Position numbers and translations under genes: made by a program | In this document: positions 1-64,000 of the stretch, in pieces | Numbering within the stretch: the first letter of the stretch is position 1 | How the letters are laid out: every line of letters begins with the position of its first letter | The notes under the pieces: model-generated | Told to the model about the DNA's origin: nothing | What the model saw: the letters and a program-made list of their open reading frames with translations, nothing else | The model's database searches: none | Assembly: GCA_035772405.1 (NCBI GenBank) | Contig: JAYKKM010000208.1 | Coordinates: forward strand, 603,001-667,000 | Reading direction: 5' to 3' | Source: Chrysogorgia sp. JL179-B06 | Taxonomy: Eukaryota; Cnidaria; Anthozoa; Scleralcyonacea; Chrysogorgiidae | DNA: 64,000 nt

Positions 1-59
1 GCCATAAGTATGTAACCTGTAGGATTCAGTTTTTAACAAGTTTTTTGTCGAAGATCTTA

Positions 60-1261
60 GCTGACGCCTAGGTATATAGGGTTTTATTAAGTCCTTCAGG
101 TAAGTTGGAGCCAGATCGTGTGTACTCTTAAACGTCAATAGGATTACTTTAAAATGTATTCTCTGTTCGACAGGTAACCAATGTAATTCTCTCAAGATTG
201 GAGTGATGTGATCATATATTTGCGATAAACTAACCAGTCTTGCTGCTGCGTTTTGTACACTTTGAAGCTTTTGTATAAGTTGCTTAGGTAAACCATAGAA
301 TAAAGAGTTACAAAAATCCAGTTTTGAAGTTATAAAAGCATGCACCAGAATTGTGGCAGATTTTTTTGAAAGATATTTTCTAATTCTATAATAATAATAA
401 TTAATTAATATATTATATTATAAATTAATAATAATTAATTAATAATAATTAATAATAATTATGTTCCGTGAATGATAAAAGGCTGATTTACAAGGTTCAC
501 TAATGTGCTTCTCCATCGAATAAAAATGTGCAACTCGAATAAAAAATCACTCCAATATTTTTAGCAAAAGTTGATGGTTGTGTAATTTCGTTGCAAACAG
601 TGACAGAAGTAATGGAAGGTTGTGGACAATGTCGTGCATTTATAACCAATTACTTCGGTTTTATCTCTGTTCATCTTTAACATGTTTTTCGACATCCACA
701 TATCAATTTCGCGAACACATGTTTCGATATTTTATTTTGTTAACTGCAGATGACCTTCAATAGATGACTTAAAAGTAACATAAAGTTGAGTGTCGTCTGC
801 ATAAAGATGGAAACCCATGTTACGTTTTTGAATGAGTTCTGCAAGTGGAGACGTATACAATAGGAATAGCATTGGACCTAAAATCGAGCCTTGTGGAAGT
901 CCGTAGTTTAAATCATGATTAGAAGACTTTCCACCTTCGACTTTGACGAACTGTTTGCGATAGATAGATATGAGGAAAACCAGTCAATAACTTTACCTTT
1001 AAAACCAAACCTTTATGTTAAACGAGACAAAAGTATTTGGTGGTCCACGGTATCGAAGGCAGCTGACAGATCCAATAAAAGGAGGATTACAGAAGATTGA
1101 TTGTCTAAAGCTCTAAGAATATCATTTTGAACTTTAACCATGGCAGTTTCTGTGCTGTGATTTTTCTTATAAGCAGATTGATACACTTCATTTAAATTAT
1201 TCTCGTTAATATAAATATTAACCTGAGAAGCAAACCACTTTTTCAATGGCAAATATATCAA
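60..1261 (-). pseudogene. L2/CR1-like non-LTR retrotransposon fragment (RT domain, decayed)
   Basis: Minus-strand translation gives ordered reverse-transcriptase motifs in shifting frames. At 1013-1261 there is [14 protein letters not shown] and [18 protein letters not shown] (RT box A), at about 840-905 YGLPQGSILGPMLF (box B), and at about 780-830 LYADDTQLYV (box C, catalytic). At 100-360 the RT C-terminal region appears, with QSVQNAAARLV-like and LHWLP.-like motifs. Several frameshifts and an AT-rich insertion at 384-463 break it. No endonuclease is seen, so the copy is 5' truncated near 1261. The motif style is that of the L2/CR1 group. Confidence 0.8.
384..463. repeat. AT-rich simple repeat (aataatt units)
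   Basis: About 80 bp made of aataataatt and attaattaat units, inside the decayed RT fragment; a microsatellite expansion or old insertion. Confidence 0.8.
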
Positions 1262-2706
1262 TGAGCGCGTTTTAGTCTCCTGTGATTGAACTCACATTAA
1301 TATACAGCTAAACATAGTAGTAGATAAAAGCCGTTAAATCCCTTGACTCTTGAGAAATGTGCTGATAATTGAAACTAGTTGCCTTACCTTGACAAGAGAA
1401 TCTTTCCTCAGGGAAATCGAAGTTGAAATTCGGAAGCACAAGGAGGTTAAAGCAGTTCAGCACTAAAGCAGAACACGTTGTTGTTGGCGAGTTCCCAGCA
1501 TTTGATTCAGATAGTTTCCGCATCCGGCAATTATAAACGAACATCTACGAGTTACGTCATAAAACGTCATAAATCTGTGGACATACAAACATCCATGATC
1601 GTAATTTAAGGTCGATCGACTTTACATAGTTCCGCGAAAAGGTCTGGGTACGAGACACAACAAACCAAGTCAATATTAGTGTGCTGCCTGCAATAAACAA
1701 TGATCAAATCACATATAAAGTGAATAAGTGATGTTGTGCTAATAAGTGCTGTTGTACCCTAATTCTTGTAATATTGTGCTGTTATTTTTAGAACCATCAG
1801 ACATTATGCCTGAGCACTAACTTCAGACTAATGATTAATAAGACAGCTTTTCATTTGCCTGTGGAGGCAAGTGATTCGGACATTGTGCCAAAACTTTGGG
1901 TATTGGTAATAAGATTATGCTAAAATTGTCCTGTTGTTTTTCATTCTGTTAAAATTGTGCTGCTATTTTATTTCTAAATTGTTTGAGCCGATGCCTATCT
2001 TTGATGGACTTATAACCGGAGTGGCTTATACCTTTGGGGGGAGGGAGGCTATACCTGGCAGGGTGTTTGGGACTGGATATGAGGTTGGTCCCCAGACACC
2101 CCTGGAAATGAGTTTTCATAAAACAGGAGTTCCAAAAAAGGACAAGGTCAACAAAAACTTGCATTACAAGCCCCCCCAGCATGTGTTTTGGAATCACGCA
2201 ATTTCCTGATTGGCTAATGATAATAGGTGGCCGTGACCTTCGGTCACTTCCGTTATATGTAGTTTCAAGGTCAAGCCTTAGTCTCCGACAGGGGGGGTGT
2301 AGGTAATAGTTAAAATTTATAAGAAAAAATAAAATAGAAACAAAGAATCCAAATAATCAAAAGTGTTGTACATTTAATAAATCAAAATGTTGAGTAAAAA
2401 ATATTTACAAAAAATCAAATGTGTAGCTATCTGTTTTTTTATTTAAATAATGAACCTAATAACCTCAAAGCCATAGGTTCTAAAAAGGTTAGAAATCCCC
2501 CTTTTTGTTGTTTCCTTTTATGTTTTTTACCTATTACACGTTTTCTTTTTCTTCTTACTCTTCTATATAAATCCCTTTAGGAATATCAATATAGTTATGT
2601 TTTATATCTCGAGAAAATGTTTCCAAATTTCTTTTTTCCCTTTTAATTGTATTGATTTATATATTTTTTTCATTATAAAATATAAAAATCTTTTTTTATA
2701 AAACTT
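1262..2706. other. Stretch without recognisable gene
   Basis: No coding motif or clear terminal inverted repeat is recognised. At 1990-2290 there is a higher-GC block rich in runs of G and C (ggggggaggg, cccccccagc) whose two overlapping short open frames look like chance. 2290-2700 is very AT-rich. Confidence 0.5.
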
Positions 2707-3640
2707 TTAAATAATACTTTTATAGAGAATAAGACAACAACACAGTACAGTGTTTTTCTCGTTGTTAAAGGATTTAGCGTGGTTTCGGTAGCGTTCTTTA
2801 AAGGTGTTTGCTGTCATACCGATGTAATGTTTCGTTTTTCCGTTGTCAGGTGTGGATACTTCGGCCTGGCGTAGATGATACCACTTGTTAGACACTTTCG
2901 CTGGAGGGGGCATTCCTCTTTTTTTCGGCTATTGCAGGAGCTTAGGATTCGGAAGTTGTGCTTACTGATCGCGCTTCTTATGTTGTCCATACGACTGTAG
3001 CTAATCTTAATCGTGTTACTATTGAAGATCTTGTACAGTTTACTCGATGCGGGCAAGTGTTTATCAATTAGCTTTAGAAATTCGCGTCCGATGTTTGTCC
3101 TAACGTTCTTACTGTAGGGAGGGTTGAACAAGATGATAATCCTTTGACGTTTTCGTTGTGAAGTTGTAGCTTTGGGTGGCTCCTCGGGGAGGTATTGGAG
3201 GATCGTATTGAACTGGCTGCGTTTGAGGGCATCTTCGTATAACGGCGCCGCAGATTCAAAAGCTGTGCGGTCGGATGAAAGTGATGAGATTCGTTTGCCG
3301 ATCGTTGACGGGAGGTGCTTTAGGATAGATGGTGGGTGGTTAGAATGGTTACTGATATATTGTGGCTCGTCGTTTGGTTTTCTATAAGGTTGATAACTTC
3401 CGTTACTCAGATCAAATGTGACGTCCAGAAAGTTCACGGTTTTTGATTGGCTTGTGCTGTGATTTTTAGCCCAAATTGTTCCAAGATTCTGTTTAAGTCC
3501 TTTCTGGCTTAATTCCGGTGCAATTTCTCAAGAGTGCCAGACCGTCGTCTCTGTATAATCGTACATTCTCTTTACCGAATCTCTTCGCTAGTTTATTCTC
3601 CGCGGAGATAAGGCCATGGGAACGAGGTTGGCATAAATTG
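2707..3640 (-). pseudogene. Penelope-like element fragment (RT plus GIY-YIG endonuclease), frameshifted
   Basis: Minus strand. At about 3560 the frame reads LYRDDGLALL, the RT catalytic box in the form typical of Penelope-like elements. It is followed by EQFGLKITAQANQK and NFLDVTFDLSNGSYQPYRKP, the conserved RT thumb region (family: NFLDV...L....Y.PY.KPN). A cysteine-bearing stretch ECPLQRKCLTSGIIY then shifts frame into KTKHYIGMTANTFKERYRNH, a GIY-YIG endonuclease. At least two frameshifts are present. 5' part is missing. Penelope-like elements are telomerase-related retroelements that use the GIY-YIG nuclease for integration. Assignment is firm; the family within the group is not. Confidence 0.85.
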
Positions 3641-3699
3641 GGCAAGTTAGAGTTCTGAATTTCTACTCACTGTGTTGCCATGCGTCTTGTTTATCTTAA

Positions 3700-4334
3700 G
3701 GTGGCTCCATACAGTTTCTTGAAAAGTGGAAAACACATGTTTCAGACCGAAAATCTTGTATATTGATATTTTGTTAGATGAATGAAAGTACATGTAAGTG
3801 TCTTGTATAGAACAATATTTTGAGAATCAGAATCTGTAACGAAATAGTGCGTAACTATGGTTGCTATGGCAACAATGACGTTTCAAAATGGCCACTAATT
3901 CGCGTTTAAACTAGTTTAATTCAAAAATAACGTTGGTGACCACCAACTTTTATTTCGTTAAACATTTTCTTCTAGTATAATTAGCAAAAAAAATTTTATC
4001 AAAAATAATCATGTTTTTTTGGATTTGAATTTGAATTTTTTTTAAATTGGCATATTTATTACCCATAGCAGAGGAAAACGTTTAACACAATAAAAAATGG
4101 GGGTCACCAACGTTGTTTTCTTAAACTAGTTTACACGCGAATTAGCGGCCATTTTGAAACGTCATTATTGCCATAGCAACCCCAGTTACGCAATTTTTCG
4201 TTACAGTTTCTGATTTTCAAAATGTTTTTCTATACAATACAGTTAGTTTCATTCTTCTAACAAATTATCAATGTACAAGATATTGGGTCTGAAACATGTA
4301 TTTTCCAATTTTCAAGAAACTGTATGGAGCCACC
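3700..4334. mobile_element. Palindromic TTAA-flanked non-autonomous DNA element
   Basis: Terminal inverted repeat GGTGGCTCCATACAGTTTCT at 3700 and its complement ending at 4334, each next to TTAA (3696-3699 and 4335-4338). The arms stay complementary for well over 100 bp (atgtttcag..., gtcattgttgcc/..., gaattagtggccat), so the single strand would fold into a long hairpin. TTAA duplication is the hallmark of piggyBac and Kolobok transposons. No transposase is inside. Confidence 0.8.
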
Positions 4335-4788
4335 TTAAGCTTTCAAGCCAAATAAATACCAGTATCCGCATGTGCGCATTGCGTACCTATTTGTTATTCA
4401 TTCGTACCTACTGGTTTGTTTTAATATACAACAGAAAGTTCCAACATCAAAGGAAAGCTTTTTGAAACATTTTGAAATACTTTGCAATTAGGTGTGAACA
4501 TTTTATGTTACTAACCAAAGAGAAACGTTTCTAAAATGGAATTCTCAGGTATAATGTAAAGTTATTCACACAACAGTGAAAGGCCAAGCACAATGTTGTT
4601 TTGTGAAACAATGTTTTGCGTTGATTAAATGCCAAAATTTTCATGACAAGTACGAGATTTGTTTTAAAACTGGTTTAATAAAACTGGTTTTGTAGCTCCT
4701 GCAAGCAACAGCTTTAACAATTTTAAATTAGTTACTGTTATTACATTAACCAGAAATAATGACAGTGTGAAGTATAGTAAACTAAAGA
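4335..4788. other. Stretch without recognisable feature
   Basis: AT-rich, no coding motif, repeat edge or terminal repeat recognised. Confidence 0.4.
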
Positions 4789-4796
4789 GATGTGCC

Positions 4797-5425
4797 CATA
4801 GAGATCATAAATAAATCTAGAGGGGGCATCCAATCTTCATTTCAGTAAATCCCGGGTAACCAATTGAACGCCGCCATCTTGGATAAATTGGCGGCAAGAT
4901 AGCACACCCGGATGTAAAAATACGGCGATTGTCGTGAGGTCAAAGGTCGCTCACTGTTTTTCATGTCTTTTGACAGTGTAGAAAACGAAAACCGTGTTGT
5001 TTTTTCGAGGTTTTTTTGCAAGTTGCGTTGAAACTGCTCATGTGCTAATACACCTTTTTTTGGAAATCAAACCAGCCATGGTAAATTCATGCTCGTTTGT
5101 AGACTGGTCAAACGGCTCACGTCAGCTCACGCCAGACACGTCAGCCGACTGCTTTTATCTTTTTTCATGCCCAGAAATCGCCAAAGAGCTAATAAGCCTT
5201 TTGAATGGTTTGTTTCTAATTTTTATTATATAAAACAAATTAATTCCATTTTGCCGTTGTCTGTTCAGTTATAGACGTCAGACGTAATGTTAGAAACATT
5301 AAAATTATCCTCCTACTTGTACATCCGGGTGGGCTATTTTGCCTCCAACTGAGCAATGGCGGCGGCCAATTGGCTACCCGATTTTCCTCAAAGTTCCCCC
5401 TCTAGTTTTATTTATGATCTCTATG
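4797..5425. mobile_element. Palindromic element with exact 8-bp target duplication
   Basis: Starts CATAGAGATCATAAATAAA and ends with its complement; the arms (including ctagaggggg and ccaattg..cgccgccat) pair for about 90 bp. Flanks are gatgtgcc at 4789-4796 and again at 5426-5433, an exact 8-bp duplication as in hAT or related superfamilies. The centre has no transposase. Confidence 0.8.
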
Positions 5426-5840
5426 GATGTGCCACCAACAAAACTTTACCTAAAGAAATACTTCAAACAATGTCACTTATCTCCTGCTAGTGATGTAGCT
5501 TTTCTCAAAATCCAATGTGTAAAAGAAATTAAACATTGATCCACTCAATGTGCTTGTAATTATTTGCATACATCCCACATAGACTGCGCTTACACGGCAG
5601 TAAAAGGTTCCGGATTCAAAAGGTTTCAGATTCAACAGAACTTTAAAGGTAATATTGATTGAATTATATATATATTATTTCTGCGGAAGGCCCAGAAATA
5701 TGGGCAGTGTTTATCCAGCAGTATTTCTGGCAGCCTGTTGTTATCAAAACGCCTAAAACCTGGTTCACACTGGTGACATCAAAAGAAAGTGAACTGCAAA
5801 AATTATTATTGTTATTGCAGTTCTTGTTGTTGTTCCTTAA

Positions 5841-7473
5841 AGTGCCACTAAGACGAAAAAAATCGTTTATCCAATTTTGATCTTAGTAAATTATAATAAC
5901 AAAATGAAGAAAGGCGTGATCGGTTCCTCAATATCTTATCCCGTTCTCTCTCTCCTCCGCAGAGGCTTATATATTTTATTAGAAAAGGCGCGCGTAACGG
6001 GAGGAAAATCGGACGCACGCAGGGAATGACGGGAAGAGAGAAAGAAAATAAGCCTCTGCCAGATAACGTATCCAACATGGCGACCAAATTCAGTGATGGA
6101 CTGGGTCAGACTCGAGGGATACATTAATATTCAAGATAATAAACAAATAATTAATATCCAAAATGATAAACATTAATATCCAAGATAATAACAAGTGCCA
6201 CGACAATTAACACACTGGTAACAATTTATAATGGCCGTTCCAATGAGTTTTCAAACTCAGAAAGCAGCGAGCTCTTGACTAGACGTTCACATTGACTAGC
6301 ATTCGGTAGTTTGCAGGTTAATATATAAACAACTTTATAAGACAGTTTGTACAGCAAAAATAAAAAACAATTCGAGCTTCAAGCTCAAAAGCCAAATCAG
6401 TAAATCACTCAACTATGCATATATATTAAAGTATAAACAAACTTCAAACTAAAAGATGGTGTAAAATTGTTATTAATGTTAACTAAAAGGACAACATGGA
6501 CAGAATGACATTAAACACCAATTTTCCAGACTCAAACCGTTCAAAGAACATTGTACGTCGTTCAAACTATCGTCGAGTTCAGGAGAAAGTGCCATGACCA
6601 GAGAACCGCGGATTTGACCAGAGAACCGCACATTATCTGGCAGAGGTTCCTTTTCTCGTTTCCCGTCGTCCACCGCGCGCCTCCGATTTTCCTCGATCCA
6701 CTCCCCGCGCGCTTCCCCATTTTGCCCGCACGCCTTCCTCTAATAAAAATAAGCCTCTGCGGAGGAGAGAGTCCCGTTCTCGAGATATTTAGGTTTTGAC
6801 ATATGCAAATTAGATAGTGTATGACGTCATTTTCTCACAGACTAAAATAAAATTCACAAAATGAGGAATATCTCTGCAAATAATAAGTAGAAAGTTTTCA
6901 AACTTTACACATCTGTGGTAAGGTGAAATGTGCACCGTACTGCACAGATTATATTGTTGCCACGAAGATCGTTTGGAAATAGGCACCTGTCATTTATAAA
7001 ACAAAAAGTGTTTATTTCTTCTTTATCAAACAACCTTTACTGTAATGCATACACACGAATATTTGTAGACACGTAAATATTGTACTTCGGAGGTTTAAAT
7101 CACCTGATTCTTTTTAAAAAGTGACAAAAATTACGATTTAATTTTATTAGGCGAAAGACGCTTATTTCAAACGATCTCCATGGCAACTATATAATATGTA
7201 CAGCAGAGTGTACATTCCACCTTACCATAAATGTCCAAAGTTTGAAAACTTTCTACATATTATTTGCAGAGATAATCCTCATTTTGTGTATTTTATTTAC
7301 GTCTATGTGAGAAAATGACATCATACACTGTCTAATTTGCATATGTCAAAAACCTAAATATCTCGAGAACGGGATAAGATATTGAGAAACCGAGAACGCC
7401 TTTCTTCCTCATTTCGTAATTATGATAAACTAAGATCAAAATTGGTAGACGATTTTTTCGTCTTAGTGACACT
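5841..7473. mobile_element. TTAA-flanked palindromic element, interrupted by a MULE-like insertion
   Basis: TTAA at 5837-5840 and 7474-7477; ends AGTGCCACTAAGACGAAAAA and the near-perfect complement. Left arm continues after the insertion at 6772-6930 and pairs with 7185-7375 (tatgcaaattag, gaaaatgacgtcat, gaaagttttcaaactt). Removing the MULE-like insertion leaves a long palindromic element of about 0.8 kb. Confidence 0.82.
5948..6771. mobile_element. MULE-like non-autonomous element, 18-bp perfect ends and 9-bp duplication
   Basis: Ends CTCTCTCCTCCGCAGAGG at 5948 and the perfect complement ending at 6771. Flanks tcccgttct at 5939-5947 and 6772-6780 are an exact 9-bp target duplication, typical of Mutator-like elements. 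Each end is an arm of about 130 bp bounded outside by cctccgcagagg and inside by cctctgccagata. A related element sits at 15676. No transposase is seen; the reading frames inside are not recognisable. Confidence 0.8.
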
Positions 7474-7477
7474 TTAA

Positions 7478-8366
7478 GTTTTACCATCAGTCTGATCGCT
7501 TGGACAAAGCGACATACGCAAAGTTACACGTTACAATGCGTTTCAAATTTTGCTTTTAGAGGATTTAACATGTATAATAATTATATGAAAAATGTGACTC
7601 CCCCAAACGGCAATCGAACCCGAGGTGGGAGTGAAATTCCTCGTGGTCCCAAGGTTCCCGTATACTTTGTTTGGTGCTGTGACATGTTCGTCGTGAAATT
7701 TAGTCAAAATATGTAAATATTGAATATTTAGTATACAGGAGAAGAGCGTTCATGCAGAAGAAATTATACATGGCAAACTCTCAAATAGTAACAACGTATA
7801 TGTAGATACTTTCCAAAAGGCAAACGACGTTATTCGGGATTTCGAAATATCAATCGCAACAACGTATGCTACGTATGCTATACATAAATTGGTCAGTCTC
7901 CTTTTGCAGTTTTTCAACACCATCTTGTCTATCATTAGTTGGTGCTTTGTTCCTCTACTCTCTTTCTACGACAGCCCTTCTGTTCTGCTGGTAATAAGTT
8001 CGTTCTTTCTAAATGGTTGAAGATCTTCACCTATTATCTCTGTTAACAATTTCCACATATAGGTAAGCATGTAATGTGTCAAAAATTTGACACTAACGCT
8101 CCTTTTAAATTCTCTTTCAAGATCAAGCAAGTTCTTCCGTATGTCATCCACTCTGGAACCTCTCCCGATTTAATATGTTCATCTAATTTCTCTGCGATCA
8201 GAGGTTTAAGGATGGAATGCCAAGTTTCAAGGAAAGATCCTTAAACCAAACTCCATTAATGAACATACGCGTATACCTGCATGTTTATAGACTTCTAAAA
8301 CATTCGTAATCCCTTTTGTTTCACATATTTTATTCTTGTTTATTATATAAGGTTTCAACTTTTTAG
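7478..8366. other. Stretch of uncertain content
   Basis: No firm feature. A tRNA B-box-like GGTTCGATTGC lies on the minus strand near 7610-7625. Minus-strand open frames at 7750-7935 and 7966-8151 have no recognised motif. A segment near 7815-7850 is an inverted match to 14900-14945 (ttcgaaatcccgaataacg), so it is dispersed repeat DNA. Confidence 0.4.
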
Positions 8367-8411
8367 GACGCCATTCGCTGATGAAGGCTATAGTATTTTA
8401 GCCGAAACGTC
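8367..8411 (+). ncRNA. Hammerhead-ribozyme-like core (tentative)
   Basis: The plus strand holds CTGATGA (8378-8384), a 5-bp stem GGCTA/TAGCC, then CGAAAC, the conserved core order of a hammerhead ribozyme. A GACG (8367-8370) could pair with CGTC (8408-8411) as stem III. Stem I would be extremely short and the expected UH at the cleavage site is CC, so activity is doubtful. Penelope-like elements are known to carry hammerheads. A polyadenylation-like aataaa follows at about 8457. Confidence 0.25.
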
Positions 8412-8559
8412 TATTTTCAAAAACTTTAAGCCTGTGTCATACTATTTTATATTTTTAATAAAGTTTTTCACAAAATGCCAGGCTGAAATTATAAGTGTAA
8501 AGTGGTAGGTCCAACTCCTTATAAGCAAATGTCGTTTTGGGTGATCCGTTTGAATCCAA

Positions 8560-9074
8560 CACATAAAGGTTTTTACGAAGGGTATTCATGTTTGCGTAAG
8601 ATAATAGCCACGTATGTTATGTACTTGGACTAGGCAATTCTAAACGGTTTGAAAACGGTTAAATATTGATCAATTGAAAACGGTTAAAGTAGGCAATTGA
8701 AAACGGTTAAATATTGATCGAGATAACGTTCAAAATAATATACGACGAAGTGACCGGCTTATAGCCGACTAATTTCTAAGTACATAAACCGTTTTTACGA
8801 AGGATGTTATGTATTGTGACTCGCTAATTCCAAATCTATTTTCAGAATTGAAAACGGTTAAATATTGATCGAGATAACGTTCAAATAATATTGAACGGCT
8901 TATAGCGAGTAAACTCGGCTTCGCCTCATTTTTTCAACCCACTTCTCGCTGTTTGGATATTCACTCTTTATCGTGTTTGACCTATTACCTAAAATCTCAA
9001 GGCCTTCCGGCTGTGAATCGAAACAGCGACTCTGCAAACCTAGACAACTGTTCTAACCGACGACTACGGAGGCC
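8560..9074 (-). repeat. tRNA-derived SINE-like repeat
   Basis: Minus strand 9074-9001 is a 74-base tRNA-like head: GGCCTCC at its start pairs with GGAAGGCC at its end, with an A-box-like tagtcgtcggttaga, and a T-arm GCTGT...ACAGC around TTCGATT. The body follows to about 8560 and contains two direct copies of a segment with gaacgttatctcgatcaata and aaccgttttcaatt. Body copies without a head occur at 32650-32750 and 42590-42737. A functional tRNA gene is unlikely: the anticodon arm is poor and the T-loop has an extra base. Confidence 0.6.
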
Positions 9075-9671
9075 ACTACAGTAGCTCACGAGTTATGCAT
9101 ATATGTTGGTGGTAATCTCGGTGAAGTAAATGGCTTTATTATATGACTATTTTCGTGTGCGGTCCGGAACGTGAAATCCGGCATTTGATTGGTTCCTGAG
9201 CGGTCCCGAATCTGTGAGAATTTTATAAACAAAATGAAAGTCATGTCATTATACGCAACAAGATGGATAATAATTTCAGAACTACTCATTGTTGAAATAT
9301 ATCGTGCAGGTATGTTGTTAGAAATTTTATAAGCTTTTATTTGATGTATAGCTCAGGTTTCCGCGTTATGTGAAACTTTTTAAAATGTCCAAAACGTTCG
9401 TAACATTGTTCGTGATACGTCTCGCAGGTAATGTAGAATTTCAGGTATGTTTTTTCAACTATACTTAACGCACAACCTTGAACAATATGTCAAACAAAAG
9501 CAAATGAAAAATGCTATTCGAGGTAGCAATTTTAGGAATCTAGCTAAACGGAAAGTACTTTAAAAATTGGAAAACATCTCTGACATTTTGGTTTAGTTCG
9601 CAAGAAAGATGGTGCCGAATACGAGCCTAACACTGTAGAGTTTTCACAGAACGTTCACAACATTTGTGGTC
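9075..9671. other. Stretch without recognisable feature
   Basis: Intron 5 sequence; short open frames only. No repeat family or motif recognised. Confidence 0.4.
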
Positions 9672-9770
9672 ATATAATAAACTACTTATTGACCTCGGCT
9701 CGCTCGGTCTGTACTAAAAACGTCGGTCCGATATTTCACTAGCACAGACCTCACGCTCGGTCAATAAGTA
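9672..9770. repeat. Hairpin repeat next to SEC11 exon 5
   Basis: Inverted repeat: ctacttattgacctcgg on the left and the complement ending ggtcaataagtag on the right, with an apex rich in ggctcgctcgg. Same family as 27601-27711, 45587-45717 and 48556-48664. It lies 87 bp past the exon 5 donor. Confidence 0.75.
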
Positions 9771-9856
9771 GTAAATATTAAAGTTAACATTTTGCATTTA
9801 CATTCGAGTATTATAGTTGTATATATTTTAAAGAAAATTTCCTTTGAGTTGCTTAC

Positions 9857-9914
9857 CTTAAATGTAGGATAGTCATTCATCACAATGGTTACCATACCAA
9901 CGTAAGGCAAAAAC
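9857..9914 (-). CDS. SEC11: SEC11 exon 5 (membrane-proximal C-terminal block)
   Basis: Acceptor ctcctag, then 58 bp that complete the glycine codon of RARG and read FLPYVGMVTIVMNDYPTFK, with donor AAG/GTAAGC. The family has GF[LV]PYIG[IM]VTI[LV]MNDYP.FK at this place. The exon ends in phase 0, so one more exon of about 16 codons (family YAVL...LVHRE) is expected at lower coordinates. I did not find it in 1-9856. Confidence 0.94.
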
Positions 9915-10059
9915 CTAGGAGAAAATGTATTTAAATCAATGCGTCTTGAGTGACATCGCGTTTTACTGTAGATTAAAATGAATGTTTCATGCATGAATTA
10001 AAAATATAAACAACATTTCCAAACGCAGCCGGTTTGTCTGATTTCTCATCAGACAGACA

Positions 10060-10150
10060 TAGTGTGACGCTACTTTGGCTTAACAAGTCTTTGAACGTAA
10101 CTTTAAAAGTTACTGTCCATGGCGAAAGGTTTCGACACTCTTCATCAATC
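10060..10150. repeat. Segment inverted-repeated at 12615-12675 plus 13701-13745
   Basis: gacgctactttggcttaa...aactttaaaagttactgtccatgg...gtttcgaca matches, in reverse, two blocks that are separated by the TTAA element at 12680-13696. The original second copy was therefore split by that insertion. Nature of the repeat is unknown. Confidence 0.6.
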
Positions 10151-10185
10151 ACTCCAATCCAGTGTCATGTTAATAGATAACTTCA

Positions 10186-11560
10186 CCCGAGATTCAAGAT
10201 TCAAGATTTTTTAATATTCTATACTATTTACAAAAAAATATATTTAGTACAACTGATAATGTAATTAATTAATTAATGTTATTGAAATGAGTTGAAATGT
10301 TGAATAAATTCATTAGTATTCATGCGTAGTGATCAAAGGAGCAAAAGCTTTCGAGTTGATCACTGCCTACGTTAAGTTATAGACAGGGTTCGAATTAGTT
10401 GAGTAAAAACGATGTGCATTTCCCCCCCGAAAACACGATGTCCAAGCGGGCCCTCTCAATACAAGAAAAATAATGGTGTGCAAAAAATTTAATTCCAAAG
10501 GGAATTCTAGGCTGGCATGAGATACTTTCGGTTGCCATTGTTGGTTTAAGAGTTTCAAAAGTTTTATATAAAATCACTAAAATGCACGGCAAAGATCAAA
10601 TTTCAGCCGCCATTTTGCGCGGGCAGCTCCTGGAAATTGCGCGGCCTGTGCGGGAAAGTTATTCGTTCCCAGGGCACTTAAGAGCAGACACGCAAAATAT
10701 GGCGACGACGACAATCGTCAATGGCTTTTCTTTACAAAGCAATTTTTGCGTGGCTGCGGGAAATACGCACAATTTTTTCACCTTTGGGAAATAGGACTGT
10801 TAACTTAACTTATAGTTTGTCAGAACTATTTGTTTGTGTTCAATACTGATACTTTTTTTCTGCACATCGTTTTGAAAAGTGATGTGCAACTTTTACTATT
10901 TGGGCCAAAACGATGTGCAAATTGTACATTGCACACCGTCAATTCGAACCCTGGTTATAGATTCATATTATAGAATGAGCTAAATTGATTGTTTCTATTG
11001 GCTATATAAAAGGACATTTTTGTACCTTTTTTTAAATATATTAAGAGAACATGAACACTTAATATCAATATCAATAGAATCCCAAATGTTTGATGCAATA
11101 AATTTAAACGTGTGTATTCCGTAATTTGTCCTGACTTTTGGTCTAACGAAATTTAATTTTGCAGCATATGTGGTATTATAATTGTGTTGTTGCGATGCTG
11201 GTTTAAGAAACTCAGTAAAGAATGACGGGATATCAGATCTTCCACTAATAATTTTATAACTAAACTCTGCAATTCTCAATTTAAAGATATTATCAAATCT
11301 TAATATTTCCAAAATATTAAAATAAGGTGTAGCATATATGTAAATAATATATTCCTAACACAGTTATTCTGTTTGGTGCGAATTTTTGTTAATTTGGATG
11401 TATATGTATTAACCGAGCTCATTAAACCATAATTTAAATATGGATATACTAGTGTATAGTAGAGTTGCTTTAACATTTTTAAATCAAGGAAATATCTAAG
11501 TTTATTTATTATTCCTATATTTTTTGCGATTTTATTATTAACATGTCTTATTTGTTGTTC
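10186..11560 (-). pseudogene. Non-LTR retrotransposon 3' fragment (RT C terminus and tail)
   Basis: Minus strand 11480-10995 reads YYTLVYPYLNYGLMSSV, KQNNCVRNIIY and then SDIPSFFTEFLKP, RTNYGIHTFKFIASNIWDSI and LNIFKKRYKNVLL, the region after the RT catalytic domain in jockey/CR1-type elements (YL.YG, NS..W..). The 3' UTR continues to a tail of cttgaatcttgaatc at about 10186-10200. A hAT-like element is inserted at 10384-10953. Confidence 0.72.
10384..10953. mobile_element. hAT-like non-autonomous element (8-bp duplication gttataga)
   Basis: Ends CAGGGTTCGAATTAG and the complement AATTCGAACCCTG; flanks gttataga at 10376-10383 and 10954-10961, an exact 8-bp duplication. Such ends are typical of hAT elements. 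Related ends occur at 20685, 50370 and 56394. Internal acgatgtgca motifs recur near both ends. The short open frame inside is not recognisable. Confidence 0.85.
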
Positions 11561-11599
11561 CTAATCAAAATGTTCATCTTTAAGAAATTAAAAATTAAT

Positions 11600-12577
11600 T
11601 TTAAACATTTTCCGTGTTTACATGCAGTTATATAAACACGAGTGGAAGTTGGGGAGAACATGAAATCATAGTGGGAACACGAGCCCGTAGGGCGAGTGTT
11701 TCCACGCGATTTCGAGTTCTCCCAAACTTCCACGAGTGTTTATATAACGTATGGGAACACGAATAAAAATGTTTTCTATTTCTTTTATAAAATAACCCGT
11801 AGAAAGCAAATAAAATGTACAAATATCTTTTTTATCAACACGTTAATTCTCCTTACTGCGTATGATGGCGCCGTGATGTCTAATTGATGGCGTATGATTG
11901 CTAATTGATGGCGTATGATTGCTAATTGATGTCGTATGATGTCTAATTGATGGCGTATGATGGCTAATTGATGGCGTATGATGGCTAATTGATGGTGTAT
12001 GATTGCTAATTGATGGCGTATGATTGCTAATTGATGGCGTACGATGGCTAATTGATGGCGTATGTCTAATTGATGGCGTATGATGGCTAATTGATGGCGT
12101 ATGATGTCTAATTGATGGCGTATGATGGCTAATTGATGGCGTATGATGGCTAATTAATGGGGTATGATGGCTAATTGATGGCGTACGATGGCTAATTGAT
12201 GGCGTACGATGGCTAATTGATGGCGTATGATGGCTAATTGATGGCGTATGATGGCTAATTGATGGCGTATGATGGCTAATTGATGGCGTATGATGGCTAA
12301 TTGATGGCTAATGATGGCTAATTGATGGCGTATGATGGCTAATTGATGGCGTATGATGGCTAATTGATGGCGTATGATGGCTAATTGATGGCGTATGATG
12401 GCTAATTGATGGCGTATGATGGCTAATTGATGGCGTATGATGGCTAATTGATGGCGTATGATGGCTAATTGATGCATGGCGTATCACGATGGCGTAATCC
12501 ATCCATGTTATATAGCCTGATATAAACACGGTAACTGACCAATCACAGCGTGCGTAAGACACGACTTATTTTATAAA
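11600..12577. mobile_element. Repeat element carrying a 21-bp minisatellite, copy A
   Basis: Left part 11600-11860 contains an inverted repeat (gttatataaacacgagtgg...ccacgagtgtttatataac). Then comes a minisatellite, and a right part 12480-12577 with ggtaactgaccaatcacag and gtcttacgcacgc. The same order in reverse orientation occurs at 34008-34690 with a much shorter array. Central minisatellites are found in Helitron-like elements, but Helitron ends were not proven. Confidence 0.7.
11858..12473. repeat. Minisatellite, 21-bp unit x about 29
   Basis: Unit gatggctaattgatggcgta plus one base, repeated about 29 times with small changes and one or two shortened units (near 12060 and 12300). Because 21 is divisible by three, the minus strand stays open and reads HQLAIIR repeated; this is a by-product of the repeat rather than evidence for a protein. 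Confidence 0.95.
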
Positions 12578-12679
12578 TATATATATAGTGAGGTTCTATG
12601 AGTGTATAAATAGGGATCCTAACCTTACAACGATCACCCCAGACTGTCGAAACGTTGGGTCATGGACAGTAACTTTTAA

Positions 12680-13696
12680 AGGGATACTCCAGCCAAAATT
12701 CAAATGTTATTCATATGAAAGATCTTACTGACTTTAGTTTATCTCCAAAGTTTCAGCATTCCTATCACTTTAGTTAAGAAGATATGGCTAGTTGAAGTTG
12801 AAAATTTGAGGATTTTGACGGAATTGACGCCATATTGGTTTTGAAAATATGACGTCTTGCGTGATTCTTTATCAACAGTGGAGTTGTTTTGATGGCGATC
12901 ACATAGTGATAGCTGTTGTGAATGCTCTTTGGAAGAAAATTAGTCGAAATAAACTATTTAGTTCCTCATGCAGGAAAATAGAGGAGCTTCTTAGGCATAA
13001 TACGAGATAGAATCACTCAATGACGTCGTGTTTTCAAAACCAATATGGCGTCAAAATCCTCAAATGTTCAACTTCAACTAGCCATATCTTCTTAAAGGGA
13101 CACTCCGGCCCAAATACAAATGTAGTTCATATGAAAGATCTTAATGACTTTAGATTATTTCCAAAGTTTCAGCATTCCTATCAATTTAGTTAAGAAGATG
13201 AGGCTAGTTGAAGTTGGAGAGTTTGTACAATTTCGACGCCATTTTGTTTCTCAAATATGACGTCACTGAGTGACGTGATCTCGTATTATGCCTAAGAAGC
13301 GCCTCTACTTTCCTGCATGATGAACTAAATAGTTTATTTCGACTAATTTTCGTCCAAAGACCATTCACAATAACTATCACTATGTGATCGCCATCAAAAC
13401 AACTCCACTGACGATAAAGAATCACTCAATGACGTCATATTTTCAAAACCAATATGGCGTCAAAATCCACAAATTTTCAACTTCAACTAGCAATATCTTC
13501 TCAACTAAATTGATAGGAATGCTGAAACTTTGGAAATAAACTAAAGTCAGTAAGATCTTTCATATGAACTGCATTTGTATTTGGGCCGGAGTGTCCCTTT
13601 AACTAAATGGATAGGAATGCTGAAACGTTGGAAATAAACTAAAGTCAGTAAGATCTTTCATATGAACTACATTTGTAATTTGGCTGGAGTATCCCT
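12680..13696. mobile_element. TTAA-flanked palindromic element, outer
   Basis: Ends AGGGATACTCCAGCCAAA and the complement TTTGGCTGGAGTATCCCT, with TTAA at 12676-12679 and 13697-13700. The arms carry gtttcagcattcctatca and ccatattggttttgaaaa. A related element is nested at 13096-13598. Confidence 0.82.
13096..13598. mobile_element. TTAA-flanked palindromic element, inner, nested in a relative
   Basis: Ends AGGGACACTCCGGCCCAAAT and the complement, TTAA at 13092-13095 and 13599-13602. Sequence is a diverged copy of the element that hosts it, showing the family inserted into its own TTAA. Confidence 0.82.
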
Positions 13697-13749
13697 TTAA
13701 AGTTAGGATCAAAAACTCTTTAAGCCAGAGTAGCGTCAATCTGCCTGCC

Positions 13750-14035
13750 CGAGCCAAAACACAGCCTTTACAATACATGGTATTGATCTCGTGTGTCGTG
13801 CATAAGCCATTCCCGAATTACCAATGGAAAACTGGCTTTGCATCTGTCAAAACATTTTTTTCTATATTTCTCAATTTTTCTTTTTTATTCCAAAAAAAAT
13901 ATTTCAATTACCGTTCGATTATTCAACTTTAAAAGAAAGTACTGCAAGTCACTCGTACCAGTAGATAACATAATAATAATAATAACTTCATTAACACTCC
14001 CTTCCCGGGCTTTTCAGGGCCAATTTTTACAGTGA
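13750..14035. other. Stretch without recognisable gene
   Basis: AT-rich; (aat)n at about 13971-13985. Nothing else recognised. Confidence 0.4.
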
Positions 14036-14039
14036 TAAA

Positions 14040-14880
14040 AATCATATAAAAAATCTATATTCTATTAAAACTAATAAATGTACTTATATAATTGTTAAAA
14101 TGATATCATACAATTACTAATTGGAAGATTCAATAAATTGTTCAAAAAGATAAATTTTGAGTTCTCTTTTGAATTTGAAGATGTTCATGTTTTCCGTGAG
14201 ACTACTAGGCAGCGAGTTCCACAAGGATACTGCACGATATAAGAATGTTCGCTGACAGGAGGAAGACGTATAGGCTGGGATGTTTAGCTTATCCTTATTT
14301 CGTGTATTCATAGCGTGGATTGTGGAACGTGTCGTAAACCTATATCTACTAGATAGTCTGGGGCTAGTCCCTTTACACACTTGAAAGCTAAAATACCATC
14401 TCTAAAAGACCATCGGCAGCCAGTTCAATTGCTTAAGGACGGGCGTCACATGGTCAAACTTCCTGGTTCCAGTTATAATTCTTGCCACGAAATTTTGCAC
14501 ACTTTGTAACTGATGGATGCTTTTCTTAGACGTGTTCGACCAAACAGAAGAGCAATAGTATGGTTTGCTGAACACCAACGCGTTGATAACTTTGAGCAAA
14601 GTCCCGGATTCGAAAATGTGTTTAACTCTGTTGATCTGACTTAAACCAGCTATGCAGGCAGAAACAGTGTTCGTATAATATGTTCATCGTAACTCAATGT
14701 CGTGTCCACTTGTACCTAAGGTCTTTTGCAGAGGGAACTGGTGACAACTCTTTCCCCAGTAGGGTGACATGAAATCCTACAGGGACCCTTTGCAGCATCT
14801 GGCGTGTTCCTAGCAACAATACTTTGGTCTTGTTAGGATTTATCATGAGGCTATTATGGCAGCACCACGATATCATTCGA
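14040..14880 (-). pseudogene. L2/CR1-like non-LTR fragment (RT C terminus)
   Basis: In order on the minus strand: NSLMINPNKTKVLLLGTRQM (14694-14876), QSVQNFVARIITGTRKFDHV and LKQLNWLP (14402-14599), and LWNSLPSSLTENMNIFKFKR followed by a stop (14117-14380). This is the palm end, thumb and C-terminal region of an L2/CR1-type RT in three frames. The AT-rich 3' UTR runs to about 14040. Confidence 0.78.
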
Positions 14881-15327
14881 AATCATTCGTCTGAAACCTC
14901 GCAGGTTCGAAATCCCGAATAACGTCGTTTCCCTCTTGGAAAGTATCTATTCTACATATCCGTTGTGACTATAGATCATAAAATCGAATAGTTACTGGTC
15001 CCTCGTAGATATATTTTTGCTTTCCGAGTTCCGACTGTTTGGCGAAATAGTTCGTAATATATATTACCGCTGGGTTAGTGGGATTGGCGGGCTCAACATG
15101 GTTCTGCAGACTACTATCAAGTGCGCACGCACCCTTTGTTTACGCTCTCTGTGTTGCGAACGGAAGTAATTGCCTCTCAGCCTAACTCTTTAACATTCAC
15201 AACCATAAATTTCATTAGTTATTCCATCCGAACCGAGGATTCCTACGAGTAAGTAACCCTTCGGGAAACAGTGCGAAGAACTGTTCAAGATCTCAAACGC
15301 ATCAAAATAGAAAAAAGTCGTTAGCGC
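14881..15327. other. Stretch of uncertain content
   Basis: A B-box-like ggttcgaaatccc is at about 14908-14920 on the plus strand, followed by a segment repeated inverted at 7805-7850. It may be a worn SINE. Otherwise nothing. Confidence 0.35.
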
Positions 15328-15675
15328 AAATAATAATAATAATAATAATAATGTTTACTATTTATTTTTCGCAAATTAGGATGTGTATATGATCAAATGC
15401 GCTTTACAACATCGACAATTTATTCTATTATATTCGGTACCTGGTACCCACTACCCCAATCAATTAACCTTAGCTATTTATTTTTACAGTTTTTATCATC
15501 ATTAGTTTTCCTAACTATTTATCCTAACCCGCCCTGTCAACTTCCCTGCGGGAGGAAACCGGAGAACCCGGAGAAAACCCACGACTTTCGGCAGAGTGTT
15601 CACGAACTCTTTCCACGTGCGATCAAATGTCCGAACACAGGATTCGAACTCTTGACCTCAGAGGTGCAGGAAGGC
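15328..15675 (-). repeat. tRNA-derived SINE, body and T-arm half
   Basis: Minus strand: gaggtcaagagttcgaatcc (anticodon/T-arm part with B box) at about 15640-15660, then the body with ccgggttctccggtttcctc, then a tail of att repeats at 15330-15352. The matching head with an A box (ggtggtctagtggtcagggg) is found on the minus strand at about 16440-16465, beyond the MULE-like element, so the SINE was split by that insertion. Confidence 0.7.
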
Positions 15676-16455
15676 CTCTCTCCTCCGCAGAGGTTCTTCG
15701 GAGATATTTCGGAAGTCGTCGGAGAGATTTGACGAACGAGTCTGCTGGACACAAAGATTGCAGGATTGCGGGCGGGAAAAGAACCTCTGCCAGATTTCTG
15801 TCGTTTTCTTGTTCATATTGTCGTTTTCGTGCGCACGTTGTTTTGTCATGCATATATGATCCATCTTTGGTCCTGTAAGTAACTTACTTGTTTTTTAAGT
15901 GATTTTCGCTGATTTGTGACCATGCGAATTCAAACATGCTGCTTGAATGTGATGGTATAAAACACGCCGTACATACTTTGCCACTCATATACCCAACAGT
16001 TTGTTAAGATTTTCAAGCGTTTCTTCAGCTGCCAACTCCTGTAGCATTTCCTTTCCTTCTATATTCATCTTCGCATCAAATGAACATTTCGGATGCATAA
16101 TATTAATGCGATAATGATGGCCTAAACCACTTGGTTCAAATAATATTGCTCTTGACTTTATACATTCCACATTTGGACAACAAACTCTTCCAATCGTTAA
16201 AGCTTTTAAGTAATGTTTACTTGGACTTGTATCGCGTAACTTCAAAATATTCGACATTTTATAAATTTGCAATGTAACTACCGAACCCCGTAATTCGTAA
16301 TCCCAGTTTGGAAATAATTTAGTAACTCCCCTGATGCCGCCATATTGAGACAGAAATCTGGCAGAGGTTCTTTTTTCCCTTTCTCTTGCCTTTTCCGCCC
16401 GCGATCCTGCAATGTTTGTGTTCAGCTGACTCGTTCCACGAAGAACCCCTGACCA
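15676..16455. mobile_element. MULE-like element inserted in a SINE head
   Basis: Left end CTCTCTCCTCCGCAGAGGTT matches the 9-bp-TSD element at 5948. Arms of about 100 bp pair: 15735-15805 (gattgcaggattgcgggcgg, aacctctgccagattt) with 16355-16425. The right extreme end is damaged, so no exact duplication can be shown. It carries a minus-strand open frame at 15985-16257. Confidence 0.65.
15985..16257 (-). CDS. Small Cys/His-containing ORF inside MULE-like element, unknown
   Basis: A 90-residue frame from ATG at 16257. I do not recognise it. It starts MSNILKLRDTSPSKHYLKAL, has a CCPNVEC motif near residue 28 and HYRINIMHPKCS near residue 48, and ends in an acidic helix-like stretch (MLQELAAEETLENLNKLLGI). 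The cysteine and histidine spacing could bind zinc. Composition is protein-like rather than AT-rich noise, and it lies between the paired arms of the element, so it may be element-encoded or a captured exon. No upstream splice signals were resolved. Confidence 0.45.
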   Translation of the reverse strand: MSNILKLRDTSPSKHYLKALTIGRVCCPNVECIKSRAILFEPSGLGHHYRINIMHPKCSFDAKMNIEGKEMLQELAAEETLENLNKLLGI

Positions 16456-16474
16456 CTAGACCACCGAAGCCCCT

Positions 16475-17006
16475 ATACTGAAGAAACATTTCTCAAAATG
16501 CTCAGGAATCACAAATTTGGACTTCCTGACATGATAATTGTATCTCTAAGAGTATTAAATTGGTTTACCTGAACGGCTTTACCTTTTAGAGAAAGTAAAC
16601 CATAGAAATACCGAGCGAGGAGTTAGAATAAAGATTTAAAGCGGGCTAACTTGAGGATATATCGACATCAAAACTTAGCAGCTTCAGTAAATTAGTTCGC
16701 TTGATCATAATAGACAAAAGCGTGGGCGCCATTAAGGGTAATTAAAGGATTACATGCAACTCGACACACAAAAGATGGCACGCGTATTTCCATAAACACA
16801 GAATAAATAATCCCAATTTGTTGAATAATATATTACAAAACTGTACCTTAGCGCACGTGATACAAAAGAAAAAAGGTCATTAATGTTCATTAAGAGTTTA
16901 AACTGTCAAACGTCAATAGCAAACGATAAAATTAACAATACGACACAGATATTGAGATAAATAATATGTATTTCGCTTCAAAGTTATACAGAAAGCATGC
17001 ATTACG
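16475..17006. other. Stretch without recognisable feature
   Basis: No motif, repeat edge or credible frame recognised. Confidence 0.4.
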
Positions 17007-17186
17007 CTATATTTCAATAAGATCTGCTTCTTGTGTATAGTGATTTTTGGGTAATCTAATTACTCTTGGATTTTGAGGGTCACTCCTAGGAGTGAACGTG
17101 ATATAATGGTATTCATCTGGGCTTTTTTTACCTGAATTACATTCGAGCACACCAGTATAATCTGGATTTCCTCTCTCCAGGTTCAT
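17007..17186 (-). CDS. Possible exon or small ORF, unknown (59 codons)
   Basis: Minus-strand frame from ATG at 17186 to TAG at 17007: MNLERGNPDYTGVLECNSGK, then PDEYHYITFTPRSDPQNP and HYTQEADLIEI. The composition looks like real protein. Upstream (17190-17270) two direct copies of gacgaaagtgatatagatga encode acidic DESDIDE in other frames, which suggests a duplication-prone acidic linker before this segment and a frameshift between them. I cannot name a family. It may be a decayed captured exon. Confidence 0.35.
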   Translation of the reverse strand: MNLERGNPDYTGVLECNSGKKSPDEYHYITFTPRSDPQNPRVIRLPKNHYTQEADLIEI

Positions 17187-17322
17187 CTATATCACTTTCG
17201 TCCCCTATTATCTCCATGCTCTCCTTCGCTTTCATCTATATCACTTTCGTCCACATCGGTGTCACCTGTGTGTCGTGTCGCTCTGGATATTCAACCGTGG
17301 GAGGTGTTAAAAATATACCTTA

Positions 17323-18033
17323 CAGGCTGTCCAAAATTGCGGTAACGAAACGCGCGTTACCGCAAACACAGTTTTACAGTAACGATATCACGTTACTCCA
17401 GAAGGAAATATCGTTACCCAAGAACCAAAAAATGTGAAATATTAAAACAAACGCTTTTTTCGTGATGTCTTTCCTCCAGACATTTTTGTAATTATTTCAA
17501 TGGTTCTTATTTTGCCAGAATGTTCTTTAATTATGTAAATGAGGCCGTGTGCTTGAGTCATTTACTGGCTTTAGTGTTCTGAAATGATGTAAACAACTTG
17601 GCAATGTTAAAGTTAAACTAAGTGTTTTTTTTTAAACAAGGGCTATAATATAATAAATGGCTTATTAACAGATTGCCAATAATATATATGTACTAGCAAA
17701 GTTTACAGACTATGTATCCCATCATTGCACGAGAACTAGGTTGTTTTATTTTGTTGAACACACGTGGAGATCGGCTTAGTTTTGTGTCATATAATCTTCC
17801 GTTTTCATTATTATAAGCCGATGTGACAGTAATGATGGCTGAGCCAGGAACGAGTGTCTCACTAAAAAGTTTCAACAAATGGCCCTTTAAGGACGATTTT
17901 GAACGCTTGCGGTAACGGTGACGTAAATGCGTTTCCCTAAACACAGATCTGCGTAAACGATATTTCGTTTCCCACAACGTGATCTGGCGGTAACGCAATT
18001 GCGTTACCGCCCCATTTAGTTTTCGACAGCCTG
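17323..18033. mobile_element. CGTTACC-repeat DNA element, 5-bp duplication cctta
   Basis: Ends CAGGCTGTCCAAAA and TTTTCGACAGCCTG; flanks cctta at 17318-17322 and 18034-18038. Both ends are filled with cgttacc/ggtaacg copies, likely transposase-binding repeats. A relative in the opposite orientation spans 42738-44180. No transposase recognised; superfamily not assigned. Confidence 0.7.
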
Positions 18034-18624
18034 CCTTAGGTGTAGCAGGAACCCCGGGATATTTGTTGGTTTGAAGCCACCAAAGGATTTTGCATAGGTT
18101 GGGTAGAACGTGGTTTCTTTGAAGCCATTTCCATGCTATTGACCGTATAGTTAAGAAACTCTGAAGTTGATTTTGAAGATTATTTGAAAGTGAAGTTGAT
18201 TATGAAGTTGATTCTGGAATGACTGCAAACGGTATAATTCATTCGAATTGAGTCTATTGTTTTCATCTGGTGTCAACTGAGGCGAATGCATAATATTGTT
18301 CATCGGTTTACCCGAGTTGTACAGTACAGGACGGGTGGTTGTTGATACGATCGCTTTCGAATATAGCGGTTCAGGTTTTGTGAGCCAGAGGTATTTTCTT
18401 AGGTATTAGTCGATAACAATTCTGTAACAATGTTTGCCTTTTTCCAAAAAAGGTGCGCAAAATATATATCAACCTTTCGTCAGAAATGGATCTCTGCCGC
18501 GGCGAGATTATCGACTAAGCGCGGATCGAGATTACGATTTGAAAATTAGTGACACGAACGAGAACTGTGTTATTCCTGTTCAACGACACGAGTAGATTTA
18601 TTTATTTATTTTTATTTAAGAATC
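18034..18624. other. Stretch without recognisable feature
   Basis: Short direct gaagttgatt repeats at about 18160-18215; nothing else recognised. Confidence 0.4.
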
Positions 18625-18628
18625 TTAA

Positions 18629-19095
18629 AGTGCCCATAACTCTCAAAATGTTTTATTGTTTGGAAGAACTTTTAAAATGATAAAGTAACTTCTTTTCAAG
18701 ATTTTCGTTTCTTTGCTTTCTTTTTGAGATACTGTATATCAGTTTGTTTGATATGCAAATGTATGGAATTACGTCACACATGCATAATGACTTATTGGAG
18801 AAATGTGTATATCTCTTTCATTCTCGAATGAAATCCTTTAAAATCAAGAAGTTTGGTGTTGTGGAAGAAACGCATACACGTGTTATTCACACTTTAGTGC
18901 TTTTATTTCATGAACGCAAAGATATATAACATTCTCTGATAACTCATTATGCGTGTGTGACGAAATTCCAGATATTTGCATATCAAACAAACTCAAAAAG
19001 AAAGCGAAGAAGTGAAAATCTTCAAAAGAAGTTACTTTATCATTTTAAAAGTTCTTCCATATAAGACAATAAAAATTGTTGAGGTTAGGGGCACT
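18629..19095. mobile_element. TTAA palindromic element, AGTGCCC family, copy 1
   Basis: TTAA at 18625-18628 and 19096-19099; ends AGTGCCCATAACTCTCAAAA and the complement of AGTGCCCCTAACCTCA. Arms include gataaagtaacttcttt and tttgatatgcaaat. Copies 2-4 are at 32814, 41403 and 46902. Confidence 0.85.
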
Positions 19096-19404
19096 TTAAC
19101 GGTAACCACGTCAGTCCACATAGGTCTGTTTTTCACGGGGCCGTGTGTTATTTACAGAGAAGAATGCAAAAATGTTAAAAACTAACTAAATAGTAAATGA
19201 GAATCTAAAATTAGATGTATAAAAATTATGTACAATAAATCACAGTATGACTTTCTTATAGATACTTGTTTTCGTGATTTAAGTTCCACAACATGGCACC
19301 TCGATACCCAAAAGTTAGGCTTGGGGAGCATTAGAGTATTGTTACTCCTCAAATCGTAACAGTCCGATTAGATAACCTGAAAAGTCGCTGAGATTTGAAT
19401 CTCT

Positions 19405-19534
19405 GTAGTGTAGTACCGGATATACCATGTAAATAATTAGATATCATTATGTTAATATATGTATACCTAAATGTATATATAGGCAAGATATTCTTAATAA
19501 AAGGATTCTAACTCCACGTGTTGACTCCACTACA
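19405..19534 (+). repeat. 5' LTR and primer-binding site of the Gypsy element
   Basis: Begins TGTAGTG and ends CACTACA, a perfect 7-bp inverted repeat with TG...CA termini. It contains aataaaagg near the end. It is followed by t-TGGCGACGAGGATAAT, which begins with TGG as primer-binding sites complementary to tRNA CCA ends do. A second LTR was not found. Confidence 0.7.
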
Positions 19535-19572
19535 TTGGCGACGAGGATAATCTGGCAACGATCGCAGAAAGT

Positions 19573-20003
19573 TTGCTGTCACCACCCAGACCGTTCAATA
19601 TCAATAAAACTGATAAGTATTCTAAGTGGAAAACGTGGATAAACTCCTTCCACATCTATTCTGTTGCCACACAATTTATAGAGAAGAAGTCCGAAGAAGT
19701 TCAACTAGCTACGATGCTGCGTTGTCTTGGCCCAACGGTACAAATAATGTTTGACACCTTGCCGGAAACAAAGCAGACGTACTACGAGGCAGCAGAAAAG
19801 GACTTAAAAGAATATTTTACTCCCAAACAAAATGTGGTAGCTGAACGATATAAGTTCTGTAGCAGAAAGTAGAACATTGACGAACATATTGATGTATATC
19901 TTACCGCTCTGAGAGAACTGTCGCAAACGTGTCAGTTCGGAAGTTTAGAGGAAGAGATGATACGAGATCAAATAGTTGAGAAATTTGAAAGAACGTTTGT
20001 TAA
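19573..20003 (+). pseudogene. Gypsy gag, N-terminal part
   Basis: Reads NKTDKYSKWKTWINSFHIYS, TMLRCLGPTVQIMFDTLP and LKEYFTPKQNVVAERYKF, a gag capsid-type sequence of Gypsy elements, then a stop (tag at 19870) and in-frame continuation IDEHIDVYLTALRELSQTC. The TTAA element at 20004 interrupts it; gag resumes at 20514 to about 20684 (LLTGLGSKDRLLYADRLKED). Confidence 0.75.
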
Positions 20004-20510
20004 AGGGATATGGCAATATAAATTAACTTTGTCTCATTTGAAAGAACTCGTGAAATGGTATAACAAGACCTTTTACAATTTTCCCTTATCTTTTTTGGTT
20101 TTCGAAATAATTTGACGAAAGACAGCGTGCTGTCCGCCATCTTGGAATTATTTTCGATATGCATGTGACGTCATAAGTAGGGTAAAGTGAAATTTTTATC
20201 TTGCCAACCTTACGACATTATGAGCCAGAAACTCGATTATGTTGCACTATTTCCATTTTCAATTGGCCCATAACATTTTAAAAAAGCCTTCCGCGGAAAT
20301 TCGGTCGGTTTACCCTGCTTGTGACGTCACCAATTTCATAGTTAATTAGGTCAAATATTACAACAAGATGGCGGATTGTAGACTTTTGTCATAATTATCT
20401 GAAATATTTCAAAAACCAAGAAAGATACATAAAAATTGTAAAAGGTCTTCTTATACCATTTTACGAGTTCTTTCAAACGAGACAAAGTTAATTTATATTG
20501 CCATATCCCT
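20004..20510. mobile_element. TTAA palindromic element, AGGGATATGG family, in gag
   Basis: TTAA at 20000-20003 and 20511-20514; ends AGGGATATGGCAATATAAAT and complement. Arms share gaaagaactcgt.aaatgg with the element at 28131, so the two are related families. Confidence 0.83.
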
Positions 20511-20684
20511 TTAACAATTTGAATAGCAAGAAGCAATGAGAAGTTGAGAACGCGGTTCAAAAAACTCGTTTACTTACTGGTCTTGGCTCGAAAGATCGTC
20601 TCCTTTATGCCGATAGACTGAAAGAAGACCACCATGGTGGATTGGTGGTAGACAAGAACTCTCGTGATACAGATACGGGGGTCC

Positions 20685-21803
20685 CAAGGCGCGAAATAAC
20701 TGCTAGCTTGTCGCCGGTCAAGATGACCGGCCAAGTCAATTTTAGCTCGGACATTCCGCTTTTATGACCGGACAAATTATTTAGCTAAAGCCTGAAAAAA
20801 GCCTTAATTCTGTAATCGCCATCGGTAAACTCATTCACGTAAAATGCATTACCCTTTAGCTCTAACCGTTGCGTTTACACGCGATATAAGACTGAAAATG
20901 TGCGAAACCGTCACCTAATTATCTGGATGAAAACGGCACGCTCAGCCTTGGTATCGTGTCAACACAAATGAAATGCCGATACTTTCAGCTTTAATTTATT
21001 TAATTAGCAGTCCAGAGTAATTTTATTCTACAAAGTAGATGTTCTTTGTCGACTCCTCTCTGGAAAGTTTCGGAATTATGCGACGTATGTTAATTTATAG
21101 AATCCGTCTGTTGTCAATAAATTCAAACAAGTTCGTTGTGTACGGGCGATCGCCTCATTTGATTGATATAACAAGAGGCATAACATAACAATGCTGGTTT
21201 TGATAGTTGCAGCCGCTCGCAATTGAATTTATTTCCACTTCGTCTTTTGAGCAATTGGTTTGTTCTTTTGCTTAACTCTTTCCCGACAGGCTGAAAACAT
21301 CAAAAATTGAACGACCACGTTGTTCTATTGATATCTCTTGAAATAACCATAACTGTTGCGAAAGCTATACATTTTCTGGAAGCCCAATAAACCGGCTTTT
21401 ACTTGTGCTTTTAAATTTCCCGAACAAAACACATTATGTTAATATAAATTAGCATTAATTATCATAAATCAGGTTGAAAAATTTACATTTTTTTAGAAAA
21501 GGCCATCTTGCACGCCCGCGTAGCATCTTGAAAACTCAAAATGCCACCAATCGCAGAGTTGTTTATGAAATCAAATCAAACTTGGCGTGTGCGTGGATCT
21601 CATGTTGCTGGCGCTTGTGATATTTCAATTTTTAATCTTGCGTTACCGTGTGCCGTATTTTTCGATTGACGACTTTGCGGGTCAGGAAAGAGTTAATGTC
21701 ATAATGTGACCGGTCAAAATGACCGGCAAGGCGAGAGTTTGACATGACAGCGCCTCAATTTGGCCGGACATTATCCGTTGTCCGGCCGTTATTTCGCGCC
21801 CTG
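20685..21803. mobile_element. hAT-like element with TGACCGG subterminal repeats, in gag
   Basis: Ends CAAGGCGCGAAATAAC and GTTATTTCGCGCCCTG. Just inside are ccggtcaagatgaccggcc and, at the right, gaccggtcaaaatgaccgg. The element at 50370 shares both end type and these repeats. Duplication not exact, so insertion is old. No transposase recognised. Confidence 0.68.
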
Positions 21804-22099
21804 GGTTCAATATCATAAGTCTACTGCATGTGTCGTGCAATTAACTCGAAGTCAAGTGTAACAACTGTAAGAAGATTGGTCACTATGCTCAGGTTTGTCG
21901 CCCTAAGTCAAAGCCAGAGAAGTCAAAGGTGATACGAAGAGCCGAAGCCTCAAACAAAAAGCAATCCTATAGAAACATCCGTGCTGTGAAACAGGGAGAG
22001 TGGTTTGACGAAGAAGAAATCGACCCTGGAGAAGAGACCGAACCTGTTCTCTTTGTAAAGGTTAAGAGTAGCTCTGTTCAAATAAACGGGCGGAGAGTA
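21804..22099 (+). pseudogene. Gypsy gag zinc knuckle and protease N-terminal piece
   Basis: The plus strand reads VKCNNCKKIGHYAQVCRPKS, a CX2CX4HX4C zinc knuckle, then an acidic linker (GEWFDEEEIDPGEETEPVLF) and VQINGRR, the run-in to a retroviral-type aspartic protease. The sequence stops at the duplication ggagagta (22092-22099) where the non-LTR element is inserted and resumes at 23706. Confidence 0.78.
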
Positions 22100-23697
22100 G
22101 TTAGTTAGTTAGTTAGTTAGTTCGTTTATTAAAATACCTTAATAGCAGTTACATACTGAATTGATAAGGTTACAACAATTAAGAGAAAAACAAATGCCTA
22201 ATTACCTATTATATAGAACTGGTATTATTATAATAATCAGCGCATGCATTAATAAAGGTGTTCTTAATCTATTGGTTTTGCATCTCGGTACAGTAAATTT
22301 TCTAATCTTACGCAAAGTACAATTTGAATATTTCTCATTAAATGGCAATAAATTATACAAACTGTCATTAGTGTTACATATTATCTTATTGAAAAAGATA
22401 AGACATAATCGTTCCCTGAAATGTGACAGCGATTCTAACCCTGATAGATCAAGTACTTCACTGTAGGATAGTTCATAACCGTAGATTATACTTAAAGCTC
22501 TCTTTTTCACTCTCTCCAAGGATTTACTAAGGTATTCTGGAAGACTATAATTATAAACTTGACAAGCATATAATAAAACCGAACGGATACAAGCTGAATA
22601 GAATAATGTAAGCTCATTTGCTGGAACATTTGCCATTTTCAGCTGAGACAAAAAATAAAGTCTTTTAGCTGCTTTTATAGTAGTTTCAGATACATGGGTA
22701 TTACATTTAAAATCATTTTGAATAGTTACCCCTAGTATTTTCACTGAATCTACTATATTAACTGCGGCATTATTGATGTTAATATTATCTCGTATCGGCG
22801 GAGTCCGACAAAAGGAAAACCTTAGTTCTTTGCTCTTGTCCGGATGAAGCTGGAACCTGTTTTTCGAAGACCATGTAGCAATCTCATCGATAGGGACTTG
22901 GGCTGTACTCGTGGCTTTACCACCAACAACTTCATAAATAGTTGTATCATCGACATATTTGAAAATACCATTTGCAGAAGGAACTTTGAGATCATCTATC
23001 ATTACGATAAACAACCACGGTCCAAGTTTCGTTCCTTGTGGCACGCCTGCAGCTACCGACTGCCACTCCGAAAAGCAATCGTGTGCTAGTTTTACCCGTT
23101 GTTGTCTGTCCTTCAGGAAATCCGCTATCCAATTGATTATATATGGATTGATGGCATATTTGACTAATTTGGACATAAGAAGAGTATGGTCAATCAAATC
23201 GAAAGCCTTTTTATAATCGAGTACAAAAACTCGCACGTCGTTTCCTGTTCCATCACTGGCTTGTGTCCAATAATGGAGCATACTAATTGGTGCATGTACG
23301 GTGGAAGAGCCAGGAATACACCCGAATTGGTCGGAACCAAGGCGCCTGAGCACGGCTGGTTTAACATGATCTTGGACAACAAAATGTTCGGCAATTTTCG
23401 ACAGCGTAGGCGTAAGGGAAATAGGTCTAAGATCTTTTTCCATATTTTCAATCTTTGGTACTTTCGGTAAAGGGGTGACATTAGCGCACTTCCAAATTAC
23501 AGGTAAAGAACCTTCGACCAAGGAAGAGTTGATGACGGCGCAAACTGGAGACGCGACTTCATATGCGTAGTCACGAAGAACCCAGTTTGTAATATTATCA
23601 GGCCCCCCTGCCTTTGCAGCACTGACAGACAGAAGGCTTTTTACCGTAGCCTCTAAGGATAAAGTTGGCGCAAGAGATCCAAGGAGAGTAGAGATCC
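22100..23697 (-). mobile_element. 5'-truncated non-LTR retrotransposon with near-intact RT, in Gypsy protease
   Basis: Minus-strand insertion flanked by ggagagta at 22092-22099 and again at 23698-23705 (8-bp duplication). Its 3' end is a tail of repeated taac/actа-type units (plus strand tagttagttagttag at 22097-22122). The coding part is described separately. Confidence 0.8.
22202..23680 (-). CDS. Non-LTR reverse transcriptase, 5'-truncated, otherwise open
   Basis: The frame is open without a stop for 439 codons from 23518 and in-frame sequence continues upstream to about 23680 (SAAKAGGPDNITNWVLRDYA). RT motifs in order: LRPISLTPTLSKIAEH, DQFGCIPGSST, VFVLDYKKAFDLIDHTLL (box A), AAGVPQGTKLGPWLFIVMI (box B), FKYVDDTTIYEVV (box C, YVDD), ELRFSF, ILGVTIQNDFKCNTHV and thumb YSACIRSVLLYACQVYNYSL. 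The endonuclease domain and any first ORF are missing, so this copy is dead on arrival yet young. YVDD and GTKLGPWLF are features of a non-LTR clade common in marine invertebrates; I cannot fix the clade by eye. Confidence 0.85.
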   Translation of the reverse strand, partial: GSLAPTLSLEATVKSLLSVSAAKAGGPDNITNWVLRDYAYEVASPVCAVINSSLVEGSLPVIWKCANVTPLPKVPKIENMEKDLRPISLTPTLSKIAEHFVVQDHVKPAVLRRLGSDQFGCIPGSSTVHAPISMLHYWTQASDGTGNDVRVFVLDYKKAFDLIDHTLLMSKLVKYAINPYIINWIADFLKDRQQRVKLAHDCFSEWQSVAAGVPQGTKLGPWLFIVMIDDLKVPSANGIFKYVDDTTIYEVVGGKATSTAQVPIDEIATWSSKNRFQLHPDKSKELRFSFCRTPPIRDNININNAAVNIVDSVKILGVTIQNDFKCNTHVSETTIKAAKRLYFLSQLKMANVPANELTLFYSACIRSVLLYACQVYNYSLPEYLSKSLERVKKRALSIIYGYELSYSEVLDLSGLESLSHFRERLCLIFFNKIICNTNDSLYNLLPFNEKYSNCTLRKIRKFTVPRCKTNRLRTPLLMHALIIIIIPVLYNR

Positions 23698-23705
23698 AGG
23701 AGAGT

Positions 23706-24145
23706 AAAGATGGTACCCGTCACGGGTAGTGAGCAAAATATAATTTCCTCTCAACTCTACCGTGAGCAGTTCAAGATGCATAAAGTCACGAAGACAAATA
23801 AGAAGTTTATTGCGTATGGTCAGAAGGACCCGCTAAACTGCCTGGGATATTTTCAATCTGATATAAGTGCAGGTATGACCAGTATTAATAGTAAAGTGTA
23901 TGTTATTGAAGGTCAAGCAGAAGCACTTCTTGGAAGAAAGGCATGTTTTGACTTGGGAATCATTAAGCAAGTTATGTCAGTAGATGCAGGAAATCCGAAG
24001 ATAAAGAACAGTAATATAGATAAATTAATTGAGGAATACGATGATATATTTCATGGTTTAGGCAAAATAACAAATTTTGAACATAAAATTAAAGTTGACC
24101 CAAACGTTCAGTCAGTAAGTCAGAGATTACGACGTATTCCTTTAA
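23706..24145 (+). pseudogene. Gypsy protease remainder and protease-RT linker
   Basis: Reads MVPVTGSEQNIISSQLYREQ, the protease active-site region with V in place of the catalytic D (VTGS). Then LNCLGYFQSDISAGM, ALLGRKACFDLGII, EEYDDIFHGLGKI and IKVDPNVQSVSQRLRRIPLR, the conserved linker just before Gypsy RT. The TTAA element starts next. Confidence 0.8.
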
Positions 24146-24895
24146 GGTGATTCCTCAGTTTTGCATTGCGCACATTTACTGCGCACATCCAATAATCAGT
24201 GTTTTTTTTGGCCATTATGCAACACTTCCAAAAAATTCCGACCATTTTAGGTCAATTTAGTGCCCCAAATCTAACATTGGTCGCTTATGTACTGGTAGGG
24301 AAGAGTTATTAAGGAACTAAATCAATTTTTTTTCGAGAAGATTTACACAAGTCTAGCTAGGGCTCCCTGTGCAAGTAGGTTTGTAAACTACTTCATAATA
24401 CAGGTTTAAGGCCATAGTTCTTAAAGAAGGTCGGTGACCATAATAGTCTCCTTAATAATTATTTTCTTCTACCACTTTTACGTGTTATAACAGAAACTTA
24501 GAGAAAAATCATTTCTACAACTTACAATATTTTACATTTTTGATGAATGTTTCTTCAAATAACATGTCAAAGAATATGGGAAACGACCTTTCTTTATCAT
24601 AATAAACCCTGTTAGCTGTTTCTTTTCCCCTAAAATACCATGTTTTCTTGTATAAAATTACTAGTTGCGAAAAATAAAAAATTATCTTTGTCAAAAGGTT
24701 CAAGAAAAAGTTGTGCAATGCGCTTTTTACTCAACTCGTAAATTGGTCACAATGACATCACCATACTGAGTAAGAGGTGATCTGCGATATGCCATATCTT
24801 CTAAACAAGGTCCGTGACCCCAACTTTTTGTTTTGGTTTTAATAAGTATGTCAACTTTAAAACTGGGAAGTTTCATCAAATTTTCATTTCGGAAA
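24146..24895. mobile_element. TTAA element, GGTGATTCCTCAG family, copy 1
   Basis: TTAA at 24142-24145, start GGTGATTCCTCAG; most of the length matches the complete copy at 47347-47957 (tttgcattgcgcacattt, catgtcaaagaatatggg). The right end ctgaggaattac is present but the right TTAA is altered to cttc. Confidence 0.72.
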
Positions 24896-25020
24896 GAATT
24901 ACTGAGGAATTACCTTCAGTCAAACCGAGTCCGTGGGTTTCAAATTTAGTAGTTGTCCCAAAACCATCAGGGGAGGTAAGAGTGTGCTGCGACATGCGCA
25001 TGTTTTGCGCGAGGTATAGA
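24896..25020 (+). pseudogene. Gypsy RT N-terminal piece
   Basis: Reads ELPSVKPSPWVSNLVVVPKP followed by SGEVRVCCDMR, the opening of Gypsy-type RT (family: SPWVSP[IV]V.V.KK.G..R.C.D.R). A hAT-like insertion follows at 25021. Confidence 0.8.
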
Positions 25021-25303
25021 CAGGCCCGGAGATACGGGGGGTGTAGGGGGTGCGACACCCCCCAAGAAAATCTTTATACGAGTTTCAATCGGCAGAAGTT
25101 ATATTTTAGTCGGCAGAAAATATATTTTAGACGTGTTCGATTTAACAGGAATAAGTAGAATCAATAACTTTTAGCTCATCATGTTTTCATTTCGCATTGA
25201 GAGTGTGTTATTAACGTAGGACTAATTAACCATTTCACCAGCTGACCAGGGTCATTTTAGTAGGCACCTAATAACGGAAAGACAATATTTTGCAGTGGCG
25301 GAT

Positions 25304-25346
<43 letters not shown>

Positions 25347-25959
25347 TGCACGCGCCCCCTTTAAAATTCCGCAAACAAGTGTTTTCTGTGTTTTACCATG
25401 TCAAGACAAAGAAGTCGGAGTTATAAACGCAATATTATTATATATGACCGATTTGTTTTGGTAGCTTATCCAATTTTCATTGCAAAAGCCAGTTTCACTC
25501 ATAGATATTTTACATGGGTTCCAAGATAAAACGATGGACGTTTCCAGATGCCTAAAGGCTAAAGTGTATATTACTTCTGTACTACTTCTGAATTTATATT
25601 AAAGTGTTTCATAATCTTGATGCCCGTTTGTAATCGTGCATTTTTAGCAATGGCGCGGTGCCCTAATTTCGCAAAAATTATTATCAGAAATCGCCGGAAA
25701 AGCACTTCTGGGTTTTGCAATATTAAACATTTTCCTGAGGGGCCATACCCCCACAACCCCCTAGTGGGTTTGCGACGTAGCCGCGAAGATGCACCACAAT
25801 GTGCTGATTCTTCATGTGCGCCCCCTCTTCCGAACAACCCTGGATCCGCCACTGTTTTGACAAGCTTCGATCGATAGGATGTAGTCGGTACAAGCTTGTG
25901 CGTCAGTCGGTTGAGGTGAGCTTACACCCCCCTTGTAAAATTTTCTGAGTACGGCCCTG
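25021..25959. mobile_element. hAT-like element in Gypsy RT, itself hit by a second element
   Basis: Ends CAGGCCCGGAGATAC and GTACGGCCCTG (complement CAGGGCCGTAC) with runs of C/G just inside (ggggggtgtagggggtgcga, cttacaccccccttg). No clear duplication. Contains the element at 25293-25854. Confidence 0.55.
25293..25854. mobile_element. hAT-like element CAGTGGCGGAT...ATCCGCCACTG with (ACGC)n
   Basis: Ends CAGTGGCGGATGC and GGATCCGCCACTG. A microsatellite (gcac)n spans about 25303-25352. Flanks atattttg and ttttgaca are not an exact duplication. Confidence 0.6.
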
Positions 25960-26410
25960 GTTCAAAATATTTCGCAAAAATAGATGCCAGAAGTGGGTTC
26001 TTTCAGCTAACGCTGGCGCAGGAATATCGGTATTTGACAACTTTTATCACGCATAAGGGTTGTTTTCGATTTAAACGCACACCTTTTGGTTTAAGTGATA
26101 TTCTTTTGGTGAGCAATTTCAGAAAGTAATGGAAGAAATATTGTATGGACTAGACGTGGTGGAAATCTCAGTAGATGTCATCATCATCCATGCAAATGCA
26201 ATGGAAGAATTGATTATTAGAATACGTAAGGGACCGTATTTGAGAGGTGTAGGGAACGCAATCTGAAACTCGATGCCAAGAAATGCCAGTTTGGTCTTAC
26301 CGAAAGGTCATGTTATTTCGGCAGAAGGTATAAGACCTGATTTGGCGAAAACTAACGCTCGATTGTTACGACAATTTACGCCTGTTTACGAGGACCCAAT
26401 GTTGGACCGT
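25960..26410 (+). pseudogene. Gypsy RT core piece
   Basis: Reads FAKIDARSGFFQLTLAQEYR, then LTTFITHKGCFRFKRTPFGL, which is the Gypsy RT box with FAK[IL]DA.SGF and LTTFIT. The catalytic YxDD position is degenerate (SVDVIIIHA). It fades out near 26410. Confidence 0.78.
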
Positions 26411-26735
26411 CCAAAGGAATATTAGGAATGAGTAGCAGGCCAGAATGCAACTCCCTTAAGACGTCAAGATTCCCACGCCCACCGTCAAGATTAGCACCGT
26501 CGCTTGCTAGGGGATTAGGTTTTTTGATTTGCAACCCATTGGCGATTTTTCCACTTTTCAGAGTTACGGAATTTCCGGTAATTAGGACATTGCAGGTGCT
26601 GCATCTTGACTCGGAATATTTGGTAGCGTGTTTTATAGGTTTCTCTGAGCAAACTGGGAATGTGTTAAGTGCACTGTTTTAAATGTTTTGGCTGGCGTCG
26701 GCTTACAATCAGAGTTGTGTTATCCAATACACTTT
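26411..26735. other. Stretch between Gypsy remnant and Penelope-like fragment
   Basis: Probably the decayed 3' continuation of the minus-strand Penelope-like fragment; no motif is recognised. Confidence 0.35.
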
Positions 26736-27160
26736 TCATCTTGTGGGAGTTATTCCGACAATCTGGAGGTTGTTTGGATTGTGTGTTATTACCAATGGAA
26801 GTGTATTGTTGTTTTTAGGTGTTTTCTTTGTCGATTTCAGTTCCGTTTCTGTCAGTGATGTTTGCTTTCTCGATACTTTCATGATTATTTTTCTCGGATA
26901 ATTTTGTTTTTCTAAAAATTGTTCAAGTTCTGTTGATCGTCTTTTCCGCACGTCTGGTTTTGAGACAACACAGCATATTCGTTTTGCAAGGGAGTAAGGC
27001 ATGTTTTGTTTTGTGTGTTTTGGGTGACAAGAGTTAACATTTAGATATTGATGTGTATCGGTTTCTTTGTAGAATATGTCCGTGTGTAGTTTCTTGCCGT
27101 CTTTATATACTAAGATGTCCAGAAAAGGACGTTTTTCGTTGCTTTTCTCCATTGAAAAAT
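26736..27160 (-). pseudogene. Penelope-like element fragment (RT thumb region)
   Basis: Minus strand: FLDILVYKDGKKLHTDIFYK, then THQYLNVNSCHPKHTKQNMP, YSLAKRICCVVS and RSTELEQFLEKQNYPRKII. This is a highly conserved block of Penelope-like RTs (FLD..V.......T..Y.KPTD...YL...S.HP.H....IPYS.A.R). It differs strongly from the fragment at 2707, so it is another lineage. 5' part and nuclease are absent. Confidence 0.85.
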
Positions 27161-27212
27161 CATTTTTTCATGTAGCGAGTGACACAATCGCTCCTCTCCA
27201 ATAACTCGTACT

Positions 27213-27720
27213 TATTATATGGCTAAGAAAGATGGCGCACTGATTGGTTCGTGAGAGGTCCGGAAAAAAGCGTATTGCCCTCCCGGCGCTGTGAGAGGGC
27301 AATACGCCTTTTTCCGGACCGGTAAGTTTTGGCGGGAAAATTTCTGAGTTGATTTAGATGAAAATAAAAGAGGATTTGAGTATGTTCGTTGAAAAAGTTC
27401 GAACAATAACACGTCCTGGAACATTAGTGCCGCTTTTCTTGAAAGCTGTTTATCTATAAGTGAAGAAAATGAATGCCTAACGACCAGTAACGCGAGTGAA
27501 GCGAAATCAACAAGCTCAGAGGTAAGGTAAACGGCAATATCTGAAGACAAACACAACGTTAAAAACAGAGAACAAAATGAACCAAAAGCCATATAATAAA
27601 TGTCTTATTAACCTCGTTTGCTTGGTCTGTACGGTAAAGTATTTACCGTAGGTACGAAAACCTCAGGCAAATACTTAACCGTACAGACCTCGCACTAGGT
27701 TAATAAGTCTTTACTATGCT
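27213..27720. repeat. Dispersed repeat with terminal hairpin, copy 1 (next to exon 4)
   Basis: attatatggctaagaaagat through aataagtcttta matches 48195-48668 over nearly its whole length. Its last 110 bp form a hairpin: cttattaacctcg...gtctgtacggtaaag against ctttaccgtacagac...ggttaataag. A shorter extra hairpin half starts at 27738. The long open frame on the minus strand exists in both copies but resembles no protein. Confidence 0.72.
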
Positions 27721-27977
27721 TCGCACATCCACGAGTTTAAAAACTTATTAACCTCGTTTGGTCGGTCATTACGGCAAAATTATCATGCCCTTGGTCTTCT
27801 CTGACAGAAAGAAATACCTCCCACTCGATCAAGAAGTATTTAATCATCCCAAGGTGACGGAAAGGAGTCATTAACATTAACCGTCATTTTCCCAAGATGT
27901 CACGTAAAATAAAAAATAACAGTCAATTAAAAAGACAATAGTTAATTAAAAATAATACAAATTCTATTTTTGCATAC

Positions 27978-28097
27978 CCTCTAGCCCGTCCAACGACGTC
28001 CTGCTTCTGTAGCCATAACTGACCAGGCGCATAAAGTCCACGATCATCCACGGAATTATTATCACCTTTGGTTAAGAATATTATAGTACCATCTTCC
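27978..28097 (-). CDS. SEC11: SEC11 exon 4 (catalytic aspartates)
   Basis: Acceptor atgtag, then 120 bp completing the split lysine codon and reading [30 protein letters not shown] and DVVGRARG, with donor GG/GTATGC. This is the conserved SEC11 block with GDNN and DDRGLY, including the aspartates that complete the active site. No stop or frameshift is present. Its neighbours are transposable elements on both sides: a TTAA palindromic element begins 30 bp upstream on the acceptor side, and a hairpin repeat lies about 270 bp past the donor. Length and phase fit exons 3 and 5 exactly. Confidence 0.95.
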
Positions 28098-28130
28098 CTA
28101 CATTATGATAAAAATAAACATTAGTTTTAA

Positions 28131-28574
28131 AGGACATTGGCTACAAAAATTAAGTTTGTCAAATATGAAAGAACTCGTAAAATGATAGAGTAATACTTTT
28201 TACAACTTTTCCGTACTTTACTTCGTTTTTGAAATATTTCAGTTTGTTTGATATGTAAATGAGATGGTCTCTGACATCATGTGTAGGGTAGAGAAATTTC
28301 ACTCATTAAAAAATGTCTTATATCTTAGTGATTACTAAGTTTACAACATTCATTATCATGAGGAGTTATACGCATATTTTCAAGTAAAAATGTCGAATAA
28401 ACTTGTAACTAATATTTTAATGATTGAAAATTCTCTACCCTGCACCTGACGTCAGAGACTATCTCATTTACATATCAAACAAACTGAAATATTTCAAAAA
28501 CGAAGTAAAATACGTAAAAGTTATAAAAGGTTATATCTATCATAATTTTTTTAAATTTTTGTTGCCAATGTCCT
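28131..28574. mobile_element. TTAA palindromic element, AGGACATTGGC family
   Basis: TTAA at 28127-28130 and 28575-28578; ends AGGACATTGGC and GCCAATGTCCT. Long arms (gtttgatatgtaaatgag, gacatcatgtgtagggtag / complement). It starts just 30 bp from the SEC11 exon 4 acceptor. Confidence 0.83.
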
Positions 28575-29955
28575 TTAAGATAAGATAACGTAATTTTGTA
28601 TTAGTATCTGTTCAGCCCAACCGCTTCCTCAAATTGACTATAGGGCAATTCCATGTAACGGACATTACACAGTTTGTCAAATGTTGAAAACTGATTTGAT
28701 ATATTTCTTCCACTTTTACCATTGTTTTATTTTGAATTAGAAATTCTGATAAGTGAACAACAATTGATGTTCAACTTACTAATTTTTCAGAGTGTTTTGG
28801 AAAATGTCATATATTTACAATCACAATATTTTGCGTAACGGACATTACCAGGGGCGGATCTAGGAATTTTTCAGTGTACGTCAAAACACGGAAATTGCGC
28901 AATCTAGGGGGGCGCGGGGGCATGCCCCCCTGAATTTTTTTAAAATTTGGCTCTCTGAAATGGCATTTCCTGCATTCTGACAAGATTTTTTTTGAAAAAT
29001 CTTACAGTGCTAATTTGCGTTTTTATGGCCACATTTTGCGATTTATTTTTTAAAAAAATGCTTTTGCACTTTTTTCAATTGTTATTGGAGAGCTTGTTTT
29101 GGACTGTTTCGCTCTGTCAGAGCTCATCAGCATGCCTAGACATGGACAGCCAAGACATGGACAGACATGGACAGCCAAGGCTCCACACCTAGCCTTAGCT
29201 GCCAAATTCCTTCTCTGATTAGAAGAAATAAAGTAAATAGACCATATAAGACATTTCATGGGTACCGAGTCACTGAGTGGCCTCACATCATCTTGGTCAT
29301 ATTAAATCTGAGTTTGCAAAAGCTTGAGTAACTAATTAGTTTTCCTTTAACTTATCAAGCTGAAAGACACTTGATGTATGTATATATAACTACCAAATAG
29401 TTTACCCCTTATCTACCCTGAGCTGTCTGGTTTTGAGGCGTCAGATACCTGATACTCACCTAAAGAGAAAGAGTTATGAGAAGAGAAAAATGGACCATGT
29501 AGGACATTTCATGGACATAGAGAGAGCTCACTCTCTACATCATCCTGGTCATATTAACTATCTATTACTTTATTCTACCCCTTATCTACCCCGAGCTGTC
29601 TGGTTTTGAGGCGCCAGTTACTTGCCTAAAGAGAAAGAGTTTTGAGAAGAGAAAAATAGACCATGTAGGATGTTTTATAATTGAACACATTTTTTATTAG
29701 AATTTAGAACATCAATTTCCAAATCGGTCGTACCTTTGGCTTTCTCTCTATAAGTAGCAATATCATACTCATGAATAAAATTTATTTGGGAAGTGCTGGT
29801 AGTGATAGTTGAACTTGTGGATGGTGAAGTGGTTGCAGAAGGAGCAGGTGAGTTGGTTGCAGCTGTTTTGCAGCTGTTTTGCCACTTAATTCTGACGATG
29901 GAACAAAAGCAATTGGTGTGTTTGATAGTATGGCAAGGTTTGGGGTCTGGTGTAG

Positions 29956-30279
29956 TTATAAAAGGAAAATAAATTTTAGATTGAACCAAATTTCCACTGG
30001 AATTTTATTTAGACTTTGACAGGTTGGAGGAGATTTTTTGTGAAACATCCTTTTTTCTCCTCCTGTAGGCTCAGCATAAAACATGAGAGGGACAAAATGA
30101 TATGGTTGAAATACGTTACCTGATTCAACAATGCCTTGAAAACAAAATAGGATATGTACATCTGACATACCTCTCAAAGGTGGACACGGTTCTACTTTAC
30201 AATTAAAAAGTAATTTAAATTTCTGTTCCCCACAGTCAGGGTAATAACAAAAAATATTTCTGTTTGTAACAGAAGCCAA
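29956..30279 (-). CDS. Protein-like frame inside hAT-like element, unknown
   Basis: Open for 107 codons without an obvious ATG (first codon TTG). From about residue 7 it reads RNIFCYYPDCGEQKFKLLFN, then CPPLRGMSDVHILFCFQG and HFVPLMFYAEPTGGEKRMF. It has regularly placed Cys and Pro and low-complexity-free composition, so it looks like a true exon. A further frame at 29690-29989 adds a Ser/Thr/Pro-rich linker (TSPSTSSTITTS). No family recognised; it may be a gene fragment carried by the element. Confidence 0.4.
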   Translation of the reverse strand: MASVTNRNIFCYYPDCGEQKFKLLFNCKVEPCPPLRGMSDVHILFCFQGIVESGNVFQPYHFVPLMFYAEPTGGEKRMFHKKSPPTCQSLNKIPVEIWFNLKFIFLL

Positions 30280-30745
30280 ACCAAGAATACATAAGAAACT
30301 AGATCATGTGTTATCACAACAGTTTAAAATAGCTTCTTTTTTAACAAGCTGATTCGCAGAACATCCAGAATCTATACTAGGAGATCTATATAGTATATTT
30401 AAAAGCCAGATACAAAGTCAAAACACAATCCAAACCAATCGAATATTAAAGAAAAAATAAACAGTAGACTGTTCGAGAAGAGGTATTGGAATTCAATATT
30501 TAACGCTGTTGATCAGATTATTGAAGTAAAAATTGGCGATGGTTGGCTAAACACATCTAATTATCTCAATAATTATATGATGTATTATTCATAAATACTC
30601 TATAGTCGAACATAATATACGTCACCTATCTTATCTAATTTAAATAATTTACGCTTTTCAAGGTTACACAAGTTTTAGGAACTAAACTACTAAAGCTAAG
30701 ATAGTTTCCACTCACTTTATTAAAAGCAATACAACTTTCTTTCCA

Positions 30746-30934
30746 TTAACAGCTCTCGGCGTCAAAATCCCGGTACAATGTCTTGCCAATACGCGTCGAA
30801 AACTCTTGACCCACGAGAAAATCACACGATTGGAGTTTCTTTGTCAAATCACAACAGATCCTCTTTAACAAATCAACGTTTTCATTCTGTAGAGCGTTCT
30901 CTACAAGTTCGGCCGTAACATCCGTAGACGCCAT
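30746..30934 (-). CDS. Possible first exon in hAT-like element, unknown
   Basis: ATG at 30934 with the context cattATGGCGTC. It reads MASTDVTAELVENALQNENV, DLLKRICCDLTKKLQS and GQEFSTRIGKTLYRDF, an amphipathic helical protein start. A stop follows, but a GT just before it (AGCT/GTTAAT) could be a donor. GC-richer sequence with repeated cttccgacgtacact lies upstream (30990-31030), promoter-like. Together with 29956-30279 it may form one spliced gene on the minus strand. Function unknown. Confidence 0.4.
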   Translation of the reverse strand: MASTDVTAELVENALQNENVDLLKRICCDLTKKLQSCDFLVGQEFSTRIGKTLYRDFDAESC

Positions 30935-32001
30935 AATCGAAACTCAGTCTCAATCGAGTCAATTTACTCCGAGTTATACTTTTTCTCACTTCCGACGTAC
31001 ACTGCATTTACTTCCGACGTACACTGGCTATTTTTTACTGCTTTTGACCAATCAGTGCTCGTGTTTGCGGCCATTTTGCCGTACATCGGCCATTTTGCCG
31101 TACTCGAATTATCCTCAATTGTAAATGGAAGAAAGGAGGTCCCTCAATAACCCTATCATATGAACAGTTTCGTTCAGACTACATGAAGTAGACTAAGTCT
31201 TCTCAGCCGAAAATTTTTTTTAGCGCGCTAATTACGGGCAAAATCTTGGGGTCAAAATTTATATAAAATTTTTAAAAGTTTGAATATTTATTCTTCAAAT
31301 TTTTAAAACATTTTTAGAAGTTTTTTTTGAAAATTCAAACTAATTAATTCATGAATAAATTAGTCTCGAAGTTTAGTGTACGTCGCTTGCCGTGTTTGAC
31401 GTACCCTAAATCCGCCCCTGGACATTACTCCAGAAAAGACATGGCTATTTTAGTACTTTTTCAAACAACATATCTTCTCAATTACAACGATTGTTACAAC
31501 AAAACACCTAAATTATGAATGCATTTGTACATACTTTAAAATTATTTGTACATGTTGGATAAAATTTTACCTTTTTTTGAAATAAATAACAAATTTGTGT
31601 GTGGCGGACATTACACAGAAGCCGTAACCGACATTACACTTTTGTCTCATGCTTCTTTATTAATATTTGTCCCCAAAGTTACCCAATTTGATAGGGGATT
31701 GGATTTAAAACACATTTAATCCATTGTAATATTTTCAACAATCAACCAAAATACTGCTTTTTGCTTTTTTAAGCATAGCATGCACACATTGTAAATGTTG
31801 TGTAAAAACCTCAATTTCATGTAAAATTGTAACTATGTAGAGGTAAATTTGAAGAATTACAACACTGTATTTGGATGTTGGCAATAAAGTTAGACGTATT
31901 TATAGCTAAAAAGCATAAAGAGGATACAATTTCCTTAGCCACTAAGGGCTCTTGCTTAATTTAAGAAATCACAAAAAGTGCATTTAAACATGGAATTGAA
32001 T

Positions 32002-32640
32002 CGTTTAGGTATCAATTTTCACCGGAGTGTTTTGTTGAAAATAGAAATGCTCTTCTGCTCAGTTTTTAACAGTTGTGATTGTTGTATGACCGTAGTCATG
32101 AATAATGTAGTTAACAGACATTTGCAAATTTCAATTATTTCTGGTATCATAAAAGGACTAAAGAGGTAAAGAATAAATAAACTGAGAGCTCAAGGCATAC
32201 CATCTAGTTCCGATTTAAGGGAAAGTGAGCAAAAACATGTATTCGACGCTTTAAAGGCAAATAACTATCCTAATGATAGGAGTATTATCCATGCTAAAAA
32301 TCCCGCGAGAACCACGCCCATTCGCACGGGAAGGTGTGGTAAAATCTTGCGTTTCGCGGGAATCGCGATATGTTTATTTAAACGAGAGCTTTCATATAAC
32401 ATTGTATTCAAGTTTATATTCGTGATTACTTTTGTACGTTTGGCATTCATTTGTATACTTTTAACAGATTGGCGATCGTCCACGTATATCGTCTGTCTAC
32501 TCCGAGCTCTCCCACATTCACTACAACATTGTGTATATTAACGCATACGTGTATATGTCATTGAATCGCTAAAAATCCTGTAAATAGAATCACAAAGAAC
32601 GTTGATGATGTCAACTTAAAGGTACAACATGCTGTGTTGA
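32002..32640. other. Stretch without recognisable gene
   Basis: No motif or element edge recognised apart from gc-rich cgggaatcgcgat near 32355. Confidence 0.35.
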
Positions 32641-32649
32641 TATTACCTG

Positions 32650-32750
32650 AAGGCATGTATGTTATGTACTTGGACTCGGTAATCCCAAATCTGTTTTCAG
32701 AACTGCAATCGAGTAAATATTGGCCGACATAACGTGCTATCGTTCCAAGA
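32650..32750. repeat. SINE body fragment
   Basis: Matches the body of the SINE at 8560-9074 and the copy at 42590-42737 (gttatgtacttggactcggt, atctgttttcagaa, cgagtaaatatt). Confidence 0.6.
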
Positions 32751-32813
32751 GATATGTAGCATCAAAATGGCAAAAAATGCGTTTTTGAATATATGGCCTG
32801 GAAAAAGGTTTAA

Positions 32814-33295
32814 AGTGCCCATAACCTCAAAATGTTTTATTGTCTTGTTTGGAAGAACTTTTAAAATGATAAAGTAACTTCTTTTGAAGATTTTCGTTTC
32901 TTTGCTTTCTTTTTGAGATATATCAGTTTGTTTGATATGCAAATGTCTGGAATTTCGTCACACATGCATGACTTATTGGAGAAATGTGTACATGTATATC
33001 TCTGTATATCAACGGAATCCTTTAAAATCAAGACGTTTGGTGTTGTTGGAGAAACACACACACGTGTTATTCACAATTTAGTGTTTTTATTTCGTGAACG
33101 CAAATATATATAACATTCTCTGATAACGCATTATGCATGTGGGACGAAATTCCAGATATTTGCATATCAAACAAACTGATATACATTTGTATCTAAAAAA
33201 GAAAGCGAAGAACGAAAATGTTCAAAAGAAGTTACTTTATCATTTTAAAAGTTCTTCCAAATAAGACAACAAAAAAATTTGAGGTTAGGGGCACT
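32814..33295. mobile_element. TTAA palindromic element, AGTGCCC family, copy 2
   Basis: TTAA at 32810-32813 and 33296-33299; ends AGTGCCCATAACCTCAAAAT and complement. Confidence 0.85.
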
Positions 33296-33355
33296 TTAAG
33301 TAGAATAAAGCTTGTGACGTCACAAATCGGGAACGGAAGTATGTGCACAAATCCT

Positions 33356-33630
33356 TGTAGTTTTCTTGTCGTAGAAGACTGCAACATTCTTCGTTTTTCG
33401 GAGTTTTCGGGCAATGTCTACGTCTGGATCCAAAGATGGCTCTTTGTCTTCCCGACATGGCGGTTGTCTGAAGGTGAGTCTTGTTCTTCTATCTACAGAT
33501 CATACTGTAGTCAACAATTTGGTCCACATGTTGAACTCTTATCTGAATTGGATCCAGACGTAGACATTGCCCGAAAACACCGAAAAACGAAGAATTTTGC
33601 AGTCTTCCCCACAAGAAAACTACAAGAAGT
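33356..33630. repeat. Inverted repeat, about 85-bp arms
   Basis: gtagttttcttgtcgtagaa and cgggcaatgtctacgtctgg pair with ccagacgtagacattgcccg and cacaagaaaactac. Hairpin-type element; ends not certain. Confidence 0.65.
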
Positions 33631-33639
33631 CTATTGTTC

Positions 33640-33900
33640 TGCCATATGATGATGAACCTATTGCCGACAAATTATGGGTTCAAAATAATAATAAAAAAAC
33701 AAGAACATGAGGCGATTCGTTTTGAAGCTCTTCAGAAAAGGTTAGTCGGAAAAGTTCCTAAGTCTTTGGAGTTTGGGATGGTTTTAAAAAAAAGTCTACA
33801 ACGAACTGCCAATTGAAATACGTAGAACTGAAAAGCATGAGGTTTTTGAAAAACTTTTAGATAACCATTTTTAATCTCATCTTTAATCTTATTTTTAATC
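33640..33900 (+). pseudogene. Non-LTR retrotransposon 3' end
   Basis: Plus strand: VYNELPIEIRRTEKHEVFEK followed by LLDNHF and a stop, the C-terminal end of a non-LTR RT ORF (family: W[NS].LP..IR.....FK..LK..L). Followed by an AT-rich UTR. Confidence 0.6.
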
Positions 33901-34007
33901 TTATTTTATTTTTATTTATTTCTATTTAATTTGTTATTCAAATTCTCAAACAATTTTATATTGTACTTCATTTTGTAAATATATTTGTTAATGATATTAG
34001 GTATTAT

Positions 34008-34690
34008 AAAATAAGTCGTGTCTTACGCACGCTGTGATTGGTCAGTTACAGTGTTTATATCAGGTTTTAGTATAAATTGACAAGTTTATATCACAAATCC
34101 TCAATTTTCATTGGCTATCGCAGGAGTTACTATCCGCTGATATAAACCTCTGGGGTAAAAGTCGCCTGATTTCGAAAGAATATTTACTTTTTATCCATGA
34201 AAAATGCGAAATAAAAGTTATTCTTGGGTTAGAAAGTTGTAAATTTATACTAAAACAATTAGACAACTCGCCCTTGTTTTCTATGAGCGATAGTCAACTC
34301 GGCTCCGCCTCGTTGACTATCTGCTCATAGAAAACGCGGGCTCGTTGTCTAATTGTTAAATATAACATGGATGGATTACGCCATCGTGATACGCCATCAA
34401 TTAGCCATCATACGCCATCAATTAGTCATCATACGCCATCAATTAGCGATCATACGCCATCAATTAGACATCACGGCGCCATCATACGCCAGTAAGGAGA
34501 ATTTACGTGTTGATAAAAAATATATTTGTACATTTTATTTGCTTTCTACGGGTTATTTTATAAAAGAAATAGAAAACATTTTTATCCGTGTTCCCATACG
34601 TTATATAAACACTCGTGGAAGTTTGGGAGAACGAGAAATCCACTCGTGTTTATATAACAGTATGTAAACACGGAAAATGTTTTCTATTTC
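34008..34690. mobile_element. Minisatellite-carrying element, copy B (reverse, short array)
   Basis: Reverse of 11600-12577: starts ataagtcgtgtcttacgcac, has only about five units of the 21-bp repeat (34370-34490), then the left-hand part with tatataaacactcgtgg. An extra segment 34070-34365 with its own hairpin (acaattagacaactcg ... cgttgtctaattgt) is inserted. The 29-unit versus 5-unit difference shows array growth or loss. Confidence 0.7.
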
Positions 34691-34879
34691 TTAATTATTA
34701 CGTTTTATTAGGACAGGACACACATTGATAACAGCTAGTTTTACTGCTGATTTCAGCAGTCTATCTTGTATAATAGTTCGTTTAATAATAATAATTTCTT
34801 TCTCCATGCTTGACACTTCTGACAACACATTTCCGTTGACATTGTTTGGGCAAACGTTTCCTCCACAGTGCAAGGGTTA

Positions 34880-35730
34880 TCGAATATCTCTTTCTTTAAC
34901 AATAACAATAAGCTTAGACGTATTGCAATGCTGAGTGGTGCAACACCAACGGGATGACAGTACACCCTACCAAATGCGAAGCGATGATCATCTCGAATAC
35001 ACAATTCGTGGGACCTATGCCACAATTGACCATAAATGGTAATACGGTGAAATTGGTGAATTCAACAAGATGCTTGGGCGTTGTGATGGATGACAAATTG
35101 AATTGGTCAGCGCATTTGAAGGGAGTGATAAAAAGTTTCTCTAGAAAATTGAACTTATTGAAATCTCTCCATTTCCTGCCGACGGTGGTACGGGAGCAGT
35201 TTTACTTCAAGGTGATTCTACCATCTATAACATACGGGATTGTGGCTTGGGGAAGTTGTAATAAAACGCCCTTCCACGACTTGGAGAAAATGCATATACG
35301 AGCAGCTAAAATCATCTTCAAGTTAGATTTGAACACGCCAAGTTCCGAAGTTCTAAACAAGGTTAATTGGAAATCTATGGCCTGGGTTTACAAGTATAAA
35401 ATAAGCAACCCTTGTTCACAAGTCGCTACACCCTGAACTTATTGATGAAACGGGTCGCGCTGAATCTAAGCTCAAGAGGGACACAGTGTACGCCTTAAGA
35501 GGTCGTAATGCGTCAGTTATTCCACGACCGAGAACGGAGACCATGCGAAGATCAGTCGCATACAGAGGCGCTGTTATATGGAACTACCTGGACGAATCAA
35601 TACAAGAAAAGAGACATAATTTGTTCAAAAAACATGTTAAGAACCATTTAGACCACATTCCAATTATGCCAAATCGGAAACACAACTGCGACTTCATGCA
35701 TATACTATTAATATCATCTTAGTCTTAGAC
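34880..35730 (+). pseudogene. Non-LTR retrotransposon fragment (RT C-terminal half)
   Basis: Plus strand: NGMTVHPTKCEAMIIS, TRCLGVVMDDKLNWSAHLKG, FYFKVILPSITYGIVAWGSC, LEKMHIRAAKIIFKLD, then after a frameshift YALRGRNASVIPRPRTETMR and VAYRGAVIWNYLDES. These are the palm end, thumb and C terminus of a jockey/CR1-type RT. An att tail at about 35927-35952 ends the copy. Confidence 0.8.
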
Positions 35731-35926
35731 TCTAAATCGTTTCATATATATTTCTATACATTCTTATATATTTCATACTAGAACTATAGATTCACTTTAG
35801 AACTTAGACTCTAAATCGTTTTATATACTTTTTTTATACATCCTTATATATTTCATACTAGAACTATAGATTCACGACTCCATTAGCGTCAGCTGCAGTG
35901 TTGTAATTATCGTGATTAAATAAATG

Positions 35927-35952
35927 ATATTATTATTATTATTATTATTATC
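35927..35952. repeat. (ATT)n microsatellite, 3' tail
   Basis: Tail of the preceding plus-strand non-LTR fragment. Confidence 0.85.
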
Positions 35953-36284
35953 AAAAGTCCAGATGGTGGTTTGCGTAATGTGAGAAGGTTGGCTCTCAAG
36001 ATGCACAATATCGTTCGATGATGTCGAAGCCTGTATGGTTGAAGGTTGGGTATCTGCAACCGTTGAATCTTCTTTTCTAATCTTACAAAGTAGTTATAAT
36101 TACAGAGTCAGTTTTTGCGCAGTACCGTTAAAAATCAAGACCAAAAATTGAAAGAAAAAATTAAAAGAAAAGTCACAAAATGTGTCCGTTGGTTATGGGA
36201 ATCTAACTCGCCAGATTCGGCAGATCAAACGAAAATAATTCCCTTGTCACGCCATTTAACGTTTACGGAGACTGGTTAGAACCG

Positions 36285-36445
36285 TGGGCAGAACGATGAC
36301 GACTGAGTGCAGAGATGTGTGAGGATGAAGGTACTGTAGTAGGGTTGGTTCTGAGAGAACGACCAAAGATCACATGGAAGAAGACCGCGGATGAGGACAT
36401 GCGGGTACTAGAAGGACAGATGCGATAGACAGGAGATAATGGGAG
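36285..36445 (+). pseudogene. Possible non-LTR RT fragment
   Basis: Plus strand reads VGLVLRERPKITWKKTADED followed by MRVLEG, resembling the RGRP..TW...V..D...L motif at the end of some non-LTR ORFs. Weak. Confidence 0.35.
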
Positions 36446-36689
36446 TAAAAGACATGACAAGGGCAAAGGCAACGTAAGCAGGGAAGACTGCCTTGATATA
36501 TCAAGGTGAAAAAAAAAACCCAACGGCGACCAGTAAAACCAACCCAACCGCGACCAGTTGCGAAATTGACGCCTTCTGGCTGGGAATCAACTGCGACCTA
36601 TTATCCTGTGTGCAGATTCTTGTATGTTTCCTATTTACAGTACTGCTCAAAAATATTGCTCAGAGGTATTGCACATCTCAAGGGAAAAA

Positions 36690-36855
36690 ATGCCAACTAA
36701 CGAAACGTCGTACAGTGTAGATGGTCAGCCGCTGGAGCGCGTTCCGTATATTTCTGACCTTGGTATCAGCGTGTCTAGTGACCTATCTTGGTCAAGACAC
36801 ATCGAAATCACTGTCGCCAAGGCCAACAAGACACTCGGGGATTCAAGAACAAGAA
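36690..36855 (+). pseudogene. Non-LTR RT fragment (post-palm region)
   Basis: Plus strand: YSVDGQPLERVPYISDLGIS, then SSDLSWSRHIEITVAKANKT, the typical L..v....DLGV.i...L.W..HI......A...L motif of jockey/CR1 RTs. Truncated at both sides. Confidence 0.7.
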
Positions 36856-37234
36856 AATTGTTATAGTGCGCAGGGGCGGATTAAGGACCCCTGGGGCAAA
36901 TTTAGATTGTGGCCCCAAACATCTGAAAGTTAGCACCCGGTCTCTGGGGCTGCGGTGCATGGGAACAGTTATCGCTTATCAGTCACTAATATAAATATTG
37001 ACTGCTACTCTGTGGTTTATTTTGTGAAGTATTATTTTTTAATTTTGTGAAGTTAAATCCGTAGGTACACTGTATTAGACAATAGGCATGTGTTACTCTT
37101 AGTGTCAGGGTTTGAATCGTCTATATCGGATAAAAAGATGAGGTAGTTACCATACTCAGGCAACTCGGTAGGTACTTTATGTAGCCTTTCACGAATATTT
37201 GGTTTACGACACAGACAACACTGCAAAGGTAAGT

Positions 37235-37545
37235 GCTAGAAAAAGCTTCAAAGTCGACAGCTTCCTTGTCATCATCGACAAGCAAATTAACGAGCGCGAT
37301 GTCCGACCTCATTGGAGCGTACAGTGAGGTCAGGTGTGTCGGTTGTTCGGTTTCCTCAAGAGGTTGGAAGATCTCAATGAACAGGAAATCCAACAAGCCG
37401 CTGAACAATTTGTTCATACGTACAAGAACGATCTGGAGGAGCTACTTGCTGACGAACTTGTACAATTTGCATCCATGCTGCGAACTCCAGTTGTGAAGCA
37501 AACTTGTTATACCGACACAGATGCCAAAAATTCGGATTGCGGTCG
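37235..37545 (+). pseudogene. hAT transposase remnant (ZMYM1/DUF4371-like)
   Basis: Plus strand: FLVIIDKQINERDV, a frameshift, then LFGFLKRLEDLNEQEI, FVHTYKNDLEELLADELVQF. This corresponds to the ..F..IID.....L..R...Y......F.FL..L......ei...a..l...Y..DL......E...F region of ZMYM1-like hAT transposases. A CAGGGGCGGATTAAGG end near 36870-36885 may be its left terminus; no right end found. Confidence 0.65.
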
Positions 37546-38085
37546 ATACACATAACCGTGCATTGTGAAAACGGCTCGTGTTCCGACTATTTCCGACATG
37601 GAAAGCGTTTAGTTTAAAAATGTAGAGAAACTACCAAAAGCAAAATAGATCTTCATTCTATTTATATAAATATGGCTTCATTCTTTGTCTGTTTTATGTC
37701 TGTTGAAAAGAATACACTCGCGCAAGAGATTCCCAGTTGAAACGTTGCGCTTTCGCCGTGCCAAATCTAATTCAGGTAATGTCCGACTGTATATATGCAG
37801 CCGTGGCAAAGTAGTGCAGTCGAGTGAATCCTCGTCGAATCTAATGAATGTAATACGAAAATATAATGATTGAGGCAGAGCGCGTTTCCGTTTTAAATCC
37901 TAAAGGGCAATTCCATGTTTAAATGCACTTTTTGTGATTTCTTAAATTAAGCAAGAGCCCTTAGTGGCTAAGGAAATTTTATCCTCTTTATGCTAAAAAG
38001 CTATAAAAACGTCTAACTTTATTGCCAACATCCAAATACAGTGTTGTAATCCTTCAAATTTACCTCTACATTTACCAATTCATTA

Positions 38086-38268
38086 CCACAGGAAATTAGA
38101 AGCTTTGAAATGTTAAGTAATTTTAAGTCTGCAGTTAAGACTTTTCTTTTTTAAAATTAATAGTTATTGTTCGTAGTGTTAATATATGTAGTAGGCTTTA
38201 TTACTTGGGCTACCTGTGGTAGCACCAAGTCTTAAAACCAGCTTCGTTATTATTATTATTATTCGTAT
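38086..38268 (+). pseudogene. Short non-LTR 3' end with att tail
   Basis: Plus strand LPQEIRSFEMLSNFKSAVKT then FLF and a stop, UTR, and tail of att units at about 38247-38265. Confidence 0.7.
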
Positions 38269-38390
38269 TTTTCTTGGGGTTCCACAAAATTGCAAAATTG
38301 CGCAATAACTCGTACCCAGGGTCTTGCCTCAATGTTCCTTGCCTTCACCCTTGTTGTCAATGAATCGCAGTCTGAAAAGCATTTTAATAC

Positions 38391-39141
38391 GAGACCTGTA
38401 AACCCGCAAACCATTGCAAAGATTCTCTCCAAGATGAGAGAAACACAGATGAGAGTTCAATTGTGAAGACGGAATGGACAGCCGAAGGACAGGGAAATAT
38501 TATACTGTGTTGACATTTTAATATCCCGTGAAACTCCGTAATATCAAGCATGAAATGTTGTGTTTTTGTCCGATTTAAATCAATTCTACATCGAAATGAT
38601 CACTTGAATCTGGCGAATCGAACGCTGTAGGTTTCGTCTACTTAAAATGTGAAGATCAGATGTTATATGAGAAAATGCGTATTAGCGATTAAAGCGAGAC
38701 TCGTCTTTAAAATCAAAGGACATGGCTTCAAGATCTATTCGTCGTTTACCCGATGATTTACGAGACCTGTAAACCCGCAAACCATTGCAAAGATTCTCTC
38801 CAAGATGAGAGAAACACAGATGAGAGTTCAATCGTGAAGACGGAATGGACAGCCGAAGGACAGGGAAATATTATTATACTGTGTTGACATTTTATATCCC
38901 GTGAAACTCCGTAATATCAAGCATGAAATGTTGTGTTTTTGTCCGATTTAAATCAATTCTACATCGAAATGATCACTTGAATCTGGTGAATCGAACGCTG
39001 TAGGTTTCGTCTACTTAAAATGTGAAGATCAGATGTTATATGAGAAAATGCGTAAGCGATTAAAGCGAGACTCGTCTTTAAAATCAAAGGACATAATATA
39101 TGGCTTCAAGATCTATTCGTCGTTTTAATACCCGATGATTT
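38391..39141. repeat. Direct tandem duplication, about 371 bp period
   Basis: gagacctgtaaacccgcaaa occurs at 38391 and 38762, and the following 370 bp (gaacgctgtaggtttcgtct, ggcttcaagatctattcgtc) are repeated with few changes. It has no recognised coding content. Confidence 0.9.
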
Positions 39142-39269
39142 AATGCTTTTATGTCCATTAAACCGATGTAATTTCGTAACAGATATGTTTCGTATACCTT
39201 GCCGTTGATTTTTATATGAATTTTGACACACGAAGACCTTCAATCGAACAGATATTAGAAAAAATATAG

Positions 39270-39626
39270 CATTGCCGTGTAGGCGTTCTGCATGGGGAGG
39301 CTAGCCTGCGAGCGCTGCACAATGCCTTCAGTGGCCTGATGACAGAAATCAATGCATTAAATATTATCCTTGGTAATATAAGACAAGTGAGCGGGTTTTC
39401 TAATTCCAACTGTCTAACATGCCACCAATGCATACCCATCTCCGCAGGCAATATGCGCGCCATGTCCCTAAAATTAGTAGCCCAAGTTAACGCCTAGTGG
39501 GCGTCTTGTCTTATAATGAAACTGTAATTAGTTTTAAAAGCAACTTTAAGAATATATATATTGTTGTAAGAGCATTGAGACTATTGTATAATGCTCCTAA
39601 TACGTCTTTATTATTATTATTATTAC
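39270..39626 (+). repeat. Probable retroposon 3' end with att tail
   Basis: Unrecognised 340-bp unit ending in a tail of att at about 39609-39626; tail type is the same as for non-LTR copies here. Confidence 0.4.
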
Positions 39627-40517
39627 ATAGTTACAATTTTACATGTAATTAAGCATTTTACACAACATTTACAATGTGTGCATACTATGCTTAAAAAAGA
39701 AAAAAGCTATTTTGGTTGATTGTTGAAAATATTACAATGGATTAAATTCGTTTTAAATCCAATCCCCTTATCCTCTATCAAATTGGGTAACTTTGGGACC
39801 AAATATTAATAAAGAAGAAGCATGAGACAAAAGTGTAATGTCCGTTACGGCTTCTGTGTAATGTCCGCTATACACAAATGTGTTATTTATTTCAAAAAAA
39901 GGAAAAAAATTGTCCAACATGTACAAATAATTTTAAAGTATGTACAAATGGATTCATAATTTAGGTGTTTTGTTGTAACAATCATTGTAATTGTGAAGAT
40001 ATGTTGTTTGAAAAAGTACTAAAATAGGCATGTCTTTTCTGGAGTAATGTCCGTTACGCAAAATATTGTGATTGTAAATATATGACATTTTCCAAAACAC
40101 TCTGAAAAATTGGTTAGTTGAACATCAATTGTTGTTCACTTATCAGAATTTCTAATTCAAAATGAAACAATGGTAAAAGTGGAAGAAATATATCAAATTA
40201 GTTTTCAACATTTGACAAACTGTGTAATGTCCGTTACATGGAATTGCCCTAAACCGTTTTTCTCGATCATTATTATTCAACAGATTTACTGCTGCAGTGA
40301 TCATGGACAAAATTACGTAGACAACGCAAAACATCCAACGTCAATTACCTACTTTCTTTTTATTGCCCAATTTCTACCTAAATAAAACGTTCCTTCCCCC
40401 CACATCATGAATATTGTGTTATTACACGATAAAGAATAAAAATGCTCGGCTTTTTGCGCGTACAGATTCACCAACATCGCATGCCTAGGGGGGAGGGGAG
40501 ACCGTAATTTGTTGGTT

Positions 40518-41277
40518 CCAGTGGCGTAGCTAGACCAGGGCCTAGAGGGGCCAGGCCGGCCGGGCAATAAAACTAAACTAGGTTACCAATTGGTAGTAAG
40601 TGCTGAGAACAACCGGATGTCGAGACCTGAACCCGAGTAAGGCAACAGAAGGTGGTATCCTGAGGTTATTTTTGGGTGGATTTAATTAAGGCAAAGTGGA
40701 GAATCGAAGGCGAATTGAGCGCAATTGTTTGTGTGTGTCACGAGAACTGAATGATAACGGTAAACTGCCAATGGCTAACAAAATATTGAAATTGTTGGAT
40801 ATGACTCAGTTAATCTGTTTATAATGACCCCCTCACAGTTGTCAGGCGTATGGACATGGTTTCGAATTTCAGATGACACGAGGCAGAGAGACACAAAACA
40901 GAAATTCAATGCTGTTTCGAATTGTTGATCGATGACACGAGGCGATAGACGAATACGATAGTTGTCTCCGGCGCAGAATTTATCTAAACATATATGCGGT
41001 AGAATTGTGCGGTAGAACACATAAACACATTATTGTATACAGCCGGAGCGAGAAATATGAAACCCACACACGCGAAAACAGCTTGTGATTGTTTTAGATA
41101 GATGAAAGAAAATGGTCGATCAAATAAGTGTGAAAGAGAATCCCGATTCACGTGCAAATAATTTTATATGGGCTGTGCAAAGGATTGTGGTTGATAACGC
41201 AAAGGATTGTGGTTGAAAATCGAGTCAAGATTTTTTGCGCCTTGAATTATGAATCGCTGCTACACTCGCTACGCCGC
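40518..41277. mobile_element. Possible hAT-like element (CAGTGGCGTAGCTAG end)
   Basis: CAGTGGCGTAGCTAG at 40518 is a common hAT terminus; the proposed right end (cactcgctacgccgctg at about 41261-41277) is a poor complement. No duplication. Confidence 0.35.
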
Positions 41278-41402
41278 TGCGCAGCAAATACAAAAAAAAG
41301 CTAATCAAATTTGGTATATATTTTAACGTTATTCTCTCTAAGTTAATCTTTCAAATATTGTACAGGAAAAAGCGTTGTATTTATAACTTAGCCTTTCGTT
41401 AA

Positions 41403-41872
41403 AGTGCCCCTAACCTCAAATTTTTTTATTGTCTTATTTGGAAGAACTTTTAAAATGATAAAGTAACTTCTTTTGAAGATTTTTACTTCTTCGCTTTCTT
41501 TGTGAGATATATCAGTTTGTTTGATATGCAAATATCTGGAATTTCGTCACACACATGCATAATGAGTTATCAGAGAATGTTATATATCTTTGCGTTCATG
41601 AAATAAAAACACTAAAGTGTGAATAACACGTGTGTGCGTTTCTCCCACAACACCAAACTTCTTGATTTTAAAGGATTTTGTTCGAGAATGAAAGAGATAT
41701 ACACATTTCGCCATTATGCATGTGTGACGAAATTCCAGACATTTGCATATCAAACAAACTGATATATCTAAAAAAGAAAGCAAAGAAACGAACATCTTCA
41801 AAAGAAGTTACTTTATCATTTTAAAAGTTCTTCCAAATAAGACAATAAAACATTTTTGAGGTTAGGGGCACT
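41403..41872. mobile_element. TTAA palindromic element, AGTGCCC family, copy 3
   Basis: TTAA at 41399-41402 and 41873-41876; ends AGTGCCCCTAACCTCAAA and complement. Confidence 0.86.
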
Positions 41873-41939
41873 TTAAATGTAATACTATAATGGCGAAATA
41901 AATAAATAATGAAAGAAAGAATACAAGGTAAATGTAATC

Positions 41940-42450
41940 CATTCTAATGGATGGCCTGCAAATACTTCAAAATAAGGCTGCCAAGATCATCTTGGATAAA
42001 TCTATGTACATGTATTCTTCTTCCTCTGAAGCATTAGCTGATTTGCAATGGCATAAATTATGTCATCGCAGGCATTTTCACCGATGTTTATATGTATAAA
42101 CGGTTATACAGCTCATCACTTGGAACTTAAGTGGAACAGCGACGTACATAATTATAATACTCGTCGAAAAGATAATATTTGATTACCCAAGGTAAATACA
42201 AATTGGGGTAAACAAAGAATCGAATACCATGCTGTCATCGAATGGAACAATCTGCCTAATGGACTAAAACAGTTTAAGGAAATTAATGTTTTTAAAAAGA
42301 ATTTTTTATTGTTTCAAAATAATTTTAATTACGATATCTTTGTAATTATTTGCTTTGATTTGTTTTATTCATTTACGTTTACGTTTTTATCCATTCCAGG
42401 ACACTACTGTAAAACACCTTAGAGTGATTGTAGGTTTTCCTGAATAAAGA
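41940..42450 (+). pseudogene. Non-LTR retrotransposon 3' fragment
   Basis: Plus strand: LQILQNKAAKIILDKSMYMY, ALADLQWHKLCHRRHFHRCL, then frameshifts and EWNNLPNGLKQ-like sequence. RT C-terminal region followed by an AT-rich UTR. Confidence 0.7.
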
Positions 42451-42589
42451 TTATTATTTTTGTGTAAATAAATATAAACAAGCCATGAACATAGTTTAGA
42501 GAACACTAAAGCAGCTGCAACTGTCAACCAAGCACTCCGAGTGCAAATAAACACAAGGTGTCTATTATATTACGGGAACGTGTATACCC

Positions 42590-42737
42590 TTCGTAAAAAC
42601 CAGTTTATGTACTACTTAGAAACTAATCGGCAATATGAAGGCCGCTCCGTTGTAGATGTTTGAACGTTATCTCGGTCGATATTTACTCGATTTCAATTCT
42701 GAAAACAGATTTGGAATTGCCGAGTCCAAGTACATAA
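42590..42737. repeat. SINE body fragment
   Basis: gaacgttatctcggtcgata, gaaaacagatttggaatt and agtccaagtacataa match the SINE body at 8560-8900 (reverse). The CGTTACC element begins where it ends. Confidence 0.6.
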
Positions 42738-43024
42738 TAGGCTGTCCAAAACTAAATGGAGCGGTTACGCAATTGAGTTACCGCCAGATTACGTTGGGGG
42801 AAACGAAATATCGTTTACGCAGATCTGTGTTTAGGGAAACGCATTTACGCCACCGTTACCGCAAGCGTTACCGCAGACAATCATAAATAGGATTTAAAAC
42901 AATAGGTGACAACATGCAAGAGTTTTGAAATAGAAAACAATCTCCCCCAAATTAAGGCTTACAGGTAGGTCTGTTTAATGTTATAACATTCTTCAACAAC
43001 TTAATTGATCGTTCAACAACTTAA

Positions 43025-43343
43025 GGTACTTGCCCTGGCAAAAAATATTATCAAATTGTAATCACTTTTTTGATTTTTGGAAAATGGAAGCATAAAAGCC
43101 CTATTTTTCGAAATTACATTTAGTTTTTCATTTATTGTGCTCAGTTTTATGCGCGAGCTTCTTGAAAGTAGCCAATTTACCGGAAAAAGAATGATATCTT
43201 CCAAACGCGCGAGTGACCTGTGGAGGGTGCTAGGTCCCTTCCCACGTTTTCACACGTCGAACGTTTCACGTCCTGCACATGCAGTAATTTTTTAATTTTT
43301 TATTATTTTCTAAATTTGACCAATTTTTGCCAGGGCAAGCACC
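43025..43343. mobile_element. TTAA element with GGTACTTGCCCTGG ends
   Basis: TTAA at 43021-43024 and 43344-43347; ends GGTACTTGCCCTGGCAAAAA and complement of GGTGCTTGCCCTGGCAAAAA. Confidence 0.83.
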
Positions 43344-43375
43344 TTAATTAATATTGCGTTGAATACTGCTATTTC

Positions 43376-43890
43376 TAGGGATGAGCCAATAATCGGAAAT
43401 TAATCGGTGGAAGCCGATAATCGGCAACATTCAGGCTGATCGGTTATTGGCCGATCGCGTCAACATATATCGGCATATATCGGCGGTCCCGCTAAATATC
43501 ATTCTCGCTTTTCTACTTGTGATATTTCCTTTTGTTTGTCAAGAAAAACGCCAACTTGTTTATAACACAGATACTCTTTAACGCATTTTAAAAGCCAGAG
43601 ACATGTGAACGAATGTAGTCTCAAATAGTCACCCCAGCATTGACACATCTGCCCTTCGAACCGACGCAAACATGAAGCCTAAAAGTTAACATCACATTTG
43701 CATCGGTGAGTCGTGACGGTGTAATAGTCTGCTTGCGGTTATTTGGTAACGCGAACCATGGCTTGTTCAATGCGAAGTGAAGTTTGGGACCAATATCGGT
43801 AACCACCGATAAATCGGCCGATCAGCTCGTAAATCGTATCGGAACTTATTGGATCGGTAAATCGGATTTTTCTCGATCGGCTCATCCCTA
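43376..43890. mobile_element. hAT-like element, ATCGG-rich ends, duplication gctatttc
   Basis: Ends TAGGGATGAGCCAATAATCG and CGATCGGCTCATCCCTA; flanks gctatttc at 43368-43375 and 43891-43898, exact 8 bp. Both ends carry many ccgat/atcgg copies. Confidence 0.87.
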
Positions 43891-44288
43891 GCTATTTCCA
43901 AATGGAAAACAAACTCAAGGCGACCAGCAAACAATACATCACGTTGGCTTTAGCCGCTTTTCAAAGCTCACTTGATAGCGCGTAAACAACTGAAGAAATA
44001 TGGCGCACAGCACGGTCAAGTGTCAACTGGAAATTAATAGCAAGCGTTTGTGCGTTTGTTTTAATATTTCACATTTTTTGGTTCTGGGGTAACGATATTT
44101 CCTTCTGGGGTAACGTGATATCGTTACCGTAAAAACGCGGCGATAACGCGCGTTTCGTTACCGCAATTTTGGACAGCCTGATGTCTTCATATAATATCAA
44201 CACAGCATGTTTACCTGAATTTGAGATCGCGGACCAAACCCGTTTCAAAATCTTAGCGTGTGCAGTTGTAAGCATAGTGAGTGTATGT

Positions 44289-44965
44289 AGGCTGTTGCGG
44301 TATTGAAAAAAAAACGAAAAACGATACCGGAAAAAAAACCCCGATAATACCGATATTTTTTCGCGATTGTATATTGCATAATTTTAAGCAAACTTTTCTG
44401 TTTTCAAATGACGCCAAACAGCCGCGATATAAAAAGAGAGATGTTTATATTTGCTTGGTCTGGCTTTAGCTGAGCCCTTTGTGCGGTGACAATCTGACCG
44501 GCTTTACTAAATAGTCTCTCAGACGGCGAACTGCTGGCAGGAATTGACAGATAGTTCCGTGCCAACTGACTGAGCATTGGAAAGTCTCGAGCATGGCATT
44601 TCCACCACAACAAAGGATCATCATCGCCATCGATTGTGTCTGTTTTCACGTATTTCTTCATCTCCTTTTCTGATCGATCCCGCGGCGATTGCGCTGGCGA
44701 TGACATTTGAGCCGACTTCCGCATGCTAGTGAGGAAGCCAATATCATTTGCAATCTACCGCTGTTTACGTTCTAAAAGTTCACTTTTTGACATACGAAAT
44801 GACAACTTACAGCTCTGGAAAAGCTTGATATGACGTTTAAGTATACAAACGTAAACGTGATACCGATAATACCGAAAAATATCGATATTCCGATATATCG
44901 ACAATTTAAATATCGAATAATCGGTATTTATAAAAAAAACGATAATTTTCGGTATATCGATATAA
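44289..44965 (-). mobile_element. hAT element remnant with ATATCGATA-rich end
   Basis: Left end TAGGCTGTTGCGGTATTG; right part has repeated taccgataa and atatcgatat motifs (44850-44960). The 58845 element shares the end taggctgttgc. Contains transposase C terminus. Confidence 0.65.
44404..44724 (-). pseudogene. hAT transposase C-terminal dimerisation domain
   Basis: Minus strand: DPLLWWKCHARDFPMLSQLA, then YLSIPASSSPSERLFSKAGQ and IVTAQRAQLKPD. This is the hAT family C-terminal domain (WW......P.L..lA..yL.ipAtS.psER.FS.aG.i....R..L.p). The catalytic core upstream is absent. Confidence 0.88.
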
Positions 44966-45586
44966 CAAAGAGTGTCTTTCTACCAACAGAGTCAGAGAAC
45001 AATTCGACGGCCAAAAGCAAACCTGTCGAAAAGAAAGAACTCGGCCCGCATTGACCCGCAACATGCCTCACGGTTCGCAAAAGCCTGACGGGAAATATTA
45101 ATGCGCAATTTTGTCATGGAACCCACCCAAAAAAAAACTAGGTCCCAAGGACAGTGCAAAGTTTTATAGAATTATGTATCATATTAAATAAAACACTAGT
45201 AGCATAACGCATGACACAAATTAAGTTTAATGCTATGCAGGATTAAAGATTGCTTGCTTATAAAGCTGCAGGTTGATAAAGGTGATAAGTTGGACAGAAA
45301 ATTATGACAACTACTGTATGTCTATGGATAAAATTTCACGGGCTAATGCCCTATGATTATTGGGAATAAACACAACATCCTAATAAGAAATATTGCTGCA
45401 TAATTATGAAAATAAATTAAATGACGATGAACAATAAATATTATAAAAGTACATTTTAGTATCCAGACAAGAAAGAAACAACAGAAAATAATGCTAGTCC
45501 AGTGTTTTGATGACGTTAAATTAAGCGAAGTACAAAGAACAAGAAATACAAGATTGATTTTGTAATAAAAAGTGCCATATAATGGA
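44966..45586. other. Stretch without recognisable gene
   Basis: Nothing recognised beyond AT-rich sequence. Confidence 0.35.
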
Positions 45587-45717
45587 CTACTCAATAACCT
45601 TGGCTGTTTGGTCTTTACAGTAAAATACCAAACCTTGGCCACTATTGCTCGGCCAATACAGCAAGATCTCGGTTAGATATTTTACCATAAAGACCTCAGT
45701 CTTGGTCATTAAGTAGT
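45587..45717. repeat. Hairpin repeat
   Basis: ctactcaataaccttggctg and tttggtctttacagtaaaat pair with attttaccataaagac and ggtcattaagtag. Same family as the hairpins at 9672, 27601 and 48556. Confidence 0.7.
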
Positions 45718-46901
45718 TAATATTAAAATTATTGTTTACGTGCCAAAAATCTCATCCCTCGATCTTTAAAAAAAAAACAAATTCCCTGTCTCAGAAAAAG
45801 TCAATCAGTCAATATCCCATCATTGATAGCCTGATATTTACATCACAAAAATTAATATCTCTAGTGAAGGAACATGGGCTAATATAATTATTCAGGCAGT
45901 TTCAAATGCTCTTAATTTTGTCAATTCATATTATTGGAACAGCACCAAATTTCTCCAAGGCTACAATTATACAGCCAATAAATGGCCAAGGAACAAAATT
46001 ATGTTTCAACAACAGAAATGAATCAATCTAACAGTAAACAGTGTAACACTGTGTTTACAGTATGTGCACAACAGCCCCAAAAATATAATAGTCGCGACAA
46101 TACAAAACAAAGTAATACGGTACTCGTATTAGTGCGGTACTCGTATTAGTGCTGACTGCTGAACAGCTCAATACCCAAAACATATCTACAATTGTATTTC
46201 TAAAATGAATATACAATAAAAATTTCAAATAATCAAATGCTGTCATACTTAAATATAAACACGAAGTAAATACCGAAACTACAGACCGCTTTACAAAAGT
46301 GCAGGAGTCTAATTTCTAACAAAATAATCTCGCAGGTTATTCTGTATCCATTGTGTTACATTATAAAAAGGCAGAGACTCGCTACGCTCACCTGTCGGCT
46401 GTCCGGACGGTTGAAATGCTGAATCATGACACAACGTGATATAAATATCCTGAATATCAGACCTTTATTTTATATCCAGGCTCGTCTTCACCTAACAGAC
46501 AACCAGTCCTTTATCCTACATCATATTTAATACTGTAAGTCCACAAAATCCCTGTTTTGAGAAGAATATATCGCTCCTTGGGTCGGCCATTTCGATAAAT
46601 CGAAATTTCAGCTCGCGCGTGCGCAGTAGCATGTTAACATAAAACCGGGGGACTCATCTTATATATTCGAGACATATTTAAAGTAAATTGAAGTCAAAAC
46701 ACCACGAAATAATAATGTTGCCACCCCCCGGATGTTAACACGGTCACTCACTCGCTCACTATATATATATATATATCATCACAATACTCATCACAATACT
46801 GCAAAGTTTAAAAAACTTTGCACTAATAATGAAGCCGAATTTAAGACTCGTGCTACAATATAAAAGATACAGTACCTTGTCATTAATAGACAGAAACCTT
46901 T
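45718..46901. other. Stretch without recognisable gene
   Basis: Short duplications (gtactcgtattagtgc at about 46120-46150, cacaatactcat near 46780), a TA run at about 46757-46778, otherwise nothing. Confidence 0.4.
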
Positions 46902-47333
46902 ATGTTTTATTGTCTTATTTCGAAGAACTTTTAAAATGATAAAGTAACTTCTTTTGAAGATTTTCACTTCTTCGCTTTCTTTGTGACATATATCAGTTTG
47001 TTTGATATGCAAATGTCTTGAATTTCGTCACACATGCATAATGAGTTATCAGAGAATGTTATATATCTTTGCGTTCACTGAAAACACTGAAGTGTGAATA
47101 ACACGCGTGTGCGTTTCTCCCACAACACCAAACTTCTTGATTTTAAAGGATTTCGTTCGAGAATGAAAGAGATACACACATTTCTCCAACGAAATTCCAG
47201 ACATTTGCATATCAAACAAACTGATATATCTCAAAAAGAAAGCAAAGAATCGGAAATCTTCAAAAGAAGTTACTTTATCATTTTAAAAGTTCTTCCAAAC
47301 AAGACAATAAAACATTTTGAGGTTAGGGGCACT
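46902..47333. mobile_element. TTAA palindromic element, AGTGCCC family, copy 4 (left end lost)
   Basis: Right end tgaggttaggggcact next to TTAA (47334-47337). The left arm lacks its first 20 or so bases. The palindrome apex is also shorter than in other copies. Confidence 0.8.
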
Positions 47334-47346
47334 TTAAGCCGTTTAA

Positions 47347-47957
47347 GGTGATTCCTCAGTTTTGCATTGCACACCTTTACTGCGCACATCCAATAATCAG
47401 TGTTTTTATGGCCATTATGCAACACTTTCAAAAAATTCCGACCATTTTAGGACAATTTAGTGCCAAATCTAACAATGGCCGCTTATCTACTGGCAGGGAA
47501 GAGTTATTGAGGACTAAATCAATGTTTTCAGAGAACGGTTACACAAGAGTCTAGCTAGGGCTCCTGTGCAAATAGGTTTCTAAACTACTTGATAATGCCG
47601 GTTTAAAGCCATAGTTCTTAAAGAAGGTCGGTGACCATATTTTTTTCCTTAGTAATTCTTCCCTTCTACCACTTTTACGTGTTATAACAGAAACTTAGAG
47701 AAAAATAATTTCTACAACTTACAATATTTTACATTTTTGATGAATGTTTCTTCAAATAACATGTCAAAGAATATGGGAAACGACCTTTCTTTATCATAAT
47801 AAACCATGTTTTCTTGTATAAAATTACTAGTTGCGAAAAATAAAAAAATTATCTTTGTCAAAAGGTTCAAGAAAAAGTTGTGCAGTGCGGTCAATAACTT
47901 TAAGACTGGGAAGTTTCAGCACATTTTTATTTCGGAAATAATTACTGAGGAATTACT
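47347..47957. mobile_element. TTAA element, GGTGATTCCTCAG family, copy 2
   Basis: TTAA at 47343-47346 and 47958-47961; ends GGTGATTCCTCAG and CTGAGGAATTACT. Sister of 24146-24895, and inserted only about 10 bp after copy 4 of the AGTGCCC family. Confidence 0.8.
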
Positions 47958-48194
47958 TTAAGGCAGCTTTGAGGATACGACAGTAGCAGTCGAGAAAACA
48001 ATCGGACAGAACCGGTTTCACTTCTGCTGCCCCCACGAGCAACGCGCGATCACTTCTCGAATACCTAGCGAATCTTGTCGACATCTGACGATAGCTGTCG
48101 AGTATGACGTAACGAGGTCCATGACACTCGAGCACTCAAGCAAGATCACGCCGATAATATAGTGGCTATAGACAGGTCAGTGTAGTAATCTCCA

Positions 48195-48668
48195 TTATTA
48201 TATGGCTAAGAAAGATGGCGCACGCTGATTAGTTCGTGAGAGGTCCGGAAATACGCTTTTTTCTGGACCTGTAAGTTTTGGCGGGAACATTTCTGAGTTG
48301 ATTTAGATGAAAACAAAAGAGGATTTGAGCATTGCAACGAAAAAGTTCGAACAATAACATGTGCGGAACATTAGTGCTGCTTTTCTTGAAAGCTGTTTAT
48401 CTATAAGTGAAGAAAATGAATGCCTAACGACCAGTGACGCGTGTAAACATGAAGCGAAATCAACAAGCTCAGAGGTACAGTAAGGTAAACGGCAACATCT
48501 GAAGACAAACACAACGTTAAAAACAGAGAACAAAATGAACCAAAAGCCATATAATAAATGTCTTATTAACCTCGTTTGCTTCGTCTGTACGGTAAAGTAT
48601 TTGCCTTCGAAAACCTCAGGCAAATACTTTACCGTACAGACCTCGCACTCGGTTAATAAGTCTTTAAT
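48195..48668. repeat. Dispersed repeat with terminal hairpin, copy 2 (next to exon 3)
   Basis: Same repeat as 27213-27720. Hairpin at 48556-48664 (cttattaacctcg, gtctgtacggtaaagtattt against complement). It lies about 60 bp past the exon 3 donor. Confidence 0.75.
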
Positions 48669-48727
48669 ATACAGTAAACAACCTATCAGTTCTAAGAATA
48701 TAAGAAATTTCTATTCATTTTGCTTAC

Positions 48728-48877
48728 TTTTCATGAAGTTTTATCACTCTATGTACAATTGGTATTTCTCTTCCTTTTATTTTGAAAACAACTATTTCAC
48801 CAACTCGGATAGGGTCCTCTTTGTAACTTGTGAGAAATAAGAGATCTCCACGTTGAAATGCAGGCTCCATGCTTCCA
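48728..48877 (-). CDS. SEC11: SEC11 exon 3 (catalytic serine and histidine), odd acceptor
   Basis: The exon reads [15 protein letters not shown], then [19 protein letters not shown] and ends in HEK, with donor AA/GTAAGC. It holds the nucleophile serine (before MEPAF) and the general-base histidine of IVHRV; eukaryotic SEC11 uses His where bacterial enzymes use Lys. Exon 2 ends in AG of a serine codon, so the family sequence LSGSMEP needs this exon to start T-GGA-AGC at 48877. The two bases before that T are TG, not AG (context atatcttg). The first real AG lies six bases later, inside GGA AG/C at 48871, which also keeps frame but removes Ser-Gly just before the catalytic serine. A branch-point-like ttaac lies about 28 bases upstream. 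A T-to-A sequence error or mutation would restore TAG. Start given here is the family-consistent one. Confidence 0.9.
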
Positions 48878-48941
48878 CAAGATATTTGAATAATAATAAT
48901 TGTTAATACCACAGATAGATTGTAAAGTGGTATGTATAGTA

Positions 48942-49044
48942 GTTAAAACATGAGCGGCCGATGTTTATGGGCAATTAATTACATGAATGGCGAGCCCCAG
49001 GCGAGCCGTTGTAACTGCCCATAAACATCGACCGCGAATGTTTT
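48942..49044. repeat. Inverted repeat upstream of SEC11 exon 3
   Basis: aaaacatgagcggccgatgt and ttatgggca pair with tgcccataaacatcg and cgcgaatgtttt; apex gcgagccccaggcgagcc. Ends only about 65 bp from the exon. Confidence 0.75.
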
Positions 49045-49124
49045 AACGAACTTGTAAAATAAATGGAATATCAATATATACTTTGTTTGGAAGTTGTAGA
49101 AACGGTACAAACAAATTATTTTAA

Positions 49125-50330
49125 CTCTAAAAAAGCTCAATTTAACTTTGATAAAACATTGAGGAAATACTCCTGAGGACAAAGATGAATTGATGTCAGT
49201 AATTGGGGCAGCTAACACGTCAAGAGATTCCTTTATCATGCAGATGTGTAGGTACAGGATCTAAGGCACAGGACTTAGACGAGTACTGTTTGATAGTGTT
49301 ACAGACAAAGCTTTTAGATACAGTAGTAAATTCACTGAGTGAGCTTTTACAACAAGGAGAGTCAACTGCTATAGATAGCTTCTTAACTGACTCATGCAGT
49401 GTACTAGTAAGTTTATCTCGAAGTAAGTGAATCTTAGATGAAAAATAACAACTATAAAAGCATCAGCCAGGTCATACGAAGAATCATGTGATGGCAATAA
49501 AGGAATAGATTTTACTCGGAACATGCCCTCAATCATGTGAAATAGCTGATTCTGATCAGAGTTACACAGTATCTTAGCCTTATAATATTATGTTTTAGCA
49601 AAATCAATTGCCTTTGCGTATATACGACATTGTTCCTTGTACAATTGATGATGAACCTGAAGGCGTGTAGAGAGAAATTTACGCTCAAACTGTCGTTTTT
49701 ATTTCTTCATAACTCTTAAGCTATCATTAAACCATGGAGTATTTGGGCGAAGGGTAATTGAGCGTGTCCGTTTGGGTGCGTGTTTGTCCAAAAGCTCAAA
49801 TACACAATTGAACTGTTCAGTAGCAGTGTTGACATCAGATACGGATGAACAAATTAATTGCAAGTCAAGGATATCTTTTCGCCATGTCTGTAAGTCTATA
49901 CGACGTAAATCTCGATGATTAATAACTTTTTTAGAGGATCTGGGTCTCGGAAAATCCATGCTGCAAACAACAGCACTGTGATCTGAAGGTAAATCAGAGA
50001 CGATCTCCACGGTTAGTAGACAGCAAACTATCCTCCTGACGATCAATAATAAGGTCCAGTGTGTGGCCACAGTGATGTCATACCAGTAACTCTTTGCTGT
50101 AAACCTGCTGAATCCAGGAGTTCCGTAAACTTACTAGCATCATCATCATTAACAACATCCATATGGAAATTGAAATCCCCAGCAATTAACAAATAACCCG
50201 AAAAAAAAATCATTCAAGAAAACGGATGTCGTAAGCTTGTTCTTACGAGAGTCGATGATATGGGAAGATCTATATATTCCATTGATGCAAGCGTAAAGAT
50301 ATCATTTTCAATAATTTTCAAGACATGATT
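49125..50330 (-). pseudogene. L2-like non-LTR fragment (endonuclease end to start of RT)
   Basis: Minus strand, in order: EIVSDLPSDHSAVVCSMDFP (end of the endonuclease, SDH), FELLDKHAPKRTRSITLRPN, TPWFNDSLRVMK, then CNTIKQYSSKSCALDPVPTH, DVLAAPITDINSSLSSGVFP and QCFIKVK, which open the RT domain. The copy is cut at about 49125, just after the first RT motifs, and frameshifted. It belongs to the L2/CR1 group by the KSC.LDP.PT motif. Confidence 0.8.
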
Positions 50331-50369
50331 GGTTCATCAACATCAAAGAAAAGAACAAACACACTTTTC

Positions 50370-51191
50370 CAGGGCTCAAAATAACGGCCGGTCAACGGAC
50401 AATGACCGGCCAAAAATGCCTCTTGACCGGTCACTTTTTTAGCTCACCGGTCATTTTGACCGGTCGACACATTTGTATATGCCTTCCGACACATTTGTAT
50501 GCCTTCTCTTCGGCATATCTACTGAAATCTTGTCAGATAAAGACTGTATGTTTCATGGCGAGTACGCAATTTCACTGTAAGTACGTCAAGTTACGTACGA
50601 CAAAAACATTGTTTGTTCTTGTCCAAAACGTAAATATATGCTGGTTGCACTTGAAAAGTTTCGATTTTGTTTCGGAAGAAGGAGGTGAGCAGAGTGACGA
50701 CGAGGAAGCAATGGAGGAGGGTTGTGACGTCGAGGGTACAGACTCAGTCAAGCAAGATAACACTTTGATAAGAGAGCTGGCTGAGTTGGAATGAAGAGTT
50801 TGTGCTGCTCTTGACTTAACTTTGAAAGTTAACATGGGCTCAATTTATACACAATTGACAATAACACTTTGGTTTTTGTGAATTGGTAATACTTATTTAG
50901 GTAGGCGAGTCGTTTTAGGCTAAATATAGTAAGTGGGATGAAAAATTTAACTCCGTCAAAGACTACCTGTATAATGAGTAAAGTTTATTACTCGATATTA
51001 AGATTATATCTAGAAAACAATAAAATTTTATTTACTTTAGACAACCACCTACTGTAATCAACGATGATAACGTTGCCTGTTCACTTTTACAATGTGATTG
51101 ATGACCGGTCAAAAACAGATCTTGACCGAGCTAAAATCAAGTTGACCGGTCATTTTGACCGGCGACCTAGCGGCCGTTATTTTGAGCCCTG
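50370..51191. mobile_element. hAT-like element with TGACCGG subterminal repeats
   Basis: Ends CAGGGCTCAAAATAACGG and CCGTTATTTTGAGCCCTG. Left 100 bp contains ccggtcaacg, aatgaccggcc, cttgaccggtca, ttgaccggtc. Right 110 bp contains gaccggtca, ttgaccgag, gttgaccggtca, tgaccgg. The plus-strand frame near 50640-50790 has an acidic run (GGEQSDDEEAMEE) and ends in IRELAELE; not recognised. Inserted at the left edge of the Penelope-like fragment. Confidence 0.75.
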
Positions 51192-51194
51192 CTT

Positions 51195-52060
51195 TCCTGG
51201 TGTTCAATATAGTCGACTTCTATACCCGTCCATTTCTGAATCGCTCGAAGCTCTCGCTAGATCATGAAAATTTCAATCTGTTGCAAACGATATGTCATCT
51301 ACATATCCACAGCTCTTTCTTTCCTGCACATATTAAATTCGCTTCGGCCGTCTTTAAATTTACCCATGAATTTCAAAATAACAACAAATTATAGCTTTCT
51401 TGGATGTTTTAGTTCACAAAGATGATAATTGATTCCTGACAAGCATTCATCGAAAATCTACATTTACAGGCCTTTACACACGTTTTGATTCTTTTAGCTC
51501 AACAAAACAAAATATTTCATTGGTCGGATAAGTTTTTGGAACAAGATCTCAGGAGTTAAAAACCATTTTCTTAGAAAATGGATACGAAAATGGATACCTA
51601 GGCCCATTGCTTTATAAAATATTCATGTCTCGTCCTAATCTAGAACCTACTGTAGACATAACAAATGCCCAGTCTACTTAAAATTACCGTGGTTTAGTAA
51701 AATTTCCGAACAATTCGAGAAACAACTGAAAGTTACTATAGAAAATACTTTCTCGTGTAGCCAATTAAGATGTACATGTATTTTCTCAACTAGGACAATT
51801 TTGCCGCCTACTCCGAAAGAAGTTTTACCTGCGTTTTCATCAAGCTCTGTAATATACGAATTTAAATGCGAGTGTGGTTCTCGCTGTGAAAGAAACAACA
51901 CGTTCCTACTAACATACGCCGAAAAATCGTTCCGTTACGCCAACAGCCAAGAAGACAATGCCGTCAAGACACGGTGATTAACTGTGATTCTGCCATTTCT
52001 CGACACCTATCAAATTCTCAATGTGCCAACTCTTACAATGACACTAATTTAGAATTCAGA
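51195..52060 (+). pseudogene. Penelope-like element fragment (RT thumb and nuclease start)
   Basis: Plus strand in several frames: KFASAVFKFTHEFQNNNKL, LVHKDDN, LTSIHRKSTFTGLYTRFDSF, ELKTIFLENGY, LEPTVDITNAQ, LRCTCIFSTRTILP and VIYEFKCECGSRC, the start of the GIY-YIG region (family: VYKF.C.C...YIGrT). A third Penelope-like lineage, distinct from 2707 and 26736. Confidence 0.75.
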
Positions 52061-52249
52061 TTTTTTTAAGTGCTTCAGAATTTGTGTACATGTATAGTTG
52101 TATGTAACGTGTTTTAGTTGTTATAATTATGGGTAGTGCACTAATGACATTTAGTTGGTGACTTGAAAAAGTGCAGTGCTTTTAAATAAATTGTGAGAAT
52201 GTAATGCTGTATATAAACCACAGGTTGGTTTTTCGAAGACGTTGCCAAG

Positions 52250-52450
52250 ATGGCGGCCGGTTGTTTGAAACTGAGCTCATCGAGATTTTTTATTTTTGTA
52301 TTTATTGGTGCCTTTGCTTTACAGTTTAATCAATTTACAATTGGTGATACTGTCATAGAGTACTGTGAGCATTATATTTCAGAACTAACTCCTGGAATAA
52401 TTCCGAAAATTGCATATATTGATCGAATTTCTGGTCATGGTCGTGGTTAA
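52250..52450 (+). CDS. Short upstream ORF of the CR1-like element (hydrophobic N terminus)
   Basis: ATG in a near-ideal Kozak context (gccaagATGGCGGCC). The 66-codon product starts MAAGCLKLSSSRFFIFVFIG and goes on AFALQFNQF, a signal-peptide- or anchor-like hydrophobic stretch, then ends GHGRG. It overlaps the ATG of the main ORF (52437) by 14 bases in the other frame. It could be a separate small ORF1, or the true N terminus of the main protein split by a one-base indel or a translational frameshift. Relatives of this group often have a hydrophobic start before the 2A-like motif. Confidence 0.6.
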   Translation: MAAGCLKLSSSRFFIFVFIGAFALQFNQFTIGDTVIEYCEHYISELTPGIIPKIAYIDRISGHGRG

Positions 52451-55400
52451 AGCATATTTGTCAACTAGAATTCCATATTCAAGTAAATCAATGGGTACTT
52501 TCCAATTACAACGTTTAGCTTTATCAGGGGATGTGCATATCAATCCTGGTCCGTCAGTGAAGGAAAAGCCAAAATGCCCGACTTGTCAACGAACTATTGC
52601 TGTGAATCATCGTGCAGCTACCTGTGATTCGTGTAAGAAAATATTTCATATCAAATGTGGTGAAATAACAAGTAAGCAATACAGAGTATTAACATCAGCA
52701 GTATCAATTGTTAAATGGACTTGCCCGGCGTGTGCTTTGGCTAGTTTGGCTAGCTTGCCGTTTTCGACCTTGTCAGACGAAATGTTTAATAACTTGTTTT
52801 CAGACAAAACGGGATCGAACTCAGAGATCGATTATTCCCAGCTAATTAATAAGAGTGACTCTAATTCAGCAGAGTTCACAGCCTCTGAATGGTTTAACAC
52901 AAATATTAATAGCTATTACAAGAACAACTTAAAGATCGCTCATCTAAATATTAATAGCATTTACGGGAAGATTGATGAAGTTATTGACTTGTTAAATGCT
53001 TGTGAGTTTGATGTGCTCGCTATTAGCGAAAGTAAAATTGACAACTCGGTATCAAGCTCATTACTTCAACACCCAGAATATCGTATCATACGACGGGATA
53101 GGAAAAGAGGCGCTGGGGGAATACTTGTTTACATACGGTCAACTATCACCGCAGTTCGGCGAGTAAACCTTGAACCGGAAGGTGTAGAATCTATATGTCT
53201 TGATATCAAGGGCTGTGGAAACAGTTGGTTTATAGTGTGTGCTTGCTATCGTTCACCTGGAAAATGTAAAATTTCGGATTTTATTCCATCGTGTGCTGAT
53301 GCAGCTGAGCGTATGTATGCCAAACGTAAAGAAATTATATTTATTGGTGATTTTAATATGGACATGCTAATTGGACAAAATAACCCTCAACGTCCCAATC
53401 AAGATCTTTCTAACTTTATGGAGCAGCTTTGTCTAACAAATCTTATAACGAACCCTACTAGAGTGACAAAATCTACCAAGAGCCTGCTTGATGTCATATT
53501 AGTGTCTCATCCAGACAGGTTTATTACAAATGGTAATTTGCATTTGGGAATAAGTGACCATGACTTAATATACGTTGTTAGAAAACAAAAACTTCCGAAA
53601 ACAAAGGCTAAATCTATTGAATTCCGTTCAATAAAGAATTTAAATCATGCTGCTTTCAAAACCGATCTTGGGACAATCCCTTGGGATAGCTCATATATAT
53701 TTGATAATGTGGATGACGTTTGGCATCATTGGGCAAGCTTATATTCATCTGTGCTTGACAAACATGCACCAGTGCAGAAAATACGCTTGAGAACTAATCA
53801 GTTACCTTGGATAAATCCAAATATTCAGAAACAAATGCGCCTTAGGAATCGTTTGTATAAGAAGTTTCGTCGATTTTCTACTGAAGCGAACTGGTTAAAT
53901 TACAAAGTACAACGTAATAAAGTAACATCGTTAAAAAGGGATGCAGTTAAAAACTACTGTTCCGATGCGGCTTTATGCACATCGTCTCGTTCTGTCGGCC
54001 AATTTTGGAAAAAAATGAAACCTCTGCTACCGACAAGCAAATCTAGTGTTGACACTTCAGTAATGAATCTATTGGAAGAAGGCAAAGTCGTAACTGAGCC
54101 TAGTGCTGTCTTTAATGATTATTTCTCTAAACCAGTTGTTGTGGACTCTATACTGAATATGTCTGAGCAGGATTTCATGAATCATATGAGTGTAAAGTCG
54201 ATCACGAATCGTTGTTATGACTTTGACTTCTCTTTCCAACAAGTTAACACTGTTTATATTACTGATCTACTCTCAAATCTGAATGAAAGAAAATCCACTG
54301 GTCCTGATGGAATTTCTCCCAAGCTTCTGAGAATATCTGCTTCTGTTATCGCCGATCCGTTAGCAAACTTGTTTAACTATTGTATCACAAAATGTGCATG
54401 GCCAAGGGAATGGAAGTGTGGTGATGTTACTCCGGCTCATAAGAAAGAAGAGGTGACCAACAAGAAGAATTACAGGCCAATTACAATTTTGTCCGCAATA
54501 CCAAAACTATTTGAGAAAGTTAAATTTGACCAGCTATATGAAAAATTTGCCCCAACATTCTCGGAAAACATGTCGGGTTTTCTCCGCGGTCATTCGTGTG
54601 CCACAGCTCTAGTTAAGTTGACAGATGATTGGCGTGATGCCCTTGATAAAAAGAATGATGTTGGTGTAGTGGCAATCGACTTATCAAAGGCATTTGATTC
54701 TATATGCCACAATTTATTACTGGCAAAATTAAAAGCATACGGCCTTCAAGACTCGGCCCTGCAATTGATGCGTTCATACTTGCAACATCGTAAACAAAGA
54801 GTAAAATGTAATGGCGTATACTCTGACTGGCTACCTATTCGTTGCGGTGTTCCACAAGGAAGCCTACTGGGACCATTATTATTTAACATCTTTGTAAACG
54901 ATGTGAATTATACAGTTGGAAATTCATCCCTTCGATTGTATGCTGACGATACCACCCAATATGCCCATGATACTAGCCCAGCTATTCTTGAATATACCCT
55001 TAATCAGGATATTTGTACACTATCTGCCTGGTTTAATGCTAACTATCTCCATATTAATGGTGAAAAAACTCAAGCAATGATACTGGGAAAGTCTCAATAT
55101 AGTTATGATTTGAAAGTTGACAATCAAACTATCAAAACCGAAGATACTCTGAAAATTCTGGGAGTAACATTAGACGAAGAGCTGAATTTTAAACCTTATA
55201 TCAAGGATACTCTTAGGAAAGCGTTTGCCAAGATTGCTGCCCTACGACGACTGAAACGTATGGTGCCAAAAGAAACATTAATTAAGCTATATAAGGCTTA
55301 TGTTTTACCGCATCTTGAATACTGTAGCCCATTGCTTTTAGGCATTAGTAAAACACTTAAAAATAAATTAGAAAACGCTAATTATTATGGCTTACGTACA

Positions 55401-55769
55401 TTGATGAAATTAGGAAGAAATGTGAGTTATGAATCGGTTTTGAATTTAGCAACTATGCGCTCGCTTGAACATAGGAGAGTCGAGCAGTCATTAATAATAT
55501 TCTATAAAAGTTTCAAGCAAAATGGCCCTACCTATATTTCTAATTTATTTAAACTTCGTAATACTCCATATGCTTTAAGAGGTAGTGGGCATAATGTGGT
55601 ACAGGATGTGTATAACAGTCGTTATTTGCATAATTCCTATAAGTATATTATTTCCCATATCTGGAATCAGTTACCACTTTCTGCCAAGTCATCTACCTCA
55701 TTATTTGAATTTAGAAACCAGATTCACCAATCTGATTTACTTGGCTGTCAATGTTATGCATGCATTTAG
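52437..55769 (+). CDS. CR1-like retrotransposon polyprotein: 2A-like, PHD-type finger, endonuclease, RT
   Basis: About 1110 residues, no stop. The first ATG in this frame is 52437; the frame is open to 52410. Residues 31-39 are GDVHINPGP, a 2A-like motif. Residues 47-99 form a C4HC3 PHD-type finger (C47, C50, C63, C66, H71, C74, C96, C99). About 165-380 is an APE-type endonuclease: IAHLNINSI, AISESKID, ACYRSPG, FIGDFNMDM, SLLDVILVS, ISDHDLIYV. About 615-860 is the RT: KSTGPDGISPK, YRPITILSAIPKLFE, FLRGHSCATAL, VVAIDLSKAFDSI (box A), CGVPQGSLLGPLLF (box B), LRLYADDTTQY (YADD), LKILGVTLDEELNF. The thumb has YVLPHLEYCSPL. The protein ends in QCYACI. The endonuclease nicks the target and the RT copies the element RNA there. 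Confidence 0.9.
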   Translation: MVVVKAYLSTRIPYSSKSMGTFQLQRLALSGDVHINPGPSVKEKPKCPTCQRTIAVNHRAATCDSCKKIFHIKCGEITSKQYRVLTSAVSIVKWTCPACALASLASLPFSTLSDEMFNNLFSDKTGSNSEIDYSQLINKSDSNSAEFTASEWFNTNINSYYKNNLKIAHLNINSIYGKIDEVIDLLNACEFDVLAISESKIDNSVSSSLLQHPEYRIIRRDRKRGAGGILVYIRSTITAVRRVNLEPEGVESICLDIKGCGNSWFIVCACYRSPGKCKISDFIPSCADAAERMYAKRKEIIFIGDFNMDMLIGQNNPQRPNQDLSNFMEQLCLTNLITNPTRVTKSTKSLLDVILVSHPDRFITNGNLHLGISDHDLIYVVRKQKLPKTKAKSIEFRSIKNLNHAAFKTDLGTIPWDSSYIFDNVDDVWHHWASLYSSVLDKHAPVQKIRLRTNQLPWINPNIQKQMRLRNRLYKKFRRFSTEANWLNYKVQRNKVTSLKRDAVKNYCSDAALCTSSRSVGQFWKKMKPLLPTSKSSVDTSVMNLLEEGKVVTEPSAVFNDYFSKPVVVDSILNMSEQDFMNHMSVKSITNRCYDFDFSFQQVNTVYITDLLSNLNERKSTGPDGISPKLLRISASVIADPLANLFNYCITKCAWPREWKCGDVTPAHKKEEVTNKKNYRPITILSAIPKLFEKVKFDQLYEKFAPTFSENMSGFLRGHSCATALVKLTDDWRDALDKKNDVGVVAIDLSKAFDSICHNLLLAKLKAYGLQDSALQLMRSYLQHRKQRVKCNGVYSDWLPIRCGVPQGSLLGPLLFNIFVNDVNYTVGNSSLRLYADDTTQYAHDTSPAILEYTLNQDICTLSAWFNANYLHINGEKTQAMILGKSQYSYDLKVDNQTIKTEDTLKILGVTLDEELNFKPYIKDTLRKAFAKIAALRRLKRMVPKETLIKLYKAYVLPHLEYCSPLLLGISKTLKNKLENANYYGLRTLMKLGRNVSYESVLNLATMRSLEHRRVEQSLIIFYKSFKQNGPTYISNLFKLRNTPYALRGSGHNVVQDVYNSRYLHNSYKYIISHIWNQLPLSAKSSTSLFEFRNQIHQSDLLGCQCYACI
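52527..52553 (+). other. 2A-like ribosome-skipping motif GDVHINPGP
   Basis: Fits D[VI]ExNPGP except that E is H. 2A-like motifs near the N terminus are known in APE-type non-LTR elements of several invertebrates. The preceding residues (FQLQRLALS) are leucine-bearing, as is usual upstream of 2A. If active it would release the first 38 residues (or the longer hydrophobic leader) from the rest. Confidence 0.6.
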
Positions 55770-55916
55770 TATTAGTATACAGATTATTAATTAATTAATA
55801 CCATGTAAATATTTTTTTATATTGGTAAATAGGTAATATTGTCGAGCACTTCTATCATGAGCCCCTGGCTCGAGTGATTGGGCAACCACACTCTGTGTCA
55901 TTCGACATTAAATAAA

Positions 55917-55942
55917 TTATTCTATTCTATTCTATTCTATTC
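55917..55942. repeat. (ATTCT)n tail of the CR1-like element
   Basis: Five tattc units directly after the 3' UTR; CR1-group elements end in short tandem repeats rather than poly(A). Confidence 0.85.
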
Positions 55943-56163
55943 AGAAAAAGCATGGACTGATATATTAATATATAGAGTATATATGCATGTATCAACATGT
56001 ATGTGACGTAACGTGAAATTGTTTGGACGTGCACTGAAGTGCTCCGCGAACTATTTCGTATTTCATTATTTCCTGTACGATATTGAACGGGATACTTCTC
56101 AAAGTGGTTGTTAAAGTGTTCTTCTATTGGAATCTGAGAAACTCCAAGTATCCTTTTCGCCAT
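55927..56163 (-). CDS. Short ORF, unknown
   Basis: ATG at 56163 with a good context (attATGGCG on the minus strand). Reads MAKRILGVSQIPIEEHFNNH, FEKYPVQYRTGNNEIRNS, then becomes AT-rich and hydrophobic (ILYILIY). The first 40 residues look protein-like and the rest does not, so it may be a first exon with an unseen donor, or chance. Confidence 0.25.
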   Translation of the reverse strand: MAKRILGVSQIPIEEHFNNHFEKYPVQYRTGNNEIRNSSRSTSVHVQTISRYVTYMLIHAYILYILIYQSMLFLNRIE

Positions 56164-56393
56164 CTAAATAATATTTAGTGAAATACCGCATTGTCTATAC
56201 CGAGATTTTAACGTTTGTTTTTCAAGCTCGCGCAAAAACGGTTTGGTCTTCACACGCAAGCAAACGAAGCACGCTACGTATATGCTGACGACAGTGCACG
56301 TGCTTCAATTTGATCTGTGCGCATGCGTGCAGTAATTAACATGGAATGAAACTCATCGAACTGTTTTCGATGTAGACTGCACACACGCCATTG

Positions 56394-57214
56394 CAGGGGT
56401 CGAAATTAAGAACATTTTCTAGTTGCCAATGGGCAACTAGAACTGCGATTTCAGGTTGCCCAGAAAAGATTTAGGTTGCCCACTTCTTATGATCGACACT
56501 TTCTTTGTGCTTCTTTATTTTAGTAGAAAACTACTACAGCTCTTCACAAGATTATTTTCAGTTTTCTTGTACTTTTTACAAAGCGAACTCTTCCTCAATA
56601 TATTTTAGCCATTCGCGATTGTTTTTCCACGCCGGCAGAAATACTCGCTCTCGATCTTTCTCATAACTACTTTGCTCGCTTCCGCGGTAGCTTTTGTCTT
56701 TTTGGCCGAGTTTGTATCACTATTGGTCAGTTCATCAGTGTTTTTTTGATCACTGTTACGTTTTCTGGACGTGGTAAACCCGAATAGCACTTTCTACAGA
56801 TGACGTCAGTATCCATGTTTGTCCGCATTTACCCATAATTATTGCGGCCATAACAAAATAAATAGCTATTTGCAATAATTTGTGAGTCAAATTTGGTTTG
56901 TTTGTCCGTATTTTGAGCTATAAATAGCAACCAGACACAGTGCTATTGTAGTAAACTCATTTAAATAAACAAGTACTGTCATGACGGACGTGCGCGTGCT
57001 TTCCAATCGTGGGAAACGCGGGTCGCGAGATTACGGGAGTTTGCGCGATCTGCGTGGTCGCGAACACGAAAAGTCGCTGGTTCGTTCGTTCCACTGAAAG
57101 TTATTCGATCATCTATGAAATTGGGTTGCCCGAAGGGCTACCAAGTGCCAAAATTTAGTTGCCCAAAAAATTTGATTGCCCCGGGCAATAGGCAATCGCT
57201 AATTTCGAACCCTG
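56394..57214. mobile_element. hAT-like element with transposase N-terminal remnant
   Basis: Ends CAGGGGTCGAAATTAAG and CTAATTTCGAACCCTG. Just inside are repeated ggttgccca/gggcaac motifs at both ends (gttgccaatgggcaac; ttgcccgaagggc). The minus strand at 56590-56790 carries KRNSDQKNTDELTNSDTN and, one frame away, FLPAWKNNREWLKYIEEE, which resembles the F.P.W...R.WL motif at the start of hAT-type (ZNF862/KIAA1586-like) transposases. Flanks are not an exact duplication. Confidence 0.65.
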
Positions 57215-57439
57215 CCTGTACGCACAGTTGCACACTAGTAACAAGAGTACAGTAAGTTTGTATACAGTACTGTACATCTGTATCTATGAATATGTGTATG
57301 TAATCAATACTGTATTGCCAAGATTATTTTCTTGTACCAAATCTAATAATTCTTATTTTGTGCTTCATAGCCGGATGTGTTGCAAGTAAATATGGTGAGG
57401 CCTTTGAAAATGTGCTGGAATAAAATGTGTGTCTTACCT

Positions 57440-57594
57440 TCCTGGTAGGATCCTTAATTACAGGATCGTATAGGATCTTGGACAAGATCCCACAGGATCC
57501 TGTTTAGGATGCTAGGGATCCTATTAGGATCCTACTATGATCCTAATAGGATCCTGTTCCTAATAGGATCCCGTTCAGGATTTCTACCAGGGTT
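57440..57594. mobile_element. Small element built of AGGATCCT palindromes
   Basis: Ends CCTGGTAGGATCC and GGATTTCTACCAGG. Between them aggatc occurs about ten times (taggatcctattaggatcct and similar) in both orientations. No coding content. Confidence 0.7.
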
Positions 57595-57599
57595 CTCTT

Positions 57600-58079
57600 A
57601 CCCTTTGTGATTATTTTTAGACATGAGATGGAAAGGATGGCACAGACTTTCATGTCTGAAACCAAATGGTTGGAGTTATTGAAATGGCAGGCTAAAGGTT
57701 TGTCAACATCATTGTTCCTCACAGAACGAAGATGTTCAGCAAACCTTTCTGAAAAGCATCATCCAGTTTCATAAGCCCTGCTTATTTTATTTCATCTTGT
57801 CTTACTCTGATGAAGAGCTCCACTTGAAACATTATTATTTTGTTCCTAAAATCTTGGCAGTTCACCACCTTCTCACTTTGCTAGATATCCAAAACACTGA
57901 CTGCGCAGCACTCGACTTTTTTACAGCTTTAAATATCTTTGTTTTTCAAAGAAAATTGTTGGTGCTTGTGTGGTCTAGATCTAGTCCTTAGCATCAAGAT
58001 TGCATGGATTAAAATCAGAGGTTTCAGGTTTGTGTCTTTTGGTTTCTTTACTGGGCATCGGGGTTAACTTACAGTACTG
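57600..58079. other. Stretch without recognisable gene
   Basis: A plus-strand frame near 57620-57700 (MERMAQTFMSETKWLELLKW) looks protein-like over about 25 residues but is not recognised. A segment agatgttcagcaaacctttt recurs at 60137. Confidence 0.35.
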
Positions 58080-58109
58080 CTCAGAAATGACCTAACAAAA
58101 ACCGAGCCC

Positions 58110-58220
58110 AAGACGCGATCGTTTTGCGGTTCGTTTGCGTGCGTCTTGCGGTTCGTATGCGTGCGTCTTGCGGTTCGTCTGCATGCGTCTTGCGGGTAGT
58201 ATGTGTGCGTCTTGCGGTTG
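58110..58220. repeat. 22-bp tandem repeat x about 4-5
   Basis: Unit gcggttcgtatgcgtgcgtc plus tt, four clear copies then decay. Mirrored by inverted copies at the other end of the element. Confidence 0.85.
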
Positions 58221-58280
58221 ACTGAATCTGCGTTCCACGAGACGCAAGGTTCGTAGTGTGTTCGTCTCACTTCGGAACGA

Positions 58281-58445
58281 ATGTCAACAACCACAAGTAG
58301 CGACAGTGTTTACAGTAATAGTGATGGTAAGCTTTCGGAATACGCGAGGAACATTATTTCATTGAAGTCTACCGGAATTTCAACCGTACGAATTACGAAA
58401 ATGCTTGAAGAAGGACCTTGGAACAAACTTGCGACATTGAATTAA
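58281..58445 (+). pseudogene. Truncated HTH protein start (Tc1/mariner-like transposase)
   Basis: 54 codons from ATG: MSTTTSSDSVYSNSDGKLSE, then YARNIISLKSTGISTVRITK and MLEEG, then decay. The LSEYAR.II.LKS.GIST..I.KMLEE part has the form of the first helix-turn-helix of Tc1/mariner transposases. The rest of the protein is missing. Confidence 0.5.
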
Positions 58446-58844
58446 ACCACTTTGATGTAAACATACTTACCATGCAGTTTGATAATCAGTGCCTCGTATT
58501 CGCCATTCTCGTACTCCACCTTCCACATGTTGATCCTTATCCTTAATTCTATTTGTGGACAGAATTGCCATAGTTTTATCCGCCTCGAAAAAAACTAACA
58601 TTCTCTTTGGTGGAGCGCGTGTCATCAAACGGAGACTCATTCTTACAATATTATTTCGTTACTTTTCCTTGGTGCTTTTATCGGCTCTGCTTTTAAGCCT
58701 GTTTATGTTAAATTATGCGGCCACTTAGGACAAAAATATTGTACGCTTGTGACTTCCGCACGTTTTTGTGACATGAGTCATATATATATATATATTGATA
58801 ACATATGTATATATTACAATGATACAGGCGAAAGGTGGTGAACT

Positions 58845-59400
58845 TAGGCTGTTGCAATATATCGATATTTTCGATAAATATCGATATTTAAAAAATACGA
58901 TATTCGATTTTTCGCATATCGAAAATATTGAAAGTTTCAACTTGACAACTTCATCTCTCTTTTTCGGCAATTAGTTTCGGTAAAGAAACGTGTATGACGG
59001 CATTTGCGAATTCACTGAGTGATGAAAGCGTATCGGTTTAAAAGCGAGTAGCGTGGTTGTACAAACACAATAAGTGTGATTCATAACTATAATTTTAGCA
59101 ACACCACCCACTATTGGGATTAACACAAGCGGCGGTTGAGCGCTTGAAAACAATAACTGATGACTCAGTCCATGTAAATGATTTTCCGATAACTGATGAC
59201 ATGTAAATGATTTTCCTCTCCTTTCGCAGTATGTCCGATGATATCTAGCGATTTCAGCAAGCAGCGCTTCGACTGAAAGACTGTTCAGCAAAGCCGGACA
59301 AATAGTAACGGCAAAGCGAGTCCAGCTTAAGCCGAAGAAGGCGAACATGTTGGTGTTTCTTGCCGAAAATTTATGAACAAACGTGCGAAATCGTTTATGC
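58845..59400 (+). mobile_element. hAT element remnant with ATATCGATA-rich end
   Basis: Left end TAGGCTGTTGCAATATATCG followed by repeated atatcgatatt. Plus-strand 59250-59372 reads ASSASTERLFSKAGQIVTAK, then RVQLKPKKANMLVFLAENL and stop, the hAT C-terminal domain. Related to 44289-44965. Sits inside the Tc1-like element. Confidence 0.72.
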
Positions 59401-60284
59401 TTTAAGCTTGTAAATAATAATATATTATAGATATTTAAATTTGTCGGCTGGTCGTTGTTTGTGTATTTTCACTTGTCTGAAGATGATTTTGTTAATAAAA
59501 TCATATCACGTTTACAATAGTTTCCTCTTGTTTTAACTCCTATATTGCGTTTTTAAAGATGGCATTTTTCGGAATATGTTTTATTTTATAACTTTTCAAA
59601 AATTCTAACACTGCTATAACGGTAGATAACAATATGGTAACACACAGTAAGTTATAACACACGACAAGGTCTCCGACAAAAAATGTCAGTCCACGTGTGT
59701 CAACAAAGTTTCACTTATTAGGAATTTGACTAGGATCTATTTATTCCGCTTTAATAAACGCACACATAAAATGTGTCGAAATTTGATATCAACAAACAAT
59801 ATAGGTATCAGCGTTTCCGACGTATACACTCGGAACAACTTCGGTTATGCCGACTCTTGCGTCCGGTTGAGTAAGGACCGCCCCTGACGCAACGGAGATG
59901 CCAGACGAACGCAACCGAGACGCAAGACGAACGCAACCGAGACGCAGACGCACTGTTAGGTTATTTCTGAGGATTAGAGCAAGTTACCATAAAACTGTAG
60001 GTCATATTGTAGTATGTGTGAGACTGGGCTAGATATCCAGCTACCTGCCCAGCCCTACTATGTAGTCACAGTGCATAATATCATATAATATCATTTTATA
60101 TTATTATTACCCCCACTTTGTGGTATTCAAGCTTGAAGATGTTCAGCAAACCTTTTGAATACCACATGCGAAAACCAAATACCAAGCACGAAAACCAAGT
60201 ACCATGTGTGAAAACAAAACACCATGTCCGAAAACAAAAACAAGGCTGTCAACAATGGAGTAACATACAGAGATATTTTAGTGT

Positions 60285-60316
<32 letters not shown>
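60285..60316. repeat. Homopolymer G run, 32 bases
   Basis: 32 consecutive G on the plus strand. Assembly length is likely to be inexact. Confidence 0.9.
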
Positions 60317-60318
<2 letters not shown>

Positions 60319-60489
60319 GTGAAGTCGACAAGCAGGTAATCAATGATCACATTTTTAGGGGGTCCTCTCCTGAAAACGTTTGAAATCTAGAAGCTCGGAA
60401 AGACAATTTGCAGCAATTTGAGCAAATGTTTTCATCTATACAATTCTACAGCGAGCATAGTTCAAATGAATCCGAGCATGCATGCTGCT

Positions 60490-61030
60490 CTTTGGAGGTC
60501 AACCGATGATCGGATCGGACATGGGATTTGGCCGATATTTTACAACATTTTGGCAAAAACATCGGACCGGTAAAATATCACTACCATAGTCGATGTTAAG
60601 TTTCTAAATGTTGGCATTTATAAGAGTTTTTCTGCAGAAGACAATAGCTAAAAGATCTAGAACACTAGATGACTAGGTTCCATCTCCTGCTGGGAATTGG
60701 GTGAACCTGTTTATTTAGAAGACAGACCGGAAATTTCAGAGAGCGAATTGTGAAAATGCAACATTTGTGGCATCGGTTCGATGGAATTTAAAATATATGT
60801 ACGACGTGTCACTTTCAAAATAAAACTAACAAATAAATTATTAAATTATCTGTGCCTCGTGCATTACTAGTCAGTATCTTATTCCTTCCTACTAACATAA
60901 TAGTTTAAATATGTATAGATTGTGACTAATCTGGGCTTTTCCCCATGCAGTAATCTCTAAAAACATTGGATCGGACATCGGCTGATGTTATAAAAGAAAT
61001 ATCGGCCATCGGGTCGGCAAGCAAACCCCA
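60490..61030. mobile_element. Possible hAT-like element (ATCGG-rich ends)
   Basis: ccgatgatcggatcggacat at the left and attggatcggacatcggctg, atatcggccatcgg at the right; end style like 43376-43890. Terminal complement and duplication not resolved. Confidence 0.4.
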
Positions 61031-61139
61031 TTTCAGTTCACCTCTTACCAAGTGCCACCATTTTTTGCACCTAGTGCTGACAGATGGATTTGGGAACCAA
61101 TCTAACACTTGCGTGGCAAGGGTTTGATTATAACTCTTG

Positions 61140-61775
61140 CACGGACGTTGAGGGAGGCCCGAGTCAGCAATATATCAGCGGTTTCACATAACAATGTTCA
61201 TCAGATACTCCACCAGGACACTCGTTCCTCACCTTGTTAGCCACAATTTACTGGACTTGTTAAGGCATTGTAAGCAGCAAATAATTGGATTGTAACCGAC
61301 CCCAAAACAACAAAGATCCTAACCCCCCACCTATTTACTAAGGACTTAATTATGGGAAAAGATGGTGGGGGATCAGTTGGGTCGTGTCTTAACTCTTAAA
61401 ACTCGTTAGGTGGGGGTTAGGATTAGAAAAGTTGTCATGTGGGCTGTTAGGGGGTTAGGATCTTTGTTGTTTTGGGGTCGGTTACATTATCCAATAATTT
61501 ACTGCTTACAATGCTTTGACAAGTCTAGTAATTTGTGGCTTACAACATGATGGATGGCTGGGTTATCATGTCTAAACATTATCAACGATCCTTTATAGTT
61601 CCAGTTATCGTACTAAATTTGTAGTTATAGTGTTATACGGAAATTTATATATTTTTAAATCTATCCCATCTTGGCAAGAAATATTCTCCTCCTGGAGTAT
61701 CTGATTTTGTTTTCGAGAACTTTTATGGGAAACCGCTGATACATCGCTGACTCGGCCTCCCTCAACATCAGTCGA
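61140..61775. repeat. Large palindrome, about 300-bp arms
   Basis: From the outside in: gttgagggaggcccgagtca, gatatactgaccagg-type middle, gcattgtaagcagcaaataa, gtaaccgaccccaaaacaac, aaagatcctaaccccc; each pairs with its complement on the right (gactcggcctccctcaac ... tttgttgttttggggtcggt). The innermost 35 bp are perfect (61292-61328 against 61449-61485). Foldback-type element or hairpin insertion; outer duplication not resolved. Confidence 0.8.
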
Positions 61776-61805
61776 AGAGTTACAGTATACCCCAAGGGTT
61801 TAGGG

Positions 61806-62270
61806 CAGGGTTGTAGCTGGACCAATTTTAGTGGTGGGCAGGCGATATGCCGACGGCCGGACGCGGAAGCTAGCACAACAGGGCGGACCGGTAATATAAT
61901 AATAAAGTGCGGTCAAGCACACATGGCTGAATGAATACGGCAAGCCGCTGTGAAACAAACAATTGGCACTAGTCCCAGGCCTCTAACTCAACGGTTTTCT
62001 AAGAATTAATGTTAATTTCAAAGAACACCGTGAATCTATTTTTGAACTAATCGTGGAGTTTACATGAAACTTGTGATTAAATATGCGTTACAAATCACAA
62101 AATGACACAAAATACTTTATTTTCGAATGAAAAGCACTAAAATATTGACATATTTACTATTTGCGTTAGTGAATTCTGTGCTGGGCGGCAGGGCTGAGAT
62201 TGACCAAGAGTGGTGGGTGCAAATCGTGAGTGGTGGGTGAGTGGGCCCGCCCACCGCAGCTACAACCCTG
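61806..62270. mobile_element. hAT-like element, duplication gtttaggg
   Basis: Ends CAGGGTTGTAGCTGGACC and GCAGCTACAACCCTG; flanks gtttaggg at 61798-61805 and 62271-62278, exact. A second, partial copy of the right end plus duplication (ggcccaccgttagctacaac, gtttaggg) follows directly at 62279-62310. Confidence 0.85.
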
Positions 62271-62310
62271 GTTTAGGGGGCCCACCGTTAGCTACAACCC
62301 TGGTTTAGGG

Positions 62311-63162
62311 GTTGGCTAACACTTCAGGCACAGCCATTTGTAAAATCTTGTGTAGATGAAGCCGATCTATAGTCATACTAATACAATTGGAAAAAAACAC
62401 ATAATTAAAATTAGCAACGCTTCTCCTGATTTTGAGATGGCTCAGCCCCCAATTTAAAATTTGGAAGGGGGGGGGGGTGGGCTTTGGATCTGAAGCCCCC
62501 CAGATTCCTACACCTCTGACATAAAGACAGTATTCAAGATTGTTTCGGTATAATATATAATTTATTGACCCGAAGCTTGGGGAATTTGACGAAATATTAC
62601 ATATAATGTACCGATCAATTAGAAACATCACCATCCCCCCGGACATACCCTGGGAATTTGACTATAAACCGTGTCCTGGGAGTAGGGAATTTGACGTTCG
62701 AGGCCTTTTGCTGGGTGGGGAATTTGAACCAGAAGTCTAGAATTCGCGCGTTTTCAGGGTGGAATTCCTGCTCGCGGTCAATCTCGTTCCCATAGCCTTC
62801 GCCGGCTCGCGGTTTACTTTTTTACAATGGCGGCAGGAATCAGTTGAACAATTGTTATTGTTATATTTTAAAGGGAAAGATTCCGCTTTCTTCAAGGACT
62901 GGTTTGTCAAAATTGGAATGGAATTTTTGTACTTCCAGTTTCATAATTTGGTTGGTGCCATGGTCGGGCGTTTGCCTGTTTAATTTCTTGCTACAGTAGG
63001 GCATTTGAACACTTTTTTGCCCAGGGGGATGGGAATTTGAACGACCACATTTTCAAAAGTTCGAATTCCCGGGGTCTGCCGGGGGGGGGGGGGGGGGGTG
63101 GTGAAGTTTCGAATTGATCGGTATATAACATTTACTATAAAATATTAATTTCGTCAGTATAC
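62311..63162. other. Stretch with GGGAATTTGA repeats and G runs, no gene
   Basis: The motif gggaatttga occurs at about 62651, 62686, 62718 and 63031, with ggaatttgac at 62580. G runs at about 62467-62476 and 63081-63098 (18 G). Open frames here are not recognisable. It is the donor-side start of SEC11 intron 2. Confidence 0.5.
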
Positions 63163-63272
63163 CTTAGCACAACAACAATAGGACTCTCACTACCTGACAC
63201 AACCATCAATCCTTTCCATATCATCAGTGCTGACGAAACGATCATACCGAAATTTAACACTTGATAATAAAG
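63163..63272 (-). CDS. SEC11: SEC11 exon 2 (membrane anchor)
   Basis: An acceptor at ctatgtag precedes the exon, which reads [10 protein letters not shown], then [14 protein letters not shown] and [10 protein letters not shown]. This is the single transmembrane anchor of SEC11 followed by the conserved [10 protein letters not shown] stretch that leads into the catalytic serine. The exon is 110 bp and ends after AG of a serine codon (CTAAG/GTATAC), phase 2. It was not obvious as an open frame because both edges are spliced. Identity is very clear; the downstream boundary is canonical. Confidence 0.94.
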
Positions 63273-63393
63273 CTACATAGAAATTATACAACAATTTATA
63301 TGAGAATAATAGTATAGTAGTTGTATGGGTAGTCTTGTAGTTGTAGATGAGGAGATTAAAACTTAATATATAAATATAGTCGTTCCGTCCTAC

Positions 63394-63444
63394 CTGTCGT
63401 TTATTCATTCGCCTAACCTCGTCGAACCAGGACGATATGTCCAT
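63394..63444 (-). CDS. SEC11: SEC11 exon 1 (start codon, cytosolic N terminus)
   Basis: The minus strand reads MDISSWFDEVRRMNKRQ and then a CAG/GTAGGA donor. The DEVRRMNKRQ part matches the conserved N-terminal cytosolic segment of animal SEC11 (family: D[DE]VRRMNKRQ). The ATG at 63444-63442 is preceded by an A-rich run and is the natural start for this family. The exon ends in phase 0, and the next exon starts with CTT TAT TAT, continuing the family motif. The intron that follows is only 121 bp, unlike the three giant introns further on. Confidence 0.93.
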
Positions 63445-63620
63445 TTTTTTACGGATGAGAACGAAAATACAAATTTCTGCTATACAGTTGTATTATTCTT
63501 CCTGCACGCACGTTTTAGATTTCCCTGACGTGTTATACGCATAATTTACTCCATGCCTCCACTGACCATATAAACGAAGGCGCGCCCTCGACCCCAGGGC
63601 CTTCGCGGTGCAAGGCGAGA
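63445..63620 (-). promoter_or_regulatory. Region directly upstream of SEC11 start (presumed 5'UTR/promoter)
   Basis: This is the only sequence between the SEC11 start codon and repeat DNA on its 5' side, so the core promoter and 5'UTR should lie here unless there is an upstream untranslated exon. On the minus strand a TATA-like gtttatatgg sits near 63563-63572, about 120 bases before the ATG. A GC-rich inverted repeat (cgaaggc...gccttcg) lies at about 63574-63608. No initiator can be assigned with confidence. Confidence 0.35.
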
Positions 63621-63751
63621 TATAATGGCAACTTTATATATTAATATAAATTTTTCTTATATATTTACAATTGCAAATCTCACTTCTTGAGGTAATTTAC
63701 AATTGGCTAACTCGAATCACATATGAATGGGATCGTGTCTCCAAGTAAATC

Positions 63752-63819
<68 letters not shown>

Positions 63820-64000
63820 AAACTTTATTGAATTTTTTTATATACTTACAACTGCAAATCTCACTGTTAAAGGTAATTTACAATTGGCTACTTGATATAC
63901 TATAATGGTTATATATTACACTATACATTTACATAAATATATGATATAAAAAGTAAGATATTAGAAGTTCATTAAATCTGGATTCGTCCAATCCTTGTTT
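63620..64000 (-). repeat. Two direct copies of a non-LTR-like 3' end around a TAA microsatellite
   Basis: tatatttacaattgcaaatctcac...ggtaatttacaattggcta at 63655-63710 is repeated at 63840-63895. Read on the minus strand the right copy ends in aataaagttttc then (att)n (63754-63817), as a retrotransposon 3' end with its tail would; it runs off the right edge. Confidence 0.55.
63754..63817. repeat. (TAA)n microsatellite, about 21 units
   Basis: Pure trinucleotide run. Confidence 0.95.

What the first reader, a model, noticed from the sequence alone, without database searches (positions are those of the whole stretch)
9857..63444. Whole window is one SEC11 locus inflated by transposons
Five short exons (438 coding bases or so) spread over 53.6 kb encode a nearly complete signal peptidase catalytic subunit in the right order, strand and phase. 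The exons are intact while almost everything between them is TE. A short secretory housekeeping gene with introns of 14, 21 and 18 kb but one of 121 bp is a strong example of intron growth by nested insertion.
Basis: partly seen in the sequence, partly recalled or inferred. Interest (0 to 1): 0.8.

Follow-up and report, generated by a model that had tools for sequence, protein, structure and literature searches.

The report
Octocoral SEC11 gene with transposon-rich introns
A gene for the signal-peptide-cutting enzyme SEC11, probably from a soft-coral relative, is split over more than 53 kb by introns that hold many mobile elements, an ordinary pattern, but one intron ends in TG instead of the usual AG right beside the enzyme's active site.

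Summary
The exons are real. Five minus-strand exons (489 nt, 163 codons) join in phase into a SEC11A orthologue, 93% identical to the octocoral Dendronephthya gigantea, so the host is probably an octocoral. No convincing last exon was found in the window. Introns 2-4 are 14.3, 20.6 and 18.1 kb; intron 1 is 121 bp. "Almost everything between is TE" is not shown: self-repeats plus TE-like frames cover 24,598 of 64,000 bases (38%), some of it labelled by eye. They include an intact LINE, a hAT fragment and TTAA-bounded palindromes (17 pairs; 2 in total over 20 simulations). Long TE-bearing introns are a known kind. Of the donor/acceptor pairs enumerated, only GT with this TG keeps the Ser-Gly before the catalytic serine; the nearest AG, 6 nt on, deletes them in frame. 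Consensus error or allele, real TG-AG tandem site, and recent loss of function all remain open; transcripts would decide. A second SEC11 copy could not be sought: the genome search did not complete.

The parts
63394..63444 (-). SEC11 exon 1 (from ATG; MDISSWFDEVRRMNKRQ), donor GTAGGA
63273..63393 (-). intron 1, 121 bp, GT-AG, no TE identified
63163..63272 (-). SEC11 exon 2, donor GTATAC
48878..63162 (-). intron 2, 14,285 bp, GT...TG; holds the intact LINE
48902..48908 (-). branch-point-like TATTAAC about 25 nt before the intron end
   Evidence: sequence; motif recalled, not tested
48878..48879 (-). non-canonical TG at the 3' end of intron 2
48872..48873 (-). nearest downstream AG, 6 nt inside exon 3; its use would delete Ser54-Gly55 in frame
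48728..48877 (-). SEC11 exon 3 (holds Ser56 and His96; catalytic roles recalled)
28098..48727 (-). intron 3, 20,630 bp, GT-AG
28127..28578 (.). TTAA-bounded inverted-repeat element; 29 nt lie between it and exon 4
27978..28097 (-). SEC11 exon 4
9915..27977 (-). intron 4, 18,063 bp, GT-AG
9857..9914 (-). SEC11 exon 5, donor GTAAGC
1..9856 (-). visible part of intron 5; no convincing last exon found
52401..55942 (+). LINE with an unbroken 1122-codon frame (PHD, endonuclease, RVT_1; 52401-55769) and a (TATTC)5 stretch at 55918-55942 taken as its 3' tail
22202..23719 (-). reverse transcriptase fragment (RVT_1)
44404..44754 (-). hAT transposase C-terminal fragment
2814..3527 (-). fragment of a dispersed element protein (Penelope-like by recall)
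   Evidence: 404 database relatives; no match above cut-off in Pfam
24142..24918 (.). TTAA/TTCA-bounded relative of the element at 47343-47961, lying within a retroelement-like reading frame
   Evidence: frame identity by eye
11603..12513 (.). element with a 21-bp tandem array (28.8 units); the related copy near 34360-34640 has 4.0

Best explanation
This is the orthologue of SEC11A, the catalytic subunit of the ER signal peptidase complex, in what is probably an octocoral whose own SEC11 was not among the listed database hits. Five exons lie in the window and at least one more is expected beyond it. Shown: intact exons in phase, introns of 14-21 kb, and TEs of several classes inside the introns. 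Inferred: the introns grew by successive TE insertion while selection kept the exons and splice signals, and the gene is transcribed and spliced into a working protease. The TG end of intron 2 is unresolved. My personal shares are: consensus error or allele about 0.45, working TG-AG tandem acceptor about 0.35, recent loss of function about 0.2.
For: Spliced 163-codon frame without stop. E = 5.2e-87 to human SEC11A; PF00717 and PF10502 above cut-off; TIGR02228 above cut-off. 93% identity to D. gigantea SEC11A-like over the whole query, with stony corals among the next hits. Ser54 to Met57, His96 and Asp122 are the same in all 12 aligned sequences, the window's included. Of the ten listed relatives with an odd C-terminus, six (P0025, P0026, P0028, P0030, P0035, P0056) change right after YP[KS]FK, as does rat P0116, the same place as the window's exon 5 end. 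TEs in introns: LINE, hAT and RT domains; 14,986 bases of self-repeat with 0 hits in 3 Markov controls; 17 TTAA inverted-repeat pairs, 2 in total over 20 controls.
Against: Intron 2 ends in TG, which does not fit an ordinary working intron. Four of the ten odd C-termini (P0039, P0044, P0053, P0065) do not break at FK; P0053 breaks one residue later. No transcript evidence was available. 62% of the window was not assigned to any repeat or TE frame. Uniqueness of the locus was not tested (genome search did not complete).
Confidence: 0.85

Rival explanations
1. A decaying duplicate: the working SEC11 gene lies elsewhere, and this copy has recently lost its intron 2 acceptor.
For: TG instead of AG at the acceptor; the nearest AG removes Ser54-Gly55, and LSGSMEP is present in 120 of 120 listed relatives.
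Against: No stop or frameshift in 489 nt, five GT donors and three AG acceptors; 93% protein identity to D. gigantea.
Confidence: 0.12
2. The TG is a consensus error or a segregating allele; the true or common sequence has an AG acceptor and splicing is ordinary. (Compatible with the best explanation.)
For: One base separates the observed end from an AG end. Heterozygosity of about 0.9-1.6% is reported for Paramuricea clavata (passage of PMC7467007) and 1.13% and 1.44% for two other octocorals (passage of PMC11959691). Human AG-to-TG mutants are reported to activate nearby AG sites and not the TG (passage of PMC2374985).
Against: The 489 coding bases and the 1122-codon LINE frame carry no frameshift, so indel errors do not look common here.
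Confidence: 0.45
3. A real TG-AG tandem acceptor 6 nt apart: TG use gives the intact active site, AG use gives a form two residues shorter. (Compatible with the best explanation.)
For: The only enumerated combination that yields VVVLSGSMEP is GT with this TG. A branch-point-like TATTAAC lies about 25 nt upstream. TG acceptors are reported only together with an AG within 28 nt (passages of PMC2374985).
Against: That paper reports TG acceptors in 36 human genes and never as the sole site; here the TG would have to supply the only form with an intact motif. No transcript was seen.
Confidence: 0.35

Closest known systems
SEC11A of Dendronephthya gigantea and human SEC11A (PDB 7p2p chain A)
   Same: Alignment over nearly the whole query; Ser54-Gly55-Ser56-Met57 kept; a boundary after ..YP.FK recurs in several relatives
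   Different: Last exon not in the window. Gene lengths in other species were not fetched; from memory human SEC11A also spans some tens of kb, which would make 54 kb unremarkable
Repeat-rich octocoral genomes (Eunicella verrucosa 46%, Paramuricea clavata 49%, Paragorgia papillata and Chrysogorgia sp. about 48% TE)
   Same: LINE, DNA-element and unclassified repeats in comparable overall share (passages; section 14 of PMC11959691)
   Different: P. clavata's reported median intron is 382 bp, far below these introns; D. gigantea has only about 12% repeats
TG 3' splice sites of U2 introns (Szafranski et al. 2007, PMC2374985)
   Same: TG close to an AG (6 nt; reported limit 28 nt), GT donor
   Different: There TG was an alternative site; here it would be needed for the intact active site. 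No transcript supports it here

Membership tests
SEC11 / eukaryotic signal peptidase I | Full-length sequence similarity to SEC11 | tested here: met
   E 5.2e-87 to human SEC11A; 93% to D. gigantea; PF00717 and PF10502 above cut-off
SEC11 / eukaryotic signal peptidase I | Catalytic Ser, His, Asp (Ser56, His96, Asp122; roles recalled) | tested here: met
   The same in all 12 aligned sequences, provided intron 2 is spliced at TG
SEC11 / eukaryotic signal peptidase I | Complete gene with the C-terminal end | tested here: inconclusive
   No convincing last exon in the window; short query
SEC11 / eukaryotic signal peptidase I | Expression and peptidase activity | not testable with these tools
   no transcript or protein data
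Introns lengthened by TE insertion | Introns contain identifiable TEs of several classes | tested here: met
Introns lengthened by TE insertion | Most intron sequence is TE | tested here: inconclusive
   24,598 of 64,000 bases identified; the rest unassigned
Introns lengthened by TE insertion | Shorter introns in close relatives | not testable with these tools
   the DNA collections offered are prokaryotic, viral or plasmid by description; no octocoral DNA was searched
TG-AG tandem 3' splice site | TG within 28 nt of an AG | tested here: met
   6 nt; limit from a passage of PMC2374985
TG-AG tandem 3' splice site | Both sites used in transcripts | not testable with these tools
   no transcript data
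TG-AG tandem 3' splice site | TG conserved in orthologues | not testable with these tools
   only proteins of relatives were available
piggyBac-like MITEs | TTAA ends with terminal inverted repeats | tested here: met
   17 pairs, several overlapping or nested in one element, against 2 in total over 20 Markov controls; family assignment recalled, no transposase found

The most novel reading that the evidence does not exclude
An essential catalytic motif (Ser-Gly before the catalytic serine of SEC11) depends on a TG 3' splice site, while the nearby AG gives only a form two residues shorter. That would break the reported rule that TG sites are merely alternative, and splice choice could tune signal peptidase output.
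Probability: 0.25. Interest if true: 0.6.

Novelty: new member of a known kind. Interest (0 to 1): 0.3.

Why it matters
As a TE-bearing gene it is a clear but ordinary example of a short housekeeping gene kept intact while mobile elements collect in its introns. The TG acceptor, if real, would be a sharp natural test of whether a TG site can carry an essential exon junction; if not real, it is a warning about judging splice sites from one assembly.

Tried and rejected
Other donor/acceptor pairs for intron 2: GT, GC or AT donors within about 60 nt of the exon 2 end, with AG acceptors from 90 nt before to 59 nt after the exon 3 start (plus the observed TG), were enumerated, keeping phase and no stop. 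Only GT with the observed TG gives VVVLSGSMEP. U12-type splicing: the donor GTATACTGA is a weak fit to the U12 consensus as I recall it; judged by eye only. A second SEC11 copy in the window: tblastn gave the five exons, and otherwise matches with E of 0.49 or more.

Host genes in the introns: 33 of the 49 stop-to-stop ORFs of 100 aa or more were scanned with Pfam at E-value limits of 0.001, 0.1, 0.01 and 0.01. Three ORFs matched above the curated cut-off: the LINE, the hAT fragment and the RT fragment, the last also with an ALKBH8_N label. Two others had sub-cut-off labels only (ZapD, Baculo_LEF-11). Sixteen ORFs were not scanned, and shorter exons of another gene would be missed. Rfam at gathering scores gave no match. 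PHROGs gave nothing for three ORFs. No target-site duplication for the LINE was found among exact words of the 3' flank in the 1.7 kb searched upstream.

Paper searches: a first search on octocoral introns listed 20 of 411 papers, none on an octocoral genome; one search found octocoral genome papers. TG splice sites with coral terms listed one paper, on dinoflagellates. SEC11 gene structure: none among the 8 listed of 10 papers. Giant introns: 5 papers listed, abstracts' beginnings seen. Seen as passages only: PMC2374985, PMC4176328, PMC10243833, PMC7467007, PMC6447388, PMC4981915; PMC11959691 as passages and section 14. No paper was read whole.

Full report
WHAT IS THERE. Joined, they give 489 nt and 163 codons without stop (a first script had three exon ends one base off). 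The protein matches human SEC11A in the PDB at E = 5.2e-87 over query residues 6-163, has PF00717 and PF10502 above cut-off and TIGR02228 (archaeal-type signal peptidase I) above cut-off. The best of 120 listed database hits, out of 5542 that passed, is SEC11A-like isoform X2 of the octocoral Dendronephthya gigantea at 93% identity over the whole query; stony corals are among the next hits. The source is therefore most probably an octocoral; this is inference from one gene. The last 16 residues of the D. gigantea protein have no convincing match in the window, though so short a query is a weak probe.

CONSERVED GENE STRUCTURE. One search flagged ten of the 120 listed relatives as odd at the C-terminus. 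Six of them (Timema P0025, P0026, P0030 and P0035; P0028; P0056) leave the SEC11 sequence right after ..YP[KS]FK, as if reading into an unspliced intron, and rat P0116 also changes there. That is exactly the window's exon 5 end. The other four (P0039, P0044, P0053, P0065) do not; P0053 breaks one residue later. I recall, but did not check, that human SEC11A has about six coding exons and spans tens of kb.

THE INTRONS. Introns 1 to 4 measure 121, 14,285, 20,630 and 18,063 bp, and 9,856 bp lie to the left of exon 5. The window compared with itself gives 14,986 bases in repeats at E <= 1e-6, and no hits in three Markov-simulated windows (14,590 with longer words). TE-like frames bring the union to 24,598 of 64,000 bases: 33% of intron 2, 40% of intron 3, 46% of intron 4 and 34% of the visible intron 5. 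Of the eleven TE-like regions entered in that count, three have a Pfam match above cut-off, and one (2814-3527) has 404 database relatives but no Pfam family. The other seven, including a Gypsy-like stretch, are my own reading. So 38% is a working figure and not a repeat-library annotation. Older or single-copy TEs would be missed, and 'almost everything is TE' is neither proven nor excluded.

KINDS OF ELEMENT. The LINE at 52401-55769 has an unbroken 1122-codon frame with PHD, endonuclease and reverse transcriptase domains. Its best database hit has 56% identity over 99% of the query; only the 7998 candidates that shared most words were scored. A (TATTC)5 stretch at 55918-55942 may be its 3' tail. 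Near the frame's start lies GDVHINPGP, which resembles 2A-like peptides; 2A-like sequences are known from non-LTR retrotransposons (passages of PMC4981915). Seventeen TTAA-bounded inverted-repeat pairs were found, several overlapping or nested within one element, against two in total over 20 simulations. They resemble piggyBac-type MITEs (recalled). Only 29 nt lie between one of them (28127-28578) and exon 4. An element at 24142-24918, related to 47343-47961 but with about 130 extra bases, interrupts a reading frame that looks like retroelement pol. This is the best sign of nesting, but the frame is identified by eye only.

HOW UNUSUAL. In Paramuricea clavata, an octocoral of about 607 Mb with 49% repeats, the median intron is reported as 382 bp (passages of PMC7467007; that assembly is fragmented). 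The introns here are far longer than that median. But repeat shares of 46-49% are reported in several octocorals, and intron gigantism is a named phenomenon (PMC6508613, search listing and start of abstract). I therefore call this a new example of a known kind.

THE TG ACCEPTOR. Intron 2 runs from a GT donor (63162) to a TG (48879-48878). The TG junction gives VVVLSGSMEPAF; LSGSMEP is present in 120 of 120 listed relatives. The nearest downstream AG lies 6 nt inside exon 3 and would give VVVLSMEPAF, without Ser54-Gly55. No other enumerated combination restores the motif. Szafranski et al. 2007 report TG acceptors in 36 human genes, never as the sole site, within 28 nt of an AG, and report that AG-to-TG mutants activate nearby AG sites instead (passages of PMC2374985). 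A 2014 survey mentions GT-TG introns in GNAS and TSPYL2 (passages of PMC4176328). The site here fits the distance rule, but the TG would have to be used for the intact protein. With no reads available, error or allele, real tandem site, and loss of function all stay open. The shares I give (0.45, 0.35, 0.2) are personal estimates. The novel case is set lower (0.25) because it also requires that the TG route be the one that matters.

NOT TESTED.

Noticed in passing
window 52401-55942: A LINE with an unbroken single frame (PHD, endonuclease, RT), a 2A-like GDVHINPGP near its start and a (TATTC)5 stretch after its 3' end, suggesting a young insertion.
   Followed up: partly
window 11874-12474 and 34389-34473: Two related elements carry the same 21-bp tandem unit with very different copy numbers (28.8 and 4.0).
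   Followed up: partly
window 28127-28578: A TTAA-bounded inverted-repeat element with only 29 nt between it and exon 4.
   Followed up: partly
window 12676-13700: Compound palindrome: TTAA-bounded inverted-repeat units lie inside one another, perhaps a same-family nested insertion.
   Followed up: partly
window 38388-39094: A 373-bp unit is repeated 1.9 times in tandem at 97% matches, inside intron 3.
   Followed up: no
window 27212-27717 and 48195-48671: Two related repeat copies (about 85% identical) in introns 4 and 3; the second ends about 56 bp from exon 3.
   Followed up: no
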